DNA from: Saprospiraceae bacterium
Lineage (GTDB): Bacteria > Bacteroidota > Bacteroidia > Chitinophagales > Saprospiraceae
Assembly (NCBI GenBank): GCA_020630775.1
Contig: JAHDIN010000001.1
Coordinates: 1-64,000, forward strand
DNA length: 64,000 nt
Direction: 5' to 3'
Position numbers and translations under genes: made by a program
Part shown: positions 1-64,000 of the stretch, piece by piece
Position numbering within the stretch: position 1 is the first letter of the stretch
How the letters are laid out: every line of letters starts with the position of its first letter
The notes under the pieces: model-generated
Told to the model about the DNA's origin: nothing
Seen by the model: the letters and a program-made list of their open reading frames with translations, nothing else
The model's database searches: none

Positions 1-32
1 TAACTCCCTTATAACCAGAACTCCCCATTATC

Positions 33-1787
33 CTAGTTCCGCTTTTTCCCCAATTTTCTGCCCATCGTATCTAACGGACTTTCAATATACTTTAAATTTT
101 GATTTGTTACATGCGTATATATCAAAGTAGTCTTGATGTCTTTATGACCAAGTAGTTCTTTGATAAATCTAACGTCTGTTCCAAAATCAAGTAAATGTGT
201 AGCAAAGCAATGCCTTAAAGTGTGTGTAGTTACCTTCCTTGTTATACCGGCTTTCTTAGCAGCGCGCTTCACTATTTTCAAAGTACTTGAGCTAGAGTAT
301 GGAGACTTTTTATCCATGCCTTCAAATAACCAGTAAATGGGTTTATATTCATTAATGTATTTGTACAGTACATCTTTAAGTGTTTGGCTTAGCATAACAT
401 ATCGATCCTTTTTGTTTTTTGACCTGACAATATGAATTTGATTTCTTTCCCAGATTATATCTTGCAATCTTAACCTTATAAGTTCTTCCCTTCGCAAGCC
501 CGCACTATATATAGTATAGACAATGGCAACATGCTTAATATTTTCAAGAGATCTAAACATACGGTCTACTTCTGTTATGCTTAGAATTACGGGCAATGGA
601 CGAGACTTTCTGGGACGTCGAATATTCTCAATTTCGAAATGCGGATTAAAGATGACTTTTTGATAATAAAATTTGATGGCACTGACAACTTGGTTGAGCT
701 GGCTTTCCGAGATACTGCTTTCGGCAATTAATTTTAAATATCTATTAGTATCCTTCGATGTTCTTTCTTCTAATGCTGGAATTTTCTTAGTAAGAAGGTA
801 TTTGGCAAATTCACCTGTGTAAGTTTTGATAGTCGACCAACTATAGTTTTGAGCTAATAATACATCTGCATACATGTGCATTGTTTCACTTATAGATTTT
901 GGAAACTTTGATAGAAGGTGGTCGGTCCTCTTCTTGACATTTCTTTTTTTCTGATGCTCATTTGGTGGACGCTCTTTTGGCATGCGATCTATGATCTCAA
1001 ATTGATGATTTAAAAAATGGGATTTAATTCGCCTTAAATTTGCCTCGGAGAGAGGAACTATCCAATGCCGATTGGATTTGTCGTATACCCTAAGCGGTAT
1101 GGACTTCATAAAATTGAAGTCAGGATTTTTACCCTTCAGCTTAACTGTTATAGATTTAGGATGCTTAGGACTTACGAATAACTCAACGGTTAGTCGATGC
1201 TTTTGTAAATCTAAAAGCGCCTCAATTTCTTCAAATTGATCACAAGGCCAATAATTAAAACTCCTTTGCAAAAAATTCAAGTTATAAACATTAGCCTTTA
1301 CAATCCATTCTTGATTACTAGCACTCCAATAAGCGCGTTTACATTTTTTAATAATGCCTATCAAGCGTTTTGAGTAGGGGATATCGATTCTAAAAACATT
1401 TTTGTTTAATGTGATTTTAATTCCTTCAGGATTTAACTTCCTTATGACAGCAGTCTTTTGAGTATCATTATTTGACTCTACTGTTAGTGATTCTTTTGGT
1501 GAATCTATGACGGTATGCTCATCTCTAGCACAATTTGGCTTTTTTATGGTAGCCTTCTTGTCGATACTTTCGATGGTTCCGTTGCTTTGGATAATCTTAA
1601 AATCTAGGCAAAATGCTTTGAATGTCTGATATGATTCTGATGAATAGGGGATATGCCAGCACTTATTGATTTTACAATATTCAACATCTTCTATAGTCAT
1701 TATTTTACTAAGTGAAGTGCGGTCTTTGATGTTATACATGCCTATGCGCAAAGACTTAGAGGTTGTTATTTTTTTAAGCGTAATCAA
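33..1787 (-). CDS. Tyrosine recombinase (phage-type integrase) with extended N-terminus
   Basis: A 584-aa site-specific DNA recombinase of the lambda integrase/XerCD superfamily. The C-terminal catalytic domain has the expected residues: the first arginine in AGLRREEL (about residue 430), HTLRHCFATHLL with H-x-x-R (about 524), the GHKDI histidine, and the nucleophile in LIYTHV (about 557). A SAM-like core-binding domain lies at about 290-370. Residues 1-270 are extra compared with XerC/D (about 300 aa). They hold three diverged copies of a 55-60-residue unit (about 12-66, 123-180, 205-265), each with an aligned tryptophan (W44, W161, W242) in KCWHIPYS, NQEWIVKA and NRHWIVPLS. The start is TTG, the first usable codon after an upstream stop; an ATG at codon 17 (position 1739) is the alternative. 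No other phage or conjugation genes lie nearby, so it may serve a small integrated element, an invertible surface locus or a remnant. Recombinase activity is confident; the target site is unknown. Confidence 0.93.
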   Translation of the reverse strand: MITLKKITTSKSLRIGMYNIKDRTSLSKIMTIEDVEYCKINKCWHIPYSSESYQTFKAFCLDFKIIQSNGTIESIDKKATIKKPNCARDEHTVIDSPKESLTVESNNDTQKTAVIRKLNPEGIKITLNKNVFRIDIPYSKRLIGIIKKCKRAYWSASNQEWIVKANVYNLNFLQRSFNYWPCDQFEEIEALLDLQKHRLTVELFVSPKHPKSITVKLKGKNPDFNFMKSIPLRVYDKSNRHWIVPLSEANLRRIKSHFLNHQFEIIDRMPKERPPNEHQKKRNVKKRTDHLLSKFPKSISETMHMYADVLLAQNYSWSTIKTYTGEFAKYLLTKKIPALEERTSKDTNRYLKLIAESSISESQLNQVVSAIKFYYQKVIFNPHFEIENIRRPRKSRPLPVILSITEVDRMFRSLENIKHVAIVYTIYSAGLRREELIRLRLQDIIWERNQIHIVRSKNKKDRYVMLSQTLKDVLYKYINEYKPIYWLFEGMDKKSPYSSSSTLKIVKRAAKKAGITRKVTTHTLRHCFATHLLDFGTDVRFIKELLGHKDIKTTLIYTHVTNQNLKYIESPLDTMGRKLGKKRN

Positions 1788-1880
1788 ATGAAAATCTTCT
1801 AATTCTAAATGTTGTAGTCAGCTAACTGATCACAGTGTGCAATATAGAATTAAAAGAATCAAGAAGGTGCTTTTTATCCG

Positions 1881-1940
1881 TTTACAAACGTAAGTAAACG
1901 TTTACAAACGTTTACAAACGCATACAAACGTAAGTAAGCG
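1881..1940. repeat. Six tandem 10-bp units upstream of the recombinase gene
   Basis: Six consecutive 10-bp units run 1881-1940: tttacaaacg, taagtaaacg, tttacaaacg, tttacaaacg, catacaaacg, taagtaagcg. Each ends in aaacg or aagcg. A perfect 12-bp palindrome, gtaaacgtttac, spans 1894-1905. One unit per helical turn puts equivalent bases on the same DNA face, as expected for cooperative binding. The array lies about 95-155 bp upstream of the recombinase start and about 105 bp before ssb. It may be an operator or recombinase arm-type sites; the sequence does not decide. Confidence 0.75.
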
Positions 1941-2016
1941 TTTATTTGACGAATAATTCAAATCTGACTTTTGATATTTGTTGTGTTATCGATCAACAGA
2001 TCATTTTCCATTAATC

Positions 2017-2032
2017 TTCCGATGTATCGGAA
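2017..2032. promoter_or_regulatory. 16-bp inverted repeat just upstream of ssb
   Basis: TTCCGAT-GT-ATCGGAA is a perfect 7-bp inverted repeat with a 2-bp centre, ending 12 bp before the ssb ATG. Its size and symmetry suit a dimeric repressor site; as RNA, a 2-nt loop would be strained. A damage-response operator is possible, but it matches no consensus I can vouch for. Confidence 0.45.
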
Positions 2033-2044
2033 TAAAATTTTAAT

Positions 2045-2392
2045 ATGAATACATTAAGAAATCAAGTACAACTCCTAGGCAATCTTGGAAATGAAGTGGA
2101 CTTTAAGAAGTTTGACTCAGGTAAAACTGTTGCTAAATTTTCATTAGCTACAAATGATTATTATAAGAATGCAAAAGGTGAAAAAATTCAAGAAACACAA
2201 TGGCATAATATTGTAGCTTGGGGCAAAGGTGCCGAACTTATGAAGGAGTTGCTTCAAAAAGGCTCTCAAGTTTTAATTAAAGGAAGGCTCACCAATAGAT
2301 CTTATGAAGCTAAAGATGGACAAACCAAATATGTAACAGAAGTAGTTGCTTCAGAATTTGTCTGTGTTGACCCTAAAGACATGCCTTTTTAG
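2045..2392 (+). CDS. ssb: Single-stranded DNA-binding protein (SSB), short form
   Basis: A 115-aa SSB: one OB fold that coats single-stranded DNA in replication, recombination and repair. The N-terminus (NTLRNQVQLLGNLGNEVDFK), the FSLATNDYYKN strand and the QWHNIVAWGKGAELM segment are typical of the family. The protein ends in KDMPF, so the C-terminal tip that binds partner proteins is kept, but the usual long disordered linker is almost absent; chromosomal SSBs are commonly 140-180 aa. The short form resembles the compact second SSB that many Bacteroidota carry beside a full-length one. It stands alone, with a 16-bp inverted repeat before its start and the recombinase divergent from it. A recombination- or damage-related role is possible. 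Confidence 0.93.
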   Translation: MNTLRNQVQLLGNLGNEVDFKKFDSGKTVAKFSLATNDYYKNAKGEKIQETQWHNIVAWGKGAELMKELLQKGSQVLIKGRLTNRSYEAKDGQTKYVTEVVASEFVCVDPKDMPF

Positions 2393-2685
2393 GTGAACGA
2401 AGAGGGTAAGGATATTTAAAGTTAACCATTGGAAATAGGGCTTTTATTTGTTTTCAGAACGAACTATATTCATAAAGAAAATGAATAAAAGTCTGCTTTC
2501 TATTTTCAATAGTAGAAGACTACTAGTTTATATCTAGAGAACACGCAATGATATAAATGATAATCATAATTCTAGGGATTCAAGGCTTTTGCCTTGCCAT
2601 GAATTACTCTACTCCATTCATGGTTCCCATATTGTCTAACCATACTGTGCGAATATTAACAACCTGGATTTTAGCTTACAGTAAT
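2393..2685. other. Intergenic stretch with small hairpins, no gene seen
   Basis: No convincing coding frame. Two small inverted repeats are visible: aaggc-tttt-gcctt near 2582-2595, and ccatgaa/ttcatgg at 2597-2603 and 2617-2623 (7 bp perfect, 13-nt loop). Neither is followed by a T-run, so they are weak terminator candidates for ssb. No tRNA or att-like core was recognised. Confidence 0.4.
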
Positions 2686-2701
2686 ATGAACAAGTTATTA
2701 A

Positions 2702-3148
2702 TTGTGCTGTTTGTCCTTTGTGATATTTGATATAACATATCCAGATCCAAATACTAAAAGGCAAATTGGTAAGCTTGTAGGCCCAGCCTATTCTTTTTTG
2801 GAAAGAATAAAAATGGGTGGTATTGGTACAACAAAGCTTCAGATATTAGAAGCATCAGATGCCATTTATTCACTTTTAGGTCATACTAACGATACACATT
2901 ATTGTTATTTAGAATGCAGAATAAATGGACTTATTGTTGGTTTCAAGTCAGTTATGAAAACCTACATTTGGGCTATCCCTTTTCATAAACTATCTATGTA
3001 TAATAACGCTGGAAAGCTTGTCATTTATGGCAATCAGGATAGTATTAAGTTAATTGCCCCTTTTAATGGATCTATTGATAAAAAGTTTATTCGCAAAATA
3101 TTAGCACTCAAATCAGATTACATTTCAAGAATAAGTCCAAATGGGTAA
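2702..3148 (+). CDS. Hypothetical protein, 5' end uncertain (possible frameshift)
   Basis: A 148-aa reading frame that I do not recognise. The body, from about residue 10, has mixed alpha/beta character and reads as real coding sequence (for example GIGTTKLQILEASDAIYSLL). It overlaps the SDR start by 8 bp, which suggests coupled translation. The 5' end is odd: the frame opens with a TTG directly after a TAA and has no good start. An ATG at 2686 in another frame gives a hydrophobic, start-like peptide (MNKLLIVLFVLCDI) that stops at about 2730. The two frames overlap where a single-base indel would join them. Either the true start is internal, or the gene carries a frameshift (mutation or sequencing error). 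Function unknown. Confidence 0.5.
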   Translation: MCCLSFVIFDITYPDPNTKRQIGKLVGPAYSFLERIKMGGIGTTKLQILEASDAIYSLLGHTNDTHYCYLECRINGLIVGFKSVMKTYIWAIPFHKLSMYNNAGKLVIYGNQDSIKLIAPFNGSIDKKFIRKILALKSDYISRISPNG

Positions 3149-3824
3149 AATTTTATTAGTAGGAGGAAGTAGTGGCATTGGTAATGCCATTTTAAAACGT
3201 ATAAGCAAACATACAGAATCTGTTGTCATAAGTCGCTCAGCTCCTGAAGAGACTTTTAGTAATAGCAATCATTATTCATGCGATGTTTTGAGTGATCCTT
3301 TACCAGAGTTAAGTGAAATTTCTTCAATCATATATTGTCCCGGCTCGATTAATCTCAAGCCTATAGGGTCTTTGAAAGAGCAAGATTTTAAAAATGATTT
3401 TGAAATAAATGTTATAGGTGCTGTAAAAGTAATTAAGCAATACTTGAAGCAATTAAAAAATGCTTCAAATCCCTCTATACTTTTGTTTAGTACAGTAGCA
3501 GTAAATCAAGGCATGCCATTTCATAGTTCTGTTGCGGCAGCTAAAGGAGCTGTTGAGGGATTAGCCAAATCTTTGGCGGCTGAATTAGCCCCTAAGGTCA
3601 GAGTTAATTGTATAGCACCTTCGATCACTGATACACCTTTGGCGGCGGGTATTTTAAGAAATGAAAAAAGCATTGAAAATATAAAAGCAAAACATCCGCT
3701 TAAAAAAATATTGTCTCCAGATGAAATAGCCGGGCTTGCAGAATTTTTAATTAGTGAAAATGCGGCGGGTATAACTGGACAGATATTGGGTGTTGATGCA
3801 GGATTGTCAAATTTAAAAATTTAA
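3141..3824 (+). CDS. Short-chain dehydrogenase/reductase family protein, catalytic Tyr replaced
   Basis: A 227-aa Rossmann-fold protein of the classical SDR superfamily. The cofactor motif GGSSGIGNAIL is at residues 7-17, the NxxG-region equivalent is YCPGSINL, and the active-site serine lies in LLFSTVAVNQG. In the usual Y-x-x-x-K motif the tyrosine is valine (HSSVAAAKGAVEGLAKSLAA) while the lysine remains. The rest, including VNCIAPSITDTPL and the C-terminal GITGQILGVDAGLS, is normal and full length. SDR subgroups with this H-x-S-V/I-x-A-K pattern occur, so the protein is probably not decayed, but ordinary proton-relay chemistry is unlikely. It overlaps the upstream ORF by 8 bp, and a small coiled-coil gene starts 2 bp downstream. 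Substrate unknown. Confidence 0.88.
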   Translation: MGKILLVGGSSGIGNAILKRISKHTESVVISRSAPEETFSNSNHYSCDVLSDPLPELSEISSIIYCPGSINLKPIGSLKEQDFKNDFEINVIGAVKVIKQYLKQLKNASNPSILLFSTVAVNQGMPFHSSVAAAKGAVEGLAKSLAAELAPKVRVNCIAPSITDTPLAAGILRNEKSIENIKAKHPLKKILSPDEIAGLAEFLISENAAGITGQILGVDAGLSNLKI

Positions 3825-3826
3825 AT

Positions 3827-3994
3827 ATGTTCAATATTTTTAAGAAGAAAACAGAGCTTGAAAAGCTGCAAGACGCATACAGAAAACTTCAGGAGGAGGC
3901 ATTCAATCTTTCCAAAGTAGATAGAAAAGCAGCTGATGCAAAAATAGCCGAAGCAGAGGAAATCGCTAAAAAAATTGAAGCGTTAAATAGTTAG
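3827..3994 (+). CDS. Small coiled-coil protein, Lacal_2735 family
   Basis: A 55-aa protein starting with ATG 2 bp after the SDR stop and ending at TAG 3992-3994. It begins MFNIFKKKTELEKLQ, continues with YRKLQEEAFNLSKVDRKAAD and ends in KKIEALNS. The amphipathic-helix start (F-x-I-F-K-K-K), the Lys/Glu-rich heptad-like body and the length match the small Lacal_2735-type family common in Bacteroidota, whose function is unknown. The position suggests co-transcription with the SDR gene. It faces the leftward cluster, with 11 bp between the two stops. Confidence 0.8.
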   Translation: MFNIFKKKTELEKLQDAYRKLQEEAFNLSKVDRKAADAKIAEAEEIAKKIEALNS

Positions 3995-4005
3995 TTTAGA
4001 GCTAG

Positions 4006-4491
4006 TTACTGCATTAATGAGGCGATACCGCCAAATACTAAGGTTATAACTAACGCTAAGGCATATATAGCCACGACAACTGCTGTAAAAATACCGATAA
4101 ACTTAAAACAACTCTTAAGGTTTTTAAAACTATCATTCAATGCAATTTGGTCATGATTGTCTAAAGCTGCTTTCATAGCGTTAGAAAATTTCAGTAGATA
4201 ATAAAGCGGAAAAAAATAAATTGCAGCAATGGCAAACATGTAGATCGCGAAAAAGACACCTCCCATTGCACTAGCAGCGTTGTTCGAATTTACACTAGAC
4301 AAGTCAGCAATCGCGTATCCCATCATTAATCCCATCATAACTCCAAAAATGATAATTAATCCGAGGCCCACGAATCCAACTATTGCCAAGAGCTTACCCC
4401 ACTTAGCAATTTCTCTGAGATATTGAGCATTGATTTGATCTATAAATAGATCTCCAGATGCATTTTGAAAATTACTATCTATTGTTTCCAT
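4006..4491 (-). CDS. DUF5362-like small membrane protein
   Basis: A 161-aa integral membrane protein with about four hydrophobic helices (roughly residues 33-60, 75-100, 100-117 and 133-158). A short N-terminal stretch contains NAQYLREIAKWGKLLAIVGF, and a polar loop, NAMKAALDNHDQIALND, precedes the last helix. The 'YL.e.akW.k.laivGF' opening fits the DUF5362-type family of Bacteroidota; I assign this from pattern memory. It lies 15 bp downstream of the DUF58 gene and is probably the last gene of the same leftward operon. No catalytic residues are apparent. Confidence 0.7.
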   Translation of the reverse strand: METIDSNFQNASGDLFIDQINAQYLREIAKWGKLLAIVGFVGLGLIIIFGVMMGLMMGYAIADLSSVNSNNAASAMGGVFFAIYMFAIAAIYFFPLYYLLKFSNAMKAALDNHDQIALNDSFKNLKSCFKFIGIFTAVVVAIYALALVITLVFGGIASLMQ

Positions 4492-4506
4492 TTGAAGTGT
4501 TTTAAA

Positions 4507-5835
4507 TTAACGCAAACGCCTATTCTTGATTTCTAAATATTTATTAATAACATTGATACTAAGATCCTCAGGTCGAGTCAAAATTGTTTGTATACCATTC
4601 ATGCGCAATTTATAAGCAATTTTTTCCTTTTCAATAATGGCCCTTTCAGCGAATGTCTTGAAATAAATATCTGATTTAGATAGACATTTTTGTTTTGATG
4701 CTTTTTCAATTTCAGTATTTATAAATAAAATCACAACGAGTAGGTGTTTCTTACCTAAACTCCTTAAATAGGGGAGGTGTCTGTCTAAATCAATTTCATG
4801 TTCAAAGTTGCTAAAGAATAAAATGATGCTTCTACGCGTAATTTGATTTTGGCAAGTATGGTAAAGTAATTTGAAATTTGATTCTTTAAATCCTGTCTTT
4901 TGCTTGTATAAATGTTTAGATATTTTTTCAAGCTGTCCCGAAATAGATGAAGCTCTGAGGACAGTACCCATTTTATCGGAAAAGCTGATCAAACCTACTT
5001 TATCATACTTTTGGAGAATGATGTTGCTAATAACTAAGCAAGTGTTGATAGCATGATCTAATAGAGTCATGTCATTGAAAGGCATCTTCATAGAGCGACC
5101 CTTATCTAATATGCAATAAACTGTTTGAGATCTACTATCTTGAAATTGATTGACCATCAATTCGCTTTTTCTTGAAGTAGCTTTCCAGTTTATAGATCGA
5201 ATATTATCTCCTTGCATGTAGGGTTTGATGTATTCAAATTCATCATTCTCACCTATTTTTCTTATTTGTCTAATTCCAGTTAACGATGCTGTTTTAGAGA
5301 AAACTTGAAGTTGAAATTTTCTCATTTGGATGACCGAGGGATATACGGCACTATTAAATGGGATGTCGAAACTAACTTTTTTATTTATTAGTCCTGGTAG
5401 ATTAAATGAAATGTAACTATGTAATTGACCAAAATTATATGCTCCTCTTTTAATGGGTTTAATTTCAAAATCATGTTTGATAGAAGTGTTGCTTTTTATT
5501 TCTTTAAATAAGATTGAGGTACGATGCTGAAACTGGAAAGGTGTCTCATCAAATAAAGCACAGTTAATATCCAGTTTGGAGTTGTTTGTAATTTCATATT
5601 CTACTAATTGTTCGTCCCCAAGAGATAATTTCTCTGCTACTATTCGATTAGCGGTAAGACTTCTAGAAACATTGTTCAAAAAGAAGTATTCAATTATAGT
5701 TATTATGAATATTAATCCTAATAATACTTTAGCAGGTACCATTAGAAAAGGATATGAAAAGGCGAGTACAAAAGTGATTGTACTCAAAGCCATCATGTAG
5801 AAAAACCTATTATTTAAATAAATGTCTTTTAACAT
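4507..5835 (-). CDS. DUF58 domain-containing protein
   Basis: A 442-aa protein with two N-terminal membrane helices (about residues 10-50), an extracytoplasmic beta-rich stretch, and the conserved DUF58 core: GENDEFEYIKPYMQGD then IRSINWKATSRKSELMVNQF (about 205-235). This leads into a von Willebrand A-like fold with the MIDAS-type start YCILDKGRSM. Its start codon shares one base with the MoxR stop. MoxR ATPase plus DUF58 is a very widely conserved pair, thought to act in chaperone-like maturation or cell-envelope quality control; the substrate is not established. Fifth gene of a run whose members overlap or touch. Confidence 0.92.
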   Translation of the reverse strand: MLKDIYLNNRFFYMMALSTITFVLAFSYPFLMVPAKVLLGLIFIITIIEYFFLNNVSRSLTANRIVAEKLSLGDEQLVEYEITNNSKLDINCALFDETPFQFQHRTSILFKEIKSNTSIKHDFEIKPIKRGAYNFGQLHSYISFNLPGLINKKVSFDIPFNSAVYPSVIQMRKFQLQVFSKTASLTGIRQIRKIGENDEFEYIKPYMQGDNIRSINWKATSRKSELMVNQFQDSRSQTVYCILDKGRSMKMPFNDMTLLDHAINTCLVISNIILQKYDKVGLISFSDKMGTVLRASSISGQLEKISKHLYKQKTGFKESNFKLLYHTCQNQITRRSIILFFSNFEHEIDLDRHLPYLRSLGKKHLLVVILFINTEIEKASKQKCLSKSDIYFKTFAERAIIEKEKIAYKLRMNGIQTILTRPEDLSINVINKYLEIKNRRLR

Positions 5836-6848
5836 TATCTCGGTACTTCAACAGTTTTAATGATGTCTTCAATAATTGAAAAACTATTTAAGCCTTCCAT
5901 TTCTGCATCTGGCGTCAGTATCATTCTGTGGTTCAAGACATGTGGTGCTACAAATTGAATATCATCAGGAATAATAAAATCTCTTCCAGCCAATACAGCC
6001 GTTACCTTACTAGCACTAAGTAATGCTAGAGAAGCCCTTGGAGAAGCACCGAGATAAATTTTACTGTGATTTCTAGTCTCATGTACAATTTGTGTGATAT
6101 ACTCTAACATTTGTTTTTCAATATAGATTTTTTCTAGAGTTTCTTTTATCTCCTTTATACTATTCGAATCTAATACTGCGGGTATATTAGATAAGTCAGG
6201 TTTGCCTGGTCGATTTTTGAATCTGTCTATAATTTCTAATTCTTCTTTAAGAGTGGGATACTGAAGATTAATTTTCATGAGAAAACGATCTAGTTGCGCT
6301 TCAGGTAACCGATAGGTGCCTTCTTGTTCTACTGGATTTTGAGTAGCGATGACAATAAATGGCTCAGACATGGGATAGGTAGCGCCATCAAAAGAAATTT
6401 GCCTTTCTTCCATGACTTCAAAGAGTGCAGATTGCGTTTTGGCGGGTGCTCGATTAATTTCATCAATAAGAATTATATTCGAAAAAATTGGACCCTTTTT
6501 AAATATGAATTCTGATTCTTTCATATTAAATATCGACGTACCAATAATATCTGCAGGCATTAGATCTGGGGTAAACTGAATTCTCGAAAATTCAGTAGAT
6601 ATTGTTTTAGCCATGACCTTAGCACTTAAAGTTTTAGCAATTCCTGGGACACCTTCTAATAAAATATGTCCATCACAAAGGATGCAGGTAAGCATTAATT
6701 CAATTAGTTCTTTCTGACCAATAATGACTTTGCTGCAAGCTTCAAATACTTCATTAGCCTTACCATTGACATATGAAAGATCTATAGAAGGTCTGAAACT
6801 TAATGGGTTATTTGCTGGTGTAGGTATGTCTGGATTTTGATCTTCCAT
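5835..6848 (-). CDS. MoxR family AAA+ ATPase
   Basis: A 337-aa AAA+ ATPase. Walker A is GVPGIAKTLSAKVMA (about residues 66-80), Walker B is IILIDEINRAPAKTQSALFE (about 126-145), sensor 1 is VIATQNPVEQEGTY, and the LPEAQLDRFLMK arginine-finger region follows. The C-terminal lid contains LGASPRASLALLSASK and DIQFVAPHVLNHRMIL. The Ala-Lys-Thr form of Walker A is normal in MoxR. It probably remodels or activates client proteins together with the VWA-like DUF58 partner encoded immediately downstream (1-bp overlap). It also overlaps the upstream DUF4350 gene by 1 bp, so stoichiometric coupled expression is likely. Confidence 0.96.
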   Translation of the reverse strand: MEDQNPDIPTPANNPLSFRPSIDLSYVNGKANEVFEACSKVIIGQKELIELMLTCILCDGHILLEGVPGIAKTLSAKVMAKTISTEFSRIQFTPDLMPADIIGTSIFNMKESEFIFKKGPIFSNIILIDEINRAPAKTQSALFEVMEERQISFDGATYPMSEPFIVIATQNPVEQEGTYRLPEAQLDRFLMKINLQYPTLKEELEIIDRFKNRPGKPDLSNIPAVLDSNSIKEIKETLEKIYIEKQMLEYITQIVHETRNHSKIYLGASPRASLALLSASKVTAVLAGRDFIIPDDIQFVAPHVLNHRMILTPDAEMEGLNSFSIIEDIIKTVEVPR

Positions 6849-8155
6849 TATTTCGATTTTTTATAAAATGATTCTATTTGTTTGTATAGCACAATAAGCT
6901 GGTCATCTGTAAAGTCTGATGACCTAGCGCTATTAAGTTTGTGAAGTATTTTATTAATATCTTCTTCTTTTACTTTTGATTTTTTCGATAAACTTTCAAC
7001 AAAATTATCGGTGTTAGGATCTAAATAATATTTAGCTTTCATCTTTTGCAAGAAAACCTCTCGGATTCTATCAACGAGTTTATTATTTTGATTTTGGCTC
7101 TGATAGATCTTGCTTATAGTGTTAATATATTGTAAGGAAGTGTTTTCCTCTTTTTCAATAGTCGGAATAATTCGTTGCAATCGCTTACTTCGGAAAATAG
7201 TAAATAGGAGCAACGAAAAGAGTGTTAAGTAGTAGGCCCACTTTAGGGAAGGTGTAGATAGGATAAATTGAATAGGGCTCTCTTTAGGTGAGTTGTCAAA
7301 AAAATTGAACTTGTGTTTTTTGTTTTGCAGAATCACTCTGTCGGCATCTAAATGAGATATGATTTCATTGTATTGATGTCTATAATAGTCTTGCTTTGAG
7401 TATACATTGCAAAACATATCAGGGATTGTATGAAGATATATCTGCCCATCGCCATATTCAATTCTACCAAAAAAAGAACGATAGTCTGATAAATAACCTA
7501 TGGGTGTATACTTGTAAGAATAAAAATCATTATCAAAGTAGGTCCTTAAATATTTGAAACTGAATTTCTTTAAATTTTTAAATTCCGAGTCAATCTTATT
7601 AAAAGAATAGGATGCATCTGTTGAATCAAATTTTTCAAATTCAAAATAAATTATTGAGTCAGAGCCAAATCTTATTTCTCTGCCAAGATTATAGTAACTT
7701 ATAGAATCACTTTTATTCTCATATTCATTCTCGTCTTCTGTAAGTAAATTGTCGCTAATTGAATCGCCATCATAATTCAGGCTATCTGGATAGGGTAGGG
7801 AAAGTTTTAATTTACTACTTAAAAGTAATAGTGTGTTGCCTCTTGCAACGAACTCAAGAAGACTGTCTCTTTCGCTAGATTCATAAGAACTATGTTGAGC
7901 AGCATTTATTAAAAGGGTTCTCTTTCCGGTAGGTAGATTAAGTGTGTCGGATTTTTCATAAGTTACATTAGTATCTCCAAAAGACTGTTTGATCATTTCA
8001 CCAAGGAGCCAATATCCAGAGGGATCTTTTTCTTCAAATTCATGCCATTTTTCCCACTTATAATCAGGCACGTTTCTGAATTCGAGCAGTAAGGACATTA
8101 CCAATAGAATTAGAATGCCTATTGATGCTGCTATTATGAGGATGCGCTTATTCAT
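6848..8155 (-). CDS. DUF4350 domain-containing membrane protein
   Basis: A 435-aa protein with an N-terminal membrane helix (about residues 4-24), a periplasmic GATase-like DUF4350 region (VPDYKWEKWHEFEEKDPSGY followed by the LLINAAQHSSYESSERD and RGNTLLLLSS segments), a second helix at about 307-323 (WAYYLTLFSLLLFTIF), and a cytoplasmic helical tail with LVDRIREVFLQKMKAKYYLD. The two-helix layout and place between DUF4129 and MoxR are standard for the family. It overlaps the DUF4129 gene by 8 bp upstream and MoxR by 1 bp downstream. Biochemical function is not known. Confidence 0.85.
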   Translation of the reverse strand: MNKRILIIAASIGILILLVMSLLLEFRNVPDYKWEKWHEFEEKDPSGYWLLGEMIKQSFGDTNVTYEKSDTLNLPTGKRTLLINAAQHSSYESSERDSLLEFVARGNTLLLLSSKLKLSLPYPDSLNYDGDSISDNLLTEDENEYENKSDSISYYNLGREIRFGSDSIIYFEFEKFDSTDASYSFNKIDSEFKNLKKFSFKYLRTYFDNDFYSYKYTPIGYLSDYRSFFGRIEYGDGQIYLHTIPDMFCNVYSKQDYYRHQYNEIISHLDADRVILQNKKHKFNFFDNSPKESPIQFILSTPSLKWAYYLTLFSLLLFTIFRSKRLQRIIPTIEKEENTSLQYINTISKIYQSQNQNNKLVDRIREVFLQKMKAKYYLDPNTDNFVESLSKKSKVKEEDINKILHKLNSARSSDFTDDQLIVLYKQIESFYKKSK

Positions 8156-8825
8156 TTTCTTGTGTAATGAATTTTATGAAGTAAGCATCCAGTTGATTAA
8201 ATCGTTCTCGGTCCAAGTCTAGATTTCCGTACCAAACATTATCAAATATGTTGACAAGTGTATTGAATATAACATTGAGTTTGTGACCACGCATTTCTCT
8301 ACCGTAGTCTCTATTAGTTTTATCTTGCTTCCAGTTGATTATGTTTTTCTCAGATAAGATTTGTAAGACGTTTAGAAAACGCCATCTGATAGCTCCCCTA
8401 TAATCACCAATACTTAGCGCTTTATTATATCCATCAAGAGTATCTACTTCTTCAATGTCTTCAATTTCATGATGCTTGAGCGTGGATTCTTCTATTTTTT
8501 TATCTACTTGTACGTTAGAAAAGATAAAGAACAAAAGAAAAACAATTATAACAGCCAGCAACAGCAACGGGATAATCGAAAACAATTCTAGTGTATCATA
8601 AAATTGAGGACTTATATCTGTCTCCTTTTTCTTTTTTTCTTTTTTCTTTTTCTCCTTTGGGGGTTTAGGTCTAAGAGCATTTTTGGTTTTGTCGAAAGGA
8701 ATCTCTTCTATTAACTGATCGTAGTTTTCTGTGCTTATTAAAGTTTTTTGAACAATTGTATCTTGAGCTGATGCGCAATAAGTAACTAAGAATAAAATGG
8801 ATGATATAATAATAATTCTTATCAT
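8148..8825 (-). CDS. DUF4129 domain-containing protein
   Basis: A 225-aa protein with a signal-peptide-like start (MIRIIIISSILFLVTYCASA), a strongly basic Lys/Glu tract (PPKEKKKKEKKKKETD, about 55-70), one central membrane helix (LFSIIPLLLLAVIIVFLLFF, about 81-100) and a C-terminal helical domain: DYRGAIRWRFLNVLQILSEK, the conserved DKTNRDYGREM, and a VWYGNLDLDRERF tail. That C-terminal signature is DUF4129. A lipoprotein-type cleavage at C17 is possible, but the lipobox is poor. It overlaps the SpoIIM gene by 4 bp (ATGA) and the DUF4350 gene by 8 bp. Confidence 0.85.
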   Translation of the reverse strand: MIRIIIISSILFLVTYCASAQDTIVQKTLISTENYDQLIEEIPFDKTKNALRPKPPKEKKKKEKKKKETDISPQFYDTLELFSIIPLLLLAVIIVFLLFFIFSNVQVDKKIEESTLKHHEIEDIEEVDTLDGYNKALSIGDYRGAIRWRFLNVLQILSEKNIINWKQDKTNRDYGREMRGHKLNVIFNTLVNIFDNVWYGNLDLDRERFNQLDAYFIKFITQENE

Positions 8826-10651
8826 TCAAAGAGTGGTGATTGTTGACCAAATGATTTTAAGCGATCTTTCAGATCTAAAGCTTCGTTTCTGGTTCTGATG
8901 GCATCGTAACAATTGGAAAGTAAATAATAAACTATCGGGAAGCATAATAAAAAGAGACACCACTTTATAATATGATCTACAAATATTTTACTTACTCGTG
9001 CATCTGCAAATACATGATGCCATTCCACAAAATTTGATAAGTAATTAAATAAACTTGAAGATGATAAAAGCAGTATCAAGATGCATATGCCAATTATGAG
9101 TATATAGATAACAATGTAATTAAGCCAAGATGTAAAACTTAATTTAAATGCTTTAATCATTGATCGATCTATTGTAGAATCATTTTCATTAGTAGTATTT
9201 TCTATCATGATCACCAAGAAAGCTGGTGATAATACAGCGAGACTTATGAAATTAAATGGAGTAGGAATAAAATAAAGTGGTGTAAATACAATCAGTACGG
9301 ATGCCATTATTTTTAAAAAATACTGTTTTAAGTATTTTAAAATGTTTTGAATAGATAAGTTTTTATCATTCATGTTCATTTTTAGAATGGTTATACAGTA
9401 GCTGGCTAAAATTACATATATAGCAAACATGAAAATGCCTCCGTCTTTAAACCTTGTAAAGCTGTAATATTTAAATTCTGAAAAATCAATTTCAGATATG
9501 AATCGAACATATACATAAAGGAAAGGAATTAATGAAAGGGTTCCAGGGATGATGATTCCTTTAAAGTTCTTTCCCAATAAAATTCTAAATTGTAAAAAAG
9601 CGTCAGCTATAACTTGGCTAGTAGTTCTATAACTTATAGGATCAACATGACGTCTATCATTATGTTGAGGAATGATGGTATAGTCAATGGCTTCTTGTTT
9701 TAATTTGTAATTGTAATATAAAGGATACAGGACCCACATGGTTAGTACAAAAAGTAATGAAACGATAATTATACCTGCTTTTACTGCATCCAGTAATTCT
9801 GTTTGTCTTGTAACATACGATTCTAGAATTCCGGCCATTACAAATAGTGGTATCACGCCAAGTATTATTCTCAGAGCTCTTAATGCAGATACTTGCAAAG
9901 AGGTAGTGCGCTCATAAGTTTTAGGAAATAATAAGCCGCTGCCTAATACTATACCTGCACCACCGGCAATAATAATAGCTGATATTTCAATTGTACCATG
10001 AATCCAGATAGTTAAAAAAGATGTCCAAAATAAACCTTTAGAATAAAAGAAGTATTGAAAGGCACCTATCATAATACCATTGGAAAGTAAAACGATGATA
10101 GTGCCAATACTGCCAAAAAATCCTAATACAAATGCAAAAAATGAAACTTGAATATTATTTGTTGTAATACCAAAAAACATATTCAACTTTCTCTCGTCTT
10201 TGTAAACCGCCATGGGGTCACCCTTTTCAATATTGTCCTCTGTCATATTTATATAGTCATCCCCTAAAATGAGTCTTGGAAAGTCTTCATTGTACGCAGA
10301 AGAAATAGCACCTATGGATAATGCAATTATAAAAACGCCGAGTGAAACAAGTAAAGCATGCCTAGAATTATAAATTTCTTGTGGTAAAATATGCTTAAAG
10401 AAATTTACTATTTGTCTTAGACTAAATTTATCTTCCTTGATACGCATAGTATCTAGGACTCTTTGAGTTAAGTTGTTAAGATATAGACGGACGGATCTGT
10501 TTGGGTAAAATGTACGTGCGTAGGATAAGTCACTTGAAACTTTTACGAATAATCTGTGAAGTTGTTCTGCATCTTTCTGATTACGACGCAGTAAGACCTC
10601 TAATTCTTTCCAATCCGCTTCATTTTGTTCTATAAACTGAGATTCGGTCAA
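8822..10651 (-). CDS. SpoIIM-domain (stage II sporulation protein M-like) membrane protein
   Basis: A 609-aa polytopic membrane protein and first gene of the leftward MoxR operon. The first half (about 1-320) is a SpoIIM/DUF95-type domain: a soluble helical head, then membrane helices with IGTIIVLLSNGIMIGAFQYF and the hallmark IWIHGTIEISAIIIAGGAGI. The second half (about 350-600) adds a further helical bundle, making it longer than minimal SpoIIM proteins. In non-sporulating Bacteroidota this family occurs beside RDD, DUF4129, MoxR and DUF58 genes; its role there is unknown. The apparent start is TTG at 10649-10651, the first start after an in-frame stop. About 97 bp separate it from the divergent RDD gene, so the two probably share a regulatory region. 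Confidence 0.87.
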   Translation of the reverse strand: MTESQFIEQNEADWKELEVLLRRNQKDAEQLHRLFVKVSSDLSYARTFYPNRSVRLYLNNLTQRVLDTMRIKEDKFSLRQIVNFFKHILPQEIYNSRHALLVSLGVFIIALSIGAISSAYNEDFPRLILGDDYINMTEDNIEKGDPMAVYKDERKLNMFFGITTNNIQVSFFAFVLGFFGSIGTIIVLLSNGIMIGAFQYFFYSKGLFWTSFLTIWIHGTIEISAIIIAGGAGIVLGSGLLFPKTYERTTSLQVSALRALRIILGVIPLFVMAGILESYVTRQTELLDAVKAGIIIVSLLFVLTMWVLYPLYYNYKLKQEAIDYTIIPQHNDRRHVDPISYRTTSQVIADAFLQFRILLGKNFKGIIIPGTLSLIPFLYVYVRFISEIDFSEFKYYSFTRFKDGGIFMFAIYVILASYCITILKMNMNDKNLSIQNILKYLKQYFLKIMASVLIVFTPLYFIPTPFNFISLAVLSPAFLVIMIENTTNENDSTIDRSMIKAFKLSFTSWLNYIVIYILIIGICILILLLSSSSLFNYLSNFVEWHHVFADARVSKIFVDHIIKWCLFLLCFPIVYYLLSNCYDAIRTRNEALDLKDRLKSFGQQSPLFE

Positions 10652-10748
10652 TGCCTCTAATTGACTTTATGATTTAATACCTTCTAACTTACGATTTATG
10701 AATCAAAAACTCTGTGTTCGAGCTTTTTTTTAATGATATTTGTTTAGA

Positions 10749-11453
10749 ATGAGCACTATAGAAATATCTACAGCCCATAACATTGTTGTACGTTTCGAAA
10801 TTGCGACAGTACTACAGCGCATACTAGCTTGGTTCATTGATCTATTAGTATTGCTGGTAATAACTTTTTTTATAGCTTTTGCTGCTAGAGGTTCTGAATT
10901 AATATTATGGTTGGTGCTTTTCCCTGTATGGACGCTTTATCATTTCTTATGGGAGGTGTTTTACAAAGGCCAGTCCCCCGGAAAGAAACTGTTGAAGATA
11001 AGAGTCGTTACATTAAATGGACGTACACCATTAGTCATCGATTATTTTACACGCTGGCTTTTTAGATTAATTGATGTGAGCCTCACCTTTGGCACACTAG
11101 GTATATTCTTTATATTATCTTCTGGTAAAGGGCAACGTATTGGAGACATGCTGGCACAGACATCTGTTGTAAAATCGGAAAATGAAAATGGTATTTCTTT
11201 AGAGAGTATTAAAAAACTTCAAAACAATGCGAAAATAGAATTTCCGCAAATTATAGCTTATACTGATGAGGATATGTTGCTCTTAAAGCAAAGTATAATT
11301 CGTTATAAAAGATATCCTAACGAGAGTAACAAAGAAATACTTATTAGGCTTTCTGACAGCATCCAAGAAAAATTGGATGTGAAATTAAATGGTAAAAGTA
11401 CTTTGGAGTTTTTGGATAAAGTCCTATACGAATATATTGTATTGACAAGATGA
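10749..11453 (+). CDS. RDD family membrane protein
   Basis: A 234-aa protein from the ATG at 10749 (an in-frame TTG three codons earlier is less likely). The N-terminal RDD domain carries VLQRILAWFIDLLVLLVITF with its Arg-Asp pair, then YKGQSPGKKLLKIRVV and the TRWLFRLIDVSLTF and GQRIGDMLAQTSVV segments. The C-terminal 90 residues are soluble and helical. RDD proteins are membrane proteins, some linked to ion exchange, but in this genomic setting the function is unknown. It is divergent from the SpoIIM/MoxR operon, which usually includes an RDD gene, and overlaps murI by 4 bp (ATGA). Confidence 0.9.
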   Translation: MSTIEISTAHNIVVRFEIATVLQRILAWFIDLLVLLVITFFIAFAARGSELILWLVLFPVWTLYHFLWEVFYKGQSPGKKLLKIRVVTLNGRTPLVIDYFTRWLFRLIDVSLTFGTLGIFFILSSGKGQRIGDMLAQTSVVKSENENGISLESIKKLQNNAKIEFPQIIAYTDEDMLLLKQSIIRYKRYPNESNKEILIRLSDSIQEKLDVKLNGKSTLEFLDKVLYEYIVLTR

Positions 11454-12205
11454 GTAAAATTGCATTTTTTGATTCCGGAATAGGGGGTCTGACCGTTCTA
11501 GCTCAAGCCATAAAATTGTTGCCTCATGAAAGCTATGTTTACTTCGCAGATTCTAAGAACTTGCCTTATGGTACAAAAACAGTTGATGAAATACGTAGTC
11601 TAGTTATTGATGCAGTAGAATTTTTATCAGAATTAGAGCTTAAAGCTTTAGTCATAGCTTGTAATACAGCTACAAGTGCGGTTGTTAATATCTTAAGACA
11701 AGAGTACAGTTTTCCAATAATTGGAATGGAGCCAGCTATAAAACCTGCTACTCAATTGACAAAAGGCAAACGTATTTTGGTTTGCGCTACTGATCGCACA
11801 CTTACGGAGAAAAAATTAAAAGATCTAATTGTTGATTTAAACGTCGAGGATAGGGTAGACTTAATGTCATTACAATCACTTGTTTCTTTTTGTGAAAATT
11901 TTGACTTTCATAGTTTCAAGCTACATGAGTATTTAGATGGAAAATTTAGAGACATTGACTTTGATAATTATAGTGCGGTTGTTTTAGGATGTACACATTT
12001 TCTATTCTTTAAAAAATTAATTGAATCAAAGTTGCCTGATCACATAAGTATTATTGATGGAAATTGGGGCACTGTTAAAAGACTTAAGTCGCTAGTGAAA
12101 GAATCTGAATTGGCGAATGATTTTTCTTTAGAATTCTTTGAATCAAAGGTCAGAAAAGAACAAATCTATTTTGATAATTTTCTTAGGTTGTCCATGGAAT
12201 TATAA
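11450..12205 (+). CDS. murI: Glutamate racemase
   Basis: A 251-aa cofactor-independent racemase that makes D-glutamate for peptidoglycan. The start has FFDSGIGGLTVLAQA with the catalytic-region Asp/Ser. The first catalytic cysteine is in VIACNTATSAVVN, the second in VVLGCTHFLFFK, and YFADSKNLPYGTK matches the substrate loop. Length is slightly below the usual 260-270 aa but all motifs are complete. It is translationally coupled to the RDD gene (ATGA overlap). A lipoprotein gene follows after 9 bp, so the three genes are probably one transcript. Confidence 0.96.
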   Translation: MSKIAFFDSGIGGLTVLAQAIKLLPHESYVYFADSKNLPYGTKTVDEIRSLVIDAVEFLSELELKALVIACNTATSAVVNILRQEYSFPIIGMEPAIKPATQLTKGKRILVCATDRTLTEKKLKDLIVDLNVEDRVDLMSLQSLVSFCENFDFHSFKLHEYLDGKFRDIDFDNYSAVVLGCTHFLFFKKLIESKLPDHISIIDGNWGTVKRLKSLVKESELANDFSLEFFESKVRKEQIYFDNFLRLSMEL

Positions 12206-12214
12206 ATTTATATA

Positions 12215-13324
12215 ATGAAGCAATCGAAATATCTTCTTTACATAATATGCGTTGTGCTTTTTTCTTGTGCTAGTCCTCAAAAGCATTTTCAAAAAGGTAA
12301 TTATGAAAAAGCGTTTACAGAGTCTTTAAAAGAATTAAATAAAGGTAAAAAGGACAGAAAACTTAAAACGATTTTAGTTAAGTCATTTAATGAATTGATT
12401 AAGGAAAATCGGGCAGGAGCAGAACGCCTAGTTAGCTCTAATCAAATTGAAGATTGGGAAGTAGCATTCAATAGAAATGAGAACTTGCTTGATAAATATG
12501 ATCAGTCCAGTGTGTATCTAAATGATAGTTTCGATCCCACCATTGAAATTATTAATAATGAGAATGATTATTTGTTAAAAGAAATAACCAATGGATATAT
12601 GAATTTTGGTATTGAATCTATGGCGATCTACAATGAGACAGGAGATAAGTTGGCTGCCCAAGATGCTTTTAATATGTACACTAAGGTGGCATCATACAAT
12701 GGCAATTCACCACAATTAAATCAACTGATTAAAGAGGCTTATGAGGCTGGGGTAATTAATATTTTGGTGTCGGCAAGGTCTTGGGAGTCAAGATATGATT
12801 GGGATATCGATAGACGGTTTGATAATCTCGAAGACGAGAGTCAAGATTTTTACAACATAGTTTACGAAAGGAATTATGAAAATATTGATTGTGAGCTGAA
12901 CATTGATTTTGGGGTTCTTGATATAAATCGACAGGATCGTATCCAAAGCGAGAATTATGAAGAACGCATTGAAACAGGTTATAGAACAGAAGTGGATACT
13001 TCAGGCAGAGAAACGAGAATACCTATTTATGAAACTGTCACTGCACGCGTAGATATCATTGAAGAAAATTATGAATTTGTCTGGGATGTAAGAGTGGATT
13101 CCGATAGATACTCAAATTTCTGCGACTTTAGAAATAGTACATTTTCTGTCAATGAGATAGTAGTTATTGAAAACTACGATTGGCAAGGAGATGAAAGAGC
13201 TGTGCCTAGTCGATATAGAAATCGATCTAGAAATGAAATATCCCGTCGTGATGAAGAAGAGATAATTGAGGATCTTATCCAAGAAGCTTACAGAGAAATA
13301 CGCAGGCAATATTTCAACTTGTAG
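12215..13324 (+). CDS. Predicted lipoprotein, uncharacterised
   Basis: A 369-aa protein with a lipoprotein signal peptide: basic start, hydrophobic core and lipobox VLFSC (Cys18). The next segment has a TPR-like helical look (HFQKGNYEKAFTESLKELNK). The C-terminal third is rich in Arg, Asp, Glu and Tyr (ENYEFVWDVRVDSDRYSNF and RYRNRSRNEISRRDEEEIIE) and looks like a beta-rich, charged domain. I do not recognise a named family. It probably sits in the outer membrane facing the periplasm, since no Asp/Glu-rich surface-export signal follows the cysteine. Likely co-transcribed with murI, 9 bp upstream. Confidence 0.8.
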   Translation: MKQSKYLLYIICVVLFSCASPQKHFQKGNYEKAFTESLKELNKGKKDRKLKTILVKSFNELIKENRAGAERLVSSNQIEDWEVAFNRNENLLDKYDQSSVYLNDSFDPTIEIINNENDYLLKEITNGYMNFGIESMAIYNETGDKLAAQDAFNMYTKVASYNGNSPQLNQLIKEAYEAGVINILVSARSWESRYDWDIDRRFDNLEDESQDFYNIVYERNYENIDCELNIDFGVLDINRQDRIQSENYEERIETGYRTEVDTSGRETRIPIYETVTARVDIIEENYEFVWDVRVDSDRYSNFCDFRNSTFSVNEIVVIENYDWQGDERAVPSRYRNRSRNEISRRDEEEIIEDLIQEAYREIRRQYFNL

Positions 13325-13673
13325 AGTATTTCCTTTTTTTATAGTAATTAGTATCATCTCACATCTTAACATTTTATATTCTGTAAGTGTCTTTAATACA
13401 GATTTATACGCATATATAAGATGCATATATGTTATTTTTTAATTTTTATGATGTATTGCCGTAGGGCTTTTGTAGGGTTCTGATAGCTTTTGGTAGGGTC
13501 TACAATCACACATTAGGATAAGTTATATGTGTACTTTTATATCGAATGTTTAAGGGTGGTTTTTTCCATTAAGTAATGCAAAAGACCAAGAACAATTAAG
13601 GGTTTAAATAAACAGCGTTTCTCAATAGTGAGAAACGCTGTAATTTTTAAAGGAAGAAATTGTTCTATGTTTT
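13325..13673. other. Convergent intergenic stretch with GTAGGG repeats
   Basis: No gene seen. GTAGGG occurs at 13461, 13472 and about 13493, and the longer unit CTTTTG(G)TAGGGT occurs twice about 20 bp apart. Spacings of 11 and 21 bp are close to one and two helical turns. The right end holds a strong hairpin (separate entry). Both flanking genes end here, so the role of the repeats is unclear. Confidence 0.4.
13612..13648. terminator. Hairpin terminator between convergent genes
   Basis: A perfect 13-bp stem (ACAGCGTTTCTCA at 13612-13624, TGAGAAACGCTGT at 13629-13641) with a 4-nt loop ATAG, followed on the + strand by AATTTTTAA. It lies 33 bp past the stop of the leftward barrel-protein gene and about 290 bp past the lipoprotein gene, so it probably serves both directions, mainly the leftward ECF operon. 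Confidence 0.75.
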
Positions 13674-15239
13674 TTAGATCTTCATTTCAATTCCAATCCC
13701 AACACCAAACGTTGTGTTTTTCTGATCTACGAAGTTTTCAGAAACTTGATTTATAGAATTAAGGTTTCTTTTAAAGCTTGCCAGTAGAAACCCATTGAAT
13801 CTAGGAGACAATTCATAAATAAGATTAACCCCACCTGTTAAATTCAGATCATTATTTTTAATAAAGTAATTTCTTGCATCTACAGGGTCGTTCGTTGGTC
13901 CCATAAGCCATCCAGAAAAACTGTGATTTATATTGTATAAAACACCAGCCTCAAAAGCCAATTGAAAACCAGATAGTTGTTTTTGATATCCCACTGAGAC
14001 GGGTATACCAATCGTAATTAATTTATTATTGACGTTCCATCTTAATGTGGATATTGTAGTTACTGGAGCATTACCATAAGTATAGGTAGTGTCTCCATTG
14101 CTGTTAATATCAATATTTAGTAATTGATTAGGTAATATTTCAGTAGTAGTGTCTCTTGTTTCATGTCTAAACTTTTCTCTCATCAATCCTAACTCGGCTC
14201 CAGCTTTTACATAAAAACCTTTTTTATGGAGTAATTTAAACTGAAGACCGCTTCTATTACTTAATTGATAATTCTGAGTACGCTTTCTTTCACTGAGATA
14301 ATCTGTCTCCATTTGAGTTTCAAGTTGCATCGACTTATTATAGTAATCGAGACTTGTAAAGCCAACCAAGAACGAGTGGAATTTCCTTCCAGTATGATCA
14401 TAACATTCTATTGAAATACGCTTACTTCTTAAAATAGGAAATTCTATCTGCGGAGCTGTTGTCAGGTCAAGTCCAATTGAATTAGTGTAACGATTATCGA
14501 TTGCAGATAACATGCTGATTGCTTTCGATGACGCTTCCTTTGTAATAGAAGTATTTTCTTTGCTATCTCCAATGTTTGAAGGAAAGCTTGAGCTACTATT
14601 CTGTGAACTTTTATTAACTGTAAAATCTAAACTTCCTTTGTTGACTTCAGAAGTTTTTGATACATCAATATTGTTTGGCCTATCGTCAGTTTTAGAATTT
14701 GTAACCGAATTGCTTTTCTCTTGGTTAACTGACTTATTATCCAACTTTGACAAAGTGACGTTTCGGTTTTGCTTTTCCGTTGTTATGTCCTTAACGTTTG
14801 ATATAATAGCTTCTTCATCAATATTATCATTAGCAATGATTGGATCATTTGATGCTGCGGAATGAACTGCAATGTCATTGCTTGTAATTTCAGCTGCTTC
14901 TGAAGACTTCAAGTTCAGTTCCCAATTGTGACCGTTGATATCAGCCTCAGTTTTATCTTCTCTAATGATAAGAAATGTAGCGATTAGACCTAAGACGAAT
15001 AGAGCCCCTAAACTCAGCTTTCCAAATAATGGTTTTGGCTGTACTTCTCCTTTGATGCTTTTCCAAACAGAACTGCTATTGATATTAACTTCGTGATTAA
15101 AGAGCTTGTTTTGAATCTCATCTTCTAAACTCGCTTGTGTTTTATCTTGTATTTGACTCCAAAGTAAATCTGGATCAATTGAAGATCTATGAGATTCTAA
15201 TTGTTGTTTAAAGAATTTATCTAGTTGATCTTGACCCAT
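13674..15239 (-). CDS. Anti-sigma-like transmembrane protein with C-terminal outer-membrane-barrel-like domain
   Basis: A 521-aa protein whose start overlaps the ECF sigma gene by 19 bp. The N-terminal about 70 residues are soluble and helical with a repeated W-containing unit (DPDLLWSQIQDKTQASLEDE and NSSSVWKSIKGEVQPKP), as in cytoplasmic anti-sigma heads. One membrane helix follows (LSLGALFVLGLIATFLII, about 75-92), then a Ser/Asn/Thr-rich linker (about 95-270). The C-terminal 230 residues alternate in beta-strand fashion (GFYVKAGAELGLMREKF, LAFEAGVLYNINHSFSGWL) and end FGVGIGIEMKI, like small PorT/OmpA-type barrels. Gene order makes it the probable regulator of the adjacent sigma factor. 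An inner-membrane anchor joined to a barrel could span the periplasm; this layout is inference. No catalytic site is expected. Confidence 0.75.
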   Translation of the reverse strand: MGQDQLDKFFKQQLESHRSSIDPDLLWSQIQDKTQASLEDEIQNKLFNHEVNINSSSVWKSIKGEVQPKPLFGKLSLGALFVLGLIATFLIIREDKTEADINGHNWELNLKSSEAAEITSNDIAVHSAASNDPIIANDNIDEEAIISNVKDITTEKQNRNVTLSKLDNKSVNQEKSNSVTNSKTDDRPNNIDVSKTSEVNKGSLDFTVNKSSQNSSSSFPSNIGDSKENTSITKEASSKAISMLSAIDNRYTNSIGLDLTTAPQIEFPILRSKRISIECYDHTGRKFHSFLVGFTSLDYYNKSMQLETQMETDYLSERKRTQNYQLSNRSGLQFKLLHKKGFYVKAGAELGLMREKFRHETRDTTTEILPNQLLNIDINSNGDTTYTYGNAPVTTISTLRWNVNNKLITIGIPVSVGYQKQLSGFQLAFEAGVLYNINHSFSGWLMGPTNDPVDARNYFIKNNDLNLTGGVNLIYELSPRFNGFLLASFKRNLNSINQVSENFVDQKNTTFGVGIGIEMKI

Positions 15240-15787
15240 GATTCTGAATTTTGGAATGAGATTAATTTCTTTCTCAGTAATTGCTTTGCTCGAGATAAAT
15301 TTGATCTTGAAGTCACCTCTTGAATGCCTAACATTTCGGCTATCTCACGATGATTATATCCTTCAATAACGGACAAGTTAAAAACTTGCCTGTAGCCATC
15401 TGGTAATGATTGCACAACCTTCATAAGGTCGTCTACTGACATTTTTGATACTGCATCTGGAGCAACACTCATCTTGTCATTATAATCTAATGAAAGTGGT
15501 GTCGTATCTAACTTATTCTTGTTCAATGTTTTCAATGCCACGTTGACAGTAATCTTACGCATCCAAGATTGCAGTGACCCTTTACTACCGTCAAAGTTTT
15601 TGAAGTACTTAAAGATTCTGATGAATGAATCCTGCAAGCAATCTTTGGCTTTAGCTTCGTCACCTAGGTATCTTAAGCATATTGAATATAGAAGGCCTGA
15701 GAATTGATTTACCAATGCTTTTTGACTGTTGGCTTTACCATTTCTACAGCCTTCTATAATATGATCTAATTTGAGTTGGTCCGTCAT
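15221..15787 (-). CDS. ECF-type RNA polymerase sigma factor
   Basis: A 188-aa sigma-70 family protein with regions 2 and 4 only. Region 2 contains LYSICLRYLGDEAKAKDCLQ, DSFIRIFKYFKNF and LQSWMRKITVNVALKTL. Region 4 contains VVQSLPDGYRQVFNLSVIEG and the helix-turn-helix NHREIAEMLGIQEVTSRSNL. It directs RNA polymerase to a small regulon in response to envelope signals. It starts 8 bp after the large lipoprotein gene and overlaps the anti-sigma-like gene by 19 bp, which points to a three-gene operon in which the lipoprotein may be sensor, target or both. Confidence 0.95.
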   Translation of the reverse strand: MTDQLKLDHIIEGCRNGKANSQKALVNQFSGLLYSICLRYLGDEAKAKDCLQDSFIRIFKYFKNFDGSKGSLQSWMRKITVNVALKTLNKNKLDTTPLSLDYNDKMSVAPDAVSKMSVDDLMKVVQSLPDGYRQVFNLSVIEGYNHREIAEMLGIQEVTSRSNLSRAKQLLRKKLISFQNSESWVKIN

Positions 15788-15795
15788 AAATTAAT

Positions 15796-18700
15796 TTAAA
15801 GTTTTATACCAGCAGATACATCTAATACTGGATTACATCCGTCTGTAATTATAGATTCAGTATCTCCGCCAGGGTTGACATCACTATCCGTGGCATCGTC
15901 GTTTCCTTCATTTTGTTCAACAAATTCAAAAGCTGGTGCACCAAATGTGCCGAATCTTACAAAATAATTTCCAGCTTCAACGTTGCTAAATGAATAGAAC
16001 CCTCTAAAGTTCGTTTCAGTAACTTGTAATGGATTAGCTGGATCCATATTATCATAGAGACTGACTTCTATGCCAGAAGCTAAGGTGTCAAAGTTCATGT
16101 CATAATTATCAGGTCTTGGTGAATTTTCATTTTCATACCAAGCAAAACCTCTTATGCTTCTCCATGTTTGAGGGAAGAAACTTACTTGCTCTATTGTCTG
16201 ACATCCATTGTCATCTGTAATAGTAACTAAGTAATCTTCCTCAAATACTGGGTTATTTAAAATAGATCCTGTTTCTCCATTTGACCACTCTATCAATACA
16301 GGATTTGGTAAATCAATGGTTAAGACTTCTATGTATCCAGTTGGGAAACCGGCTGGATCACAACCTGTTTGTACTTGTTCAAAGCCTATTTCTACGTTTT
16401 GATTATTGTACCTTAATTCAAAAACATTTTCAGCAGCACAACCATTAGCGTCAGTAACAATCACTGAATAAACTCCTTCTTGTAAATTCGTAATCTCTTG
16501 AGTTGTTTCTCCAGTATTCCACTCATAAGTATAAGGAGGTACACCGCCAAACATTTCTGCGATTAATGACGCTTGAGATGGATCGCAAATAAGATTGTTA
16601 GGATTTATAATATCAACAAAGAGAGAATCATTTTGCCATAAAAATAACTCACACAAAGTTGTGCATCCTGTTTGAGTATCTGTGATAGTAACTACATAGC
16701 CACCTGATGCTAGATCCTCTATCGTCTCACCTGTTTCTCCATTTGACCACTCGTATTCGTAGTCCCCACTACCATTGAATACAAGTGCTGTTATTGATCC
16801 GTCATTGCCTGCGCAACTTGAAGGTGTGCTATCTAGTTCGCATTCTAGATTAGAATCACTTAAAATTCTAATTTCTCTACGACATTCATTTCCAGCGCCA
16901 TCTACTGCTTCCATAACATAAAACCCTGGTGCAAGATTTTCAAAAACTGCAGAAGGATCGTCCCCTGATATGTTCTCAGTATCTTGATTGGCTGTGTTTA
17001 CCAAAAAGAATTGGTAGGGAGGTGTTCCGTTTGAAATTTGAACATTCACGACTGCGTCATTAGCATCGCAAGCGGAAGGATTTTGTGTGTCCACTTCACA
17101 AATCATAGGTAGTGTAAAGTCAATCTTCACTCTAAATGACACCATTATGTTAGTTCCATTAATATCGCCCATAACTGTTCCTACTATATAGTCTCCAAGC
17201 TCAGTAATATTTACATCTAAGCAAGAGCCGCATTCTATGCCGTTAGGAAGGTTATTGTCAATTAAGAAGAACGATAATAGGTTTTGTCCACCGCCTAATT
17301 GTGGGTTTAATAATTGTAACTGTATGACCTCATTGTTACTCAATATGCCAATTAATTGTAAGCTATTATTAAATCCGAGAGAATCAATCGGACTGACGAC
17401 GATACTTTCTGGACCTCCATCAACTTTCCATCTGATATATTCGTCAGCATCATTGCAAACTTGTATAGTTCCAAAGTCAAAATTTGATTGGCCAGCAGTA
17501 TTAACAGTTACAGGCTTGGACGTAGTAGAGTTATCTCTGTCTATTGCAATCAATTTTAAATCAAAATTGTCACACGAAATTATTGAAGACGAAAAGAAAC
17601 CATTTTCATCTGTTTCTGCAACATCATAAATTCTGCCATCAGTAAAAATTTGTACGTAACCGTTAGAGACGACTTCTCCATCACATACGAGTTGACCAGA
17701 AATATTTATTTGTCCAGCTGTTTCTACTGTGATTTCTCCTAAGGTTGTCTCTCCAGATAAAGGACCGAAAGCTTGTTCTAATACTACATTGCCACAATCG
17801 TCTTTAATTTTTAAGATCAGATCTTCATTTTTTGGAACCTTGCCTCTAAATCCACCATTAGAGTCAGTCCAACCATATCCTGTCATGCTTCTTCCTGGAG
17901 CCTCGATGCACAAGCTGTAATGAGGAAGTGGATTGCCGTCTTTATCTACGAGTTTACCACTGATATTTACAAGAGGGTAGGGTGCATCACAATTCCAAAA
18001 TGAGAAATGCTCTACTTCAGTTACATAAAAATCGCCGGATAGCTCAGCTGTAGATTCTTCTTCCCAGTAAGCTGTTTCTTCATTTAACGACCATGTTTTT
18101 ATGGAACTTGGAGCTGCACCCTTCATAACATCTGGTACTTTAAATCTCATTGTTGCTTTAACACCTTCTGCTAAATTTAGCTCATCTCCATTAGCAGCAT
18201 AAATTTCTACAGCCATCATACCATAAGTAGATAATTGTACAATATCTCCTTCTGTTGAAAGTGCTCTTAAATCTCCAGGCATCGCTTCATTCAAGTTAAT
18301 ATCTTGAGGATTATACCAATGTGTGTATACTGTCACTTCTCCTTCATAAGGTGTATTGTCAGCATCATAAGCAAAACCACTTGGGTCAAAAATAACTTGC
18401 GAGCCGCCATTAGATTGGATGGTTTTAATGGTATCAGATGTAGAAAAAGTGCTAGGATTTCCTCTATCAACCATTTGTACTTTTAAATAACTTTTTGTGT
18501 TGAGTTCAGGGATGAAAAATTTAAAATTTCGAAAATATCCTGGTTTGTCAAAATAAAGCAGTCCTCCATTTTCAGGCGCTTTAACATCTTCAATTTCGAA
18601 ATATCCGTTTTCATCTGTTTCATAATTCTGACGACTGTATTCAATATCAACATTTGGTAGTGCATTGCCTGCCTCGTCTACAACAATACCATATATACCT

Positions 18701-18834
18701 GTGCTGAGTGTAGTAGTCACTGTTGGATCTACGGAAATGACCTCATCTACATTGCTTTCGCCTATGACATCATCTTGGCATGAATAAGTGAATAGAAGTG
18801 AAAGGATCAACAATAAAAAAAATAGCTTTTTCAT
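15796..18834 (-). CDS. Large multidomain lipoprotein (CNA-B-like, SprB-like and SdrD_B-like modules)
   Basis: A 1012-aa lipoprotein. The signal peptide ends at lipobox FTYSC (Cys19) and the mature start is CQDDVIGE; acidic residues right after the cysteine resemble the Bacteroidota lipoprotein surface-export signal. A carboxypeptidase-regulatory/CNA-B-like module is at about 47-125 (GIYGIVVDEAGNALPNVDIE), with further ones at about 290-460 (NISGKLVDKDGNPLPHYSL, QINISGQLVCDGEVVSNGYV). SprB-like repeats follow at about 590-880, each with a GG/NG-x-PPY-x-Y-x-WS/N-x-GET core. A SdrD_B-like module ends the protein (from about 905, SIRGFAWYENENSPRPDNYD). No T9SS tail, so surface display would rely on the lipid anchor. 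First gene of the ECF operon. Confidence 0.85.
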   Translation of the reverse strand: MKKLFFLLLILSLLFTYSCQDDVIGESNVDEVISVDPTVTTTLSTGIYGIVVDEAGNALPNVDIEYSRQNYETDENGYFEIEDVKAPENGGLLYFDKPGYFRNFKFFIPELNTKSYLKVQMVDRGNPSTFSTSDTIKTIQSNGGSQVIFDPSGFAYDADNTPYEGEVTVYTHWYNPQDINLNEAMPGDLRALSTEGDIVQLSTYGMMAVEIYAANGDELNLAEGVKATMRFKVPDVMKGAAPSSIKTWSLNEETAYWEEESTAELSGDFYVTEVEHFSFWNCDAPYPLVNISGKLVDKDGNPLPHYSLCIEAPGRSMTGYGWTDSNGGFRGKVPKNEDLILKIKDDCGNVVLEQAFGPLSGETTLGEITVETAGQINISGQLVCDGEVVSNGYVQIFTDGRIYDVAETDENGFFSSSIISCDNFDLKLIAIDRDNSTTSKPVTVNTAGQSNFDFGTIQVCNDADEYIRWKVDGGPESIVVSPIDSLGFNNSLQLIGILSNNEVIQLQLLNPQLGGGQNLLSFFLIDNNLPNGIECGSCLDVNITELGDYIVGTVMGDINGTNIMVSFRVKIDFTLPMICEVDTQNPSACDANDAVVNVQISNGTPPYQFFLVNTANQDTENISGDDPSAVFENLAPGFYVMEAVDGAGNECRREIRILSDSNLECELDSTPSSCAGNDGSITALVFNGSGDYEYEWSNGETGETIEDLASGGYVVTITDTQTGCTTLCELFLWQNDSLFVDIINPNNLICDPSQASLIAEMFGGVPPYTYEWNTGETTQEITNLQEGVYSVIVTDANGCAAENVFELRYNNQNVEIGFEQVQTGCDPAGFPTGYIEVLTIDLPNPVLIEWSNGETGSILNNPVFEEDYLVTITDDNGCQTIEQVSFFPQTWRSIRGFAWYENENSPRPDNYDMNFDTLASGIEVSLYDNMDPANPLQVTETNFRGFYSFSNVEAGNYFVRFGTFGAPAFEFVEQNEGNDDATDSDVNPGGDTESIITDGCNPVLDVSAGIKL

Positions 18835-19099
18835 GAGCTTATTTAAATTTTAAATTTCAGATAATCAGCGATTAAAAACAATCGCCATTCCATTCTGAAT
18901 TTATTTACATAAGCTATTACCCTATGGGGCATAGATTCGTTGCGTAGAACTTCTAATAAAGTGAAATTGAATTTAATTTTACAAAAATGAAAATATATAG
19001 TATAATATTTGTTATAGTATTAATTAATAAGTATATTAAATCTATATTAGATACAAGGGCAGTATTTATGGTATTTCTTTACTTCTAAAACCATACCTT

Positions 19100-19549
19100 A
19101 TGATGAACGAAGCTGTAAAATCCATTATGACTACAGATTTAATTACTGCCAAGCCTACGACAAAATTGGATAAGATTAGAGAAATCTTCATGAATCATAA
19201 GATTCATCATATTCCTATCATGGAGTCTGGAAGAATAGTTGGATTAGTGACGACCTATGATTTGTGGAAAAATAAAATAGCGCCAGTGGATTATGCATCT
19301 ACACCAGTAGCAGATGTTATGACCACTCAAATTGCTAAAATTCGACCTACAGATAAAGTTGGTACCGCAGCTGAGTTATTTTTAGATAACAGGTTTCATG
19401 CACTGCCAGTGGTTAATGAAAATGATAATTTATTAGGCATAGTCACATCATTTGATATCCTTCTGTATGAGTTCAAAAAAGCTTATCCTAATCCTATATT
19501 ATATAAAAACCTTTACGAGAAAAATAAAAATTTTCTTGCCCCTGCATAA
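19100..19549 (+). CDS. CBS-domain pair protein
   Basis: A 149-aa cytoplasmic protein consisting of two CBS domains: SIMTTDLITAKPTTKLDKI through GLVTTYDLWK (about 9-60), and DVMTTQIAKIRPTDKVGTA through GIVTSFDILLYEF (about 73-128). Paired CBS domains form a Bateman module that binds adenine nucleotides and usually regulates a fused or partner protein. No effector domain is fused here. The start is the first of two adjacent ATGs (19100 or 19103). It is monocistronic: about 265 bp of A+T-rich DNA precede it and a strong hairpin follows. Confidence 0.92.
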   Translation: MMNEAVKSIMTTDLITAKPTTKLDKIREIFMNHKIHHIPIMESGRIVGLVTTYDLWKNKIAPVDYASTPVADVMTTQIAKIRPTDKVGTAAELFLDNRFHALPVVNENDNLLGIVTSFDILLYEFKKAYPNPILYKNLYEKNKNFLAPA

Positions 19550-19554
19550 AAATT

Positions 19555-19610
19555 ATCGCCCTAGCTATCCACACAACTACTCTTCCAGCTAGGGCGATTA
19601 CTTTTCTTTA
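19555..19610 (+). terminator. Rho-independent terminator after the CBS gene
   Basis: A 12-bp perfect stem (ATCGCCCTAGCT at 19555-19566, AGCTAGGGCGAT at 19587-19598) with a 20-nt loop, followed by a T-rich tract (tacttttcttt). It starts 5 bp after the CBS stop codon. Confidence 0.85.
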
Positions 19611-19643
19611 AAAACCAAATGAGTATTCTGTGGTTTATACGAC

Positions 19644-19916
19644 ATGGCATTGTCAGAAAGAGATATAGACAGAATAATTGAAATGGCGTGGGAAGACCGT
19701 ACACCTTTCGATGCTATTCTATCCCAATTTGGAATTTCTGAATCTCAAGTCATAAAAATTATGAGACGCGAAATGAAGCGTTCTAGTTTTAAGATGTGGA
19801 GAGAACGGGTTCAAGGTAGAAAAACAAAACACGCCTCAAAAAGAGGAGACGATGTTAACCGCTTTAAATGTACAAGGCAAAGAAATATTTCAAATAATAA
19901 AGTATCTAAAAGATAA
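19644..19916 (+). CDS. DUF2805 / TIGR03643 family protein
   Basis: A 90-aa protein. The core DIDRIIEMAWEDRTPFDAIL, QFGISESQVIKIMRREMKRS and SSFKMWRERVQGRKTKHASK is the full DUF2805/TIGR03643 signature, with a helix-turn-helix-like helix pair at about 22-42. The C-terminal 20 residues (basic, Asn/Lys-rich) extend past the family core. The family is widespread in Bacteroidota and some proteobacteria, without an established function; the HTH-like core and basic charge suggest nucleic-acid binding. Its stop codon lies inside a bidirectional terminator hairpin. Confidence 0.9.
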   Translation: MALSERDIDRIIEMAWEDRTPFDAILSQFGISESQVIKIMRREMKRSSFKMWRERVQGRKTKHASKRGDDVNRFKCTRQRNISNNKVSKR

Positions 19917-19942
19917 GCATCAATCAATGATGCTTATCTTTT
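19908..19942. terminator. Bidirectional terminator containing both stop codons
   Basis: A perfect 15-bp stem: AAAAGATAAGCATCA (19908-19922) and TGATGCTTATCTTTT (19928-19942), loop ATCAA. The run of T on the right arm and the complementary run on the left make it usable in both directions. The stop of the DUF2805 gene (19914-19916) and of the leftward protease gene (19920-19922) both lie within the left arm. Confidence 0.85.
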
Positions 19943-22900
19943 GAGTATAGACTTTATCTATATTGTTGATTTGCAGAATGTAAATGCCTGCGTCTAAGTT
20001 CTGAATATCTAACTGCTTTTTCATTTCCATACGATCAGTAAGAATTAACTGACCATCCAAAGAAAATAATTTAATATCCCACTGATCTTGATTAAACTTC
20101 ATTGAATGAATATTTAATAAGTCTTTCGTTGGATTCGGGAATATGCTAAATGTGTTGGCGTCGTTTAGCTCTTCTACCGAAGAAGCAAAGTCCGCTTCCA
20201 TGTTTATAGTAAATGTCGTTAAATCTATCCAACCTCCTTCTCCGTCAATAACAGTGAATATAAATTCATCTGATTCATCTTCTGTGCCTTCATGCACGTA
20301 CCTTAAAGCACCAGAGTTGATATCTTCTTGAGTAAATTGTGTGCCTACTTCAACAGGTTGCCCATTAAGATATAACGTACCGTTCATAGGCAACACCACC
20401 ATTGTATAAATTAATTCACTTGCGGTGTTATTATTGTCTTCTGATAATAAAAGGTCACTAAAGATTTTATCAGAAAAACCTGTAGGCACTTCCAATACGT
20501 TGTTATTAACAATAAACGGATTATCAAATGAAGAGCTACTGCATAGCTCCAAAATGAATTGATCAAAACGTCCTCCTTCTCCAGCTCTCTCATCATCTAA
20601 TCTTAATGACCAATTGCCTTCTATCTGACCACCATTAAGACCAAATAAGGTAGATTCTTCTGGCTTCATGACATTACCCGTACTTAAAGGGCATCCAAAT
20701 TCAATCGGCGAATCACTATCAAAACCCAAGTTGAAATTAGCTCCAGAACAAGCACTATCAAATAACCTTATTTCTAAACCTTCTGGATTAATTAGAGTAG
20801 CAGCTAGGTCTCTTGACCTTCCATGCCCCCCTTCGATTTTCAGGACATTTACATCCGCTACAGTTCCTTGATCAAAAACTTGAATTGTTGAAGTGACACT
20901 TGGTGTACCAGACTGAGATATATTTTTTGGTAAGTCCTCAGCTTCATAAGTTTTACAATTTAGTGTAACCGTGCCGAAAGTAAATATTTCAGATTCGAAA
21001 GATTGTACACAATCATTGGAAGCAATGATTCTCCAATAATATAATTCGCTGTTACCTAATACAACTAGCGGAATGATACTTTCACCTAATATGCCAGGTT
21101 CTATAATTTCGCTATCTGATCCGAATGCAGGACTTGTGGAAACTTCTAATTGATATGAAGATGCATTCTGCGCGCCATTCCAAGTAAATTCTGGTGTCCC
21201 ATTTAATCCTGCAGTACCACTTATAGGACTCTGAAGGGATAAATCATCAAATTTGGTACCCACTGTTCTTAAATTTATAGTTTGAAATACAGTGTCAGCA
21301 TCTTGTGAAATCGCTCTTAAAACAACTTCATAATCTCCTGATGTTTCTTCATTGGATAGATCAATATTTAAAGAACTTTCTCCATCTGGTGACATAGGAT
21401 TGTTAGTAAAATCGAAAGTTGCATTTGGAGGCAATCCAGAAACTATATCTAAATCAATAGGATTTGAAAATCCTAAAAATGATGTGCCGCTTAGTTCTAA
21501 GTTTATATCATCAGGTAAGCAAACATCGAATTGATTTTCTGAAATATCTACAAAGAATCCAGGGGATGATGGTCCTCTCACAATAACTTCTCCTCTGCCA
21601 ATATTAAAAAATACATTATTACTAGCTTTTACTTTTATACGACCTCTGCTCGTAAGGATATTAGGCATCATGATAGATTCAGATCCATCATTAGGCGTAT
21701 CTTCTGCTAATAAAACATCAAAATTAAACCCACCATCCGTAGATAGATAGATGTCCACAGTCTGACAATCAATGATCGCATTATCCGTATTGGCTACATC
21801 CCATTCGACGAGAAATTCTTTACCTACTTCTGCAAATGCTAATTCTGAAGGTGTGGTTACTACAAATGGTCCAGCAGATATATCTGATTCCATTCTAATT
21901 TGTTCCCAAGTAGTAGATCCTGCTCCAGGATGATTGTCTTTAGCTACAAATCTGAAAGTTAATCTTCTATTGATATTTGGAAGCACTTCTCTATCATTTC
22001 GCGTCCCATTAAGTATATCGTTTATTCTTGGAAAAGTTCTTTTGGTATTTGGAGTAGGCTCTAATGATCTAAAACTTGGAGCATTCCCAAGAGGCATACC
22101 TAATTCACTAATTGGACCTAAATCCATTTGCTCCCAATTGTATGTCATAATATCGCCATCTGGATCTGTAGCAATTCCATCTAATTCGAATGGTGTTTCT
22201 ATTGGAATCGTCAAACCATCTCCAATTGGCACTTCAAGCTCTGGAGTATTGTTACCTGAATCTTCTATTATACCGCAGTTTGAATTTTCAACAAATTCAT
22301 AAAACTGCTGTAAGTTGCCTACATGGAAATAGTCATCATTTGGTCCTGTAACATTATTGTTACCACAAAGACCAGAATAGGAAAGAATTGTTGATCCACT
22401 TCCTGGTTCCCATGCCGTAGCTGAAGATAATTGAGCTATAGCGTTGGGACAATTATTCCATGAATGCCCACCAGATAATTGATGTCCTATTTCATGTGCG
22501 GTTGTGCTTACCATAAAGTTTGAAATGTTTCTAGCGCCAATGCAACTAACGCCGCCACCTTTATTGCCTCTACACATAGATCCTCCAAATGCAATCCCCG
22601 CAACACCGTCAGTACAGTTGACCGTAAAGACATGACCTATGTCATAGCTATCTGCGCCAACTGCATTATTAATAACACCAGTATTTTCACCTAATGTTAC
22701 GCCACCTAAGCTCGGACTAGAATAAGGCTCGTTACTATCAAAAAATATCAATTGATCATTATCGTCAATTAACTGAAAATTAATCGCCATTTCGTTTTCG
22801 AAAATGATATTTAGTCTATTGACACCAGTGACAAATCTTGACATCACCTCTTGTTCATTTCCCCATAATGACCCCCATCTTCCAGTACATGCTAAAGCCA

Positions 22901-23537
22901 TACGGTAAGTTCTCTTTACCACTGGAGCTGAACTCTTTTGCTGATTGGTGTTAACCGGACTTTCAAACTGTTCTTTTTCTTTATCTAAATCATGCTTGTA
23001 AGCATTGTAACCGCAGGTTGCTGATCTTTCATTTTCAGTTGGAATGTCATCTTTTATATAATAGGTGATGTAATGCTCATCAGCATATAAGAAGTAAGGG
23101 TCTATGTAAACGGTACCTTTAGGTGTTTTAATTACTGCATGAAATCCCATTTCACCAAAATCTATTCTGGCTAATGTGCCTCTATTATCTTTTGAAACCC
23201 CTAAGTAGCTTTTTATAGTCGGGAATTTTTTACCCAACTCAGGACTCATCACTGAAGTCTCTACAAAGTTGAAGGTAATTTGATCTCCATCAGGAATAGG
23301 TAGTGTTAAACTAATATCAGAATTTATAGGATTAAGCTTCTTTTGATGGTTTGCTTTTGCCAATCTTTTGATTAGGCCATCAATATCTAGCTGATAAGTA
23401 TCGTATGCTAGGGGAACAATTTCTCTTTCAGCTCCCTTGTTTTTAAGGGCTATTTCAGAGCTAATAGGTGTAAAATAGGCTTGTGCTCCTAATAATTGGG
23501 AGATAATGATAAAAGTCAACAATGAAAAAAGACGCAT
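19920..23537 (-). CDS. Secreted M12-like zinc metalloprotease with P domain and T9SS type A tail
   Basis: A 1205-aa exported protease from the ATG at 23535-23537, where a clean signal peptide starts (MRLFSLLTFIIISQLLGAQA); an upstream in-frame extension of 22 codons to 23603 lacks signal character. The propeptide-like region is about 20-190. The reprolysin-like domain carries the zinc motif AHEIGHQLSGGHSWN (His about 347). Then come cadherin/Ig-like modules, an FnIII-like module (about 765-855), a proprotein-convertase P domain (about 870-1000: VLKIEGGHGRSRDL, GNWSLRLDDERAGEGGRFDQ), a further beta module, and a T9SS tail (FPNPTKDLLNIHS to the end). The likely role is extracellular protein degradation; the substrate is unknown. 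Monocistronic and convergent with the DUF2805 gene. Confidence 0.92.
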   Translation of the reverse strand: MRLFSLLTFIIISQLLGAQAYFTPISSEIALKNKGAEREIVPLAYDTYQLDIDGLIKRLAKANHQKKLNPINSDISLTLPIPDGDQITFNFVETSVMSPELGKKFPTIKSYLGVSKDNRGTLARIDFGEMGFHAVIKTPKGTVYIDPYFLYADEHYITYYIKDDIPTENERSATCGYNAYKHDLDKEKEQFESPVNTNQQKSSAPVVKRTYRMALACTGRWGSLWGNEQEVMSRFVTGVNRLNIIFENEMAINFQLIDDNDQLIFFDSNEPYSSPSLGGVTLGENTGVINNAVGADSYDIGHVFTVNCTDGVAGIAFGGSMCRGNKGGGVSCIGARNISNFMVSTTAHEIGHQLSGGHSWNNCPNAIAQLSSATAWEPGSGSTILSYSGLCGNNNVTGPNDDYFHVGNLQQFYEFVENSNCGIIEDSGNNTPELEVPIGDGLTIPIETPFELDGIATDPDGDIMTYNWEQMDLGPISELGMPLGNAPSFRSLEPTPNTKRTFPRINDILNGTRNDREVLPNINRRLTFRFVAKDNHPGAGSTTWEQIRMESDISAGPFVVTTPSELAFAEVGKEFLVEWDVANTDNAIIDCQTVDIYLSTDGGFNFDVLLAEDTPNDGSESIMMPNILTSRGRIKVKASNNVFFNIGRGEVIVRGPSSPGFFVDISENQFDVCLPDDINLELSGTSFLGFSNPIDLDIVSGLPPNATFDFTNNPMSPDGESSLNIDLSNEETSGDYEVVLRAISQDADTVFQTINLRTVGTKFDDLSLQSPISGTAGLNGTPEFTWNGAQNASSYQLEVSTSPAFGSDSEIIEPGILGESIIPLVVLGNSELYYWRIIASNDCVQSFESEIFTFGTVTLNCKTYEAEDLPKNISQSGTPSVTSTIQVFDQGTVADVNVLKIEGGHGRSRDLAATLINPEGLEIRLFDSACSGANFNLGFDSDSPIEFGCPLSTGNVMKPEESTLFGLNGGQIEGNWSLRLDDERAGEGGRFDQFILELCSSSSFDNPFIVNNNVLEVPTGFSDKIFSDLLLSEDNNNTASELIYTMVVLPMNGTLYLNGQPVEVGTQFTQEDINSGALRYVHEGTEDESDEFIFTVIDGEGGWIDLTTFTINMEADFASSVEELNDANTFSIFPNPTKDLLNIHSMKFNQDQWDIKLFSLDGQLILTDRMEMKKQLDIQNLDAGIYILQINNIDKVYTQKISIID

Positions 23538-23638
23538 GTGTTTCGATTTATTTAGCAAATATAAAAAGCTATAACATGGAAAATGTTTGAAACTAAGCTG
23601 CAATCCGACAGATTTCGATCATATTTGTCTGAAAATGT

Positions 23639-23674
23639 AGAAAAAATAGAAAAATCAGAAAAAACAGAAAAATA
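23639..23674. repeat. Four perfect 9-bp tandem units (phased A-tracts) upstream of abrB-like gene
   Basis: Four consecutive 9-bp units of the form AGAAAAANN: AGAAAAAAT, AGAAAAATC, AGAAAAAAC, AGAAAAATA (23639-23674). A-tracts begin at 23641, 23650, 23659 and 23668. The array ends 13 bp before a TAnnTTTG promoter core. It may bend the DNA or serve as a multi-site operator, for example for the AbrB-type protein encoded just downstream. Confidence 0.7.
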
Positions 23675-23687
23675 TGATAAATCTGAT

Positions 23688-23695
23688 TACCTTTG
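23688..23695 (+). promoter_or_regulatory. Bacteroidota-type -7 promoter core TACCTTTG
   Basis: TACCTTTG fits the TAnnTTTG element of Bacteroidota housekeeping promoters and lies 16 bp before the GTG start of the AbrB-type gene. A clear TTTG at -33 is not seen; the phased repeat occupies that region. Confidence 0.45.
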
Positions 23696-23711
23696 ATCCA
23701 GCATATTTATA

Positions 23712-23942
23712 GTGAAATCAAACTTTACAGTAGAGGCCATTGTTAGTTGTGATGAACGAGGTCAACTTGTTCTTCCCAAAGACATTAGAAAAAGACTGGA
23801 TATCCAGTCTGGAGATAAGCTAGCACTCCTAAATATGACTGCAAAAGATGATGCGTTTTGTTTGACATTAATTAAAGCCTCCTCATTGGAAGATTTAATT
23901 AAGTCTTATTTAAGTCCAGTTATGAAAGATATAATCAAATGA
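23712..23942 (+). CDS. AbrB/MazE/SpoVT-type DNA-binding protein
   Basis: A 76-aa protein starting at GTG. The swapped-hairpin AbrB fold is visible: EAIVSCDERGQLVLPKDIRK, RLDIQSGDKLALLNM, then a beta strand and a helical tail (SLEDLIKSYLSPVMKDIIK). Proteins of this fold bind DNA as dimers and often regulate themselves. The tail resembles small AbrB-like proteins sometimes annotated as HgcAB-associated, but no hgcAB genes are nearby. No toxin gene is adjacent, so an antitoxin role is not supported. Monocistronic, with the phased repeat array upstream and a terminator downstream. Confidence 0.88.
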   Translation: MKSNFTVEAIVSCDERGQLVLPKDIRKRLDIQSGDKLALLNMTAKDDAFCLTLIKASSLEDLIKSYLSPVMKDIIK

Positions 23943-23982
23943 TTGAGTAATACTATTTGAGATTGATAGTATTTAATATTGA

Positions 23983-24010
23983 AGAGGGCAGTTTTCTGTC
24001 CTCTTTTTTT
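23983..24010 (+). terminator. Rho-independent terminator after the AbrB-type gene
   Basis: A 9-bp stem with one G-U pair (AGAGGGCAG 23983-23991, CTGTCCTCT 23996-24004), TTTT loop, and seven Ts at 24004-24010. A second, weaker hairpin (AATACTAT/ATAGTATT) lies just upstream at 23949-23973. Confidence 0.85.
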
Positions 24011-24049
24011 ATGAAATAGTTTGTTTGATATTTTGCGAAAGACTTTGGC

Positions 24050-27000
24050 TTAGAATAAAGCTCTTAGTTGCATACCTGCATTATGAATGGTCATACTGTC
24101 TTGCGACTTTCTTCCATTATAATTGAATATTAAATCAATATTATTGGAAACTCTCCTCGTATAATTAATGGTCCAGAGATAATTTTGCCCATCTCTCAAA
24201 TCTCTAAGCATTTCAAACTCAACTGGTGTATTTTTTTCGCCTTCATAATTAATGTCAACTAGATTAAAGGTGAAAAGTAGATTGGATTTAACGCTATTTC
24301 TCCAAGTAAATTCTATACCTAAATCGTTGATATTTGATTTTTCGATACCAGTCAGGTTATCATTTTTTTCTCTGCGATACTTTAACACTATTCTTGTGCT
24401 TCTATTGGGTCTATAATTTATTTGTGGAATGAGACTCCAAAAGGCAATTTTAAAATCGCGATTATCAGAAAACTCGTGATCATTTTCTTTTTCCCCAACA
24501 TTGGATTCAAGAATGATATCAAGTGATTTTTGAATATTTATTCTTGATCTTAAAAAATAGTTTGATGTCAATCTTTGTTCATATCCTGATACTTGGACAA
24601 ACTTGTTATTAAGTACCCTGTAGGATAATTGGGCATCAAATTTTGGTTCACCTCTATTTATAAAAATGCTGTTATCAAAAGACGAGTTGAAAGCAACTAA
24701 TGAAGTGTCTCTCCAGTTAAAATTTATGGGTTGTATAAATCCTGATTGTTGGCTAGATAAAGCTTTTTGATCTATTTTAAATCTTCCATTGTACTGTAAC
24801 TTTCTTAAAATATGCTTTTTCTTTTTGATGAATTTTATAGGTACAATTTTTAAACTTTGATTCAGAACATTTCTGTTTGTGCTTATGAATTCGTCATTAA
24901 AAACACTCACCTTTTCGTAATCACCTCTATCGCTAAAATTAGCTATCTCAAATTCTGTAATTTGAGCTATGCTGTCTTGGTTATAATCAATCCATTGATA
25001 TGTACCCTCGCCATCTTGCACTCTTATATATTGAAATTCGATTCGAGGTTCTTGACCTGAATTGGCTTCATAATAGGTATTAAGTGAGAGGCCACCATTG
25101 AGTAATTTTAATTTATGATCAATGAGCCCTATGAATGTTCGACCAGATTTTTCTTCAAGTGGATTGATGTCTTCAACTATAAATTCTCTTAGAATTAAAT
25201 TCCAATTAAGTACGGAATTTTTTCTCTGATCCCATCGACCGCCAAATTCGTAATTGTGAGATTCTGATATTTTTTGAAACTGATCATCAATACCTTTTTT
25301 GTCAATTCTATTCGCATAGGCTATTTTTAAATTTAAATTTTCCTCCGCTTTCCATTCGGTATAAAATCTCGATAAATCATAGTCTCTACTGATGTCTCTT
25401 AATGTACCAGTATTAATGTCATTTCTTTGGTTTCTTTCTTTTTCTAAATAATAGCCTAAAGTTAATTTACGATCAAGAAAATACCTTTTAAAATCTAAAC
25501 GTGGACGGAAAAACGACGTTATTTCTATCGTACTTTCTGAGGTTAATAAATTACCAATAGCATTCAGATCCCATAGTTTATCTCTATACCCAAGTTCCAA
25601 GTAATTTTTGATTCCGTCATAGTTTTTTTGATCATGAAATCCAGAAAAAATATAGTTAGAATAAAAAGCTTTTCTTTTAAAACTTAGTCCTGTGTTATGA
25701 AGTAATTGATGCCCTTTGGTATCAAATATATCTATATTCCAATCTCTAATAAATTCAGGAACTCTATATGGATTAAGGGCTTCAAAATCTTGGGTGATAT
25801 ACTCGATATTCGAATTAGTTGATATAGTAGAATGGCCATTTTTACCTACCGACCTTATGTCGTTAAATTGGAAATTTAGCCCAAGACCAAGATTGTCGTC
25901 ATTGTCAATCGTTGAAAATCTATTTAGATCTAAACGACTCATACTTCCTTCTAGATACACTGACGTGCTATCTGAAAAATTGTACTTTGAAGATAAGGTC
26001 ATGAGCTGTTTCTGTTCTGGAGGAATAAGTTGACTTACGGGATCGTAACTACCCAGCCCTTCCCCAACGTATTTATATACACGTCCATTGGCAGATGATT
26101 CAATGTCTATATTGTAACTTCCATTTGTCTCACCAAGATTCGAAAAATTAGCTACCACTGTGTTCGTTGTATCAGTAGGCGAAAAGACAAGAAAATTTTG
26201 AGGACTTACTTGATATCTAATTTGATTTTCAATGTTTTCTGGATCTGGTAAAAATATACTTGGTCTAAAAATGGGCGCATCTCCACCTTCTTCTAGAATT
26301 CTAATATCCGTGCTGTCAAATTCAATATTGCTACTTAAATTTTTACTGTCTTGTTCATTGTAAAAATTAAATTGAAATGCCCATTTGTCATTAGATATTT
26401 TACTTTCAGTAGCATAAAAAGATCTTAAATAAGTTTGAACGGTATATTCAAATTCTATAATGATTCGAAGATTGGCACTAATGACGGTGTTGGGTGTAAA
26501 TCTAATCTGTGCTCTATTGTAATCTATGACATAATCATTGTTCTCGCCTCTCTTTAGTAATCGACCATCTGCAAATACTTTTTCCGTACCAGATAACACT
26601 TGTAGAAAAACTTCATTGTTGGCACCCTCTAATCTGTAAGGTCCTTGATTTCCCTCTTGAATGTTTAATATTTGTCTTCTGAATTTCCCTCTTGAAACAG
26701 CAAAACTACCTCTGTTTGAAACTTGCCAGCCATTACTTAATGAAGTCTCATTCTTCATAGATAATCCTTTTAGCTTTTTGAAGTAATTCATAAAATAGCT
26801 ATCAGGTCTATTTAACTCATAGTCTCCGGCAACTAAAGTTGTTCTGTCTTTTTGAATCTCAATAAAAATCTTATCGAATTCTTGAAGTACTTGAGTATTT
26901 CCTTGTGGTTGTATGGGAATATTTTCATCCGATATAGCGGCTCTAACGTTTAAACCATTACCCAAATCTCCACGCATTTGCAAATTAAAATTTGAATTTA

Positions 27001-27496
27001 GAACCAAGTCTTGAGCATTTCCAAAGGCAACACCTCTCGAAAAATTGCCGCTGTATTCTAATTTTTTGGATCTGATAAACCTTCTTGAATTGTAATTGTC
27101 GTCATCTTGATTAGCATTCACAGAAAATCGCATATCGGTTTTCATTTCTGTAGAATCCAAAAAAGGCTTGTTATATAAAATGTTTTTATCGAGGATTCTA
27201 TATGAAATTTCAAGTGTGTCTGTAAGCCCTTGATATTTTATAAAGATTGATTTTGGTTGAGTATTAAAGCTATAATCGATTTTTTTATCAGACCTAATTT
27301 TAATAGTCTGGTCAATTATAATTTCACTTGAATAAATGGTGGTATCAGATTCGATTATCAAATTTTTGCTTCTTTCATTCGATAATTGCGACTGACCATA
27401 AATGAAGCAGGCATCTAAAGGCAAAATCATCGTGCATAGCGTAATACTAGCACAAAACAATAAGCGCAATAATATATGTTGACCTTTATTCAACAA
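24050..27496 (-). CDS. Giant outer-membrane protein, uncharacterised
   Basis: A 1148-aa protein with a signal peptide (hydrophobic stretch about 10-32, ending near YGQS) from a TTG start; two consecutive TTG codons are possible and no in-frame ATG lies upstream before a stop. From about residue 150 it shows alternating amphipathic strands (NFNLQMRGDLGNGLNVRAAI, NNDYVIDYNRAQIRFTPN), and the C-terminal 600 residues look like a large beta-barrel closed by a final Phe (MQLRALF). The text pattern YSGNFSRGVAFGNAQDLVLN recurs in Bacteroidota proteins of about 1100 aa that I know only as hypothetical. It lacks a plug domain or TonB box, so it is not a SusC-type receptor. Monocistronic. Confident as an outer-membrane protein; function unknown. 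Confidence 0.8.
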   Translation of the reverse strand: MLNKGQHILLRLLFCASITLCTMILPLDACFIYGQSQLSNERSKNLIIESDTTIYSSEIIIDQTIKIRSDKKIDYSFNTQPKSIFIKYQGLTDTLEISYRILDKNILYNKPFLDSTEMKTDMRFSVNANQDDDNYNSRRFIRSKKLEYSGNFSRGVAFGNAQDLVLNSNFNLQMRGDLGNGLNVRAAISDENIPIQPQGNTQVLQEFDKIFIEIQKDRTTLVAGDYELNRPDSYFMNYFKKLKGLSMKNETSLSNGWQVSNRGSFAVSRGKFRRQILNIQEGNQGPYRLEGANNEVFLQVLSGTEKVFADGRLLKRGENNDYVIDYNRAQIRFTPNTVISANLRIIIEFEYTVQTYLRSFYATESKISNDKWAFQFNFYNEQDSKNLSSNIEFDSTDIRILEEGGDAPIFRPSIFLPDPENIENQIRYQVSPQNFLVFSPTDTTNTVVANFSNLGETNGSYNIDIESSANGRVYKYVGEGLGSYDPVSQLIPPEQKQLMTLSSKYNFSDSTSVYLEGSMSRLDLNRFSTIDNDDNLGLGLNFQFNDIRSVGKNGHSTISTNSNIEYITQDFEALNPYRVPEFIRDWNIDIFDTKGHQLLHNTGLSFKRKAFYSNYIFSGFHDQKNYDGIKNYLELGYRDKLWDLNAIGNLLTSESTIEITSFFRPRLDFKRYFLDRKLTLGYYLEKERNQRNDINTGTLRDISRDYDLSRFYTEWKAEENLNLKIAYANRIDKKGIDDQFQKISESHNYEFGGRWDQRKNSVLNWNLILREFIVEDINPLEEKSGRTFIGLIDHKLKLLNGGLSLNTYYEANSGQEPRIEFQYIRVQDGEGTYQWIDYNQDSIAQITEFEIANFSDRGDYEKVSVFNDEFISTNRNVLNQSLKIVPIKFIKKKKHILRKLQYNGRFKIDQKALSSQQSGFIQPINFNWRDTSLVAFNSSFDNSIFINRGEPKFDAQLSYRVLNNKFVQVSGYEQRLTSNYFLRSRINIQKSLDIILESNVGEKENDHEFSDNRDFKIAFWSLIPQINYRPNRSTRIVLKYRREKNDNLTGIEKSNINDLGIEFTWRNSVKSNLLFTFNLVDINYEGEKNTPVEFEMLRDLRDGQNYLWTINYTRRVSNNIDLIFNYNGRKSQDSMTIHNAGMQLRALF

Positions 27497-27887
27497 CAGG
27501 ATTCATTTCTCTTATAATTATGCAATTTCGAGCAAAAATGAGACCCAAATAAGTATGCTTCTTACTTTCAAGTGAATACATATAACATTTTGGCATAATT
27601 TTTACTCTAAATAACATATTTGTATTATGTGTTAATTATAAATTGTTGATAATTAGAAAAATACAAATAAAAATATTTGATCATAACGATTTGATTGATT
27701 TGTCACTTTTGAAAATAATTTACCGTAGAATCATTTATTCTTTGCTTGGGGCAACCATCTTAAAGATTAATTGATATAAAGGGTGTTAATAACAACGAAT
27801 TCTCATGATGGCTTTATATATTTGAGGCTTGTTTGACTTTTACACGATTTGAGAATTATAATACCTACGGGCATAAACTAGCGTTGA
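27497..27887. other. Divergent intergenic region between outer-membrane protein and peroxidase genes
   Basis: About 390 bp of A+T-rich DNA with no gene. It must hold the promoters of both divergent flanking genes. A TATATTTG (27817-27824), fitting the TAnnTTTG core, is oriented toward the peroxidase gene and would give a leader of about 55 nt. No matching TTTG box at normal spacing and no notable hairpin were seen. Confidence 0.35.
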
Positions 27888-29786
27888 ATGTTTAAAACCT
27901 TCAATATTGGTGTCTTTCTTTTACTTATTTGTAGCTTTTCTTTTGCACAAGAGAATAGATCCTATACTGGTTTTAATAACAATCTAGTCAATAAAGACTG
28001 GGGCGCTTCCTTCTCTAATCAAATTAGAAAGTCAACTGTTGATTACTTAGATGGCATGTCTGAAATCAACGATAACAACCGACCTACCCCCAGATATTTA
28101 AGTAATACGATATTTAGTCAACAAGATGATATTTTTGATTCTCACGATTTAAGTGACTACGTGTGGGTTTTTGGTCAATTTCTAGATCATGACATCACTT
28201 TAGTTGAGTCAAATAATAGAGAACCAATACTATTAACTATACCAGACGATGATGAATGGTTTACACCACAAGATTTCATCTTCACTTCTAGAAATGAATT
28301 CGCACATGGTTCTGGTGAATCCATAAACAATCCAAGACAATATGAAAATCTTGTTACTTCATTTGTTGACGGATCAGCTGTCTATGGTTCTTCACAAGAA
28401 AGAGCTGATTGGCTAAGAGCGCTTGATGGTACTGGAAAACTGAAAGTTTCAAAAGGTGATTTATTACCTTGGAATACCGTAGATGGTGAAAGAAACGGTG
28501 ATATTGACCCTACTTCGCCATTTATGGCTGATGATACGAGAGTTTTAGACAAATGGTATGTAGCAGGAGATATTAGAGCTAATGAAAATCCATTATTGAT
28601 TGCTATGCATACTTTATTTGTTAGAGAACACAATAGGTTATGCGACGAACTCAGAGCTAATCACCCTAATTGGACTGGCGAACAGATATATCAAAGAGCA
28701 CGAAAGTTTGTAGGTGCTTATCTTCAGAATATTACATTTTATGAATTTTTGCCAGCGCTTGGTGTCAATCTATCAAATTATCCTGGTTATAGAGAAAATG
28801 TTGACCCTGCCATACTTAATGAATTTTCTGCAGCAGCCTTCAGAATTGGTCATACGATGATCAATAGTAATCTCATAAGAATGAGCAATGATGGCGATGA
28901 AATACCACAAGGAAATATCACATTAAGAGATGCTTTTTTCAATCCGAATGCAGTAGAATTAGCAGGGGGCGTTGAAAGTTATTTCAAAGGTATGGGTTCG
29001 CAAGTAATGCAAGAAATGGATTGTAAAATTATCGATGACTTACGTAATTTCTTGTTTGGCCCTCCAGGAGCTGGTGGTTTAGATTTAGCAGCTATAAATA
29101 TCTTCAGAGGAAGAGATCGAGGGTTAACCAATTACAATCAAATGCGATTCGATTTTGGCTTACCAATGGTTAATACTTTCGAAGAATTCGTTGAATATCA
29201 AGAAGATGCAGTTATTTTGTCAGAAATGTACGGCACTGTTGATAATATCGATGCTTGGGTAGGTATGCTTGCTGAAAGACATAAAGAAGGCGCTATATTA
29301 GGTGAATTGGTAATGAGAATTATTGAAGAGCAATTCGAAAACCTAAGAAATGGTGATAGATTTTACTTCGAAAATGATCCCGTTTTTACTCCAAGCGATA
29401 TAAGCGATATTCAATCAACTACAATGCACAAGATTTTAATGCGTAACACAGATATAAGTGTCATGCAAAAAAATCTATTTGTTGCTATGCCTCATGAAAA
29501 CATACCTACTGGTCCTGAACTATCAAACCAGCCTCTAGCAGCTGTTGCCTATCCGAACCCAGTACAGGATGTAACTACTATAAAGATTAAATCAGATAAG
29601 GAACAGATAGCGAGTTTGAAAATATATGATGCACAAGGAAGAATGCTTTCCGAATCAACACATAGTTTATATGATGGCGATAACTTCATAAGCCTTACTG
29701 TCGATCCTTCATGGCCAATAGGTATATATAATTTATACATAGAATCTCCAGGACAATTCAATATTGTCAAGTTAATTAGAAAGTAA
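27888..29786 (+). CDS. Animal-type heme peroxidase with T9SS type A tail
   Basis: A 632-aa exported peroxidase of the peroxidase-cyclooxygenase (animal heme peroxidase) superfamily. The signal peptide ends near FSFAQE. The distal heme motif WVFGQFLDHDITL carries Gln97, Asp100 and His101. The conserved Arg region is DIRANENPLLIAMHTLFVRE with REHNRL. The proximal histidine is in FRIGHTMINS (His322). The NIFRGRDRGLTNYNQMR segment is also typical. The C-terminal about 85 residues form a T9SS sorting tail (VAYPNPVQDVTTIKIKS to the end). It would use hydrogen peroxide to oxidise halides or organics outside the cell. The catalytic set is complete. It probably precedes the glycosylasparaginase gene in one transcript (50 bp apart). 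Confidence 0.95.
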   Translation: MFKTFNIGVFLLLICSFSFAQENRSYTGFNNNLVNKDWGASFSNQIRKSTVDYLDGMSEINDNNRPTPRYLSNTIFSQQDDIFDSHDLSDYVWVFGQFLDHDITLVESNNREPILLTIPDDDEWFTPQDFIFTSRNEFAHGSGESINNPRQYENLVTSFVDGSAVYGSSQERADWLRALDGTGKLKVSKGDLLPWNTVDGERNGDIDPTSPFMADDTRVLDKWYVAGDIRANENPLLIAMHTLFVREHNRLCDELRANHPNWTGEQIYQRARKFVGAYLQNITFYEFLPALGVNLSNYPGYRENVDPAILNEFSAAAFRIGHTMINSNLIRMSNDGDEIPQGNITLRDAFFNPNAVELAGGVESYFKGMGSQVMQEMDCKIIDDLRNFLFGPPGAGGLDLAAINIFRGRDRGLTNYNQMRFDFGLPMVNTFEEFVEYQEDAVILSEMYGTVDNIDAWVGMLAERHKEGAILGELVMRIIEEQFENLRNGDRFYFENDPVFTPSDISDIQSTTMHKILMRNTDISVMQKNLFVAMPHENIPTGPELSNQPLAAVAYPNPVQDVTTIKIKSDKEQIASLKIYDAQGRMLSESTHSLYDGDNFISLTVDPSWPIGIYNLYIESPGQFNIVKLIRK

Positions 29787-29836
29787 ACAATCAGTTTTTA
29801 TTAATTTTTATTAATCTTTAGTTCAAATTCATTTTG

Positions 29837-30820
29837 ATGAGAACAAGGAGACAATTCAATAAGCTGCTCAGCTTGCTATTGTCTATTCCAATAGTGGTAG
29901 ATCAATGTAGCGACGAAAAGCCCAAAGTTGACAATCTTAATTTTCAAAGTCAAAATATTGTCCTAAGCACTTGGAACAATGAAAATGCTAATAAAATAGC
30001 ATTAGATATATTACAATCAAACAATGCTGAATTACTAACAGCCATCGAAAAGGCTGTTAATAGTGTTGAATTGAATCCTGATGACATGTCTGTAGGATAT
30101 GGAGGTAGGCCAGACAGGGATGGACATGTCACTTTAGATGCTTGTATAATGGATCATCTGGGCAATGCAGGTTCAGTTACTTTTCTCGAAAATTATGTTG
30201 AAGCTGTTTCAGTTGCAAGACGTGTTCTTGAAAACACACCTCATGTGATGCTTTCTGGTATTGGAGCTGAGCAATTTGCTGATTCTGAGGGATTTGCCAA
30301 AAAGGATTTATTCACCGCTGAATCTAGAAAACAGTTCAAAGAATGGAGAATTAATTCAGAATATAAGCCTCAAATTAATATTGAACAACATGATACTATA
30401 GGCTTATTAGCTATGAATCGAGATGGTAACCTAAGTGGTGCATGCTCTACAAGTGGTGTTGCCTATAAAATGCGTGGAAGGGTAGGCGACTCTCCAATTA
30501 TAGGCTCTGGGCTTTATGTCGATAATGAATATGGCTGTGCAACGGCTACAGGACTAGGAGAACTGGTCATGGAAAGCTGTTCATCATTCTTAGCGGTTGA
30601 GCTTATGCGTCAAGGAATGAGTCCTATGGAAGCTTGCAAAGAATGCGTACAACGTATTATCAAGAAAAAAGGAGCTTTGGATGCACAAGTTGGCATTTTA
30701 GCACTTAATAAATCCGGAGAATTTGGGGCTTATAGCATCCAAAAAGGTTTTACTTACGTTTTAACTTCAGATTCAGAAGTGATTAAGGGTGAAGCCAGTT
30801 CATATTACAACAAGTCGTAA
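29837..30820 (+). CDS. Glycosylasparaginase-type Ntn hydrolase with Tat-like signal
   Basis: A 327-aa Ntn hydrolase of the asparaginase-2 / N4-(beta-N-acetylglucosaminyl)-L-asparaginase family. The precursor would self-cleave before the catalytic Thr in QHDTIGLLAM (Thr187), giving alpha and beta chains. SVGYGGRPDRDGHVTLDAC is the conserved N-terminal block; SGACSTSGVAYKMRGRVGDS and YGCATATGLGELVM are the substrate and glycine-rich blocks. The N-terminus has a twin-arginine signal (RTRRQFNKLLSLLLS), so it is probably exported folded. Start taken at ATG 29837 rather than the in-frame TTG at 29834. It would hydrolyse the sugar-Asn link or act as an isoaspartyl peptidase; which is not decided here. 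It lies 50 bp after the peroxidase gene. Confidence 0.92.
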   Translation: MRTRRQFNKLLSLLLSIPIVVDQCSDEKPKVDNLNFQSQNIVLSTWNNENANKIALDILQSNNAELLTAIEKAVNSVELNPDDMSVGYGGRPDRDGHVTLDACIMDHLGNAGSVTFLENYVEAVSVARRVLENTPHVMLSGIGAEQFADSEGFAKKDLFTAESRKQFKEWRINSEYKPQINIEQHDTIGLLAMNRDGNLSGACSTSGVAYKMRGRVGDSPIIGSGLYVDNEYGCATATGLGELVMESCSSFLAVELMRQGMSPMEACKECVQRIIKKKGALDAQVGILALNKSGEFGAYSIQKGFTYVLTSDSEVIKGEASSYYNKS

Positions 30821-30936
30821 TACGTTCATAATCAGTCAGATAATCTACATTTTGGCATCTAATTTGCTCTTACATCTGAATTAAAGGGCAATTTTCACTT
30901 TGCTCATTAATAATTTATTTTACAATTAATAACTAG

Positions 30937-31605
30937 ATGACTGCTATACCGAGCGTAATCGTAGATACACATAGTATATTTAGAGCAGCATTAAAGGCTT
31001 ACTTTGATGCAGAAAATGCTTTAAATATTGCAGTTGTAGGCCAAGAAGATACGGCAGAGGGTCTTTTATTATATCTCCACAAAAATTTAAGTACAGAGTT
31101 AGTTATAATGGATTTAAATCTTCCAGATAAGGATGGTTTAGAATTGATTCCATTAATAAGACGTCACTTTAAGAAATTACGAATTTTAGTCATGACTTCT
31201 TATGGTGATTATAAATTCGTAGGACAGGCTCTCAAAAATGGAGCTGATGGTTATATCCTAAAATCTAATGAGCCAGAGGATTTGATCAAAGGAATTTCTG
31301 AAGTCATGGAAGGTAAAACATATATCGCTCCGGGTCTTCATATTACTCCACCTAATGGCAAACGACTAACCAACTCAAAAAAGTCGATTTACGAGGATAG
31401 ATTTGTGATTAAGCAGAAGCTGACTAAAAGAGAGCAGGAAGTATTAGAGTTAATTACTGAGGCGAAAAATAATAAAGAAATAGCCAAGGAGCTTTACATA
31501 AGTGACCAAACTGTGGGTGTCCATAGAAAGAATATCATGAGGAAATTAGGAGTAAAGAACACTATTAACCTCATAAAATTTGCATTAGAAAACCAATTAG
31601 TATAA
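30937..31605 (+). CDS. NarL/FixJ-type response regulator
   Basis: A 222-aa two-component response regulator. The receiver domain (about 5-125) has the phospho-acceptor Asp59 in LVIMDLNLPDKDGLELI, the acidic pocket region VIVDTHSIF, and the Lys in GADGYILKSNEPED. The LuxR-type helix-turn-helix (about 155-220) reads LTKREQEVLELITEAKNNKE, IAKELYISDQTVGVHRKNIM. The usual acidic pair near residue 10 appears as a single Asp (VDTHS), which could weaken magnesium binding. No histidine kinase is adjacent, so it is an orphan. It lies directly upstream of the first giant surface-protein gene and might control it; that is inference. Confidence 0.94.
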   Translation: MTAIPSVIVDTHSIFRAALKAYFDAENALNIAVVGQEDTAEGLLLYLHKNLSTELVIMDLNLPDKDGLELIPLIRRHFKKLRILVMTSYGDYKFVGQALKNGADGYILKSNEPEDLIKGISEVMEGKTYIAPGLHITPPNGKRLTNSKKSIYEDRFVIKQKLTKREQEVLELITEAKNNKEIAKELYISDQTVGVHRKNIMRKLGVKNTINLIKFALENQLV

Positions 31606-31694
31606 GATAAAGATCTACACATTCAATTTCTCCAGTTAGTCTGAACAACTAAAACGAGTTTTAAAATTGGGCTTTATGTCCGAAACAAAATTGT

Positions 31695-34600
31695 ATGAAA
31701 ACTTATACGTTGTTTAGAAATTCTACAAGCCAATCAAAATGGCTTAATCCGATTTTTACATTAATGATCCTCATGGGCGTCATTCAATTTGGATTTTCAC
31801 AATGTCCATCATCTTTAGGATGTAATGATAGAATCCAGATTTCATTAGGCTTTGATTGTAATGCTTGTTTGACACCAGAATTAATTCTGGAGGACGAACG
31901 AGATGGTTGCGATTATACTGTTGAAATCCTAACGGCTAATGATTTATTAGTCGCTACTACTGATAAATCAGGTGCAACACCTGTTTATCCTTGTGTAGAT
32001 GGTTCATTTATAGGACAAGATTGGAAAGCATCTGTATCATTTGTCGATGGAAATAATACAGTTATTTCATGTTGGGGGTACTTTACTGTTGAAGATAAAC
32101 TACCGCCTACAATAACTTGTATTGATGACATAACTGTTGATTGTGCTGAAGATCTTTCAGACTTGCTAACAAGCTCAACAACTTCAGTGTATACATATGA
32201 GTCTTTAGTTGACGATGGTGACGCCTCTACTACAGTTATTAGAATGTGTACTACAAATGCACCTAATGGTTGGGAATTGGTAGAATCTATGACTATTTCT
32301 CCAGCAACTGGTTCCGGTTCTGTTTCTGGTTCAATTTTAATGAATGGCGAAACAAGTTCTTTATCAATTGATAATACTTCCATAACAGGCAATATAATTG
32401 GTGCTCAAGCAGGAAGTGATGGATGTTTAGAAATTACTCTTCCTAGTTCAGAAGTTTCTGATGCAGATGCCACTAGTGTTGAATTATCAGCTGAGTTTAT
32501 TTCATTCCATGACTTTCAGGTTACAGATAATTGTGATCCCGATTTAGAAGTACTTATAACATATGATGAAACTCAACAATTAGATTGTGCCAATAATCTA
32601 ACAGGTCAAAGAACTATTAGATATTATACAAGTGATAATGCTGGATTAAGCGCAAATTTTTGCGAGTTCAGCATTTTCTTCACAAAGAAAGATTTGTCTG
32701 ATATAGTATTTCCAGACAACTATTATGTAGATTGTCAAATGGCACCCGCTTCATTGGATCCAGGAACTGTAGTGGGTATTCCTACCATTGACGGACAACC
32801 TATTGAAGGAGGAGACAATTTGTGCAGAATAAATGTCACTTTCGCAGACGATACATTCAATCTTTGTGGTGTTAATTCGATCAAAATATTGAGGCAATGG
32901 ACAGCTTTAGATTGGTGTGCTGGACAATATTCTCAGAGCTTTCAAACAATCAAAGTTGAGGATACATTACCTCCAGTGGTTTCTTGCCCGCCTGATACAA
33001 TAAAAGTTGTTGCTACTGATAACTGTTTGGGTGACTTAGAGTTAGATCCTTTAGGTTCTGGGCCAACAGCACTTATTAATGATATTGATAATTGTGATAA
33101 TGTTTCATTGGTGATTGCCGAATTTCTAAAAGCGGATGAGCGAGATCCGAATGCTGTTGACCAACCATTTAACCCAGCTACACCATTAGGAAATAATAAA
33201 TTTTTGGCTAGTGGCCTTCAAGGCGGTTTTAACTGGCTAAAATATATTGTTGAAGATGATTGTGGAAGACGTTCAGAATGCAGATTTGAAATAGAAGTAA
33301 CTAACGATAAAGCACCGACACCTGTTTGTGATCAATTTACTGTTGTATCACTTGACAATTCAGGGTGGGGACGTGTGTACGCACCTTCAGTGGATGATGG
33401 CTCTTTTGATGATTGTGGTGGTCAAGTGGATTTGGCGATTAAAAGAGATAGTGCTCCTTGTAGTTCTCAACCAGAATCTTCTGGTAATGATTTACAATTT
33501 GGAGACTTTGTACAATTCTGTTGTCAAGAGGCAGGGGATACGGTAAAAGTTACGCTTAGAGCGACAGGGCCAACAGGAAAATCAAATACATGTGATGCAT
33601 ATGTAGTTATTCAAGATAAGTCTGGTTTCGGTATTACATGTCCAACTGTATTAACTGCAAATCTTGATTGTTCTCAAATTAATGATATCGGAACAGATGT
33701 ATTTGGAGAGGCAATGGTTTCTGACGATTGCGGTGCAGGAAGTATTCGATTTCAGGATTCAAATAATTTCGATGCCCAGTGTGGATCTGGGACAGTAACA
33801 AGAACATGGTTCTTAGATTTAGGTGGGCAGACACAGACATTAGGTCAGTGTGAACAGACATTTAATTTTTCTAGTGATGTAAATCTAACTGAAAATGATT
33901 TTGAATGGCCTGCTGATCGAAATGATGCAACATGTATGAACTTCAATACAGACTTAGGTGATGCTCCTAAATTAAATGGTGCGCCAGTAAACGAAGCAGC
34001 ATTTTGTGGTGACTTAACTTATTCTTACTCAGACCTTGTTTTTGAGAATGTTGAGGGATATTGTGTGAAAGTAATCAGAACATGGACAGTGATTGATTGG
34101 TGCTTACATAATGCGAATCAAAATACTACTGCAGGCAAATGGTCAAGAGTTCAAATAGTGAAAGTATCTAACAATACTGGTCCTATGTTTGACAATGTTC
34201 CTGAAGATGTTACTCTTGAAATAGGAGACAATACATGTGAAGCGACAATCAGTTTTGATGCACCAACAGCAGTTGATCTATGTAAAGACGAGTCTATAGA
34301 TAGTGATGATATAAGTTGGTCTATAAGTGGAATTAATAGATCAGGAAATGGCAATATATCTAATGTGAAATTAAGTCCTGGTTCATATACTGTAACATGG
34401 AATACATCAGGTATATGTGGACAAGATAATACTGTAAGCCATGAAATCACAGTTAATGATATAAAGTCTCCAACACCATATTGTTTAGGAGGTGTTACTA
34501 CCGTTTTAATGACATCTGCCGATCCAAACGAAGATCCTTTTGTTACAATTTGGTCTAATGATTTTGACTTAGGAAGTACAGATAATTGTGGAGATGTTAC

Positions 34601-35987
34601 GTTTTCATTTTCTGAAACAAGTTCAGAGACTTCTATGACTTTCACTTGTGATGATTTAGGAGATATGACTTTAGACATTTGGGTATCTGATGAATCAGGA
34701 AACCAAGATTTTTGTCAAACCACTATAAGTATTCAAGCTAATGGCGGTATATGCGACGATGCTGCAACAGGTATGCGAATAGCAGGTGATATACATAATG
34801 AAAACTTTGAAGTTGTAGAAGGTATGATGGTTCATCTAATGAAAATGGAAGATCAAACGGTTAAGAATTACATTACAGATATTAATGGCGAATTCGCTTT
34901 CAATGATAATGCAGACTATGAAGACTATCAGTTATACGTTAAAGGTCAAGATGACTATTTAAATGGAGTATCTACGTTAGATATTATTCATATACAAAGA
35001 CACATATTGGGTTCTGTGCCATTGACGTCTCCATACAAAATTGTTGCTGCGGATGTTGACAATAGTCGAAGTGTTACAGCTTTAGATTTAATTGAACTGC
35101 GTAAATTAATTTTGGGTATTTATAATGTATTACCTCAAAATGAAAGCTGGAGATTTATTGATAGTGAGCAATCTTTTGCAGATGTAAATTCTCCATGGCC
35201 ATTAAAAGAGGAGATTAATATTTATAATTTATCGAGTGACATGAGTGAGAATGACTTTGTAGCAGTTAAGGTGGGTGATGTTAACGGTTCGGCAGTAGTT
35301 GAATTAGGCAATCAAAGTATCGATAAAAGAAATCTATCATCAATTAATTTTAAAACGGAAGCTTTAGAATTAAATAATGAGGGTGAATACCTTGTTCCAA
35401 TTTATCTTGAAGACCTAACGACAATTAATGGTTTTCAACTTAGAATTGATTTAGGTAAAAACCTTAAGTTGATAGAAGTGGATGCAGGTAAAGTAAAATT
35501 AAATGCAAGTCACTATCATTTAAATAAAGATATACTTTCGATTGCTTGGCACGATTCAAATGCATTAGAAGTAAAGAATAATGAAGCATTATTTTATTTG
35601 ACTTTACAAACAAGCGATAATGAGTTTGAGGGTCTGAAAATGTTAGAGTCTTACAGAAATGAAATTTATGATTCTAATCTTGACGTCTATGCTTTAAAGT
35701 TTGAAGGTGTTAAGACTGAGCTTTCAAGAAATAAATTGTATCAGAATACACCTAATCCATTCAGTGATAATACAAATATTGAATTTGAGTTAGCTAAAGA
35801 TGGGAATGTTGAGATTTTGATTTATGATATGAATGGACAACTAGTTAAACGAATAAATGAATTTATGATAAAGGGTATGAATGCAATCAGCTTAAAATCT
35901 AAAGAATTAAACGGGGTAGGTATTTATTACTACCATTTAAAGACAGCGGATTTTAGTGCTTCTAAAAAAATGATTCATATTCAATAA
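31695..35987 (+). CDS. Giant cysteine-rich surface protein with dockerin-like, cohesin-like and T9SS modules (paralog 1)
   Basis: A 1430-aa exported protein; the signal region ends near IQFGFSQ. In order: an N-terminal module shared with the paralogs (LGCNDRIQISLGFDCNACLT to CWGYFTVEDKLPP); HYR-like beta modules; a W-T-x-x-D-W-C motif (RQWTALDWCAG); a DDGSFDDCGG to FVQFCCQ module; a second motif (RTWTVIDWCLHN); a PTPYCLGGVTTVLM to LGSTDNCG module; a carboxypeptidase-regulatory-like module; a dockerin-like EF-hand pair (about 1087-1157, second loop ADVDNSRSVTALDLIELRK); a cohesin-like module (about 1215-1336); and a T9SS type A tail (about 1347-1430, YQNTPNPFSDNT). No catalytic site is seen. 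It probably serves as a structural or adhesive surface protein. Confidence 0.87.
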   Translation: MKTYTLFRNSTSQSKWLNPIFTLMILMGVIQFGFSQCPSSLGCNDRIQISLGFDCNACLTPELILEDERDGCDYTVEILTANDLLVATTDKSGATPVYPCVDGSFIGQDWKASVSFVDGNNTVISCWGYFTVEDKLPPTITCIDDITVDCAEDLSDLLTSSTTSVYTYESLVDDGDASTTVIRMCTTNAPNGWELVESMTISPATGSGSVSGSILMNGETSSLSIDNTSITGNIIGAQAGSDGCLEITLPSSEVSDADATSVELSAEFISFHDFQVTDNCDPDLEVLITYDETQQLDCANNLTGQRTIRYYTSDNAGLSANFCEFSIFFTKKDLSDIVFPDNYYVDCQMAPASLDPGTVVGIPTIDGQPIEGGDNLCRINVTFADDTFNLCGVNSIKILRQWTALDWCAGQYSQSFQTIKVEDTLPPVVSCPPDTIKVVATDNCLGDLELDPLGSGPTALINDIDNCDNVSLVIAEFLKADERDPNAVDQPFNPATPLGNNKFLASGLQGGFNWLKYIVEDDCGRRSECRFEIEVTNDKAPTPVCDQFTVVSLDNSGWGRVYAPSVDDGSFDDCGGQVDLAIKRDSAPCSSQPESSGNDLQFGDFVQFCCQEAGDTVKVTLRATGPTGKSNTCDAYVVIQDKSGFGITCPTVLTANLDCSQINDIGTDVFGEAMVSDDCGAGSIRFQDSNNFDAQCGSGTVTRTWFLDLGGQTQTLGQCEQTFNFSSDVNLTENDFEWPADRNDATCMNFNTDLGDAPKLNGAPVNEAAFCGDLTYSYSDLVFENVEGYCVKVIRTWTVIDWCLHNANQNTTAGKWSRVQIVKVSNNTGPMFDNVPEDVTLEIGDNTCEATISFDAPTAVDLCKDESIDSDDISWSISGINRSGNGNISNVKLSPGSYTVTWNTSGICGQDNTVSHEITVNDIKSPTPYCLGGVTTVLMTSADPNEDPFVTIWSNDFDLGSTDNCGDVTFSFSETSSETSMTFTCDDLGDMTLDIWVSDESGNQDFCQTTISIQANGGICDDAATGMRIAGDIHNENFEVVEGMMVHLMKMEDQTVKNYITDINGEFAFNDNADYEDYQLYVKGQDDYLNGVSTLDIIHIQRHILGSVPLTSPYKIVAADVDNSRSVTALDLIELRKLILGIYNVLPQNESWRFIDSEQSFADVNSPWPLKEEINIYNLSSDMSENDFVAVKVGDVNGSAVVELGNQSIDKRNLSSINFKTEALELNNEGEYLVPIYLEDLTTINGFQLRIDLGKNLKLIEVDAGKVKLNASHYHLNKDILSIAWHDSNALEVKNNEALFYLTLQTSDNEFEGLKMLESYRNEIYDSNLDVYALKFEGVKTELSRNKLYQNTPNPFSDNTNIEFELAKDGNVEILIYDMNGQLVKRINEFMIKGMNAISLKSKELNGVGIYYYHLKTADFSASKKMIHIQ

Positions 35988-36011
35988 GGGAAACCACTTA
36001 AAAGCGAGAAT

Positions 36012-36049
36012 AAAAGCTCTGATCATAATTTTTGATCAGGGCTTTTTTT
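36012..36049 (+). terminator. Rho-independent terminator after paralog 1
   Basis: A 14-bp stem with one G-U pair (AAAAGCTCTGATCA 36012-36025, TGATCAGGGCTTTT 36033-36046), a 7-nt loop, and a T-run to 36049. It lies 25 bp past the stop codon and separates this gene from the cohesin-like scaffold gene. Confidence 0.9.
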
Positions 36050-36161
36050 ATTCACAAAACGTAGATTTCGTACGTTTTTTAAGAAGGTTCGCCGAAAAGT
36101 AAAAAGAATTAAAAATTCATTTAAATATAGACTGGACCCGTCATGGAGACTGATATATTGT

Positions 36162-36169
36162 TAATTTTG
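36162..36169 (+). promoter_or_regulatory. Candidate -7 promoter core TAATTTTG
   Basis: TAATTTTG fits TAnnTTTG and lies 21 bp before the ATG of the cohesin-like scaffold gene, giving a very short leader. No TTTG is seen at the expected -33 position, so this is a half-supported promoter. It is consistent with a new transcription unit after the terminator at 36012-36049. Confidence 0.4.
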
Positions 36170-36190
36170 CAGCTTATTTAAAATACTATT

Positions 36191-39100
36191 ATGATTACCC
36201 ATTTCATTAAAGTATTCGTTTTGATTTCATTGGCTTTGCCAGTATTGAGCCAGCCATTGGAGTTTGAATTCAGTACAACAGATTCACCTACACCAGGAGG
36301 TACAATGGATGTCTCTGTCAAAGTGTCTAATTTTGATCAATTATTAAGTGCTCAAGTAGGCATTTATTGGGATTCGACGGTATTGGAAATCGATACTGTA
36401 CCCTTCGTATCAACGGATTTACCAGATTTCAATAGGCAATCTCTAAGTCTTCCAGAAGATAATCAAACGGTTATAAAAGGAAAAGTAAAGCTTTCATGGA
36501 GCAGCTTTTCATTGAATCCCCAATCTTTACCCGATGATACAGAGCTATTTACGCTTAGATTTAATGTCATAGGGGATGCTTGTGACATGACTGCTCTATT
36601 TTTAGACGATCCACAACCTCCATTCTTGCAAATAGAGGTTATTCATAATGCTAAAGATGAGATAGGGGCTATCTCTAATGATTTTGCGGTCATGATTCCT
36701 GGCACAGATTGTGGTGATCCACCTCCTCCGCCAACAGATTGTATGGCTGGGGATTTAGTTTTTGAAGTGGAAGACATAAGCGCAGACCAAGGAACGAATG
36801 TATGTGTGCCTGTTTTAGTAGAAAACTTCGTTGATGTTGCTACTTTTCAAGGAAGTTTCGTGTGGGATCCATCAATTCTAGAATTTACAGAGGTTAGAAA
36901 TGTTAATTTACCTGGGGCAGGTCCTGGTAATTTCAATATTAATGAGTCAGCAGGGACGGCTGTTCTTGTTTGGTTTGATAATACTGGTGGTTCTAATACT
37001 CAAACTTTGGCAGATGGATCTGCATTGTTTGAGATTTGCTTTAACGCTATTGGAGCTGCAGGGAGTAAAGCTATTGTACAAGCTTCAGATTCGCCAACTT
37101 CACTTTCTGTTGGGGACTCAGCGAATACAGTTTATGAAAATTGCATCATACCGGGTTGCGTTAACGTTACAGGTATGATCAATCCAACGGACTTTACTAT
37201 TGTTACTAATTCAGTTCAAAGTTGTAATCAATCAAGAGTTTGTGTTGATGTTACTGTAGATAATTTTACAGATATCATTTCCACTCAATTTACATTGCAC
37301 TGGGATAATAACTTGCTGTGCTACAGCGGTTTAGAAAATTTAAACCAGACAATAGGTCTTTTTGAATCATTATTTTTTCAGCAAGATGATGTCTTGAGAT
37401 TAACTTGGGGAGACCCGAATGGTTTTACCTTACCAAATGGTACACGACTGTTTACTGTTTGTTATGATGTGAAAAACCCTTCAAGCACATTTAATGCTAA
37501 TATTAATGTGGTTGATGACAATGTCCCTATTGAAATAGTCAAAATAGGCGATGAAATCATAGATTTTGCATTAAATATTGGTCAAGTTCAGAATTGCACC
37601 ACTCCTAATGGTTTGGATATTAGCTTTCAATCTACTTCACCAAATTGTAACGGACAAAGTACTGGTAGCATTACCGCAACAGTTTCTGGTGGGACTGCAC
37701 CGTATACTTGCTCATGGGGTGCGCCAATAAATGCGACTGAAACTACAAATGGTACTTGTACACAAAATGGTTTATCAGCCGGTACCTATACGCTTACTGT
37801 GACTGATGCGTCTGGAACAAGTGAAACAGCTCAAACAACGATATCACAACCTAATGCGATAGCTATAACAGGCTCTACAAGTCCTCAGACTTTAAACAAC
37901 AATGGATCGATATCATTCAACATAAGTGGAGGTACACCACCATATACTCAGTCTTGGACTGGAAACATTGATCCTACAAATGTTCCGGCTGGTACTTACA
38001 CACTATTGGTTACAGATGCTAATGGATGTCAAGAAACTGAGGTATTTACAGTAGGATCTACATTAGATCCTGTGGTAGTTAGTGTTACAGGAATATTTGC
38101 TGCTGGTTGTACTGATAATGGAAGAATTTGTATTGAATGTACAGGAGGAAGCGGCACCTATATGCTACCACAAGCAACACCACCATTGACTTTTGATTCT
38201 AATCAAGGGTGTTTTGTGAATGTTCCACCAGGTAATTACACAATTAGATGTAGAGATAATGCAGGTCAGGAAGGAACTCGAGATGTTACAGTAAGCAGAT
38301 CTACAGATCCAATCTCTGTAACTATTACTAATATAGTACCTGCTCAATGTGAAGGAGGAGGTACATTCGATATAAACACTACAGGAGGATGCCCTGGATA
38401 TGCGATAACATTAGGTTTAGATGGCGGTGCTAAAGTGCCATTTGTTCCTGGTTCTGCGTACTTAGCAGGTAACTATACAGTATGTGTAAGAGATGCCGCT
38501 GGAAATGAAACTACAGTAACTTTTAATCTTCCGACGGTCAATACGCCTGCTCCATCTATTCAAGTAGAAAACCTCTCAGGGGCAGACTGTAATGGAGATG
38601 GTACTGTTAGAATTACAATAAACGATGGATGTAATCCTCAGTGCGAGATATTAGAAAACGGTGTTGTAGTTGCTGGTTGTAACAATGGTGGCATTACCTC
38701 ATTGCCAGCAGGTAGTTATGTGGTTCAAGTTACTGATGATCAAGGACTTACAGCTAGTTCTTCATTTAATATTGGCTTGGATCCAAACATTCCACCTTTA
38801 AACATTGCGCTTAATGGTGTAACAGACGCACCATGTGGCGGCATGGATGGATTGGTTGATGTCAATGTAACAGGTGGATGTGGTGCTTCTGATTGTATGA
38901 TTCAAACAAATGGAGGGGCATTGGTGCCTTGTGAATTTGTTGGAACGGCAATTCAAGCTGCTGAAGGTAATAGTATACTAACTTTCACTGATGCTGTTAC
39001 AGGCAGTACTTCACAAATTTCTGTGACTGTTGGTATAGCTCCAGATGCCTTAGGATTGAATTTAGTTTCAACAACAGCTTCTAGTATAGACATAGAACCT

Positions 39101-40051
39101 GTTAATGGGCTAGCGCCATTCTCTTATTCTTGGACATTTGAAAATGTGGTCATAAGCAATGAAGAAGATTTAACTGGCTTGACAATGGCAGGCACCTACA
39201 CAGTGATAGTTACCGATGCAGAAGGTTGTACATCATCTTTGTCTGTAACTATTGCAGCAGGAGGTGGACCTTCGATTACAATTTTTGATCAATTAATTGA
39301 AGCAGCTAGTTGTGGCGGAAATATGGATTGTGACGGTGTTATAGTGGGTAGTGTTTCTGGTGGAACTGCACCATACACATTAACATTTACAGACCAATTT
39401 GGAAATACACGAATTGTCAATATTGATAATGATGGAGAATTTACTGTTCAAAATGTTTGTGGTGGTAGTTATAGTCTAGTGGTTGGAGATGCGGCTGGAA
39501 ATGAATCTGTTTTCAGTACACCTATAATCGTTCCTTCACCTCTTGAGTTAATCATTACAGAGGATACTATAAATTGTGAGGATCCAGGTGAAAATAATGG
39601 TTCAATATCTGTATTTGTAGAAGGTGGCGATGGCGGATATGTTTATGAATGGTCCCCAAGTCTCCCTAATCAAGGGCCTTCTAACGAGAATCTGGCAGCA
39701 GGGAATTACTTGTTGAGAGTCACAGATGTAAGTGGATGCGCCGCTGAGTTATTACTAACAGTACCTAGCTGCACGACTGGAGCCGATGGTTGTGGAGAAG
39801 CGATATCAGTCATTTCGCCTAATAATGATGGTATGAATGATTTATTCCTAGTTAATTGTGATGATCCAGGAGCCAAAAGATTATTAGTTTTTGACCGATG
39901 GGGTAGATCTGTGTTTGAAAGTGCAGATTACAATAACACTTGGGGAGGTTTGGATCAAGATGGTCAAGAACTTCCAGAAGGTGCATATTATTGGGTCTAT
40001 GAAGTGAACGGTCGAATTTTCAAAGGAACTGTAACATTATTAAGAGATTAA
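36191..40051 (+). CDS. Surface protein with three tandem cohesin-like modules, SprB-like repeats and T9SS type B tail
   Basis: A 1286-aa exported protein; signal peptide MITHFIKVFVLISLALPVLS. Three cohesin-like beta modules sit in tandem at about 22-170, 186-325 and 333-475. Each repeats the pattern 'V-x-V-x-N-F ... F-x-x-x-W-D-x-x-x-L-x-F/Y ... L-x-W' (e.g. VENFVDVATFQGSFVWDPSI and VDNFTDIISTQFTLHWDNNL). A series of SprB-like or Ig-like repeats (about 475-1195) carries GGTAPYT-x-x-W and AGTYTLTVTDA cores. The end (about 1206-1286) is the CHU_C gliding-motility-type sorting domain: ISPNNDGMNDLFLVN, FDRWGRSVFES, LPEGAYYWVYEV. The following gene encodes a PorP/SprF protein, as is usual for type B cargo. 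It could act as a scaffold for dockerin-like partners encoded on both sides (inference). Confidence 0.88.
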   Translation: MITHFIKVFVLISLALPVLSQPLEFEFSTTDSPTPGGTMDVSVKVSNFDQLLSAQVGIYWDSTVLEIDTVPFVSTDLPDFNRQSLSLPEDNQTVIKGKVKLSWSSFSLNPQSLPDDTELFTLRFNVIGDACDMTALFLDDPQPPFLQIEVIHNAKDEIGAISNDFAVMIPGTDCGDPPPPPTDCMAGDLVFEVEDISADQGTNVCVPVLVENFVDVATFQGSFVWDPSILEFTEVRNVNLPGAGPGNFNINESAGTAVLVWFDNTGGSNTQTLADGSALFEICFNAIGAAGSKAIVQASDSPTSLSVGDSANTVYENCIIPGCVNVTGMINPTDFTIVTNSVQSCNQSRVCVDVTVDNFTDIISTQFTLHWDNNLLCYSGLENLNQTIGLFESLFFQQDDVLRLTWGDPNGFTLPNGTRLFTVCYDVKNPSSTFNANINVVDDNVPIEIVKIGDEIIDFALNIGQVQNCTTPNGLDISFQSTSPNCNGQSTGSITATVSGGTAPYTCSWGAPINATETTNGTCTQNGLSAGTYTLTVTDASGTSETAQTTISQPNAIAITGSTSPQTLNNNGSISFNISGGTPPYTQSWTGNIDPTNVPAGTYTLLVTDANGCQETEVFTVGSTLDPVVVSVTGIFAAGCTDNGRICIECTGGSGTYMLPQATPPLTFDSNQGCFVNVPPGNYTIRCRDNAGQEGTRDVTVSRSTDPISVTITNIVPAQCEGGGTFDINTTGGCPGYAITLGLDGGAKVPFVPGSAYLAGNYTVCVRDAAGNETTVTFNLPTVNTPAPSIQVENLSGADCNGDGTVRITINDGCNPQCEILENGVVVAGCNNGGITSLPAGSYVVQVTDDQGLTASSSFNIGLDPNIPPLNIALNGVTDAPCGGMDGLVDVNVTGGCGASDCMIQTNGGALVPCEFVGTAIQAAEGNSILTFTDAVTGSTSQISVTVGIAPDALGLNLVSTTASSIDIEPVNGLAPFSYSWTFENVVISNEEDLTGLTMAGTYTVIVTDAEGCTSSLSVTIAAGGGPSITIFDQLIEAASCGGNMDCDGVIVGSVSGGTAPYTLTFTDQFGNTRIVNIDNDGEFTVQNVCGGSYSLVVGDAAGNESVFSTPIIVPSPLELIITEDTINCEDPGENNGSISVFVEGGDGGYVYEWSPSLPNQGPSNENLAAGNYLLRVTDVSGCAAELLLTVPSCTTGADGCGEAISVISPNNDGMNDLFLVNCDDPGAKRLLVFDRWGRSVFESADYNNTWGGLDQDGQELPEGAYYWVYEVNGRIFKGTVTLLRD

Positions 40052-40075
40052 TCCTCAGGGTTTTAAATAGACATC

Positions 40076-41059
40076 ATGAAAAAGTTATTATTCATACTTT
40101 CAATTGTCACTTTCGCTTATTCAATTTCAAATGCTCAAACAAGAAATGATAGTGAGAGATACTTTGATGAAAGATATATATCAAGTACAAGTTTTTTAAA
40201 TCCTGTCGTAATCAATCCAGGTGCTGCGGGATTCGATAGTGATCACCATTTATTACTGAATTATAGAAACAAATGGGCAAGTTTTCCTGGTTCACCTAAG
40301 TCTATAATTCTCAGCTACGATGGTCCTGTTGCTGATAGATTGGGCTTTGGGGCTATGTTGAATACAGATACAAATGGAGACCTAGAAACAACTAAGTTAG
40401 CAGGTAGCCTAGCATATACATTGGATACACCAATTAATAAAATAGGTGTTGGATTCTCTGGAGAGTATATACAGCATAGATTAAGTGGTGATGCACTTAA
40501 TAACAACCTAGTAAATATTGAGGATCCTTCGATATTAGACAGGTTAGAGGGTACCAACTTCTTTGATGTCTCTGTAGGTCTATTTGGGATATATGATAGC
40601 AAGATTACTTATGGTCTTGCTTTACCTTCTTTGGTTAGTTCAAGGATTGATAATGAAGACAGCGTTGCTGAAAGAGAAATAGGCTACATTTTTAATGTAG
40701 GATATATTTTTGATGAATTAGAATCTGGAATGACACTGGAGCCTTCATTATTTGTTAAGCAGTTAATGAATGTCCCTTTTCATGCTGATGTTAACTTACT
40801 TGGGAGGTTTTTAGATGATAAGTTAAGGACTGGAATTACATATACGATTGGTGCTGATGAAAAACTAGGTTTCTTAGTTGGATTTGCAGTAAATACGCTA
40901 AACTTTACTTATGCGTATAATGCTAGCAGAAATGAATTTCAGACTTATAATAACGGTTCTCATGAGCTTTCTCTTAGAATCGATATAGGAAAAAGTAAAG
41001 CGAAAGTTGTGGATCAGGAGATGATGGATAAGAGTATGATGAATGAATCGATGAATTGA
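40076..41059 (+). CDS. PorP/SprF family outer-membrane protein
   Basis: A 327-aa beta-barrel protein of the PorP/SprF family, which works with the type IX secretion system to bring type B cargo to the surface. The signal peptide ends at SNAQT. The family start SSTSFLNPVVINPGAAGFDS, then LLLNYRNKWASFPGSPKSII and DRLGFGAMLNTDTNGDLETT, are typical. Repeated amphipathic strands follow to SHELSLRIDIG. The last 20 residues are a Met- and Asp-rich hydrophilic tail (QEMMDKSMMNESMN), longer than usual. The gene begins 24 bp after the CHU_C-type gene, so the pair is probably one operon dedicated to exporting and anchoring that cargo. Confidence 0.92.
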   Translation: MKKLLFILSIVTFAYSISNAQTRNDSERYFDERYISSTSFLNPVVINPGAAGFDSDHHLLLNYRNKWASFPGSPKSIILSYDGPVADRLGFGAMLNTDTNGDLETTKLAGSLAYTLDTPINKIGVGFSGEYIQHRLSGDALNNNLVNIEDPSILDRLEGTNFFDVSVGLFGIYDSKITYGLALPSLVSSRIDNEDSVAEREIGYIFNVGYIFDELESGMTLEPSLFVKQLMNVPFHADVNLLGRFLDDKLRTGITYTIGADEKLGFLVGFAVNTLNFTYAYNASRNEFQTYNNGSHELSLRIDIGKSKAKVVDQEMMDKSMMNESMN

Positions 41060-41374
41060 TATAAAATTTAGATAGTCTTGATTGAGGATATATTACATAT
41101 TAAGATTTTGTTATATATAAAATATACCAATGCGCTGGTACTATTACCCTCAGTTGAAAAACTATCTTTGTGTAGTTGAAAAGTATGCTAACGCATGCTT
41201 TACTAAGCTTTTTATTTAAAAGGAGTCAAAGACGAAGAAAAAGACGAAATCATCTTCACTTGTTTCTCCATAAATAATTAAGGTAGGATTACTAAGCTAA
41301 ACCGAGGCATCTTATATGTTGGATGTCTATTATTTATAGTATTATTTGATTATTAAAATCTTAAACTCAATCTC
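41060..41374. other. Intergenic region with candidate promoter and leader hairpin
   Basis: About 315 bp without a gene. TATCTTTG (41163-41170) fits the TAnnTTTG core on the + strand. Shortly after it, a hairpin AAGTATGC/GCATGCTT (41181-41188, 41193-41200, loop TAAC) would lie in the leader. If this is the promoter, the small secreted-protein gene has a leader of about 200 nt, containing the purine-rich aaaaggag near 41218 that is not next to any start codon. Confidence 0.4.
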
Positions 41375-41854
41375 ATGAAAAAAACGTTAAACGTTTATTT
41401 TGAGAAAACTTACATCTTGGCAAGCTTGAAGACGATGGCTTTGATGTTTGCATTTACTGTATGTTTTCTAAGCTTTTCGTCTGATGCGAGTGCACAGACA
41501 TTCAACACAAATCCGTTTACAAATGCACAAAACGGTAAAATTGCTCAAGTAGACCTTACGTTTGCTAAGCAATTTGAATTTACTTCTGAGTCGAGCGCTG
41601 CTGCTCAAACTTTAAGAAGTGAATTGCAAGATCTTCATGCTACTCAACCTACAAACGGTGTTTTGTCAGAAGCTAACTATGCTTCCAAAGTTTACTTTTT
41701 GGAAGACTTAGTTGCGACTCTAGGCAAAAATTCTGACGTGGCGGATTCTTTTCAAGAGTCTTACCAAAGATTGGCAAACTATACTTCCCAAACTTTTAGT
41801 ATAAGTGTCGACATAGAGGGCATATTCAGAACATATGCGGGTCTAGTAAACTAA
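41375..41854 (+). CDS. Small secreted helical protein, uncharacterised
   Basis: A 159-aa protein with a long N-terminal export signal: charged start, hydrophobic core TMALMFAFTVCFLSF and a cleavage site near DASAQT (about 41). The mature part, about 118 residues, is Ala/Ser/Thr/Gln-rich and mostly helical (SSAAAQTLRSELQDLH, YASKVYFLEDLVATLG). It has no cysteine, T9SS tail or lipobox, so it would stay periplasmic or be released. I do not recognise the family. The giant paralog 2 gene starts 48 bp downstream with no terminator between, so the two are probably co-transcribed and this may be a helper or partner of that protein. Confidence 0.8.
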   Translation: MKKTLNVYFEKTYILASLKTMALMFAFTVCFLSFSSDASAQTFNTNPFTNAQNGKIAQVDLTFAKQFEFTSESSAAAQTLRSELQDLHATQPTNGVLSEANYASKVYFLEDLVATLGKNSDVADSFQESYQRLANYTSQTFSISVDIEGIFRTYAGLVN

Positions 41855-41902
41855 GCATTAAAAAAGATATTCGATTATAACAAAACTCAATCTTATTTTA
41901 TT

Positions 41903-44900
41903 ATGAAAAAGATTTATTTATTAACTATAGCGGCGATCTGTTTCTGCATGACCTTGCAGGCTCAGGTTACTGTTAATTATGTCGCCAACGCTTTCGACAA
42001 CGAAACTGCTTGGTTGCTTTGGGATGCAACAGACCAGGTCCCTTTGGCACAGCGTGAGCTGGGCGTAAATCAACCGTTTGGAACACCGACCACTGTTACG
42101 GTATTCCCTCCTACGGGCAACGCTATTGAGTTGTACACTTATGAGTCATTCGGTGACGGATGGAATGGATGTACGATTGAATTAGTGTGCGGTGGCACCT
42201 CAATTTTTGGTCCTGCGGATCCTGGTACTTCTGGTTGTGATGCAACTGGTAGTGTTGTTGATGAGGTGATTATTATTGAAACAATAGTTTCTCCATGTAC
42301 TGGAGAGTTAACAGAAGTTGAGGTTTCTGCACTAGCTCCTGATCCAGGAGGTGCGCAGCCTGTAGTTGGAGCTCCTTGCCCAGCTGACCTTATCGCTTCT
42401 TGTACAGCTCCAGTTAATCCTTTAGTTGGATGTGATATAATATGTCCGGATGATTTGGTTTTAAATACAGACCCTGGTGTTTGTACGTCTAATGCATCTC
42501 TTCCTGGTCCAACATTTGATCCAGCTGATTGTAATTTAACTGAACAAGTTGATTTCGTAGAGACAACAACAGGTGATCAAGATTTAGCATTCACTGGTGG
42601 TACTTTTGCGGGTGGTACATTTTGTATTCCTGCAGGTCCAGCTCCAGCTGTTTGTGTAGATGAAGTTGCTTTCACATTCTGTTGGACTACAGATAACGGA
42701 GGTAGTGGTGCTGGATTTGAATCAGCGGCGATTACTTTCCCTGCTCCATTGATTAATCCTGCAACATTCGAAAACCTAAATGGTAACTTCCCTGCAAATG
42801 GTACAGTTATTCCTGCTGGTGCTTCTGGTACTGATACACCTCAAGGCGGACCATTATTTACAAACGATGGAATGCCAACTGGTAATGGTGACTGTACTGA
42901 AGCATGTGTAGATATTGTTGTTAGTTTAGCGGATTACGCTAATTGGAATGGTGGATGTTTCGATTTATCTGCTGACACTGGAATTAATCTATTCTGTGCT
43001 GATAACTCAGTTAATATATCAACTAATATTGCGACTGATTGTGCTCCATATTCTGTAACTATTGAGGGTGTAACTGATGCTAATGGTAACCCCCTTGCAG
43101 GCGCTGCTCCTTCAGCTGTTGCTGCTGGTGTAGATTTCCCAATAGGAACTACAACTGTTTGCTACGTGGCTACAGGATCTGCTAATGGTATGTCATTCCC
43201 AGTATCTTGTAAATTCGATGTTACTGTTTGCGATATGGAGGCTCCAACTTTAACATGTCCTGGAGACTTTACTTTCAACCTTCAAGGTGGTGAGTGTTGT
43301 CAGAAATATGACTTTGAAGTTATAACATCTGATAATTGCCCAGGTCCTCCAAGTTCAGTAGTTGGTCCATTCTGTGATCCGTGTGCTGATCCTTCTGGTG
43401 GTTCTGCTTTAGCTTGTGGTGCAGGTCCTAATGCTATACTTCAGGTTATTTCTGGAGTTGAGGAAGGATTTTCATTAACAGAAGTGTGCTATAACCAAGA
43501 AACTTTTGGTACTACGACTACTGCTGTAGTAAACGTGTACTGCTATGATGGTGTAACTATACCTTTTGATGATGGTATGGGAACATTCACTCCATTTGCT
43601 ACAACAAATGCTACACTTGGTAATGATGGTGAGTGTATCTGCATTGATTTCCTTGATATGACGAACGGTACTTATCCTACAATTCCTGTTGGATGTACTG
43701 AAATAGTTGTTGAGGTTGTAAATGCTACTGGTAGATCAGTGCAAACTCCAGCTGCTTGCGATGGTGCAACTGCAGATGGTGGTTTAACATATATTTTCGC
43801 TCCTGCTTGTGGATTAACATCTCCTGTATTGTTCAGTGGAATTGGATTTGCTTTAGATGCTGGTTTCTCAGTATCTCTTATCGATCCTGCTTTCCCTGAG
43901 CCAGTAGAGAATCCTAATGCTGTTGTACCTGCAGGTGCTACATTAAATGAATTTGAGTCTGGTGATGAATTGCCTGTAGGTATTCACTGTTGGGCATTTA
44001 CAGCTACTGATGCTGCTGGTAACACTTCTGAGTGTGACTGGTGTGTTCAAGTAAATGCTATCCCAGAGGATCAAGTTGTTACATCTTTAGCTTGTAATGA
44101 CTTAGTCAACTTATCACTTGATGCTAATTGTATGACATTTATTTCTGCGGATATGTTCTTAGAGGGCGGTCCTTATGGATGTTACTTTGATTGTTACGAA
44201 GTATATATCACAGATCAGTTTGACAACCCAGTTGTTTCTGGTTGTGGAGATGATGCTTCTAAAACTCCGGGTGGTGATCCTGTATTTGGAAACACTAATC
44301 CAAATGACGTAAATGGTTGTACAATCGATCTACCTTGTGGTGAGTATAAGGTAATGGTATATGATGCATGTAATGATAATACATGTTGGGGTAACTTATT
44401 AGTTGAGGACAAAATTGCACCAGTTGTGATTCCTCCAGCTGATGTTACATTAAATTGCTTACAGTCTGTAGAGCCGGGTACACCGATTAATGGTGAGGTT
44501 AATGTTGCAGCTGAAGCTAATTCAATTACTTGGGATGATGGAACTACAGGTGATGTTGGTGAATTAACATTTACAATTCCGCCACAGACTACTGGTGCTG
44601 TTATCACTGATATTAATATCGACATTTCTTTGGCTCACAGTTGGGCGGGTGATGTTACAATTGAAGTTGAAGGTCCAGATGGAAATACTGTTGATATCTA
44701 TAACAGACACTGTGCTAACAACAATAACATTGATGTTACAGTAGATGAAGAAGGTACAATACCTATGAATTCTTGTGCTGCTTGTGCTTTCTTGGGAGGC
44801 ACTACAGAAGATTGCCCTGGTTTAGACGAAACTGCTGCAGGATACTGCGCAACTGTTAATAGTGTTAGACAATCTAATGAGCTAGCATCTGGAGCTGGTC

Positions 44901-47900
44901 CTGGTTTAACACAATGGTATGGATTACCTGTTGGAGGTACGTTCACAGTGAGATTTGGTGATGCTGTTGGAGGTGACGGTGGATGTCTAGAAGCTTTCTC
45001 AATGAATATAACTTGGGAATGTCCTGCTGCTGGTATGGCTACAATCGAAAATGGTTGTGGAACAGAAAGTTTAGATTATCAAGATGAGTATTTTGATAAT
45101 GGATGTGGTGGTTCTAGAATTGTTAGAACTTGGTTCGCATCTGATGAAAAAGGTAATATGGGTACTGCTCAAAGTCAGGTATTCATTACTCAGGTTGGAC
45201 TTGAAGGTGAGAATTCAGAGTGGTTCTGGCCAAATAGTAGTGTAGATCTTACTTGCGGTGCTTGTACTGATCCTGAGTGTATATATGATTTTTGTAGATC
45301 TGCTTGGGAAGCTGCTAATCCATGGCCTGAGTCTTGGGTAATTGATCCTGAGTGGTTTGAAGATGATATCGCAGTATGGAATGCAAACGCTAATGCAGCA
45401 GGTACTGTATGTGCTTACCCTTACTTCTTAACTAAAGGAGGTACTGCAGACAGATTTGATATAAATAATTGCAACATGTTCTACTCTTACACTGATCAAT
45501 TATTGCCAGTGTGTGGTGCAGGATGTGACGGTAATAGTAAAACAATCAGAACTTGGACTGCTTTAGACTGGTGTACTGGTGAAACTGCGAACGCTGTTCA
45601 GGTTATCCATGCTAAAGATAATGAAGGACCAACTATTGATTTAGTTGAGCAACATACTGTAAGCGCTTCCCCTTGGGGTTGTGCAGCAAGCTTTATCTTA
45701 CCAGTGCCTGAGCACTTAAAAGATAATTGTTCTTCTGATGTTACTTATACTGTATATGGCAAGCCGGGTACTGTTACAGATGTAAGCTCTAGTCCTTACT
45801 TCGATGGTGCTAATTGGGTAGTTGCAGGATTACCTAAAGGTGGACCTCATGAGTATACTTACGTTGCTGAAGATTGTTGTGGAAATTCTACATCAGCTAC
45901 TTTAATTGTATTTGTTGTTGATAGTACACCACCAATTGCAACTGCAACTCAGAATATCGTCATTAACTTAACTTCTTCTCCAACTGATCCTAACGGTGGT
46001 ATTGCTAAGTTATATGCTACTAGCGTTGATAATGGTTCAAATGATGGTGATTGTGGTCCTGTCAGAATTGCAATCAGAAGAGTTGAAGCTGATGAAGATG
46101 CTGAAGAGAACGATGGATTCTGTGGAAACTTAGGTGTTGATGATCACAATAGTAACGCTACATTCTTCAACTTTAATGATTTACCTAACTCTCAACAGCC
46201 TGCTGATCACAGTAGAGATGATTTAGATAATGGTGAATATGTTAAGTTCTGTTGTGCTGATTTGTCAGGCGAAGATGCAGTATTCGATTCTATTACTGGA
46301 ATGACATACGCACTAATCGATGTTGAATTAGGTGTATGGGATGATTCAAATATGGATGGTGTACCTGGTACTCCAGGTGATCAGTTCAATAAGACATGGG
46401 CAACTGTAAGAGTTGAGTCTAAGTTAGAGGCTGTTATTTTGTGTCCACCATTAGCAAAGATTACTTGTGATATGGATGAGACAGATTTAGCCATGACTGG
46501 AACTGCAAGTGCGACTGCTACATGTGGCAATATGCCAGTTGAGTACATGGATTTATGTGGATTGGATATTAACCAGGATATGGAAATAGCTGGTTACAGA
46601 AATGGACAGACTGTAAATGAGGTTGGTATGTGTTGGGATGTTAACGGTGACGGAGTTATAGCTAATTATAGTTCTCCTAGTGCTGCTGGCTCAGATGCTG
46701 CTGGATATATTGAGGAAGATTTCTTCAATAAGGCTTGTCACAATGGTCCTATCACAAGATGGTGGTATATCCCAGGCACAGATACTAAGTGTCGTCAGAT
46801 AATCATCGTAGAGCCTAACGATAATGTATTTGCAGGTAATGGTTTTGATGCTGATGATGATGGTAACTGTGATGCTGACAACCCTCTAGAAATTTGTCCA
46901 GAGATTGACTGGCCTTATTCAAGAAACGCGTTCATTAATTTAGTAAATAATGATACAGCTGCTGATTGTGATGGTGATGGTAGAGGAAATGAGATAAGCA
47001 GTAGTGATATTGAATTATTTGATAACGGAGGCTACCCTACGTATGCTGAGGTTGCAATGGATTGTATTGATGCTCTTTGTGAGGAGCCAGTATGGGTAAA
47101 TGCAAACTGCAGCTTAATTGGTTGGTCTTTAGAAAGTGATACTTTCTACTTCGAAGGTGATGCTTGTAGAAAAATCATTAATACTTACACAGTAATTGAC
47201 TGGTGTCAGTACAATCCTAACGAGGGATTCGAAGGAATCTGGACTTGGACTGTAATTGGTAAGTTAATTGATCCTTATGCACCAATAGTCGAGGTACAAG
47301 ATACTATGTTTGGTGTTGGAGGCGGTGGAACCGGCTCTAACGATCCAAGTGCAGGTTCTTGCGTTTATGGAGGTTTCACAGCTTGTGCTACTGCTTATGA
47401 TACTCAAGTAGATGAGGATGGTGATACTATCGCTAATGCTTGTCCTAGTGAGTGGTTGAAGTGGAATGTATACCTAGATTTAAATAATGACTGGGTATTC
47501 GAAAGAGAGTGGTCTTCATTTGTACCTGAAGACAAGAATACACCTGCTGATCCATTATGGTCAGAGGATAACGCTGATGATAACTTAGATGTATATGGTT
47601 ATACAATTCCAGATGTTGCTGTAGGTAACACTGGTGATGTGGATAACGCAGACGATATTGCTACGCCTCCAGGATTCAAGTATATAATTAATATACCTGA
47701 TGCTGTGGAAGCTGATTGTGATGGTTCAACTCAACACAGAGTAGTTTGGAAAGCATATGATGGTTGTGGTAATGTTACTTCAGTAACTAACTACTTTACT
47801 GTTCAAGATGTTAAAGCTCCAACTCCATTCTGTATTAACCTAAGTACTGCTTTAATGGCTGATCCAGATGGTGACGGTCCTGCAGGTCCTATGGTTGAGT

Positions 47901-49399
47901 TATGGGCTATTGATTTCAATGCTGGTAGCTTCGATAACTGTACTGATCCGGATGCTTTGAGATACACTTTCTCAGATGTTGCTCCTGAAGATGATCCTGA
48001 TTATAACCCAGCTTCTAGATCTTCAGCAAGAGTATTTGATTGTAATGATTTAGCTGGTTCAAACAATGCAGTATTAACTGTTAATGTTTATGTATGGGAT
48101 CAGTGTGGTAACTACGATTTCTGTGTAGTTAACTTGAGATTAATTGATAACTCAGGTGACTGTGGAAACGGTGTACCTACAGGAAGTATGATAGCCGGTG
48201 ATGTAACTACTGAATTTGGAGAAGCTGTTGAATCTGTAGAAATCTACAACGATAATATGCTTGATCCTAATTTGAACACTGATGATATGACTGAAAATGA
48301 TGGTCACTATGCATTTGAGTGGAATGAAGAAGGAAGTGATTATGAAATAACTGCAGCTAAGAATGATGATTACTTAAATGGAGTATCAACATTAGACCTT
48401 GTTATTATTCAGAGACATATTTTAGGTACTGAGTCTTTAGACAGTCCTTACAAAATGATTGCAGCTGATGTTAATAATGATCAGAAAATAACAGCTATCG
48501 ATCTTATTGAGTTAAGAAAGTTAATCTTAGGTATCTACGATGAGCTTCCAACTAACTCAAGCTGGAGATTTGTTGATGCTAGTCAAACACTTGACATTAA
48601 CAATCCTTGGAACATGGACGAAACGATTAACATCTACAGCTTAGCTGCTGATATGATGGAAGAGGATTTCGTAGGTGTTAAGATTGGTGATGTTAATGGA
48701 AGTGTCATTGCAAACGCTCAATCTGTTAGTCCTGAGAAGAGATCAGCAACAACTGTTGATATCGTATTCGAAGATAGAGCTGTAGAAGTAGGAGAGTTAG
48801 TTGAAATCACTGTTTCAGGTGAATCAATGACTGAAGTATATGGTTACCAGTTTACTTTAGAAACTCCTGGTTTACAATTAGTAGATGTAACTGAAGGTAC
48901 AGTTAATGTTTCAAGTGCAAACTTTGGTTCTTTCAATGGTAAAGTAACCACTTCTTGGAATAGCTTAACTCCAATTACTCAAGATGGTGACTTATTCACA
49001 ATGACATTCAAGTCAACTGTGTCAGGTCAGTTATCGCAACTAATAGATCTTAATAGTTCGATTACAAAGGCTGAAGCTTATGTTGGTCAAACATTAGATA
49101 TCGTTAGTGTTGAACTAAGAGGAGGTACTGGTGTAACTACTTATGCACTATATCAGAATGAGCCTAACCCATTCTCTAATAGAACAATGGTTGGCTTTGA
49201 ATTACCTGAAGCAGGTCAAGCTACTTTAACAGTACTTGATGTTACGGGTAAAGTATTAAAAGTAATCAATGGCGATTATGCTAAAGGTTACAATGAAGTT
49301 GAATTGAGTAAGTCCGATTTTGGAGCTGCAGGAGTTTACTACTATCAATTAGATAGCGGTGATTTCACAGCTACGAAGAAGATGATTATAATCGAATAG
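41903..49399 (+). CDS. Giant cysteine-rich surface protein with P domain, dockerin-like, cohesin-like and T9SS modules (paralog 2)
   Basis: A 2498-aa exported protein, the largest in the window; signal peptide ends at TLQAQV. The N-terminal part carries YESFGDGWNGCTIEL (about 75-90), a motif seen in diverse secreted proteins, then HYR-like modules. The family module LACNDLVNLSLDANCMTFIS to CWGNLLVEDKIAP is internal here (about 730-845), followed by a proprotein-convertase P-like domain (about 860-1045). The paralog core follows: RTWTALDWCTG, DNGSNDGDCGP to YVKFCCADL, VIDWCQYNPNEG, TPFCINLSTALM to GSFDNCTD. Then a dockerin-like pair (about 2155-2226; second loop ADVNNDQKITAIDLIELRK has all calcium-ligand positions), a cohesin-like module (about 2283-2396) and a T9SS type A tail (about 2415-2498). 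Codon use favours GCT, GGT and GAT, suggesting high expression. Confidence 0.88.
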   Translation: MKKIYLLTIAAICFCMTLQAQVTVNYVANAFDNETAWLLWDATDQVPLAQRELGVNQPFGTPTTVTVFPPTGNAIELYTYESFGDGWNGCTIELVCGGTSIFGPADPGTSGCDATGSVVDEVIIIETIVSPCTGELTEVEVSALAPDPGGAQPVVGAPCPADLIASCTAPVNPLVGCDIICPDDLVLNTDPGVCTSNASLPGPTFDPADCNLTEQVDFVETTTGDQDLAFTGGTFAGGTFCIPAGPAPAVCVDEVAFTFCWTTDNGGSGAGFESAAITFPAPLINPATFENLNGNFPANGTVIPAGASGTDTPQGGPLFTNDGMPTGNGDCTEACVDIVVSLADYANWNGGCFDLSADTGINLFCADNSVNISTNIATDCAPYSVTIEGVTDANGNPLAGAAPSAVAAGVDFPIGTTTVCYVATGSANGMSFPVSCKFDVTVCDMEAPTLTCPGDFTFNLQGGECCQKYDFEVITSDNCPGPPSSVVGPFCDPCADPSGGSALACGAGPNAILQVISGVEEGFSLTEVCYNQETFGTTTTAVVNVYCYDGVTIPFDDGMGTFTPFATTNATLGNDGECICIDFLDMTNGTYPTIPVGCTEIVVEVVNATGRSVQTPAACDGATADGGLTYIFAPACGLTSPVLFSGIGFALDAGFSVSLIDPAFPEPVENPNAVVPAGATLNEFESGDELPVGIHCWAFTATDAAGNTSECDWCVQVNAIPEDQVVTSLACNDLVNLSLDANCMTFISADMFLEGGPYGCYFDCYEVYITDQFDNPVVSGCGDDASKTPGGDPVFGNTNPNDVNGCTIDLPCGEYKVMVYDACNDNTCWGNLLVEDKIAPVVIPPADVTLNCLQSVEPGTPINGEVNVAAEANSITWDDGTTGDVGELTFTIPPQTTGAVITDINIDISLAHSWAGDVTIEVEGPDGNTVDIYNRHCANNNNIDVTVDEEGTIPMNSCAACAFLGGTTEDCPGLDETAAGYCATVNSVRQSNELASGAGPGLTQWYGLPVGGTFTVRFGDAVGGDGGCLEAFSMNITWECPAAGMATIENGCGTESLDYQDEYFDNGCGGSRIVRTWFASDEKGNMGTAQSQVFITQVGLEGENSEWFWPNSSVDLTCGACTDPECIYDFCRSAWEAANPWPESWVIDPEWFEDDIAVWNANANAAGTVCAYPYFLTKGGTADRFDINNCNMFYSYTDQLLPVCGAGCDGNSKTIRTWTALDWCTGETANAVQVIHAKDNEGPTIDLVEQHTVSASPWGCAASFILPVPEHLKDNCSSDVTYTVYGKPGTVTDVSSSPYFDGANWVVAGLPKGGPHEYTYVAEDCCGNSTSATLIVFVVDSTPPIATATQNIVINLTSSPTDPNGGIAKLYATSVDNGSNDGDCGPVRIAIRRVEADEDAEENDGFCGNLGVDDHNSNATFFNFNDLPNSQQPADHSRDDLDNGEYVKFCCADLSGEDAVFDSITGMTYALIDVELGVWDDSNMDGVPGTPGDQFNKTWATVRVESKLEAVILCPPLAKITCDMDETDLAMTGTASATATCGNMPVEYMDLCGLDINQDMEIAGYRNGQTVNEVGMCWDVNGDGVIANYSSPSAAGSDAAGYIEEDFFNKACHNGPITRWWYIPGTDTKCRQIIIVEPNDNVFAGNGFDADDDGNCDADNPLEICPEIDWPYSRNAFINLVNNDTAADCDGDGRGNEISSSDIELFDNGGYPTYAEVAMDCIDALCEEPVWVNANCSLIGWSLESDTFYFEGDACRKIINTYTVIDWCQYNPNEGFEGIWTWTVIGKLIDPYAPIVEVQDTMFGVGGGGTGSNDPSAGSCVYGGFTACATAYDTQVDEDGDTIANACPSEWLKWNVYLDLNNDWVFEREWSSFVPEDKNTPADPLWSEDNADDNLDVYGYTIPDVAVGNTGDVDNADDIATPPGFKYIINIPDAVEADCDGSTQHRVVWKAYDGCGNVTSVTNYFTVQDVKAPTPFCINLSTALMADPDGDGPAGPMVELWAIDFNAGSFDNCTDPDALRYTFSDVAPEDDPDYNPASRSSARVFDCNDLAGSNNAVLTVNVYVWDQCGNYDFCVVNLRLIDNSGDCGNGVPTGSMIAGDVTTEFGEAVESVEIYNDNMLDPNLNTDDMTENDGHYAFEWNEEGSDYEITAAKNDDYLNGVSTLDLVIIQRHILGTESLDSPYKMIAADVNNDQKITAIDLIELRKLILGIYDELPTNSSWRFVDASQTLDINNPWNMDETINIYSLAADMMEEDFVGVKIGDVNGSVIANAQSVSPEKRSATTVDIVFEDRAVEVGELVEITVSGESMTEVYGYQFTLETPGLQLVDVTEGTVNVSSANFGSFNGKVTTSWNSLTPITQDGDLFTMTFKSTVSGQLSQLIDLNSSITKAEAYVGQTLDIVSVELRGGTGVTTYALYQNEPNPFSNRTMVGFELPEAGQATLTVLDVTGKVLKVINGDYAKGYNEVELSKSDFGAAGVYYYQLDSGDFTATKKMIIIE

Positions 49400-49427
49400 T
49401 ACTAGAATAAAATCGGTTTTTGGGATG

Positions 49428-49460
49428 GCCTCTCTCCATTTTTTGGAGGGGGGCTTTTTT
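49428..49460 (+). terminator. Rho-independent terminator after paralog 2
   Basis: GCCTCTCTCC (49428-49437) pairs with GGAGGGGGGC (49445-49454, G-U pairs included) around a T-rich loop, then TTTTTT. It is preceded by TTTTTGGGATGG, which recurs before the terminator of paralog 3. Confidence 0.85.
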
Positions 49461-49524
49461 ATATTAAAAAATTCATATGTAAAAAATATCTAATATGAGT
49501 TAGAATTAGATATAATAGAATATC

Positions 49525-49532
49525 TACATTTG
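49525..49532 (+). promoter_or_regulatory. Candidate -7 promoter core TACATTTG for paralog 3
   Basis: TACATTTG fits TAnnTTTG and is identical to the candidate before paralog 4 (60883-60890). It would leave a leader of about 135 nt before the ATG at 49671; that leader has a small inverted repeat (TAATC/GATTA near 49610-49625) and a purine-rich AGAGGA just before the start. No clear -33 TTTG. Confidence 0.4.
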
Positions 49533-49670
49533 TCTAATCAAAGGATTATCTCTCAGTAATCCGATGATAACCTGTCTAATGAAAATAGATCCTTCATTAA
49601 GTAATATTTAATCTTTTGGGATTAAGAAGTCACTTAAGACCCAAACAGTAAAATTTTAAAAGAGGATCTC

Positions 49671-52600
49671 ATGATGTTTATGAATCTGAAGAGGATAGCT
49701 TCTCTGCTATCGATTACATTAGTATTAACAGTCTTTGTTTCCACTACGGAAAGACTTTACAGTCAGTGCTCTCTTGCATGTAATGGTAATACTCAAATAT
49801 CTCTGGATGTAAATTGTGAGGCTGAAATTACAGCCGATATGATTTTGAATGATCAAGCTACTTCATGCATGGGTGGCTCTTTCCAAGTATTTGTTGAGGA
49901 TGAATATGGCGTAATTGCGACTAGTCCAACAGTAACAGGGATATATTGCGATAAGTCTTTAAAAGCAAGAGTAGTAGACACGAATACTGGAAATGCTTGC
50001 TGGGGGAATATACATATCGAAGACAAATTAGGTCCTATAGCAACTTGTCCTGACCCGAATATAGTTGATATGGACTGTGCTGATATGAGACTATATGATG
50101 GTCCTGAGTTCATTGATAATTGTAGCGGTACAATAACACCTATATTATTGTCAGAGCAAATTGAAACACTCTGCGATCCAAATTTTATCAAGCAGATAAC
50201 AAGAAGTTATACTGCAGTAGATAGTAAAGGGAATGAGGCTCCAAACGTTTGTACTGTAACATTAAGATTAAGGAGAATAAATTGGGATCAGGTTTTATAT
50301 CCAGATTCATATGAAATCGTAAATAATACATTTTTAGATTGTGGTGGTGATGATTGGGATACTAACAATAATGGCTATCCAGATCCTGAAGAGGTAGGGG
50401 TACCAATGTATGAAACTTCTTTTATGGGGCAGTTAGATACAATTGACTTGTATCCTTTTCCCGATGTCTACTGTAATACTGTTGTAACATTTGAGGATAC
50501 AGTATTACCGAAAATTGGATGTACTCAAAAAATTATGAGGAGATGGACAGTAAGGGAATGGCATTGTAATGGTGAGGTAACGGCTAATAATGTGCAAGTT
50601 ATTGAGATCACAGATCAAACTGGCCCTGAAATAGTTTGTGGAGAAAATATAACAGTTACAACTAATACTTTATTAGGAGGGGGACATTCTTCTGTTTATG
50701 GTAATGTATCATGCGGCTCAACAGTAAGTTTACCTGTACCTCAAACAACTGATAATTGTTCTAGTAATATTACTATAGATGTCTTATATGACGGGGGATT
50801 AACTCAAGATTATGACGGTAGTCAAGCTATAACTGTACCAATGGGATTATCATTAGTACAGTATACAGCCTATGATGAATGTTATAATTCTTCTTCTTGT
50901 ATTATACACGTTAATGTAGTAGATAATACACCTCCTGTGGCTGTTTGTGATCAAAATACTGTTGTGAGCTTAACAACAGGTGGTGAGGCAGTTGTACCAG
51001 CAACAAGTTTTGATGATGGCTCTTATGATGACTGTAAAACACATTGCATGCTTGTAAGAAGAATGGATACAGGAAGTTGTGATTGTCATCAACCTGAATT
51101 TTGCGATCTAGATTATGTCGGAGAGTTTAATGGAAGCCATTATTATCTTTCTAACTACAATATTACAGCAGACATTGCTAAAGCAAGAGCAGCTGCATAT
51201 GGGGGAGGTTTAGTAGTATTTAATACAGAAGAGGAGGAAGAGTATGTGATCGATGCCGTAAGAGCTAGATACCAAGATAGATTTTGGATTGGTGCAAAGC
51301 GATTTGGTTCAGGATTTACTTGGGATGATCATACAGCAATAGTAGATCCTAACTGGGCTATGGGGCAGCCTTCAAATGATCCTGGTGAAGATTGTGTTAT
51401 GATAACGCCAAGTAATGAGTGGAATGACGCTTCTTGTTTTGGTGAGTGGAGATATGTTTTAGAAATCAACGATCCTTGTGGCTTCAGTAGGGGTGCTAAA
51501 TTCTGTTGTGCAGATACTGGTGTAGATCAAATGGTTGTATTTAGAATTGTCGACATATTTGGAAACTTTAATGAGTGTATGGTAAATGTCGATGTACAAG
51601 ATAAAGTTGCTCCGCAAGTAGTATGTCCGCCAGATATGACAGCTGATTGTGATGCTACAGTTGATGCATCAAATTTAGATGCTTTATTTGGAACAGCTTC
51701 TGTTCTAGATGACTGTGGCGCTGAAATAATATCTAACCCTGATGACCAAGTGAACCAATGTAATGTAGGTGAATTAACTAGAATATTTACAGCTACTGAC
51801 TCAGGGGGAAGAAGCTCGACTTGTAAGCAAGTTATAACATTCGAAAATGACGATCCATTTGATGGTACATTAATAAGATGCCCAAGTGATACTACAATTG
51901 TTGGATGTTCTGCACCTTCAGATTTAGGTCCTGATGTGTTAGGTTCACCATATTTTCCTTCGGACCCATGTGACTTAATTGGTGTTGATTTTGATGATGA
52001 GGTATTTACTTTTAATAATCAGAATACTGATGCTTGCTTAAAGATTTTAAGAACATGGCAGATAGTAGATTGGTGCCAACAAGACCCATATAATGGTTTA
52101 TATCCAACTTGGGGTTGCCAACAAGTAATTAAAATTTCTAATGGTGTGAAGCCAGTAATATCTGGTTGTAAGCCTGAGATGATTTGCACTTACGATTCAG
52201 ATTGCGAAGATGGGTTTATCGAGTTGATCGTTACTGCAACAGATGATTGTACAGAAGAGTCGAACTTAAGTTGGAGATACGAAGTATTTGCTGGACAGTT
52301 AGGCTTAGGTCCAGATCCAAGTCTAAATAATCCAATAATCGTGGAATCAGGTGAAGGTGGTATGGCAGATGCAAGTGGAAAATATCCAATTGGTACGCAT
52401 TTGATAAGATGGACATTCTTTGATAGATGTGGTAATGCTACAACTTGTAATCAACCATTTACAATTCAAAATTGTAAAGCTCCAACAGCTTATTGTATCA
52501 ATGGATTGGCTGTAGATTTAATGCCAGTTGACTCTGACTTTGATGGTAATGTTGATTTTGGAATGGTTGAGTTATGGGCTTCAGATTTTGATGCTGGATC

Positions 52601-54011
52601 TCATCATCCATGTGGCTATGAAGTATTCTTATCTTTTTCTGCAGATACTGCTGATAAAAATATTTTATTCGATTGCACAAATTTAGGAGCAAACGATGTG
52701 GACCTTTGGGTTTCTGTTGTAGGTCATGATGGAATTTTAAATCAATCATTCTGTACTTCTTTTATTGATGTTCAAGATAATACAGGCGCTTGTCAAGGCT
52801 TAAGAGAATCTGTTTCTGTCGATGGTTCAGTTTTTACTGAAAACTTCGAATCAATGGAAGATATTGAAGTAATTCTTGATGGTAGTCCGTTAACAACTAT
52901 GACGGATAATGAAGGAGAGTATGCTTTCCCTAATATGCCAACAGGCGGAGAATATGTGATTAATCCATATAGCAATTCATTACCTCTAAATGGTGTATCT
53001 ACTTTTGACTTAATTAAAATCCAACAGCATATAACAGGTTCTGAAGCATTGAGCAGTCCTTATAAAATTATTGCGGCGGATATCAATAATGATAAAAATG
53101 TCACAGCATTAGATCTTATTGAGCTTAGAAAGTTGATACTTGGTGTTTATGATGAATTTCCTAATAATGACTCTTGGAGATTTGTAGATAGAGATTACAG
53201 TTTTGTTGATGTAAATAATCCATTTAATGAATCATTTACAGAGGACTATGAAATACCTTCATTAGATGCAGATATGACTATTGACTTTATCGCAATCAAA
53301 GTCGGTGATGTAAATAATACTGTGACTGTTGAAGCTAAAAGCAATGAGTTAGATAAAAGATCTAATAATTCAATTGCTCTTCTTTCTAAAGTTATTGATT
53401 ACAGAGAAAATCAGAAAATAGAAATACCATTTGTTTTTGATGCTAAAGATATCCGAGGGTATCAATTATCAATGACTTATGATACAGAGAAATTGAATGT
53501 TACTGGATTAAAGAATAATGATGGTACAATGAGTAATGCAAATTATGTTATCAACTCAAATGAAATCTTAATTAGTTGGAACACATTAATACCATCTGAA
53601 GCACAGTTTGTGATTGAGGCTGAAACTAAGGTTCAAGGCAATACATCTAATGTGTTTACAGTAACGAATACTTTATCTAATGAAGTTTATAACTCAAATG
53701 GTATAAAAGGATTTAGTGAATTGAAAATTGGAAATGAAATTCAAAGATCTGAATTTACATTATTCCAAAATCAACCGAATCCATTTACAAATGATACCAA
53801 TGTGAAATTTTACCTACCAGAATCTGATAATATTCAGTTATCTGTAACAGATTTACAAGGTAGAGTAATTCATGCTCATACTGGAAACTATGCTTCTGGA
53901 ATGAATAGCTTGACTATAAACAAAGAGCATATTGGTCAAGCAGGTATTTATCATTTAACGATTACAACAAGTACTAATAAAGAATCAATTAAAATGATTC
54001 TAATTAAATAA
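49671..54011 (+). CDS. Giant cysteine-rich surface protein with inserted C-type lectin-like domain (paralog 3)
   Basis: A 1446-aa exported protein. After the signal region (ending near ERLYSQC) the family N-module appears: LACNGNTQISLDVNCEAEIT to CWGNIHIEDKLGP. A degenerate first W-T motif (RRWTVREWHCNG) precedes the DDGSYDDC to FCCADTG module. Inside that module sits a C-type lectin-like domain (about 478-605): HYYLSNYNITADIAKARAAA, RFWIGAKRFGSGFTWDD, GQPSNDPGEDCVMI, SNEWNDASCFGEWRYVLEI, with the WND-type calcium motif. Then RTWQIVDWCQQDP, a TAYCINGLAVDLM to HPCGY module, a carboxypeptidase-regulatory-like module, a dockerin-like pair (about 1105-1175, ADINNDKNVTALDLIELRK), a cohesin-like module (about 1233-1343) and a T9SS type A tail (about 1363-1446). 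It likely binds glycans at the surface. Confidence 0.88.
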   Translation: MMFMNLKRIASLLSITLVLTVFVSTTERLYSQCSLACNGNTQISLDVNCEAEITADMILNDQATSCMGGSFQVFVEDEYGVIATSPTVTGIYCDKSLKARVVDTNTGNACWGNIHIEDKLGPIATCPDPNIVDMDCADMRLYDGPEFIDNCSGTITPILLSEQIETLCDPNFIKQITRSYTAVDSKGNEAPNVCTVTLRLRRINWDQVLYPDSYEIVNNTFLDCGGDDWDTNNNGYPDPEEVGVPMYETSFMGQLDTIDLYPFPDVYCNTVVTFEDTVLPKIGCTQKIMRRWTVREWHCNGEVTANNVQVIEITDQTGPEIVCGENITVTTNTLLGGGHSSVYGNVSCGSTVSLPVPQTTDNCSSNITIDVLYDGGLTQDYDGSQAITVPMGLSLVQYTAYDECYNSSSCIIHVNVVDNTPPVAVCDQNTVVSLTTGGEAVVPATSFDDGSYDDCKTHCMLVRRMDTGSCDCHQPEFCDLDYVGEFNGSHYYLSNYNITADIAKARAAAYGGGLVVFNTEEEEEYVIDAVRARYQDRFWIGAKRFGSGFTWDDHTAIVDPNWAMGQPSNDPGEDCVMITPSNEWNDASCFGEWRYVLEINDPCGFSRGAKFCCADTGVDQMVVFRIVDIFGNFNECMVNVDVQDKVAPQVVCPPDMTADCDATVDASNLDALFGTASVLDDCGAEIISNPDDQVNQCNVGELTRIFTATDSGGRSSTCKQVITFENDDPFDGTLIRCPSDTTIVGCSAPSDLGPDVLGSPYFPSDPCDLIGVDFDDEVFTFNNQNTDACLKILRTWQIVDWCQQDPYNGLYPTWGCQQVIKISNGVKPVISGCKPEMICTYDSDCEDGFIELIVTATDDCTEESNLSWRYEVFAGQLGLGPDPSLNNPIIVESGEGGMADASGKYPIGTHLIRWTFFDRCGNATTCNQPFTIQNCKAPTAYCINGLAVDLMPVDSDFDGNVDFGMVELWASDFDAGSHHPCGYEVFLSFSADTADKNILFDCTNLGANDVDLWVSVVGHDGILNQSFCTSFIDVQDNTGACQGLRESVSVDGSVFTENFESMEDIEVILDGSPLTTMTDNEGEYAFPNMPTGGEYVINPYSNSLPLNGVSTFDLIKIQQHITGSEALSSPYKIIAADINNDKNVTALDLIELRKLILGVYDEFPNNDSWRFVDRDYSFVDVNNPFNESFTEDYEIPSLDADMTIDFIAIKVGDVNNTVTVEAKSNELDKRSNNSIALLSKVIDYRENQKIEIPFVFDAKDIRGYQLSMTYDTEKLNVTGLKNNDGTMSNANYVINSNEILISWNTLIPSEAQFVIEAETKVQGNTSNVFTVTNTLSNEVYNSNGIKGFSELKIGNEIQRSEFTLFQNQPNPFTNDTNVKFYLPESDNIQLSVTDLQGRVIHAHTGNYASGMNSLTINKEHIGQAGIYHLTITTSTNKESIKMILIK

Positions 54012-54043
54012 AGAAACATAAGAATTACTGTTTTTGGGATGGG

Positions 54044-54080
54044 GCCCCTCTCCGATTTATTGGAGGGGGTCTTTTTTTTT
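54044..54080 (+). terminator. Rho-independent terminator after paralog 3
   Basis: GCCCCTCTCC (54044-54053) pairs with GGAGGGGGTC (54062-54071, with G-U pairing) around GATTTATT, followed by nine or more Ts. The upstream TTTTTGGGATGG matches that before the paralog 2 terminator. Confidence 0.88.
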
Positions 54081-54112
54081 GAACAAAATGCTTGATCTGT
54101 AATTATTCTAAT

Positions 54113-54523
54113 ATGGGAAGAATTATGGGTATTGATTATGGATTAAAGAAGTGTGGCATTGCTGTTACTGATCCACTTCAAATAATTGTAAGCCCCCTTA
54201 AAACAATCAAAACAAGTTCTCTACTTTCTTATTTGAAAATATATTTCGAAACGGAAGAAGTTGATAAAATTGTTTTTGGGTATCCTACGCATAAAGATGG
54301 AAATCCAACTTACGTTGTAGACTTAATTGAAGCATTCAAAACTAAGTTGATATCCGAATTCCCTAATATTCTATTGGATTATCAAGATGAAAATTTCACA
54401 TCTTTGCAAGCTCAAGAAATTATGATTCAAAGTGGATTGTCAAAGAAGCAAAGACAAGATAAAACCAAGCTAGATAAAATAAGCGCGGTATTGATTTTAC
54501 AGAGATATTTAAAACATATTTAA
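54113..54523 (+). CDS. ruvX: Putative Holliday junction resolvase, RuvX/YqgF family
   Basis: A 136-aa RNase H-fold nuclease family member (also linked to 16S rRNA 5'-end processing). The start is ATG 54113, giving MGRIMGIDYGLKKCGIAVTD with the first catalytic Asp; the longer reading from a TTG at 54092 has no family support. Other motifs: KIVFGYPTHKDGNPTYVVD, DYQDENFTSLQAQEIM, and the C-terminal KLDKISAVLILQRYL with the last acidic residue. Length is normal. It is followed 1 bp later by def, so the two are probably co-transcribed. Confidence 0.93.
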   Translation: MGRIMGIDYGLKKCGIAVTDPLQIIVSPLKTIKTSSLLSYLKIYFETEEVDKIVFGYPTHKDGNPTYVVDLIEAFKTKLISEFPNILLDYQDENFTSLQAQEIMIQSGLSKKQRQDKTKLDKISAVLILQRYLKHI

Positions 54524-54524
54524 A

Positions 54525-55085
54525 ATGATTATTCCAATTTATGCATATGGTCATAAAGTGCTCAAGAAAAGAGCTGACGAAATAGATGATACATATGAAG
54601 GGCTAGATGAATTAATTCAGAATATGTGGGATACTATGTATAACGCAATGGGTGTAGGCTTGGCTGCTCCTCAGATTGGAAAATCATTAAGACTTTTTTT
54701 AGTAGATACAAAGCAATTTGAAGAGGATGAAAAAGATTTGGTCGGCATAAAGAAAGTATTTATAAATCCAATCATTAATGAAGAGTTTGGTGTTGACTTT
54801 TCTTATGAAGAAGGTTGTTTAAGCATTCCTGATATAAGAGGTGATGTGACTAGACTGGATCATATTAATATCACCTATTTAGATGAAAACTTTAAGACAC
54901 ATACTGAAGAATATAATGGTATTAATGCACGTGTAATTCAACACGAATATGATCATATAGAAGGAAAACTATTTACTGAAAAATTACCGCCACTAAAAAA
55001 ACGTCTGATTAAAAGAAAATTAGAAAGTATTAAAAAAGGTCAAATTAAAATAAATTATAGAATGCGATTTCCTTTGTTGAAATAA
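54525..55085 (+). CDS. def: Peptide deformylase
   Basis: A 186-aa metalloenzyme that removes the formyl group from nascent proteins. All three motifs are present: GVGLAAPQIGKSLRLF (motif 1), EEGCLSIPDIRGDVTR (motif 2, metal Cys) and VIQHEYDHIEGKLFTE (motif 3, HExxH). The C-terminal extension KKRLIKRKLESIKKGQIKIN is normal for Bacteroidota. It starts 1 bp after the ruvX stop and ends directly against the stop of the convergent rnhA gene, with no intergenic DNA. Confidence 0.97.
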   Translation: MIIPIYAYGHKVLKKRADEIDDTYEGLDELIQNMWDTMYNAMGVGLAAPQIGKSLRLFLVDTKQFEEDEKDLVGIKKVFINPIINEEFGVDFSYEEGCLSIPDIRGDVTRLDHINITYLDENFKTHTEEYNGINARVIQHEYDHIEGKLFTEKLPPLKKRLIKRKLESIKKGQIKINYRMRFPLLK

Positions 55086-55730
55086 TTACTTTCTACCAAA
55101 ATCAGCTGGTATTTCTCCCCATCTTTCTGTGTCCCATTTTAAAATCTTGGTTTTGTAATCATTATTTTTTAACCAGCTTTCTCCTCTTTTTATGAGGTCG
55201 AACAATATTTTATTGGAAGCTGTTTGCTTCATAGTTGTTTTTACAAACTTATTTCTTACCCAAGCCATTGCAGTTCGTGAGTCAGAATAAACAACTTTTT
55301 GTGTATCATTATTTTTCTTGAGATAGGCTAAAGCATGTACCAAAGCTAAAAATTCACCGACATTATTTGTTCCACCTTGGAAGGGGCCCATTTTAAAAAT
55401 CTCTTCTTTTGTCATCGTATCTACACCTTGATATTCCATCAATTTAGTACTTGAGCTACATGCAGCATCAACGCTTATGCTATCTGCAATTATTTCTTCA
55501 GCAAAGTCGAGATAGGTTGGTTTACTTTTTCTAGGGCCTTTTTGTTTTATAATATGCTCTTTAGCACTTTCATTGAAGGCTAATTGTGCAGCTTCTAAGC
55601 TTTTAAACGATTTATATTGTGCATTAGGAAAACCAGCTACCTGTAATTGACAATCTTTCCAATTGTCATATATCCCAGGGTTTTGGCCTACCCAAACTAC
55701 ATAATATTTAATTTTGTTCTTTTTTGACAT
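55086..55730 (-). CDS. rnhA: Ribonuclease H1 with viroplasmin-like N-terminal domain
   Basis: A 214-aa enzyme that cleaves the RNA strand of RNA-DNA hybrids. The N-terminal viroplasmin/hybrid-binding domain is YYVVWVGQNPGIYDNWKDCQ through KSFKSLEAAQLAFNE (about 8-55). The RNase H domain (about 75-214) has catalytic residues in SISVDAACSSSTK (Asp), TNNVGEFLALVHAL (Glu), VVYSDSRTAMAWV (Asp), and a C-terminal WGEIPADFGRK with the last Asp. This architecture is usual for type 1 RNase H of Bacteroidota and Firmicutes. It is divergent from tatD with a 6-bp gap and convergent with def with none. Confidence 0.94.
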   Translation of the reverse strand: MSKKNKIKYYVVWVGQNPGIYDNWKDCQLQVAGFPNAQYKSFKSLEAAQLAFNESAKEHIIKQKGPRKSKPTYLDFAEEIIADSISVDAACSSSTKLMEYQGVDTMTKEEIFKMGPFQGGTNNVGEFLALVHALAYLKKNNDTQKVVYSDSRTAMAWVRNKFVKTTMKQTASNKILFDLIKRGESWLKNNDYKTKILKWDTERWGEIPADFGRK

Positions 55731-55736
55731 TCAGTT

Positions 55737-56507
55737 ATGTATATAGATACTCACGCACACCTTTACTTAGAACAATTCGATAAGGATATTGATGAAATTA
55801 TGCTCAATGCCCAGTCTGCTCAGGTAGGAAAGGTTTTTCTTCCAAATATAGATAGATCTTCTATCGATAGTTTACTGAATTTATCAAACAACTATCCTAA
55901 TCAATGTTATCCTATGATAGGGTTACATCCATGTTCTGTAAATGCTGAATATGAGATTGAGTTAGATTATATGTATAAGCTCTTGAAGGAAAAGAAGTTT
56001 TATGGAGTTGGAGAAACAGGCATCGATTTATATTGGGATAAATCATTTAAAAAAGAACAAATTAATTCATTTAAACGCCAAATTGAATGGGCAAAAGAAT
56101 TTGATTTACCTGTAATTATTCATTCAAGAGATGCTTTAGACCTTACAATTGAAATAATCGAATCTGCTCAAGATGGAAATTTAAAAGGCATATTTCATTG
56201 TTTTAATGGTACAATTGAACAATGTCAAAAAATTGTGGATAAAAACTTTATGATGGGAATTGGCGGAATTGTGACCTACAAAAATGCCAAACTTGATGAA
56301 ATGATAAAATATTTACCATTAGATGCCCTCTTGTTGGAAACTGATGCGCCTTATTTATCACCAGTTCCTTATAGAGGTAAGAGAAATGAAAGTGCTTATA
56401 TTCCATTAATAGCTCAAAAAATTGCCGATGTAAAATCAATCTCTAAAGAGCAAATTATGGAGATAACAAGCGCAAATGCCCTGAAACTGTTCAATGTAGA
56501 CGCCTAA
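55737..56507 (+). CDS. TatD family metal-dependent hydrolase
   Basis: A 256-aa TIM-barrel metallohydrolase (TatD-type deoxyribonuclease family). Metal ligands are in MYIDTHAHLYLEQF (HxH), FYGVGETGIDLYWD (Glu), LPVIIHSRDA (His), KGIFHCFNGT (His) and ALLLETDAPYLSPV (Asp). Length and motif order are standard, including the C-terminal QIMEITSANALKLFNVDA. It may act in DNA quality control. It starts 6 bp from the divergent rnhA start, so both promoters must lie inside the opposite coding region or share a minimal site. tRNA-Ser follows 24 bp downstream. Confidence 0.95.
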   Translation: MYIDTHAHLYLEQFDKDIDEIMLNAQSAQVGKVFLPNIDRSSIDSLLNLSNNYPNQCYPMIGLHPCSVNAEYEIELDYMYKLLKEKKFYGVGETGIDLYWDKSFKKEQINSFKRQIEWAKEFDLPVIIHSRDALDLTIEIIESAQDGNLKGIFHCFNGTIEQCQKIVDKNFMMGIGGIVTYKNAKLDEMIKYLPLDALLLETDAPYLSPVPYRGKRNESAYIPLIAQKIADVKSISKEQIMEITSANALKLFNVDA

Positions 56508-56531
56508 ATTCCTTAATTTTGGCGCTGTTTC

Positions 56532-56619
56532 GGAGAGTTGGCCGAGTGGTCGAAGGCGCACGCCTGGAAAGTGTGTATACTCCAAAAGGGTATCAAGGGT
56601 TCGAATCCCTTACTCTCCG
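56532..56619 (+). tRNA. tRNA-Ser (anticodon GGA)
   Basis: An 88-nt class II tRNA. Acceptor GGAGAGT (56532-56538) pairs with ACTCTCC (56612-56618), discriminator G at 56619. The D arm has GCCG/AGTGGTCGAA/GGC; the anticodon arm CACGC-CTGGAAA-GTGTG gives anticodon GGA (Ser, UCC/UCU codons). A long variable arm (TACTCC-AAAA-GGGTA) is typical of serine tRNA. The T arm is AAGGG-TTCGAAT-CCCTT. The 3' CCA is not encoded. Confidence 0.97.
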
Positions 56620-56827
56620 CTACTAATTTTACTTCTCTATTTATCCCAAACACCATTTCCCTTTCTTTACTCATCCTGTTATATAAAAGAAATTCATATT
56701 AGAAATACCATGACAAAGGGGTATAAAATATGGTATACAGAATTATACAACTTTTACAAATATTTCTATTTTAGGGTTTTGAACCAATTTTATATTTAAG
56801 ACTTACTGAAAAGAAAAAATCATCGTC

Positions 56828-57559
56828 ATGCGAAAAATCATTTTTACATGTTTTCTTATCGTCGGATTCTGCTTATTAGGCGTTACTGACATTTTAGCTC
56901 AAGAAAGTGCTTCATCAGGTGAAGCAGGAATGTTCCAAGGATTGAAGGAGAAATTCATCGAGGGAGATTGGAAATTCATGAGTTTGGTACTTGTTACCTT
57001 GATTTTAGGTTTGGCATTTTGTATAGAAAGAATTATTACTCTAAACATTGCCACTACTAATACATCAAAACTCCTATCCAGAATTGATGAAAGATTAGCT
57101 GATAATGATTTGAGCGGCGCTCAAGAAATCGCTAGATCTACTCCTGGGCCAACAGCAAGTGTACTTTATGAAGGCTTAAGAAATGCTCATAATGGACCTG
57201 AAGCTGTTGAAAAAGCAATCGTCTCGTACGGTTCGGTACAAATGGGCCTTTTGGAAAAAGGACTTGTTTGGATTTCATTATTTATTGCAATTGCTCCCAT
57301 GTTAGGATTTATGGGTACGGTTATCGGTATGATCGAGGCATTCGATAGAATCCAAGCTGCAGGAGACCTTTCTCCATCAGTTGTTGCAGGTGGTATTAAA
57401 ATAGCCTTATTGACAACGGTATTTGGTTTGATCGTGGCAATTATCCTTCAAATTTTTTACAACTATATTGTATCTAAAATCGATGGCATCGTTAATAAAA
57501 TGGAAGAATCTTCTATTGGATTAGTTGATGTAATGTCTAAGAACGGATTATTCAAATAA
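56828..57559 (+). CDS. exbB: MotA/TolQ/ExbB proton channel family protein
   Basis: A 243-aa inner-membrane proton-channel subunit for an Exb/Tol-type energy-transducing complex. It has a cleavable-signal-like first segment (IIFTCFLIVGFCLLG, ending near ILAQES), a helix at about 52-75 (MSLVLVTLILGLAFCIERII), and two C-terminal helices containing LGFMGTVIGMIEAFDRIQAA and IKIALLTTVFGLIVAIILQI, the family signature. It would use proton motive force to drive outer-membrane transport via TonB or related partners. First gene of a four-gene run with spacings of 30, 6 and 6 bp; about 200 bp after tRNA-Ser carry its promoter. Confidence 0.94.
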   Translation: MRKIIFTCFLIVGFCLLGVTDILAQESASSGEAGMFQGLKEKFIEGDWKFMSLVLVTLILGLAFCIERIITLNIATTNTSKLLSRIDERLADNDLSGAQEIARSTPGPTASVLYEGLRNAHNGPEAVEKAIVSYGSVQMGLLEKGLVWISLFIAIAPMLGFMGTVIGMIEAFDRIQAAGDLSPSVVAGGIKIALLTTVFGLIVAIILQIFYNYIVSKIDGIVNKMEESSIGLVDVMSKNGLFK

Positions 57560-57589
57560 TTGATTTTATAAATATTTAATTAACACATT

Positions 57590-58099
57590 ATGAAATCGTT
57601 ATTTACGTTTTTTACAAAATATGGTCAAGGAGGCGCATTGTTGCTAGGGTTGATTTTTGTAGCAATCGTGTTCTTCTCAATCTTTTCTGGATTGAAAGGG
57701 GCAGGATATGAAACAAGTACTGATTTGGTGCAGATCCTGCAATCAGAGAACAATACACAAGACTTTAATTTCTTTAATCCTACTGCGGTTATTCCAGTAA
57801 TATTAATAGGATTTGGATTCTTTTTGATAGCCTTTTTCTTACTCACGGACATTATTAGAGATCCAAAAGGTTCAATGAAGCTTTTAATTGGATTATTTAT
57901 AGTTGGTGTTTTAATGTTTGTCTTTTATTCTACTTCTGTTTCAGAAACGAGTGGAAGCATCTTCGAGAAAATGCAAGAATTTGACGTATCAGAAAATGCC
58001 AGTAAACTCATAAGTGGTGGCATAAAAACTTCAGTTTTATTAGCTGTTTTGTCATTCGCAGGTATTGTCCTAATGGAAATTTGGAACCTTTTTAAATAA
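57590..58099 (+). CDS. Membrane protein in exbB-exbD operon, uncharacterised
   Basis: A 169-aa protein with four predicted membrane helices (about 15-35, 65-85, 96-116 and 145-165) separated by short polar loops (KGAGYETSTDLVQILQSENN, SVSETSGSIFEKMQEFDVSE). It is not an ExbB or ExbD paralog and I do not know a family name. A small membrane protein at this position between exbB and exbD recurs in Bacteroidota operons, suggesting an accessory subunit of the complex. It lies 30 bp after exbB and 6 bp before exbD. Confidence 0.8.
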   Translation: MKSLFTFFTKYGQGGALLLGLIFVAIVFFSIFSGLKGAGYETSTDLVQILQSENNTQDFNFFNPTAVIPVILIGFGFFLIAFFLLTDIIRDPKGSMKLLIGLFIVGVLMFVFYSTSVSETSGSIFEKMQEFDVSENASKLISGGIKTSVLLAVLSFAGIVLMEIWNLFK

Positions 58100-58105
58100 T
58101 TAACT

Positions 58106-58654
58106 ATGGCTGGAAAAAGAGAAAGAAAAGCACCAGAAGTTAATGCAGGTTCAATGGCGGACATTGCATTTCTTTTGCTCATATTTTTCTTAGTAACAAC
58201 CACAATCGTAGTAGATAAAGGAGTTTTGGTAAAATTACCACCTTGGTCAAATGAGCCACCTCCTGAAATGAAACTTAATTCAAGAAATGTCTACTCTGTA
58301 TTGGTTAATGCTAATAATGAGCTTTTAGTTAGAGGTGAACCAAAAGCAATTAAAGATCTTAGAGCTGATACCAAGGAATTCATTATGAATCCTAGTAAGA
58401 AGGAAAATATGGCTGAAAAGCCAACAAAAGCAATTATTTCTCTTAAAAATGATAGAGGTACTGCTTACAAGACTTACTTAGAAGTTTATAATGAATTAAA
58501 GGCGGCCTATAACGAACTAAGAGATGAGGAGGCAAGAAAAAGACATGGCAAGCCGTTCGAATTTTTAGATAGAGCATTGCAAAAGGAAATTCGAGCGGAT
58601 ATTCCTTTGGTAATATCTGAAGCTGAGCCAACTAACTTTGGAGAAGAAAACTAA
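58106..58654 (+). CDS. exbD: ExbD/TolR biopolymer transport protein (first copy)
   Basis: A 182-aa protein with a short basic cytoplasmic start, one membrane helix carrying the essential Asp (NAGSMADIAFLLLIFFLVTT) and a periplasmic domain (VVDKGVLVKLPPWSNEPPPE, then VYSVLVNANNELLVRGEPKA and TKAIISLKNDRGTAYKTYLE). It would form the stator with ExbB and couple proton flow to movement of a periplasmic partner. Periplasmic length is somewhat above typical ExbD (about 140 aa), with a Lys/Glu-rich insertion. A second, different exbD follows after 6 bp. Confidence 0.94.
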   Translation: MAGKRERKAPEVNAGSMADIAFLLLIFFLVTTTIVVDKGVLVKLPPWSNEPPPEMKLNSRNVYSVLVNANNELLVRGEPKAIKDLRADTKEFIMNPSKKENMAEKPTKAIISLKNDRGTAYKTYLEVYNELKAAYNELRDEEARKRHGKPFEFLDRALQKEIRADIPLVISEAEPTNFGEEN

Positions 58655-58660
58655 ATAATT

Positions 58661-59128
58661 ATGGGAAAGTTTACTAAAAAAAGAGGCAAATCAAATCCTG
58701 AGGTTTCAACAGCCTCATTGCCGGATATCATATTCATGTTATTATTCTTTTTCATGGTTGTTACAGTACTAAGAGATGCTGATGAGAAAGTAAAGCAAAA
58801 TGTGCCTTCAGCTACGGAATTAACCAAATTGGAGAAAAAGTCTCTAGTTAACTACTTAAGAATAGGTAAACCATTACCTAAATATCAAGCAGTGTATGGT
58901 ACAAAGCCGCAATTGCAGTTAGGAGATAAAATTGCAAGCATGGAAGATATTCCATTATTTATCGAAAATCACAGAGCAAAGGTGAATGAAGCAGAAATAC
59001 CTAAAGTAATATCCTCCTTGAAAATTGATGGAGACGTAACTATGGGTATTGTAACTGATGTAAAGACCAAATTAAGAAAGTCAGGACAGCTAAAAGTGAA
59101 TTATTCAGCTAAGCCAAGAGCTGATTAA
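58661..59128 (+). CDS. ExbD/TolR biopolymer transport protein (second copy)
   Basis: A 155-aa ExbD paralog. The membrane helix has the proton-path Asp (TASLPDIIFMLLFFFMVVTV), the cytoplasmic start is strongly basic (MGKFTKKRGKSNP), and the periplasmic domain ends with GDVTMGIVTDVKTKLRKSG. It is well diverged from the first copy. Two ExbD-type proteins could give a heteromeric stator with ExbB, a usual arrangement in Bacteroidota. Last gene of the operon; a terminator lies about 30 bp downstream. Confidence 0.93.
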   Translation: MGKFTKKRGKSNPEVSTASLPDIIFMLLFFFMVVTVLRDADEKVKQNVPSATELTKLEKKSLVNYLRIGKPLPKYQAVYGTKPQLQLGDKIASMEDIPLFIENHRAKVNEAEIPKVISSLKIDGDVTMGIVTDVKTKLRKSGQLKVNYSAKPRAD

Positions 59129-59159
59129 ATAGTTCATTAATCGTCTACAGAAATATTAA

Positions 59160-59194
59160 AATCCTCAATCATACTTTGATTGGGGATTTTTTTT
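59160..59194 (+). terminator. Rho-independent terminator of the exb operon
   Basis: A 12-bp stem with one G-U pair (AATCCTCAATCA 59160-59171, TGATTGGGGATT 59177-59188), loop TACTT, and eight Ts at 59187-59194. It ends at the stop codon of the convergent DUF4293 gene and may serve that gene too. Confidence 0.9.
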
Positions 59195-59615
59195 ATCGAA
59201 GTCTATCCATAGATTTAACAATCTTGTCATCTTTATTTATAAACCCGAAAGCAAGCACACATAAAATTCCAGTAATAACAGGAAGTACGAAGCCGGCAGC
59301 ATATGAATGTTCTACCCCTTTAAAAGTTGACATCTTTCCAAATACAAAGCCTAATGAAGCCATAGCACACATTAATGGAAGGAGCGCTATTGACTTCTGC
59401 AGTTTTCTGTTGTTAAATAGAAATATTGTAATCAATGAAAGTACAATTGCAGCAATAGTAAGAACTAGCAAAAAAGTATGATCTTGAATATTAAACTGTT
59501 TGTCTTCAAAATAAGGACTTGCCGCCTCCTGAGAGCTTAAATAAGGCAATTTAAATAGACCACCCATACATGCAGCTGCTAGCAATAGAAATACACTTTG
59601 AATTCTTTGTATCAT
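59193..59615 (-). CDS. DUF4293 family membrane protein
   Basis: A 140-aa protein with four membrane helices: MIQRIQSVFLLLAAACMGGL at the start (the family hallmark), then about 47-67 (FLLVLTIAAIVLSLITIFLF), about 75-92 and about 104-125. The C-terminus is short and charged (NKDDKIVKSMDRLR). The family is restricted largely to Bacteroidota and its function is unknown. It is convergent with the exb operon and divergent from the flavoprotein gene; the upstream 70 bp presumably hold both promoters. Confidence 0.88.
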   Translation of the reverse strand: MIQRIQSVFLLLAAACMGGLFKLPYLSSQEAASPYFEDKQFNIQDHTFLLVLTIAAIVLSLITIFLFNNRKLQKSIALLPLMCAMASLGFVFGKMSTFKGVEHSYAAGFVLPVITGILCVLAFGFINKDDKIVKSMDRLR

Positions 59616-59687
59616 TATATGTTACTTTAAAATTGATTACGAATTTCAAAGATAATTAACTTCATAATTATTCATTAGTTGAGTCTT

Positions 59688-60809
59688 ATGTTGAGTTTTT
59701 GGGAACATAAATTTTGGTTTGATACATACGATATTCTTATCGTAGGTGCAGGTTTTACGGGTCTTTTGACTGCGATCAACCTAAAAAAAATTAATTCCAA
59801 TTTAAAAGTTGCCATTATTGAAAGAGCACCTATACCGAGTGGAGCAAGTACAAAAAATGCTGGATTTGCTTGTTTTGCTAGTTTAGGTGAGATTTTAGAT
59901 GATTTAGAAACAGTAGATCAAAATACTGTCTTGGAAACCATTCGTATGCGGTGGGAGGGTCTCAAATTACTCAAAGAAAATATACCTGTTATGAGTATGG
60001 ACTTTGAAAAAAGTGGCGGTATCGAGGTGTTTGATAATAAATCCAGTTTTGATGAATGTGCCTCACAACTTCAAAACGTTAATGAAATAATTGAAGAAGC
60101 CACAGGTATTAAGGATTGCATTAGCATCCAAAATCAATCTGGAATGAATTTTTATAAGTACGCTTTTAAAAATCCTTTCGAAGGCCTACTTAATCCAGTA
60201 AGGATTAATAAGTTTCTAATTGAAGAAGCTAAACATCAAGGTATTAAGATGCATTTTGGAATAGAGGTAGAAAGTTATGAACCAAATAATGATGGATTAG
60301 CTGTAAAAATGACTAATGGATTAACTATACATGCGCATAACATAGCTTTATGCACTAATGCATTTGCAAAAAAGCTATTAACGGATATTGATTTAACTCC
60401 ATATAGAAATCAAGTATTAGTAACTAGCCCAATTAAAACTCTTGATTTAATAGGTGGATTTCATTTTGATAAAGGATACACCTATTTCAGGAATATGCCT
60501 GAAAATCGAATTTTAATTGGAGGTGCTAGAAACTTGGATGCTCAAAATGAAAGGACCGATGAGTTTGGCGAGAATACTCATATCATCCAACATCTGAAAA
60601 GTTTCTTAAATAAGTATTTACCTTATCCGAATATCAGAATAGAATATAATTGGAGTGGCATAATTGGTGTAGGTACATCGAAATATCCAGAAATCAGAAG
60701 AATTGACAAAGGATTATATGTAGGTGCAAGATTAGGTGGAATGGGTGTAGCGATAGCCTCAAAAGTGGCCAATGACTTAGCCGATCTAATTTATAGAGAT
60801 TCATATTAA
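59688..60809 (+). CDS. FAD-dependent oxidoreductase, DAO (D-amino acid oxidase-like) family
   Basis: A 373-aa flavoprotein from ATG 59688 (an in-frame TTG at 59679 is less likely). The FAD-binding Rossmann motif is DILIVGAGFTGLLTAINLKK near the N-terminus, followed by an acidic/basic pair (AIIERAPIPSGASTKNAGFA). C-terminal blocks FRNMPENRILIGGARNLDAQ and GLYVGARLGGMGVAIASKVA complete the DAO fold. It would oxidise an amine or amino acid; the substrate is not readable. The family includes GbuA/PuuB-like and DadA-like enzymes. Monocistronic. Confidence 0.9.
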   Translation: MLSFWEHKFWFDTYDILIVGAGFTGLLTAINLKKINSNLKVAIIERAPIPSGASTKNAGFACFASLGEILDDLETVDQNTVLETIRMRWEGLKLLKENIPVMSMDFEKSGGIEVFDNKSSFDECASQLQNVNEIIEEATGIKDCISIQNQSGMNFYKYAFKNPFEGLLNPVRINKFLIEEAKHQGIKMHFGIEVESYEPNNDGLAVKMTNGLTIHAHNIALCTNAFAKKLLTDIDLTPYRNQVLVTSPIKTLDLIGGFHFDKGYTYFRNMPENRILIGGARNLDAQNERTDEFGENTHIIQHLKSFLNKYLPYPNIRIEYNWSGIIGVGTSKYPEIRRIDKGLYVGARLGGMGVAIASKVANDLADLIYRDSY

Positions 60810-60861
60810 ACTTATTTTTTATTAGTGGAATAAAAATTTGTTTTTTACCAATAGCTGAATC

Positions 60862-60890
60862 TTTGTTAGTTGAAAAGTAACTTACATTTG
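60862..60890 (+). promoter_or_regulatory. Bacteroidota-type promoter for paralog 4
   Basis: TACATTTG (60883-60890) fits TAnnTTTG and a TTTG (60862-60865) lies 17 bp upstream as a -33 element. It would give a leader of about 100 nt, which contains a hairpin CGTCTCT/GGAGACG (60942-60948, 60953-60959). The best promoter match in the window. Confidence 0.6.
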
Positions 60891-60993
60891 TATCGTTAGA
60901 TTTTCCCACTAACAGAATTTCCCATCTAATTATCTGAACAGCGTCTCTAATAGGAGACGTGTAAACTCAATTTATTAACCAAAACTTTATCCC

Positions 60994-63900
60994 ATGTTGA
61001 GGACCGACTCAATGGGTAGAGCTGCTGCATTTATACAAAAAACAATATGCTGCTCTCTACTTGTATTTTCAGGCCTGTTCAGTATGCAAGCACAATCTTT
61101 AGTTTGTGATGATCAGGTTAATGTCTCTCTAGGTGATCCTTGTGAAGCAGAAATCACAATCGATATGATCCTAGAAGGCCCAATCGATCCAGCCGGAATG
61201 TATTCCCTAGAGATTGAAGGTGTAACAGGTACAAGTGTAAGTGCCCCAGGCGTTTATACTGTTACAGTTAATGACTTATCTAATGGCAATAGCTGTTGGG
61301 GTCATATTCTTGTTGAGGACAAATTAATCAATGATCCTATTTGTGATTGCCCCGTAGGTAACACGGATCCTGATTGTGTTTTACCTCCATTACTTTGTAG
61401 CGATGTTAAAGACATCGAATTATTGACCATCGACCCACCAACAATTGTTGACAACTGTCTTTCTGCTGATGACTTTGATGTTCAGTACACAGATCAGTTT
61501 AATGGTGACGATTGTGAAGACAATAAAGTCATAAGAACTTGGGTATTCACAGATCCTTATGGTAATCAAGTTACATGTCAAAGTGAATACACTATTTCTG
61601 TTGTAGGCTTAACACTTGATGAAGGTGATATGGTTACTGGCGGTATTACACCTCCACATAACCCTGTAAACCTTGATTGTGGTGCTGGTACTACTCCAGA
61701 AGAGATTTATGATTATTTCTATGAAACTTTCCCTCCTTGTACATTACCATCTTGTTTGGATGCAGATGATCCAGCACATGATGATGCTATTGCAGCTTGG
61801 GAAAGTGAGAGAGTATTATTCGCTAATAGATGTGCATTCCCTACAATAGATGGTCATCCTATCTATGGAGTTATTTGTAATACTGTTACAAGTTATTCTG
61901 ATAGAGTGATTCCTGTATGTAGCACTGAACCTGGTTGTTCTGGAAATGCAAAAATTATTAGAGAGTGGACTATTTATGATTGGTGTGATCCATTAGGTAC
62001 ACCTGTAGCATTTAGTCAAGTTATTAAAGCTCAGGACAATACTCCTCCAAGTATTCACGTAGAAGGATTTACGACTTCTGTAGACCCTTGGGGATGTTCG
62101 ACTAAAGTTGTATTCCCAGAGCCTATTCATTTGACTGATAATTGTACTGACAATATTTCATACGTTGTAACGGGTTCAGGATCAACAGATGTCTACGATA
62201 TTCATTATGATCCTACTGTTGGATATTATATCGATGAATTACCAGTGGGGCAGCATACATTCTTTTACAATGCTTATGATTGTTGTGATAACGTAGCATC
62301 TGAAGGTGTTGTCGTTACAGTAAAGGATGCCACCCCTCCTGTTGCTATAACAAAGCAAGATATTGTTGTTTCATTGATTCCTAATCCAGGTAATACAATC
62401 GAACCAGGCCTTACAAAGATATTCGCTGAGAATGTGGATAATGGTTCATTTGATGGTTGTGGTCCTGTGAAATTAGAAATTAGGAGAGAAGAAGAATACT
62501 GTGGATTCTTAAATAACCTAACTTTTAATGATGACATGCATCCAAATGATGACACATTAGACTTAGATGAAGGTAAGTATGTTACATTCTGTTGTAATGA
62601 CTTAGCGGAATTAGGTCAAGATAGTGATGGCGATGGTATCAATGACTTTGCTCAAATAAAAGTATGGTTAAGAGTTTGGGATGATGGTGATAGAGATGGC
62701 ACTTTTGGTTCTGCAGGTGATAACTATAGTGAAGTTTGGTCTTATGTTAGATTAGAAGATAAGTCAAGACCTACTATTGTTTGTCCTGGAGATGTCACTA
62801 TTGATTGCGATAGCGATTCTGGCGATCTTACTTTAACTGGTGAAGCTTATGCAGTAAGCTCATGTGGTTCCGCTGGAGTTTATTACGAAGACATAGACAG
62901 AGACTTAACTAATTGCAATGAAGGCGTAATTACGAGAAGGTGGTATGTAGATGGAAATCCAGCTATTTTCTGTGATCAAAAAATAACTTTAAGCGGAACG
63001 CTTTATACTGGTCCGATTGAAGTATTCTTCCCTGCAGATACATTGATAGACTGTACTGAGGATCTTGAAAATATTAGACCATACTGGTCTTCTGGAAGAT
63101 GTGATCTTTTAGCTTACAGTGTTGATAGAGATACATTCTTTTTCGCAGATGGTGCATGTTTCAAAATATTGAATTACTGGACTGTAATTGACTGGTGTGT
63201 TTATAACCCAGATGTGGCTAATAGCCCAGGTATTTGGTCTGATGTACAAGTTGTGAAAGTTATTGATAACGATGCACCGATTTTAACTTCGTGTAATGAT
63301 GCTTCATTCCCAGTTGAGGCAGATTGTAAGAATGGAGCTGTAATGCTCACTAACTCTGCGGAAGACTTAGGCGTTTGTAATAGTCAAAAATTACTTTGGA
63401 CAGTTCAAGTCGATATTAATTCGGATTGGATAATTGATTATACATTTTCTAGTACGGCACCTTCTTCAAGCCCGTTCTATGTTCCTCCATCAGATTCTGG
63501 AGAGGAAGTAAAAGTAACATTGCCTGAAGAAGTACATGGAAGTATGGTGAACCACAGAGTTGTGTGGAAAGTAACTGATGGTTGTGGAAACAACACATCA
63601 TGTACATCTTACTTCATGGTTGTAGACCAAATTCCCCCTACACCTTACTGCGTAAACTTGAGTACTGCATTAATGCAAAACGGACAAGTAGAACTTTGGG
63701 CATGTGATTTTGATTTAGGAGCTTTTGATAATTGTACAGCACAAGAAGATTTAAGATTTACATTCTCTGATGTTAATCCAGCAGATGATCCATCTTATCT
63801 TCCAGATACAAAGTGTTCTTCAATGATTTTCACTTGTGAAGATCTTTCTAATCCTGCAGGTACTGTTGTTGAGTTGAAGGTGTATGTATGGGATGAAAAA

Positions 63901-64000
63901 GACAATTTTGATTATTGTACAGTATTCTTAACTCTAGTAGATAATCAAGATAGTTGTGATGATGTTGGAGCATTCCCGAGAGCAGATATTGGTGGTTATG
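60994..64000 (+). CDS. Giant cysteine-rich surface protein, 3' part beyond window (paralog 4)
   Basis: An open frame from ATG 60994 to the window end, at least 1002 codons with no stop. The start MLRTDSMGRAAAFIQKTICC leads to a hydrophobic core and cleavage near SMQAQS; an internal ATG at codon 7 is a possible start. The family N-module follows (LVCDDQVNVSLGDPCEAEIT to CWGHILVEDKLIND), then REWTIYDWCDPLG, DNGSFDGCGP to YVTFCCNDLAE, NYWTVIDWCVYNPD, and TPYCVNLSTALM to GAFDNCTAQ. It stops at the start of the carboxypeptidase-regulatory-like module (DDVGAFPRADIGGY). By the order in paralogs 1-3, dockerin-like, cohesin-like and T9SS modules should follow outside the window. Confidence 0.88.
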   Translation, partial: MLRTDSMGRAAAFIQKTICCSLLVFSGLFSMQAQSLVCDDQVNVSLGDPCEAEITIDMILEGPIDPAGMYSLEIEGVTGTSVSAPGVYTVTVNDLSNGNSCWGHILVEDKLINDPICDCPVGNTDPDCVLPPLLCSDVKDIELLTIDPPTIVDNCLSADDFDVQYTDQFNGDDCEDNKVIRTWVFTDPYGNQVTCQSEYTISVVGLTLDEGDMVTGGITPPHNPVNLDCGAGTTPEEIYDYFYETFPPCTLPSCLDADDPAHDDAIAAWESERVLFANRCAFPTIDGHPIYGVICNTVTSYSDRVIPVCSTEPGCSGNAKIIREWTIYDWCDPLGTPVAFSQVIKAQDNTPPSIHVEGFTTSVDPWGCSTKVVFPEPIHLTDNCTDNISYVVTGSGSTDVYDIHYDPTVGYYIDELPVGQHTFFYNAYDCCDNVASEGVVVTVKDATPPVAITKQDIVVSLIPNPGNTIEPGLTKIFAENVDNGSFDGCGPVKLEIRREEEYCGFLNNLTFNDDMHPNDDTLDLDEGKYVTFCCNDLAELGQDSDGDGINDFAQIKVWLRVWDDGDRDGTFGSAGDNYSEVWSYVRLEDKSRPTIVCPGDVTIDCDSDSGDLTLTGEAYAVSSCGSAGVYYEDIDRDLTNCNEGVITRRWYVDGNPAIFCDQKITLSGTLYTGPIEVFFPADTLIDCTEDLENIRPYWSSGRCDLLAYSVDRDTFFFADGACFKILNYWTVIDWCVYNPDVANSPGIWSDVQVVKVIDNDAPILTSCNDASFPVEADCKNGAVMLTNSAEDLGVCNSQKLLWTVQVDINSDWIIDYTFSSTAPSSSPFYVPPSDSGEEVKVTLPEEVHGSMVNHRVVWKVTDGCGNNTSCTSYFMVVDQIPPTPYCVNLSTALMQNGQVELWACDFDLGAFDNCTAQEDLRFTFSDVNPADDPSYLPDTKCSSMIFTCEDLSNPAGTVVELKVYVWDEKDNFDYCTVFLTLVDNQDSCDDVGAFPRADIGGY

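Follow-up and report, generated by a model that had tools for sequence, protein, structure and literature searches.

Genes of the locus

The window, by which we mean the whole 64,000-nucleotide stretch of DNA analysed, encodes on its forward strand a secreted multi-cohesin scaffold of 1286 aa (36191..40051), a T9SS type B substrate, among genes for giant dockerin proteins in the same orientation; the open reading frames sit where an earlier, sequence-only reading of this DNA had placed them. The scaffold begins with three tandem modules (36257..36712, 36752..37162 and 37190..37597), continues in SprB-type Ig-like repeats (PF13573 SprB, 2.5e-13) that from the sequence read as a stalk with approximate limits of 37607..39760, and ends in a CHU_C type B T9SS sorting and anchor domain (39806..40009; PF13585, E 7.7e-20; TIGR04131, 40.5 bits), in agreement with the type B anchor proposed by the sequence-only reading. 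Only 24 bp after the scaffold gene begins a gene for a PorP/SprF-like outer-membrane partner (40076..41059; PF11751, E 4.5e-47), placing side by side the two elements, a type B C-terminal domain (CHU_C / TIGR04131) and an adjoining PorP/SprF gene, whose pairing is associated with surface anchoring of proteins (PMC9143113, PMC12618676). In every intact case (9/9) a PorP homologue lies directly 3' of the scaffold, separated from it by -27 to +25 bp; the order type B ORF-PorP-giant is retained in four closer relatives. Between the PorP gene and the next giant lies a gene for a small secreted protein of 159 aa without assigned function (41375..41854), which is retained in three close relatives.

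Three of the giants are complete. Giant 1 (31695..35987; 1430 aa) consists of an HYR-like body followed by a TTR-like domain, a dockerin (34950..35162), a cohesin-like module whose approximate limits (35337..35705) come from alignment with giant 2 and whose fold is assigned by homology, and a type A C-terminal domain. Giant 2 (41903..49399; 2498 aa) carries its dockerin at 48365..48577, its cis cohesin at 48752..49120 and its type A T9SS sorting domain at 49163..49390 (PF18962; TIGR04183), while giant 3 (49671..54011; 1446 aa) includes a C-type lectin domain (PF00059, E 6.9e-10) besides matches to PF23237, PF00404 and PF18962, with the dockerin at 52983..53189 and the cohesin-like module at approximately 53367..53729 by alignment. 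The tail cassette TTR-dockerin-cohesin-type A is common to all three. Giant 4 (60994..64000) continues beyond the end of the window, its dockerin lying at contig position 64177 and its cohesin-like module at 64555. A type A C-terminus (Por_Secre_tail / TIGR04183) is found in 27 of the 29 dockerin giants scanned; that the giants already possess a T9SS signal of their own is a point against a scaffold-based model. Terminator-like hairpins, found by pattern match only, lie between giant 1 and the scaffold (36012..36046) and 3' of giant 2 (49427..49455), the former suggesting that giant 1 and the scaffold form separate transcription units. Elsewhere in the window, a CDC50 identity for the protein at 24050-27496 was set aside, the match falling under the cut-off.

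Cohesins of the scaffold and the dockerin cassette of the giants

The scaffold modules are real cohesins. A Pfam scan of the entire protein missed them, as did a single-sequence phmmer search of solved structures with the N-terminal part of the scaffold, which returned nothing useful. Scanned singly, all seven modules tried, namely the three of the scaffold and four paralogous ones from the same genome, match PF00963 (7/7; best E 6.4e-9), upholding the three tandem cohesin-like modules of the sequence-only reading, with scaffold module 1, at 24.0 bits, falling 0.1 bit below the cut-off of 24.1. When a profile of scaffold-type modules is compared with solved structures, cohesins come first (5nrm, E 4.3e-7). 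The cohesin fold is a nine-stranded jelly-roll, and the predicted fold of module 2 superimposes on 5nrm, a dockerin-bound cohesin, with Z 17.5 and an rmsd of 1.8 Å over 134 residues. In a structure search with the scaffold model the best 40 matches are cohesins throughout, though they barely cover modules 1 and 3, the latter appearing in the model as a beta sandwich; fold matches to the scaffold model include the Archaeoglobus fulgidus cohesin 2xdh (Z 15.3).

The dockerins of the giants belong to PF00404. In protein scans giant 2 lies well above the cut-off of 22.9 (33.6 bits) and giants 1 and 3 lie under it (19.8 and 19.0 bits), but both of the latter pass in a DNA-frame scan (23.8 and 25.2 bits), by which 16 of 20 matches across the window's genome are above cut-off. 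The dockerin-like EF-hand pair ascribed to the three complete giants stands as a dockerin, but not as a pair of equals. The motif on which the sequence-only reading relied is the second loop, which is intact (D1, N3, D/S5, T/S9, D12). The first loop has degenerated at one of its ligands, position 5, where 76 of 98 relatives have Leu or Met; across these 98 it retains D/N at position 1 and mostly at position 3, and D at position 12. Because of the Leu/Met substitution, the first loop probably binds calcium poorly or not at all. Sites aligned with the recognition positions of type I dockerins are nevertheless near-fixed (T10 in 95/98, R17 in 98/98 and K18 in 86/98). Indeed, the dockerin is the most conserved of the modules, with a mean pairwise identity of 61% over 98 cassettes against 30% for the cis cohesin, and among the paralogues of the window's genome the disparity widens to 65% against 21%. 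Such conservation would be expected if one partner were common to all of the dockerins.

Which partner this would be is complicated by the cohesin-like module that each complete giant carries. The fold prediction identifies it as a cohesin, as the sequence-only reading had held, with the Pfam cut-off for PF00963 passed solely in the 2498-aa protein (24.8 bits). In the model of giant 2 the module (residues 189-314) matches 4uyp with Z 11.1 and an rmsd of 2.7 Å over 120 residues; this structure search of the cassette covered the tail as well as the cohesin but hardly touched the TTR-dockerin block. A cohesin-like module follows the dockerin in 109 of 110 cases at a fixed spacing of 52-72 aa, and a Gln on the presumed contact strand, aligned with the Asp/Asn on the strand of solved cohesins that touches the dockerin, is present in all cis cohesins (98/98) and in the scaffold modules. 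Since the dockerin occurs in a fixed cassette with a cohesin of its own, the scaffold is not its sole candidate partner, and the cis cohesin could be the real one, which counts against a scaffold-based model.

The near-universal pairing of these dockerins with a divergent cohesin of their own makes self-polymerisation or within-chain pairing a serious rival to binding by the scaffold. Giants might link up in series, dockerin to cis cohesin, yielding a polymer or cross-linked sheath that the scaffold merely starts or caps. The placement of both modules on one polypeptide at such constant spacing would suit this scenario, as would the preserved cohesin fold, the invariance of the presumed contact Gln and a number of dockerins in the genome that far exceeds that of scaffold cohesins. 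However, among paralogues no folded module is less conserved than the cis cohesin and none more so than the dockerin, a strange pattern for two partners that co-evolve. The match of the cis cohesin to solved cohesins is also poorer than that of the scaffold module, and the conserved scaffold neighbour is left unexplained. We therefore regard self-assembly as unlikely, while granting it more weight than any other alternative. A dockerin that instead folds back onto the cohesin of its own chain would produce a stiff, calcium-clamped stem near the surface, with the scaffold acting as a separate adhesin. The fixed order and spacing agree with such an arrangement, and TTR, dockerin and linker form a single high-confidence unit in the prediction (pLDDT about 97), but model confidence falls at residues 178-189, between this block and the cohesin, suggesting a hinge in the model. 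As intramolecular pairing likewise fails to account for the conserved synteny of scaffold and giants, it appears improbable.

Linkage of scaffolds and giants across Saprospiraceae

Saprospiraceae is a family of aquatic bacteria across which multi-cohesin scaffolds with 2 to about 10 cohesins occur. The survey of gene co-occurrence that the sequence-only reading had called for reveals a linkage of scaffold and dockerin giant far beyond both chance and a PorP/SprF control. Of 33 genomes that encode a multi-cohesin scaffold, 21 have the nearest dockerin on the scaffold's own contig and no more than 12 kb away, where 2.3 would be expected under a chance model of random placement (P about 1e-17); in the other 12 genomes scaffold and dockerins are not close, two of these cases being at contig ends. 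When loci are fetched via the dockerin cassette rather than via the scaffold, 12 of 79 show, next to a dockerin giant, a scaffold homologue that has a type B tail and between 2 and about 10 cohesins. Portibacter marinus and Phaeodactylibacter xiamenensis are cultured carriers of this locus. None of the seven genomes without a cohesin hit holds a dockerin of this kind (7/7). The correspondence has its exceptions: two good dockerins occur without a clear multi-cohesin ORF in one genome (G013), and a two-cohesin ORF without a dockerin in another (G022). In the window's genome the dockerins outnumber the scaffold cohesins, at about 18 to 3. Together with the 12 genomes lacking close linkage, these observations count against a scaffold-based model. 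We found no description of the Saprospiraceae dockerins of this system in the literature searched.

It could be argued that both modules are plain Ig-like stalk elements without specific pairing, reused as spacers and brought together by the clustering of T9SS surface genes. The degenerate first calcium loop is compatible with this view, as is the fact that cohesins and dockerins for which no partner is known are widespread beyond cellulosomes (PMC5244752, citing Peer et al. 2009). The PorP/SprF control argues against it: a listed dockerin is nearby for only 7 of the 89 PorP/SprF genes in eight genomes, each of these a scaffold partner, that is, 7/7 scaffold partners against 0/82 other PorP genes. 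Plain clustering of T9SS surface genes is thereby rejected as the cause of the co-location. Since the near-invariant recognition positions of the dockerin also speak against mere spacers, we hold this explanation to be quite improbable.

A candidate surface assembly and its relation to known systems

What is observed at this locus comprises the modules with their folds, a conserved gene order, the cassette and the link to PorP. On this basis we lean towards the view that it encodes a non-catalytic, surface-anchored cohesin-dockerin assembly, with the 1286-aa protein as an analogue of scaffoldins. As a type B substrate the scaffold would be exported via T9SS, and its own PorP/SprF partner would keep it at the outer membrane; the SprB-like repeats would serve as a stalk from which the N-terminal cohesins presumably face outward. 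The giants, HYR-like adhesin bodies of which one bears a C-type lectin, would take the type A route, whose outcome elsewhere is static attachment or release. Their near-identical dockerins might then plug into the scaffold cohesins, possibly in a calcium-dependent manner, using the one intact calcium loop and the conserved recognition surface. Many different giants could thus be collected at a single anchored site to form a coat, sheath or adhesive layer.

A true cellulosome, that is, an enzyme complex breaking down polysaccharide, shares the identical module logic, including several cohesins on the scaffold (three in the window, 2 to about 10 in relatives), but is contradicted at this locus and almost certainly not what it encodes, given that no catalytic or carbohydrate-binding family was found in the 29 dockerin giants, the scaffold or the scaffold relatives as read. 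The cellulosome logic invoked by the sequence-only reading thus survives in the several-cohesin scaffold beside dockerin proteins and fails for want of catalytic subunits and a scaffold carbohydrate-binding module, the Pfam scan of the scaffold returning no CBM even at E values of up to 1. The lack of catalytic domains had itself been noted there, and by Pfam it extends from the giants of the window to 26 related dockerin giants. Since there are no enzymes, it is probably a coat or adhesive layer that is built. A more elaborate form of the proposed assembly, which we advance tentatively and consider rather doubtful, is an enzyme-free Saprospiraceae coat or adhesive in which a type B/PorP scaffold with up to about 10 cohesins gathers an interchangeable set of up to about 35 giant adhesins sharing one dockerin code, the cohesins of these clients extending the array outward.

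It has been known for years that all domains of life have cohesins and dockerins beyond cellulosomes, whose role is described as unknown (PMC5244752, citing Peer et al. 2009). Against this background, the present system offers a specific, testable case, in which scaffold and clients are defined, the gene order is conserved and the anchor is known. It would carry plug-and-socket assembly into the non-enzymatic surface architecture of Gram-negative bacteria, would explain why a type A protein, static or released, is paired with an anchored type B protein, and may yield a new orthogonal cohesin-dockerin pair for engineering.

The closest parallel is with the clostridial anchoring scaffoldins (OlpA/OlpC/SdbA, ScaB type; PF00963), likewise non-catalytic cell-surface proteins with tandem cohesins whose many dockerin clients are encoded nearby and elsewhere in the genome; the scaffold modules described here fit type I cohesins. 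The clients here, by contrast, are enzyme-free, each has a cohesin of its own, their binding is a prediction, and T9SS type B/PorP takes the place of SLH or sortase as anchor. Non-cellulosomal cohesin and dockerin proteins of Archaea and Bacteria, such as those of Archaeoglobus fulgidus and ANME archaea (reviewed by Peer et al. 2009), also bear both modules on enzyme-free proteins, and in ANME HYR domains are co-abundant with cohesin and dockerin (PMC5244752), but a dedicated multi-cohesin scaffold, a conserved client gene order and an anchor pair of known type set the present system apart from such archaeal and bacterial proteins. The SprB/SprF adhesin-shuttle pairs and PG1035-PorP share the succession of a type B CTD gene and PorP/SprF as well as surface anchoring (PMC9143113, PMC12618676), but not the N-terminal cohesin array or a partner locus uniquely tied to dockerin giants. 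Like the mucinolysome and the amylosome (PMC12997984, PMC9112005), the assembly would put cohesin-dockerin pairing to a use other than cellulose breakdown; both of those, found in gut bacteria, are enzyme complexes or complexes that bind polysaccharide, whereas this one is enzyme-free and belongs to Saprospiraceae, within Bacteroidota.

The scaffold and its immediate surroundings

The window covers the first 64 kb of its contig, which belongs to a Saprospiraceae-type genome bin of 3.1 Mb that is 54% complete. The scaffold protein (36191-40051, +) has three cohesin-like modules at its N-terminus; SprB-type repeats come next, and a T9SS signal of type B ends the protein. A Pfam scan of the whole protein showed none of the cohesins; scanned singly, every module matches PF00963. 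Solved cohesins are the top matches (5nrm, E 4.3e-7) of a profile built from these three modules and four paralogous modules of the same genome and run against solved structures. When the predicted model of the three modules (mean pLDDT 81, pTM 0.48) was used for a structure search, the first 40 rows were all cohesins, the best being 5nrm, whose fit concerns the middle module (Z 17.5, rmsd 1.8, 134 residues). A PorP/SprF gene (PF11751, E 4.5e-47) starts 24 bp past the scaffold stop. Two paralogues of the scaffold in the same genome (on C12 and C10) have one cohesin each before SprB-like repeats and lie remote from dockerins.

The window also encodes a secreted animal-type haem peroxidase (27888-29786, +; PF03098, E 1.9e-144) and a reprolysin-like metallopeptidase with cadherin-like and P-domain-like modules (19920-23603, -), both with a type A T9SS tail. 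Directly upstream of the dockerin giant at 31695 lies a LuxR-type response regulator (30937-31605, +), which may control the cluster.

The dockerin cassette of the giant proteins

The giants at 31695, 41903 and 49671, and the one at 60994 that is cut by the window's end, share a C-terminal cassette: a TTR-like domain, a dockerin, a conserved 60-residue beta linker, a cohesin-like module (here the cis cohesin) and a type A T9SS signal. For the 2498-aa giant (41903), the cassette was folded with 97 relatives and predicted with mean pLDDT 94 and pTM 0.83; TTR-like domain, dockerin and linker form a single block of high confidence, the confidence then falls at 178-189, and next comes the cohesin, which fits 4uyp (Z 11.1, rmsd 2.7, 120 residues). 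The PorU C-terminal domain is among the Ig-like fold matches of the tail. The sequence-only reading had rightly seen a cohesin-like scaffold among dockerin-like giants. It had also seen no catalytic domains, and a scan of 29 dockerin giants turned up no catalytic family; HYR domains predominate in these giants, with a C-type lectin in one and a P-domain in one.

Of the cassette's parts, the dockerin varies least. Across 98 cassettes, mean pairwise identity is 61% for the dockerin, 44% for the linker, 43% for the T9SS tail and 30% for both cohesin and TTR-like domain, and the contrast is sharper among 17 own-genome paralogues (dockerin 65% versus cohesin 21%). Hardly any variation is seen at the dockerin positions that align with type I recognition residues, as assigned by the C. 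thermocellum numbering. Together, these sequence patterns are consistent with one shared partner. The second calcium loop is intact; in most members Leu/Met occupies ligand position 5 of the first. A Gln aligned with the Asp/Asn on the contact strand of solved cohesins, presumably the strand that touches the dockerin, is invariant in the scaffold modules. Because it is invariant in the cis cohesins too, these may also be able to bind a dockerin.

The searches of the genome turned up about 18 dockerin proteins, nearly all with a complete cassette; one of them is an open frame of 7731 aa. A thioredoxin-like body with a dockerin and no cohesin (C67:53371-54444) is possibly a non-giant client, and a 1668-aa protein in which a dockerin-cohesin cassette is joined to two scaffold-type cohesins (C7:377-5380) is a possible adaptor scaffoldin.

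Conservation of the locus

A cassette scan across 84,980 genomes gave 79 loci, for the most part from Saprospiraceae, and a cohesin-like module lies 52-72 aa downstream of the dockerin in 109 of their 110 dockerin ORFs. In 12 loci, a dockerin-free multi-cohesin ORF adjoins a dockerin giant. In the relatives' scaffolds the cohesins number from 2 to about 10 and are accompanied by SprB-like repeats and a type B tail. In 9/9 intact cases the very next gene, at -27 to +25 bp, is a homologue of the window's PorP. Four closer relatives have the order type B ORF, PorP, giant; three of them retain a small 159-aa protein, in the window a secreted protein of no known family between PorP and giant (41375-41854, +). 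The scaffold of Phaeodactylibacter xiamenensis (L121:12253-20446) carries some ten cohesins or more, several of them near-identical tandem copies, and is broken into two overlapping frames, either by a real frameshift or by an assembly artefact at the repeats. Many relatives encode, between dockerin giant and scaffold, a small single-cohesin protein (about 260-330 aa) with a type A-like tail (L121:11404-12207; L120:8134-8922; L118:1585-2586; also G001, G015, G020, G031, G049 and G060), which is absent from the window.

Such cohesins are present in 54 of 61 genomes surveyed (a draw of 60 from the family, for the most part with a single genome for each genus, and the window's own). Where a multi-cohesin scaffold and dockerin positions were obtained (33 genomes), the nearest dockerin lies <=12 kb from the scaffold on the same contig in 21, against 2.3 expected by random placement (P about 1e-17; 20/32 and P about 9e-17 without the window's own genome), P values that take no account of shared descent and give an order of magnitude only. 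In most of the 21 the giant is the immediate upstream gene of the scaffold; among the 12 misses are two genomes, G020 and G031, whose scaffold lies where a contig begins. As a control, 89 PorP/SprF genes of eight genomes were placed relative to the dockerins listed, in a list that stops short of the weakest matches: seven lie within about 12.5 kb of one, all seven being scaffold partners, as against 0/82 of the others (Fisher P 1.5e-10). Seven genomes without any cohesin match also yielded no dockerin of this type. There are two exceptions: G013 has two dockerins but lacks a clear multi-cohesin ORF, and G022 has two cohesins but lacks a dockerin. Outside Saprospiraceae, the same dockerin type appeared once, weakly, among 198 genomes drawn from the phylum. 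Since the scaffold-giant link is conserved across the family, the assembly proposed from the sequence is better supported than that reading could know.

A model of sockets and plug-in giants

Type A T9SS substrates are statically attached or released, and a type B substrate has a PorP/SprF partner of its own that carries and holds it (PMC12618676; PMC9143113). It is most economical to propose that the type B scaffold would provide anchored sockets, into which the type A giants would plug via their common dockerin. The analysis shows the modules and their folds, the types of anchor, the order of the genes and its conservation. We infer the binding step and the orientation of the partners; the binding may depend on calcium, and the assembly could serve as a coat or an adhesive layer. 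Since dockerins outnumber scaffold cohesins in the genome, a few giants would be bound at once, or several scaffold copies would be present per cell, or the array would grow through cis cohesins as well. The 5.1 Mb genome G050 has 35 dockerin proteins of the same type alongside one scaffold of five cohesins, which lies 1.2 kb from a dockerin.

A cellulosome identity is rejected, because neither enzymes nor CBMs were found in the 29 giants scanned or in the scaffold. The literature searched contained no description of such a system in Saprospiraceae. If the putative binding holds, the assembly would work in the manner of a scaffoldin-dockerin system.
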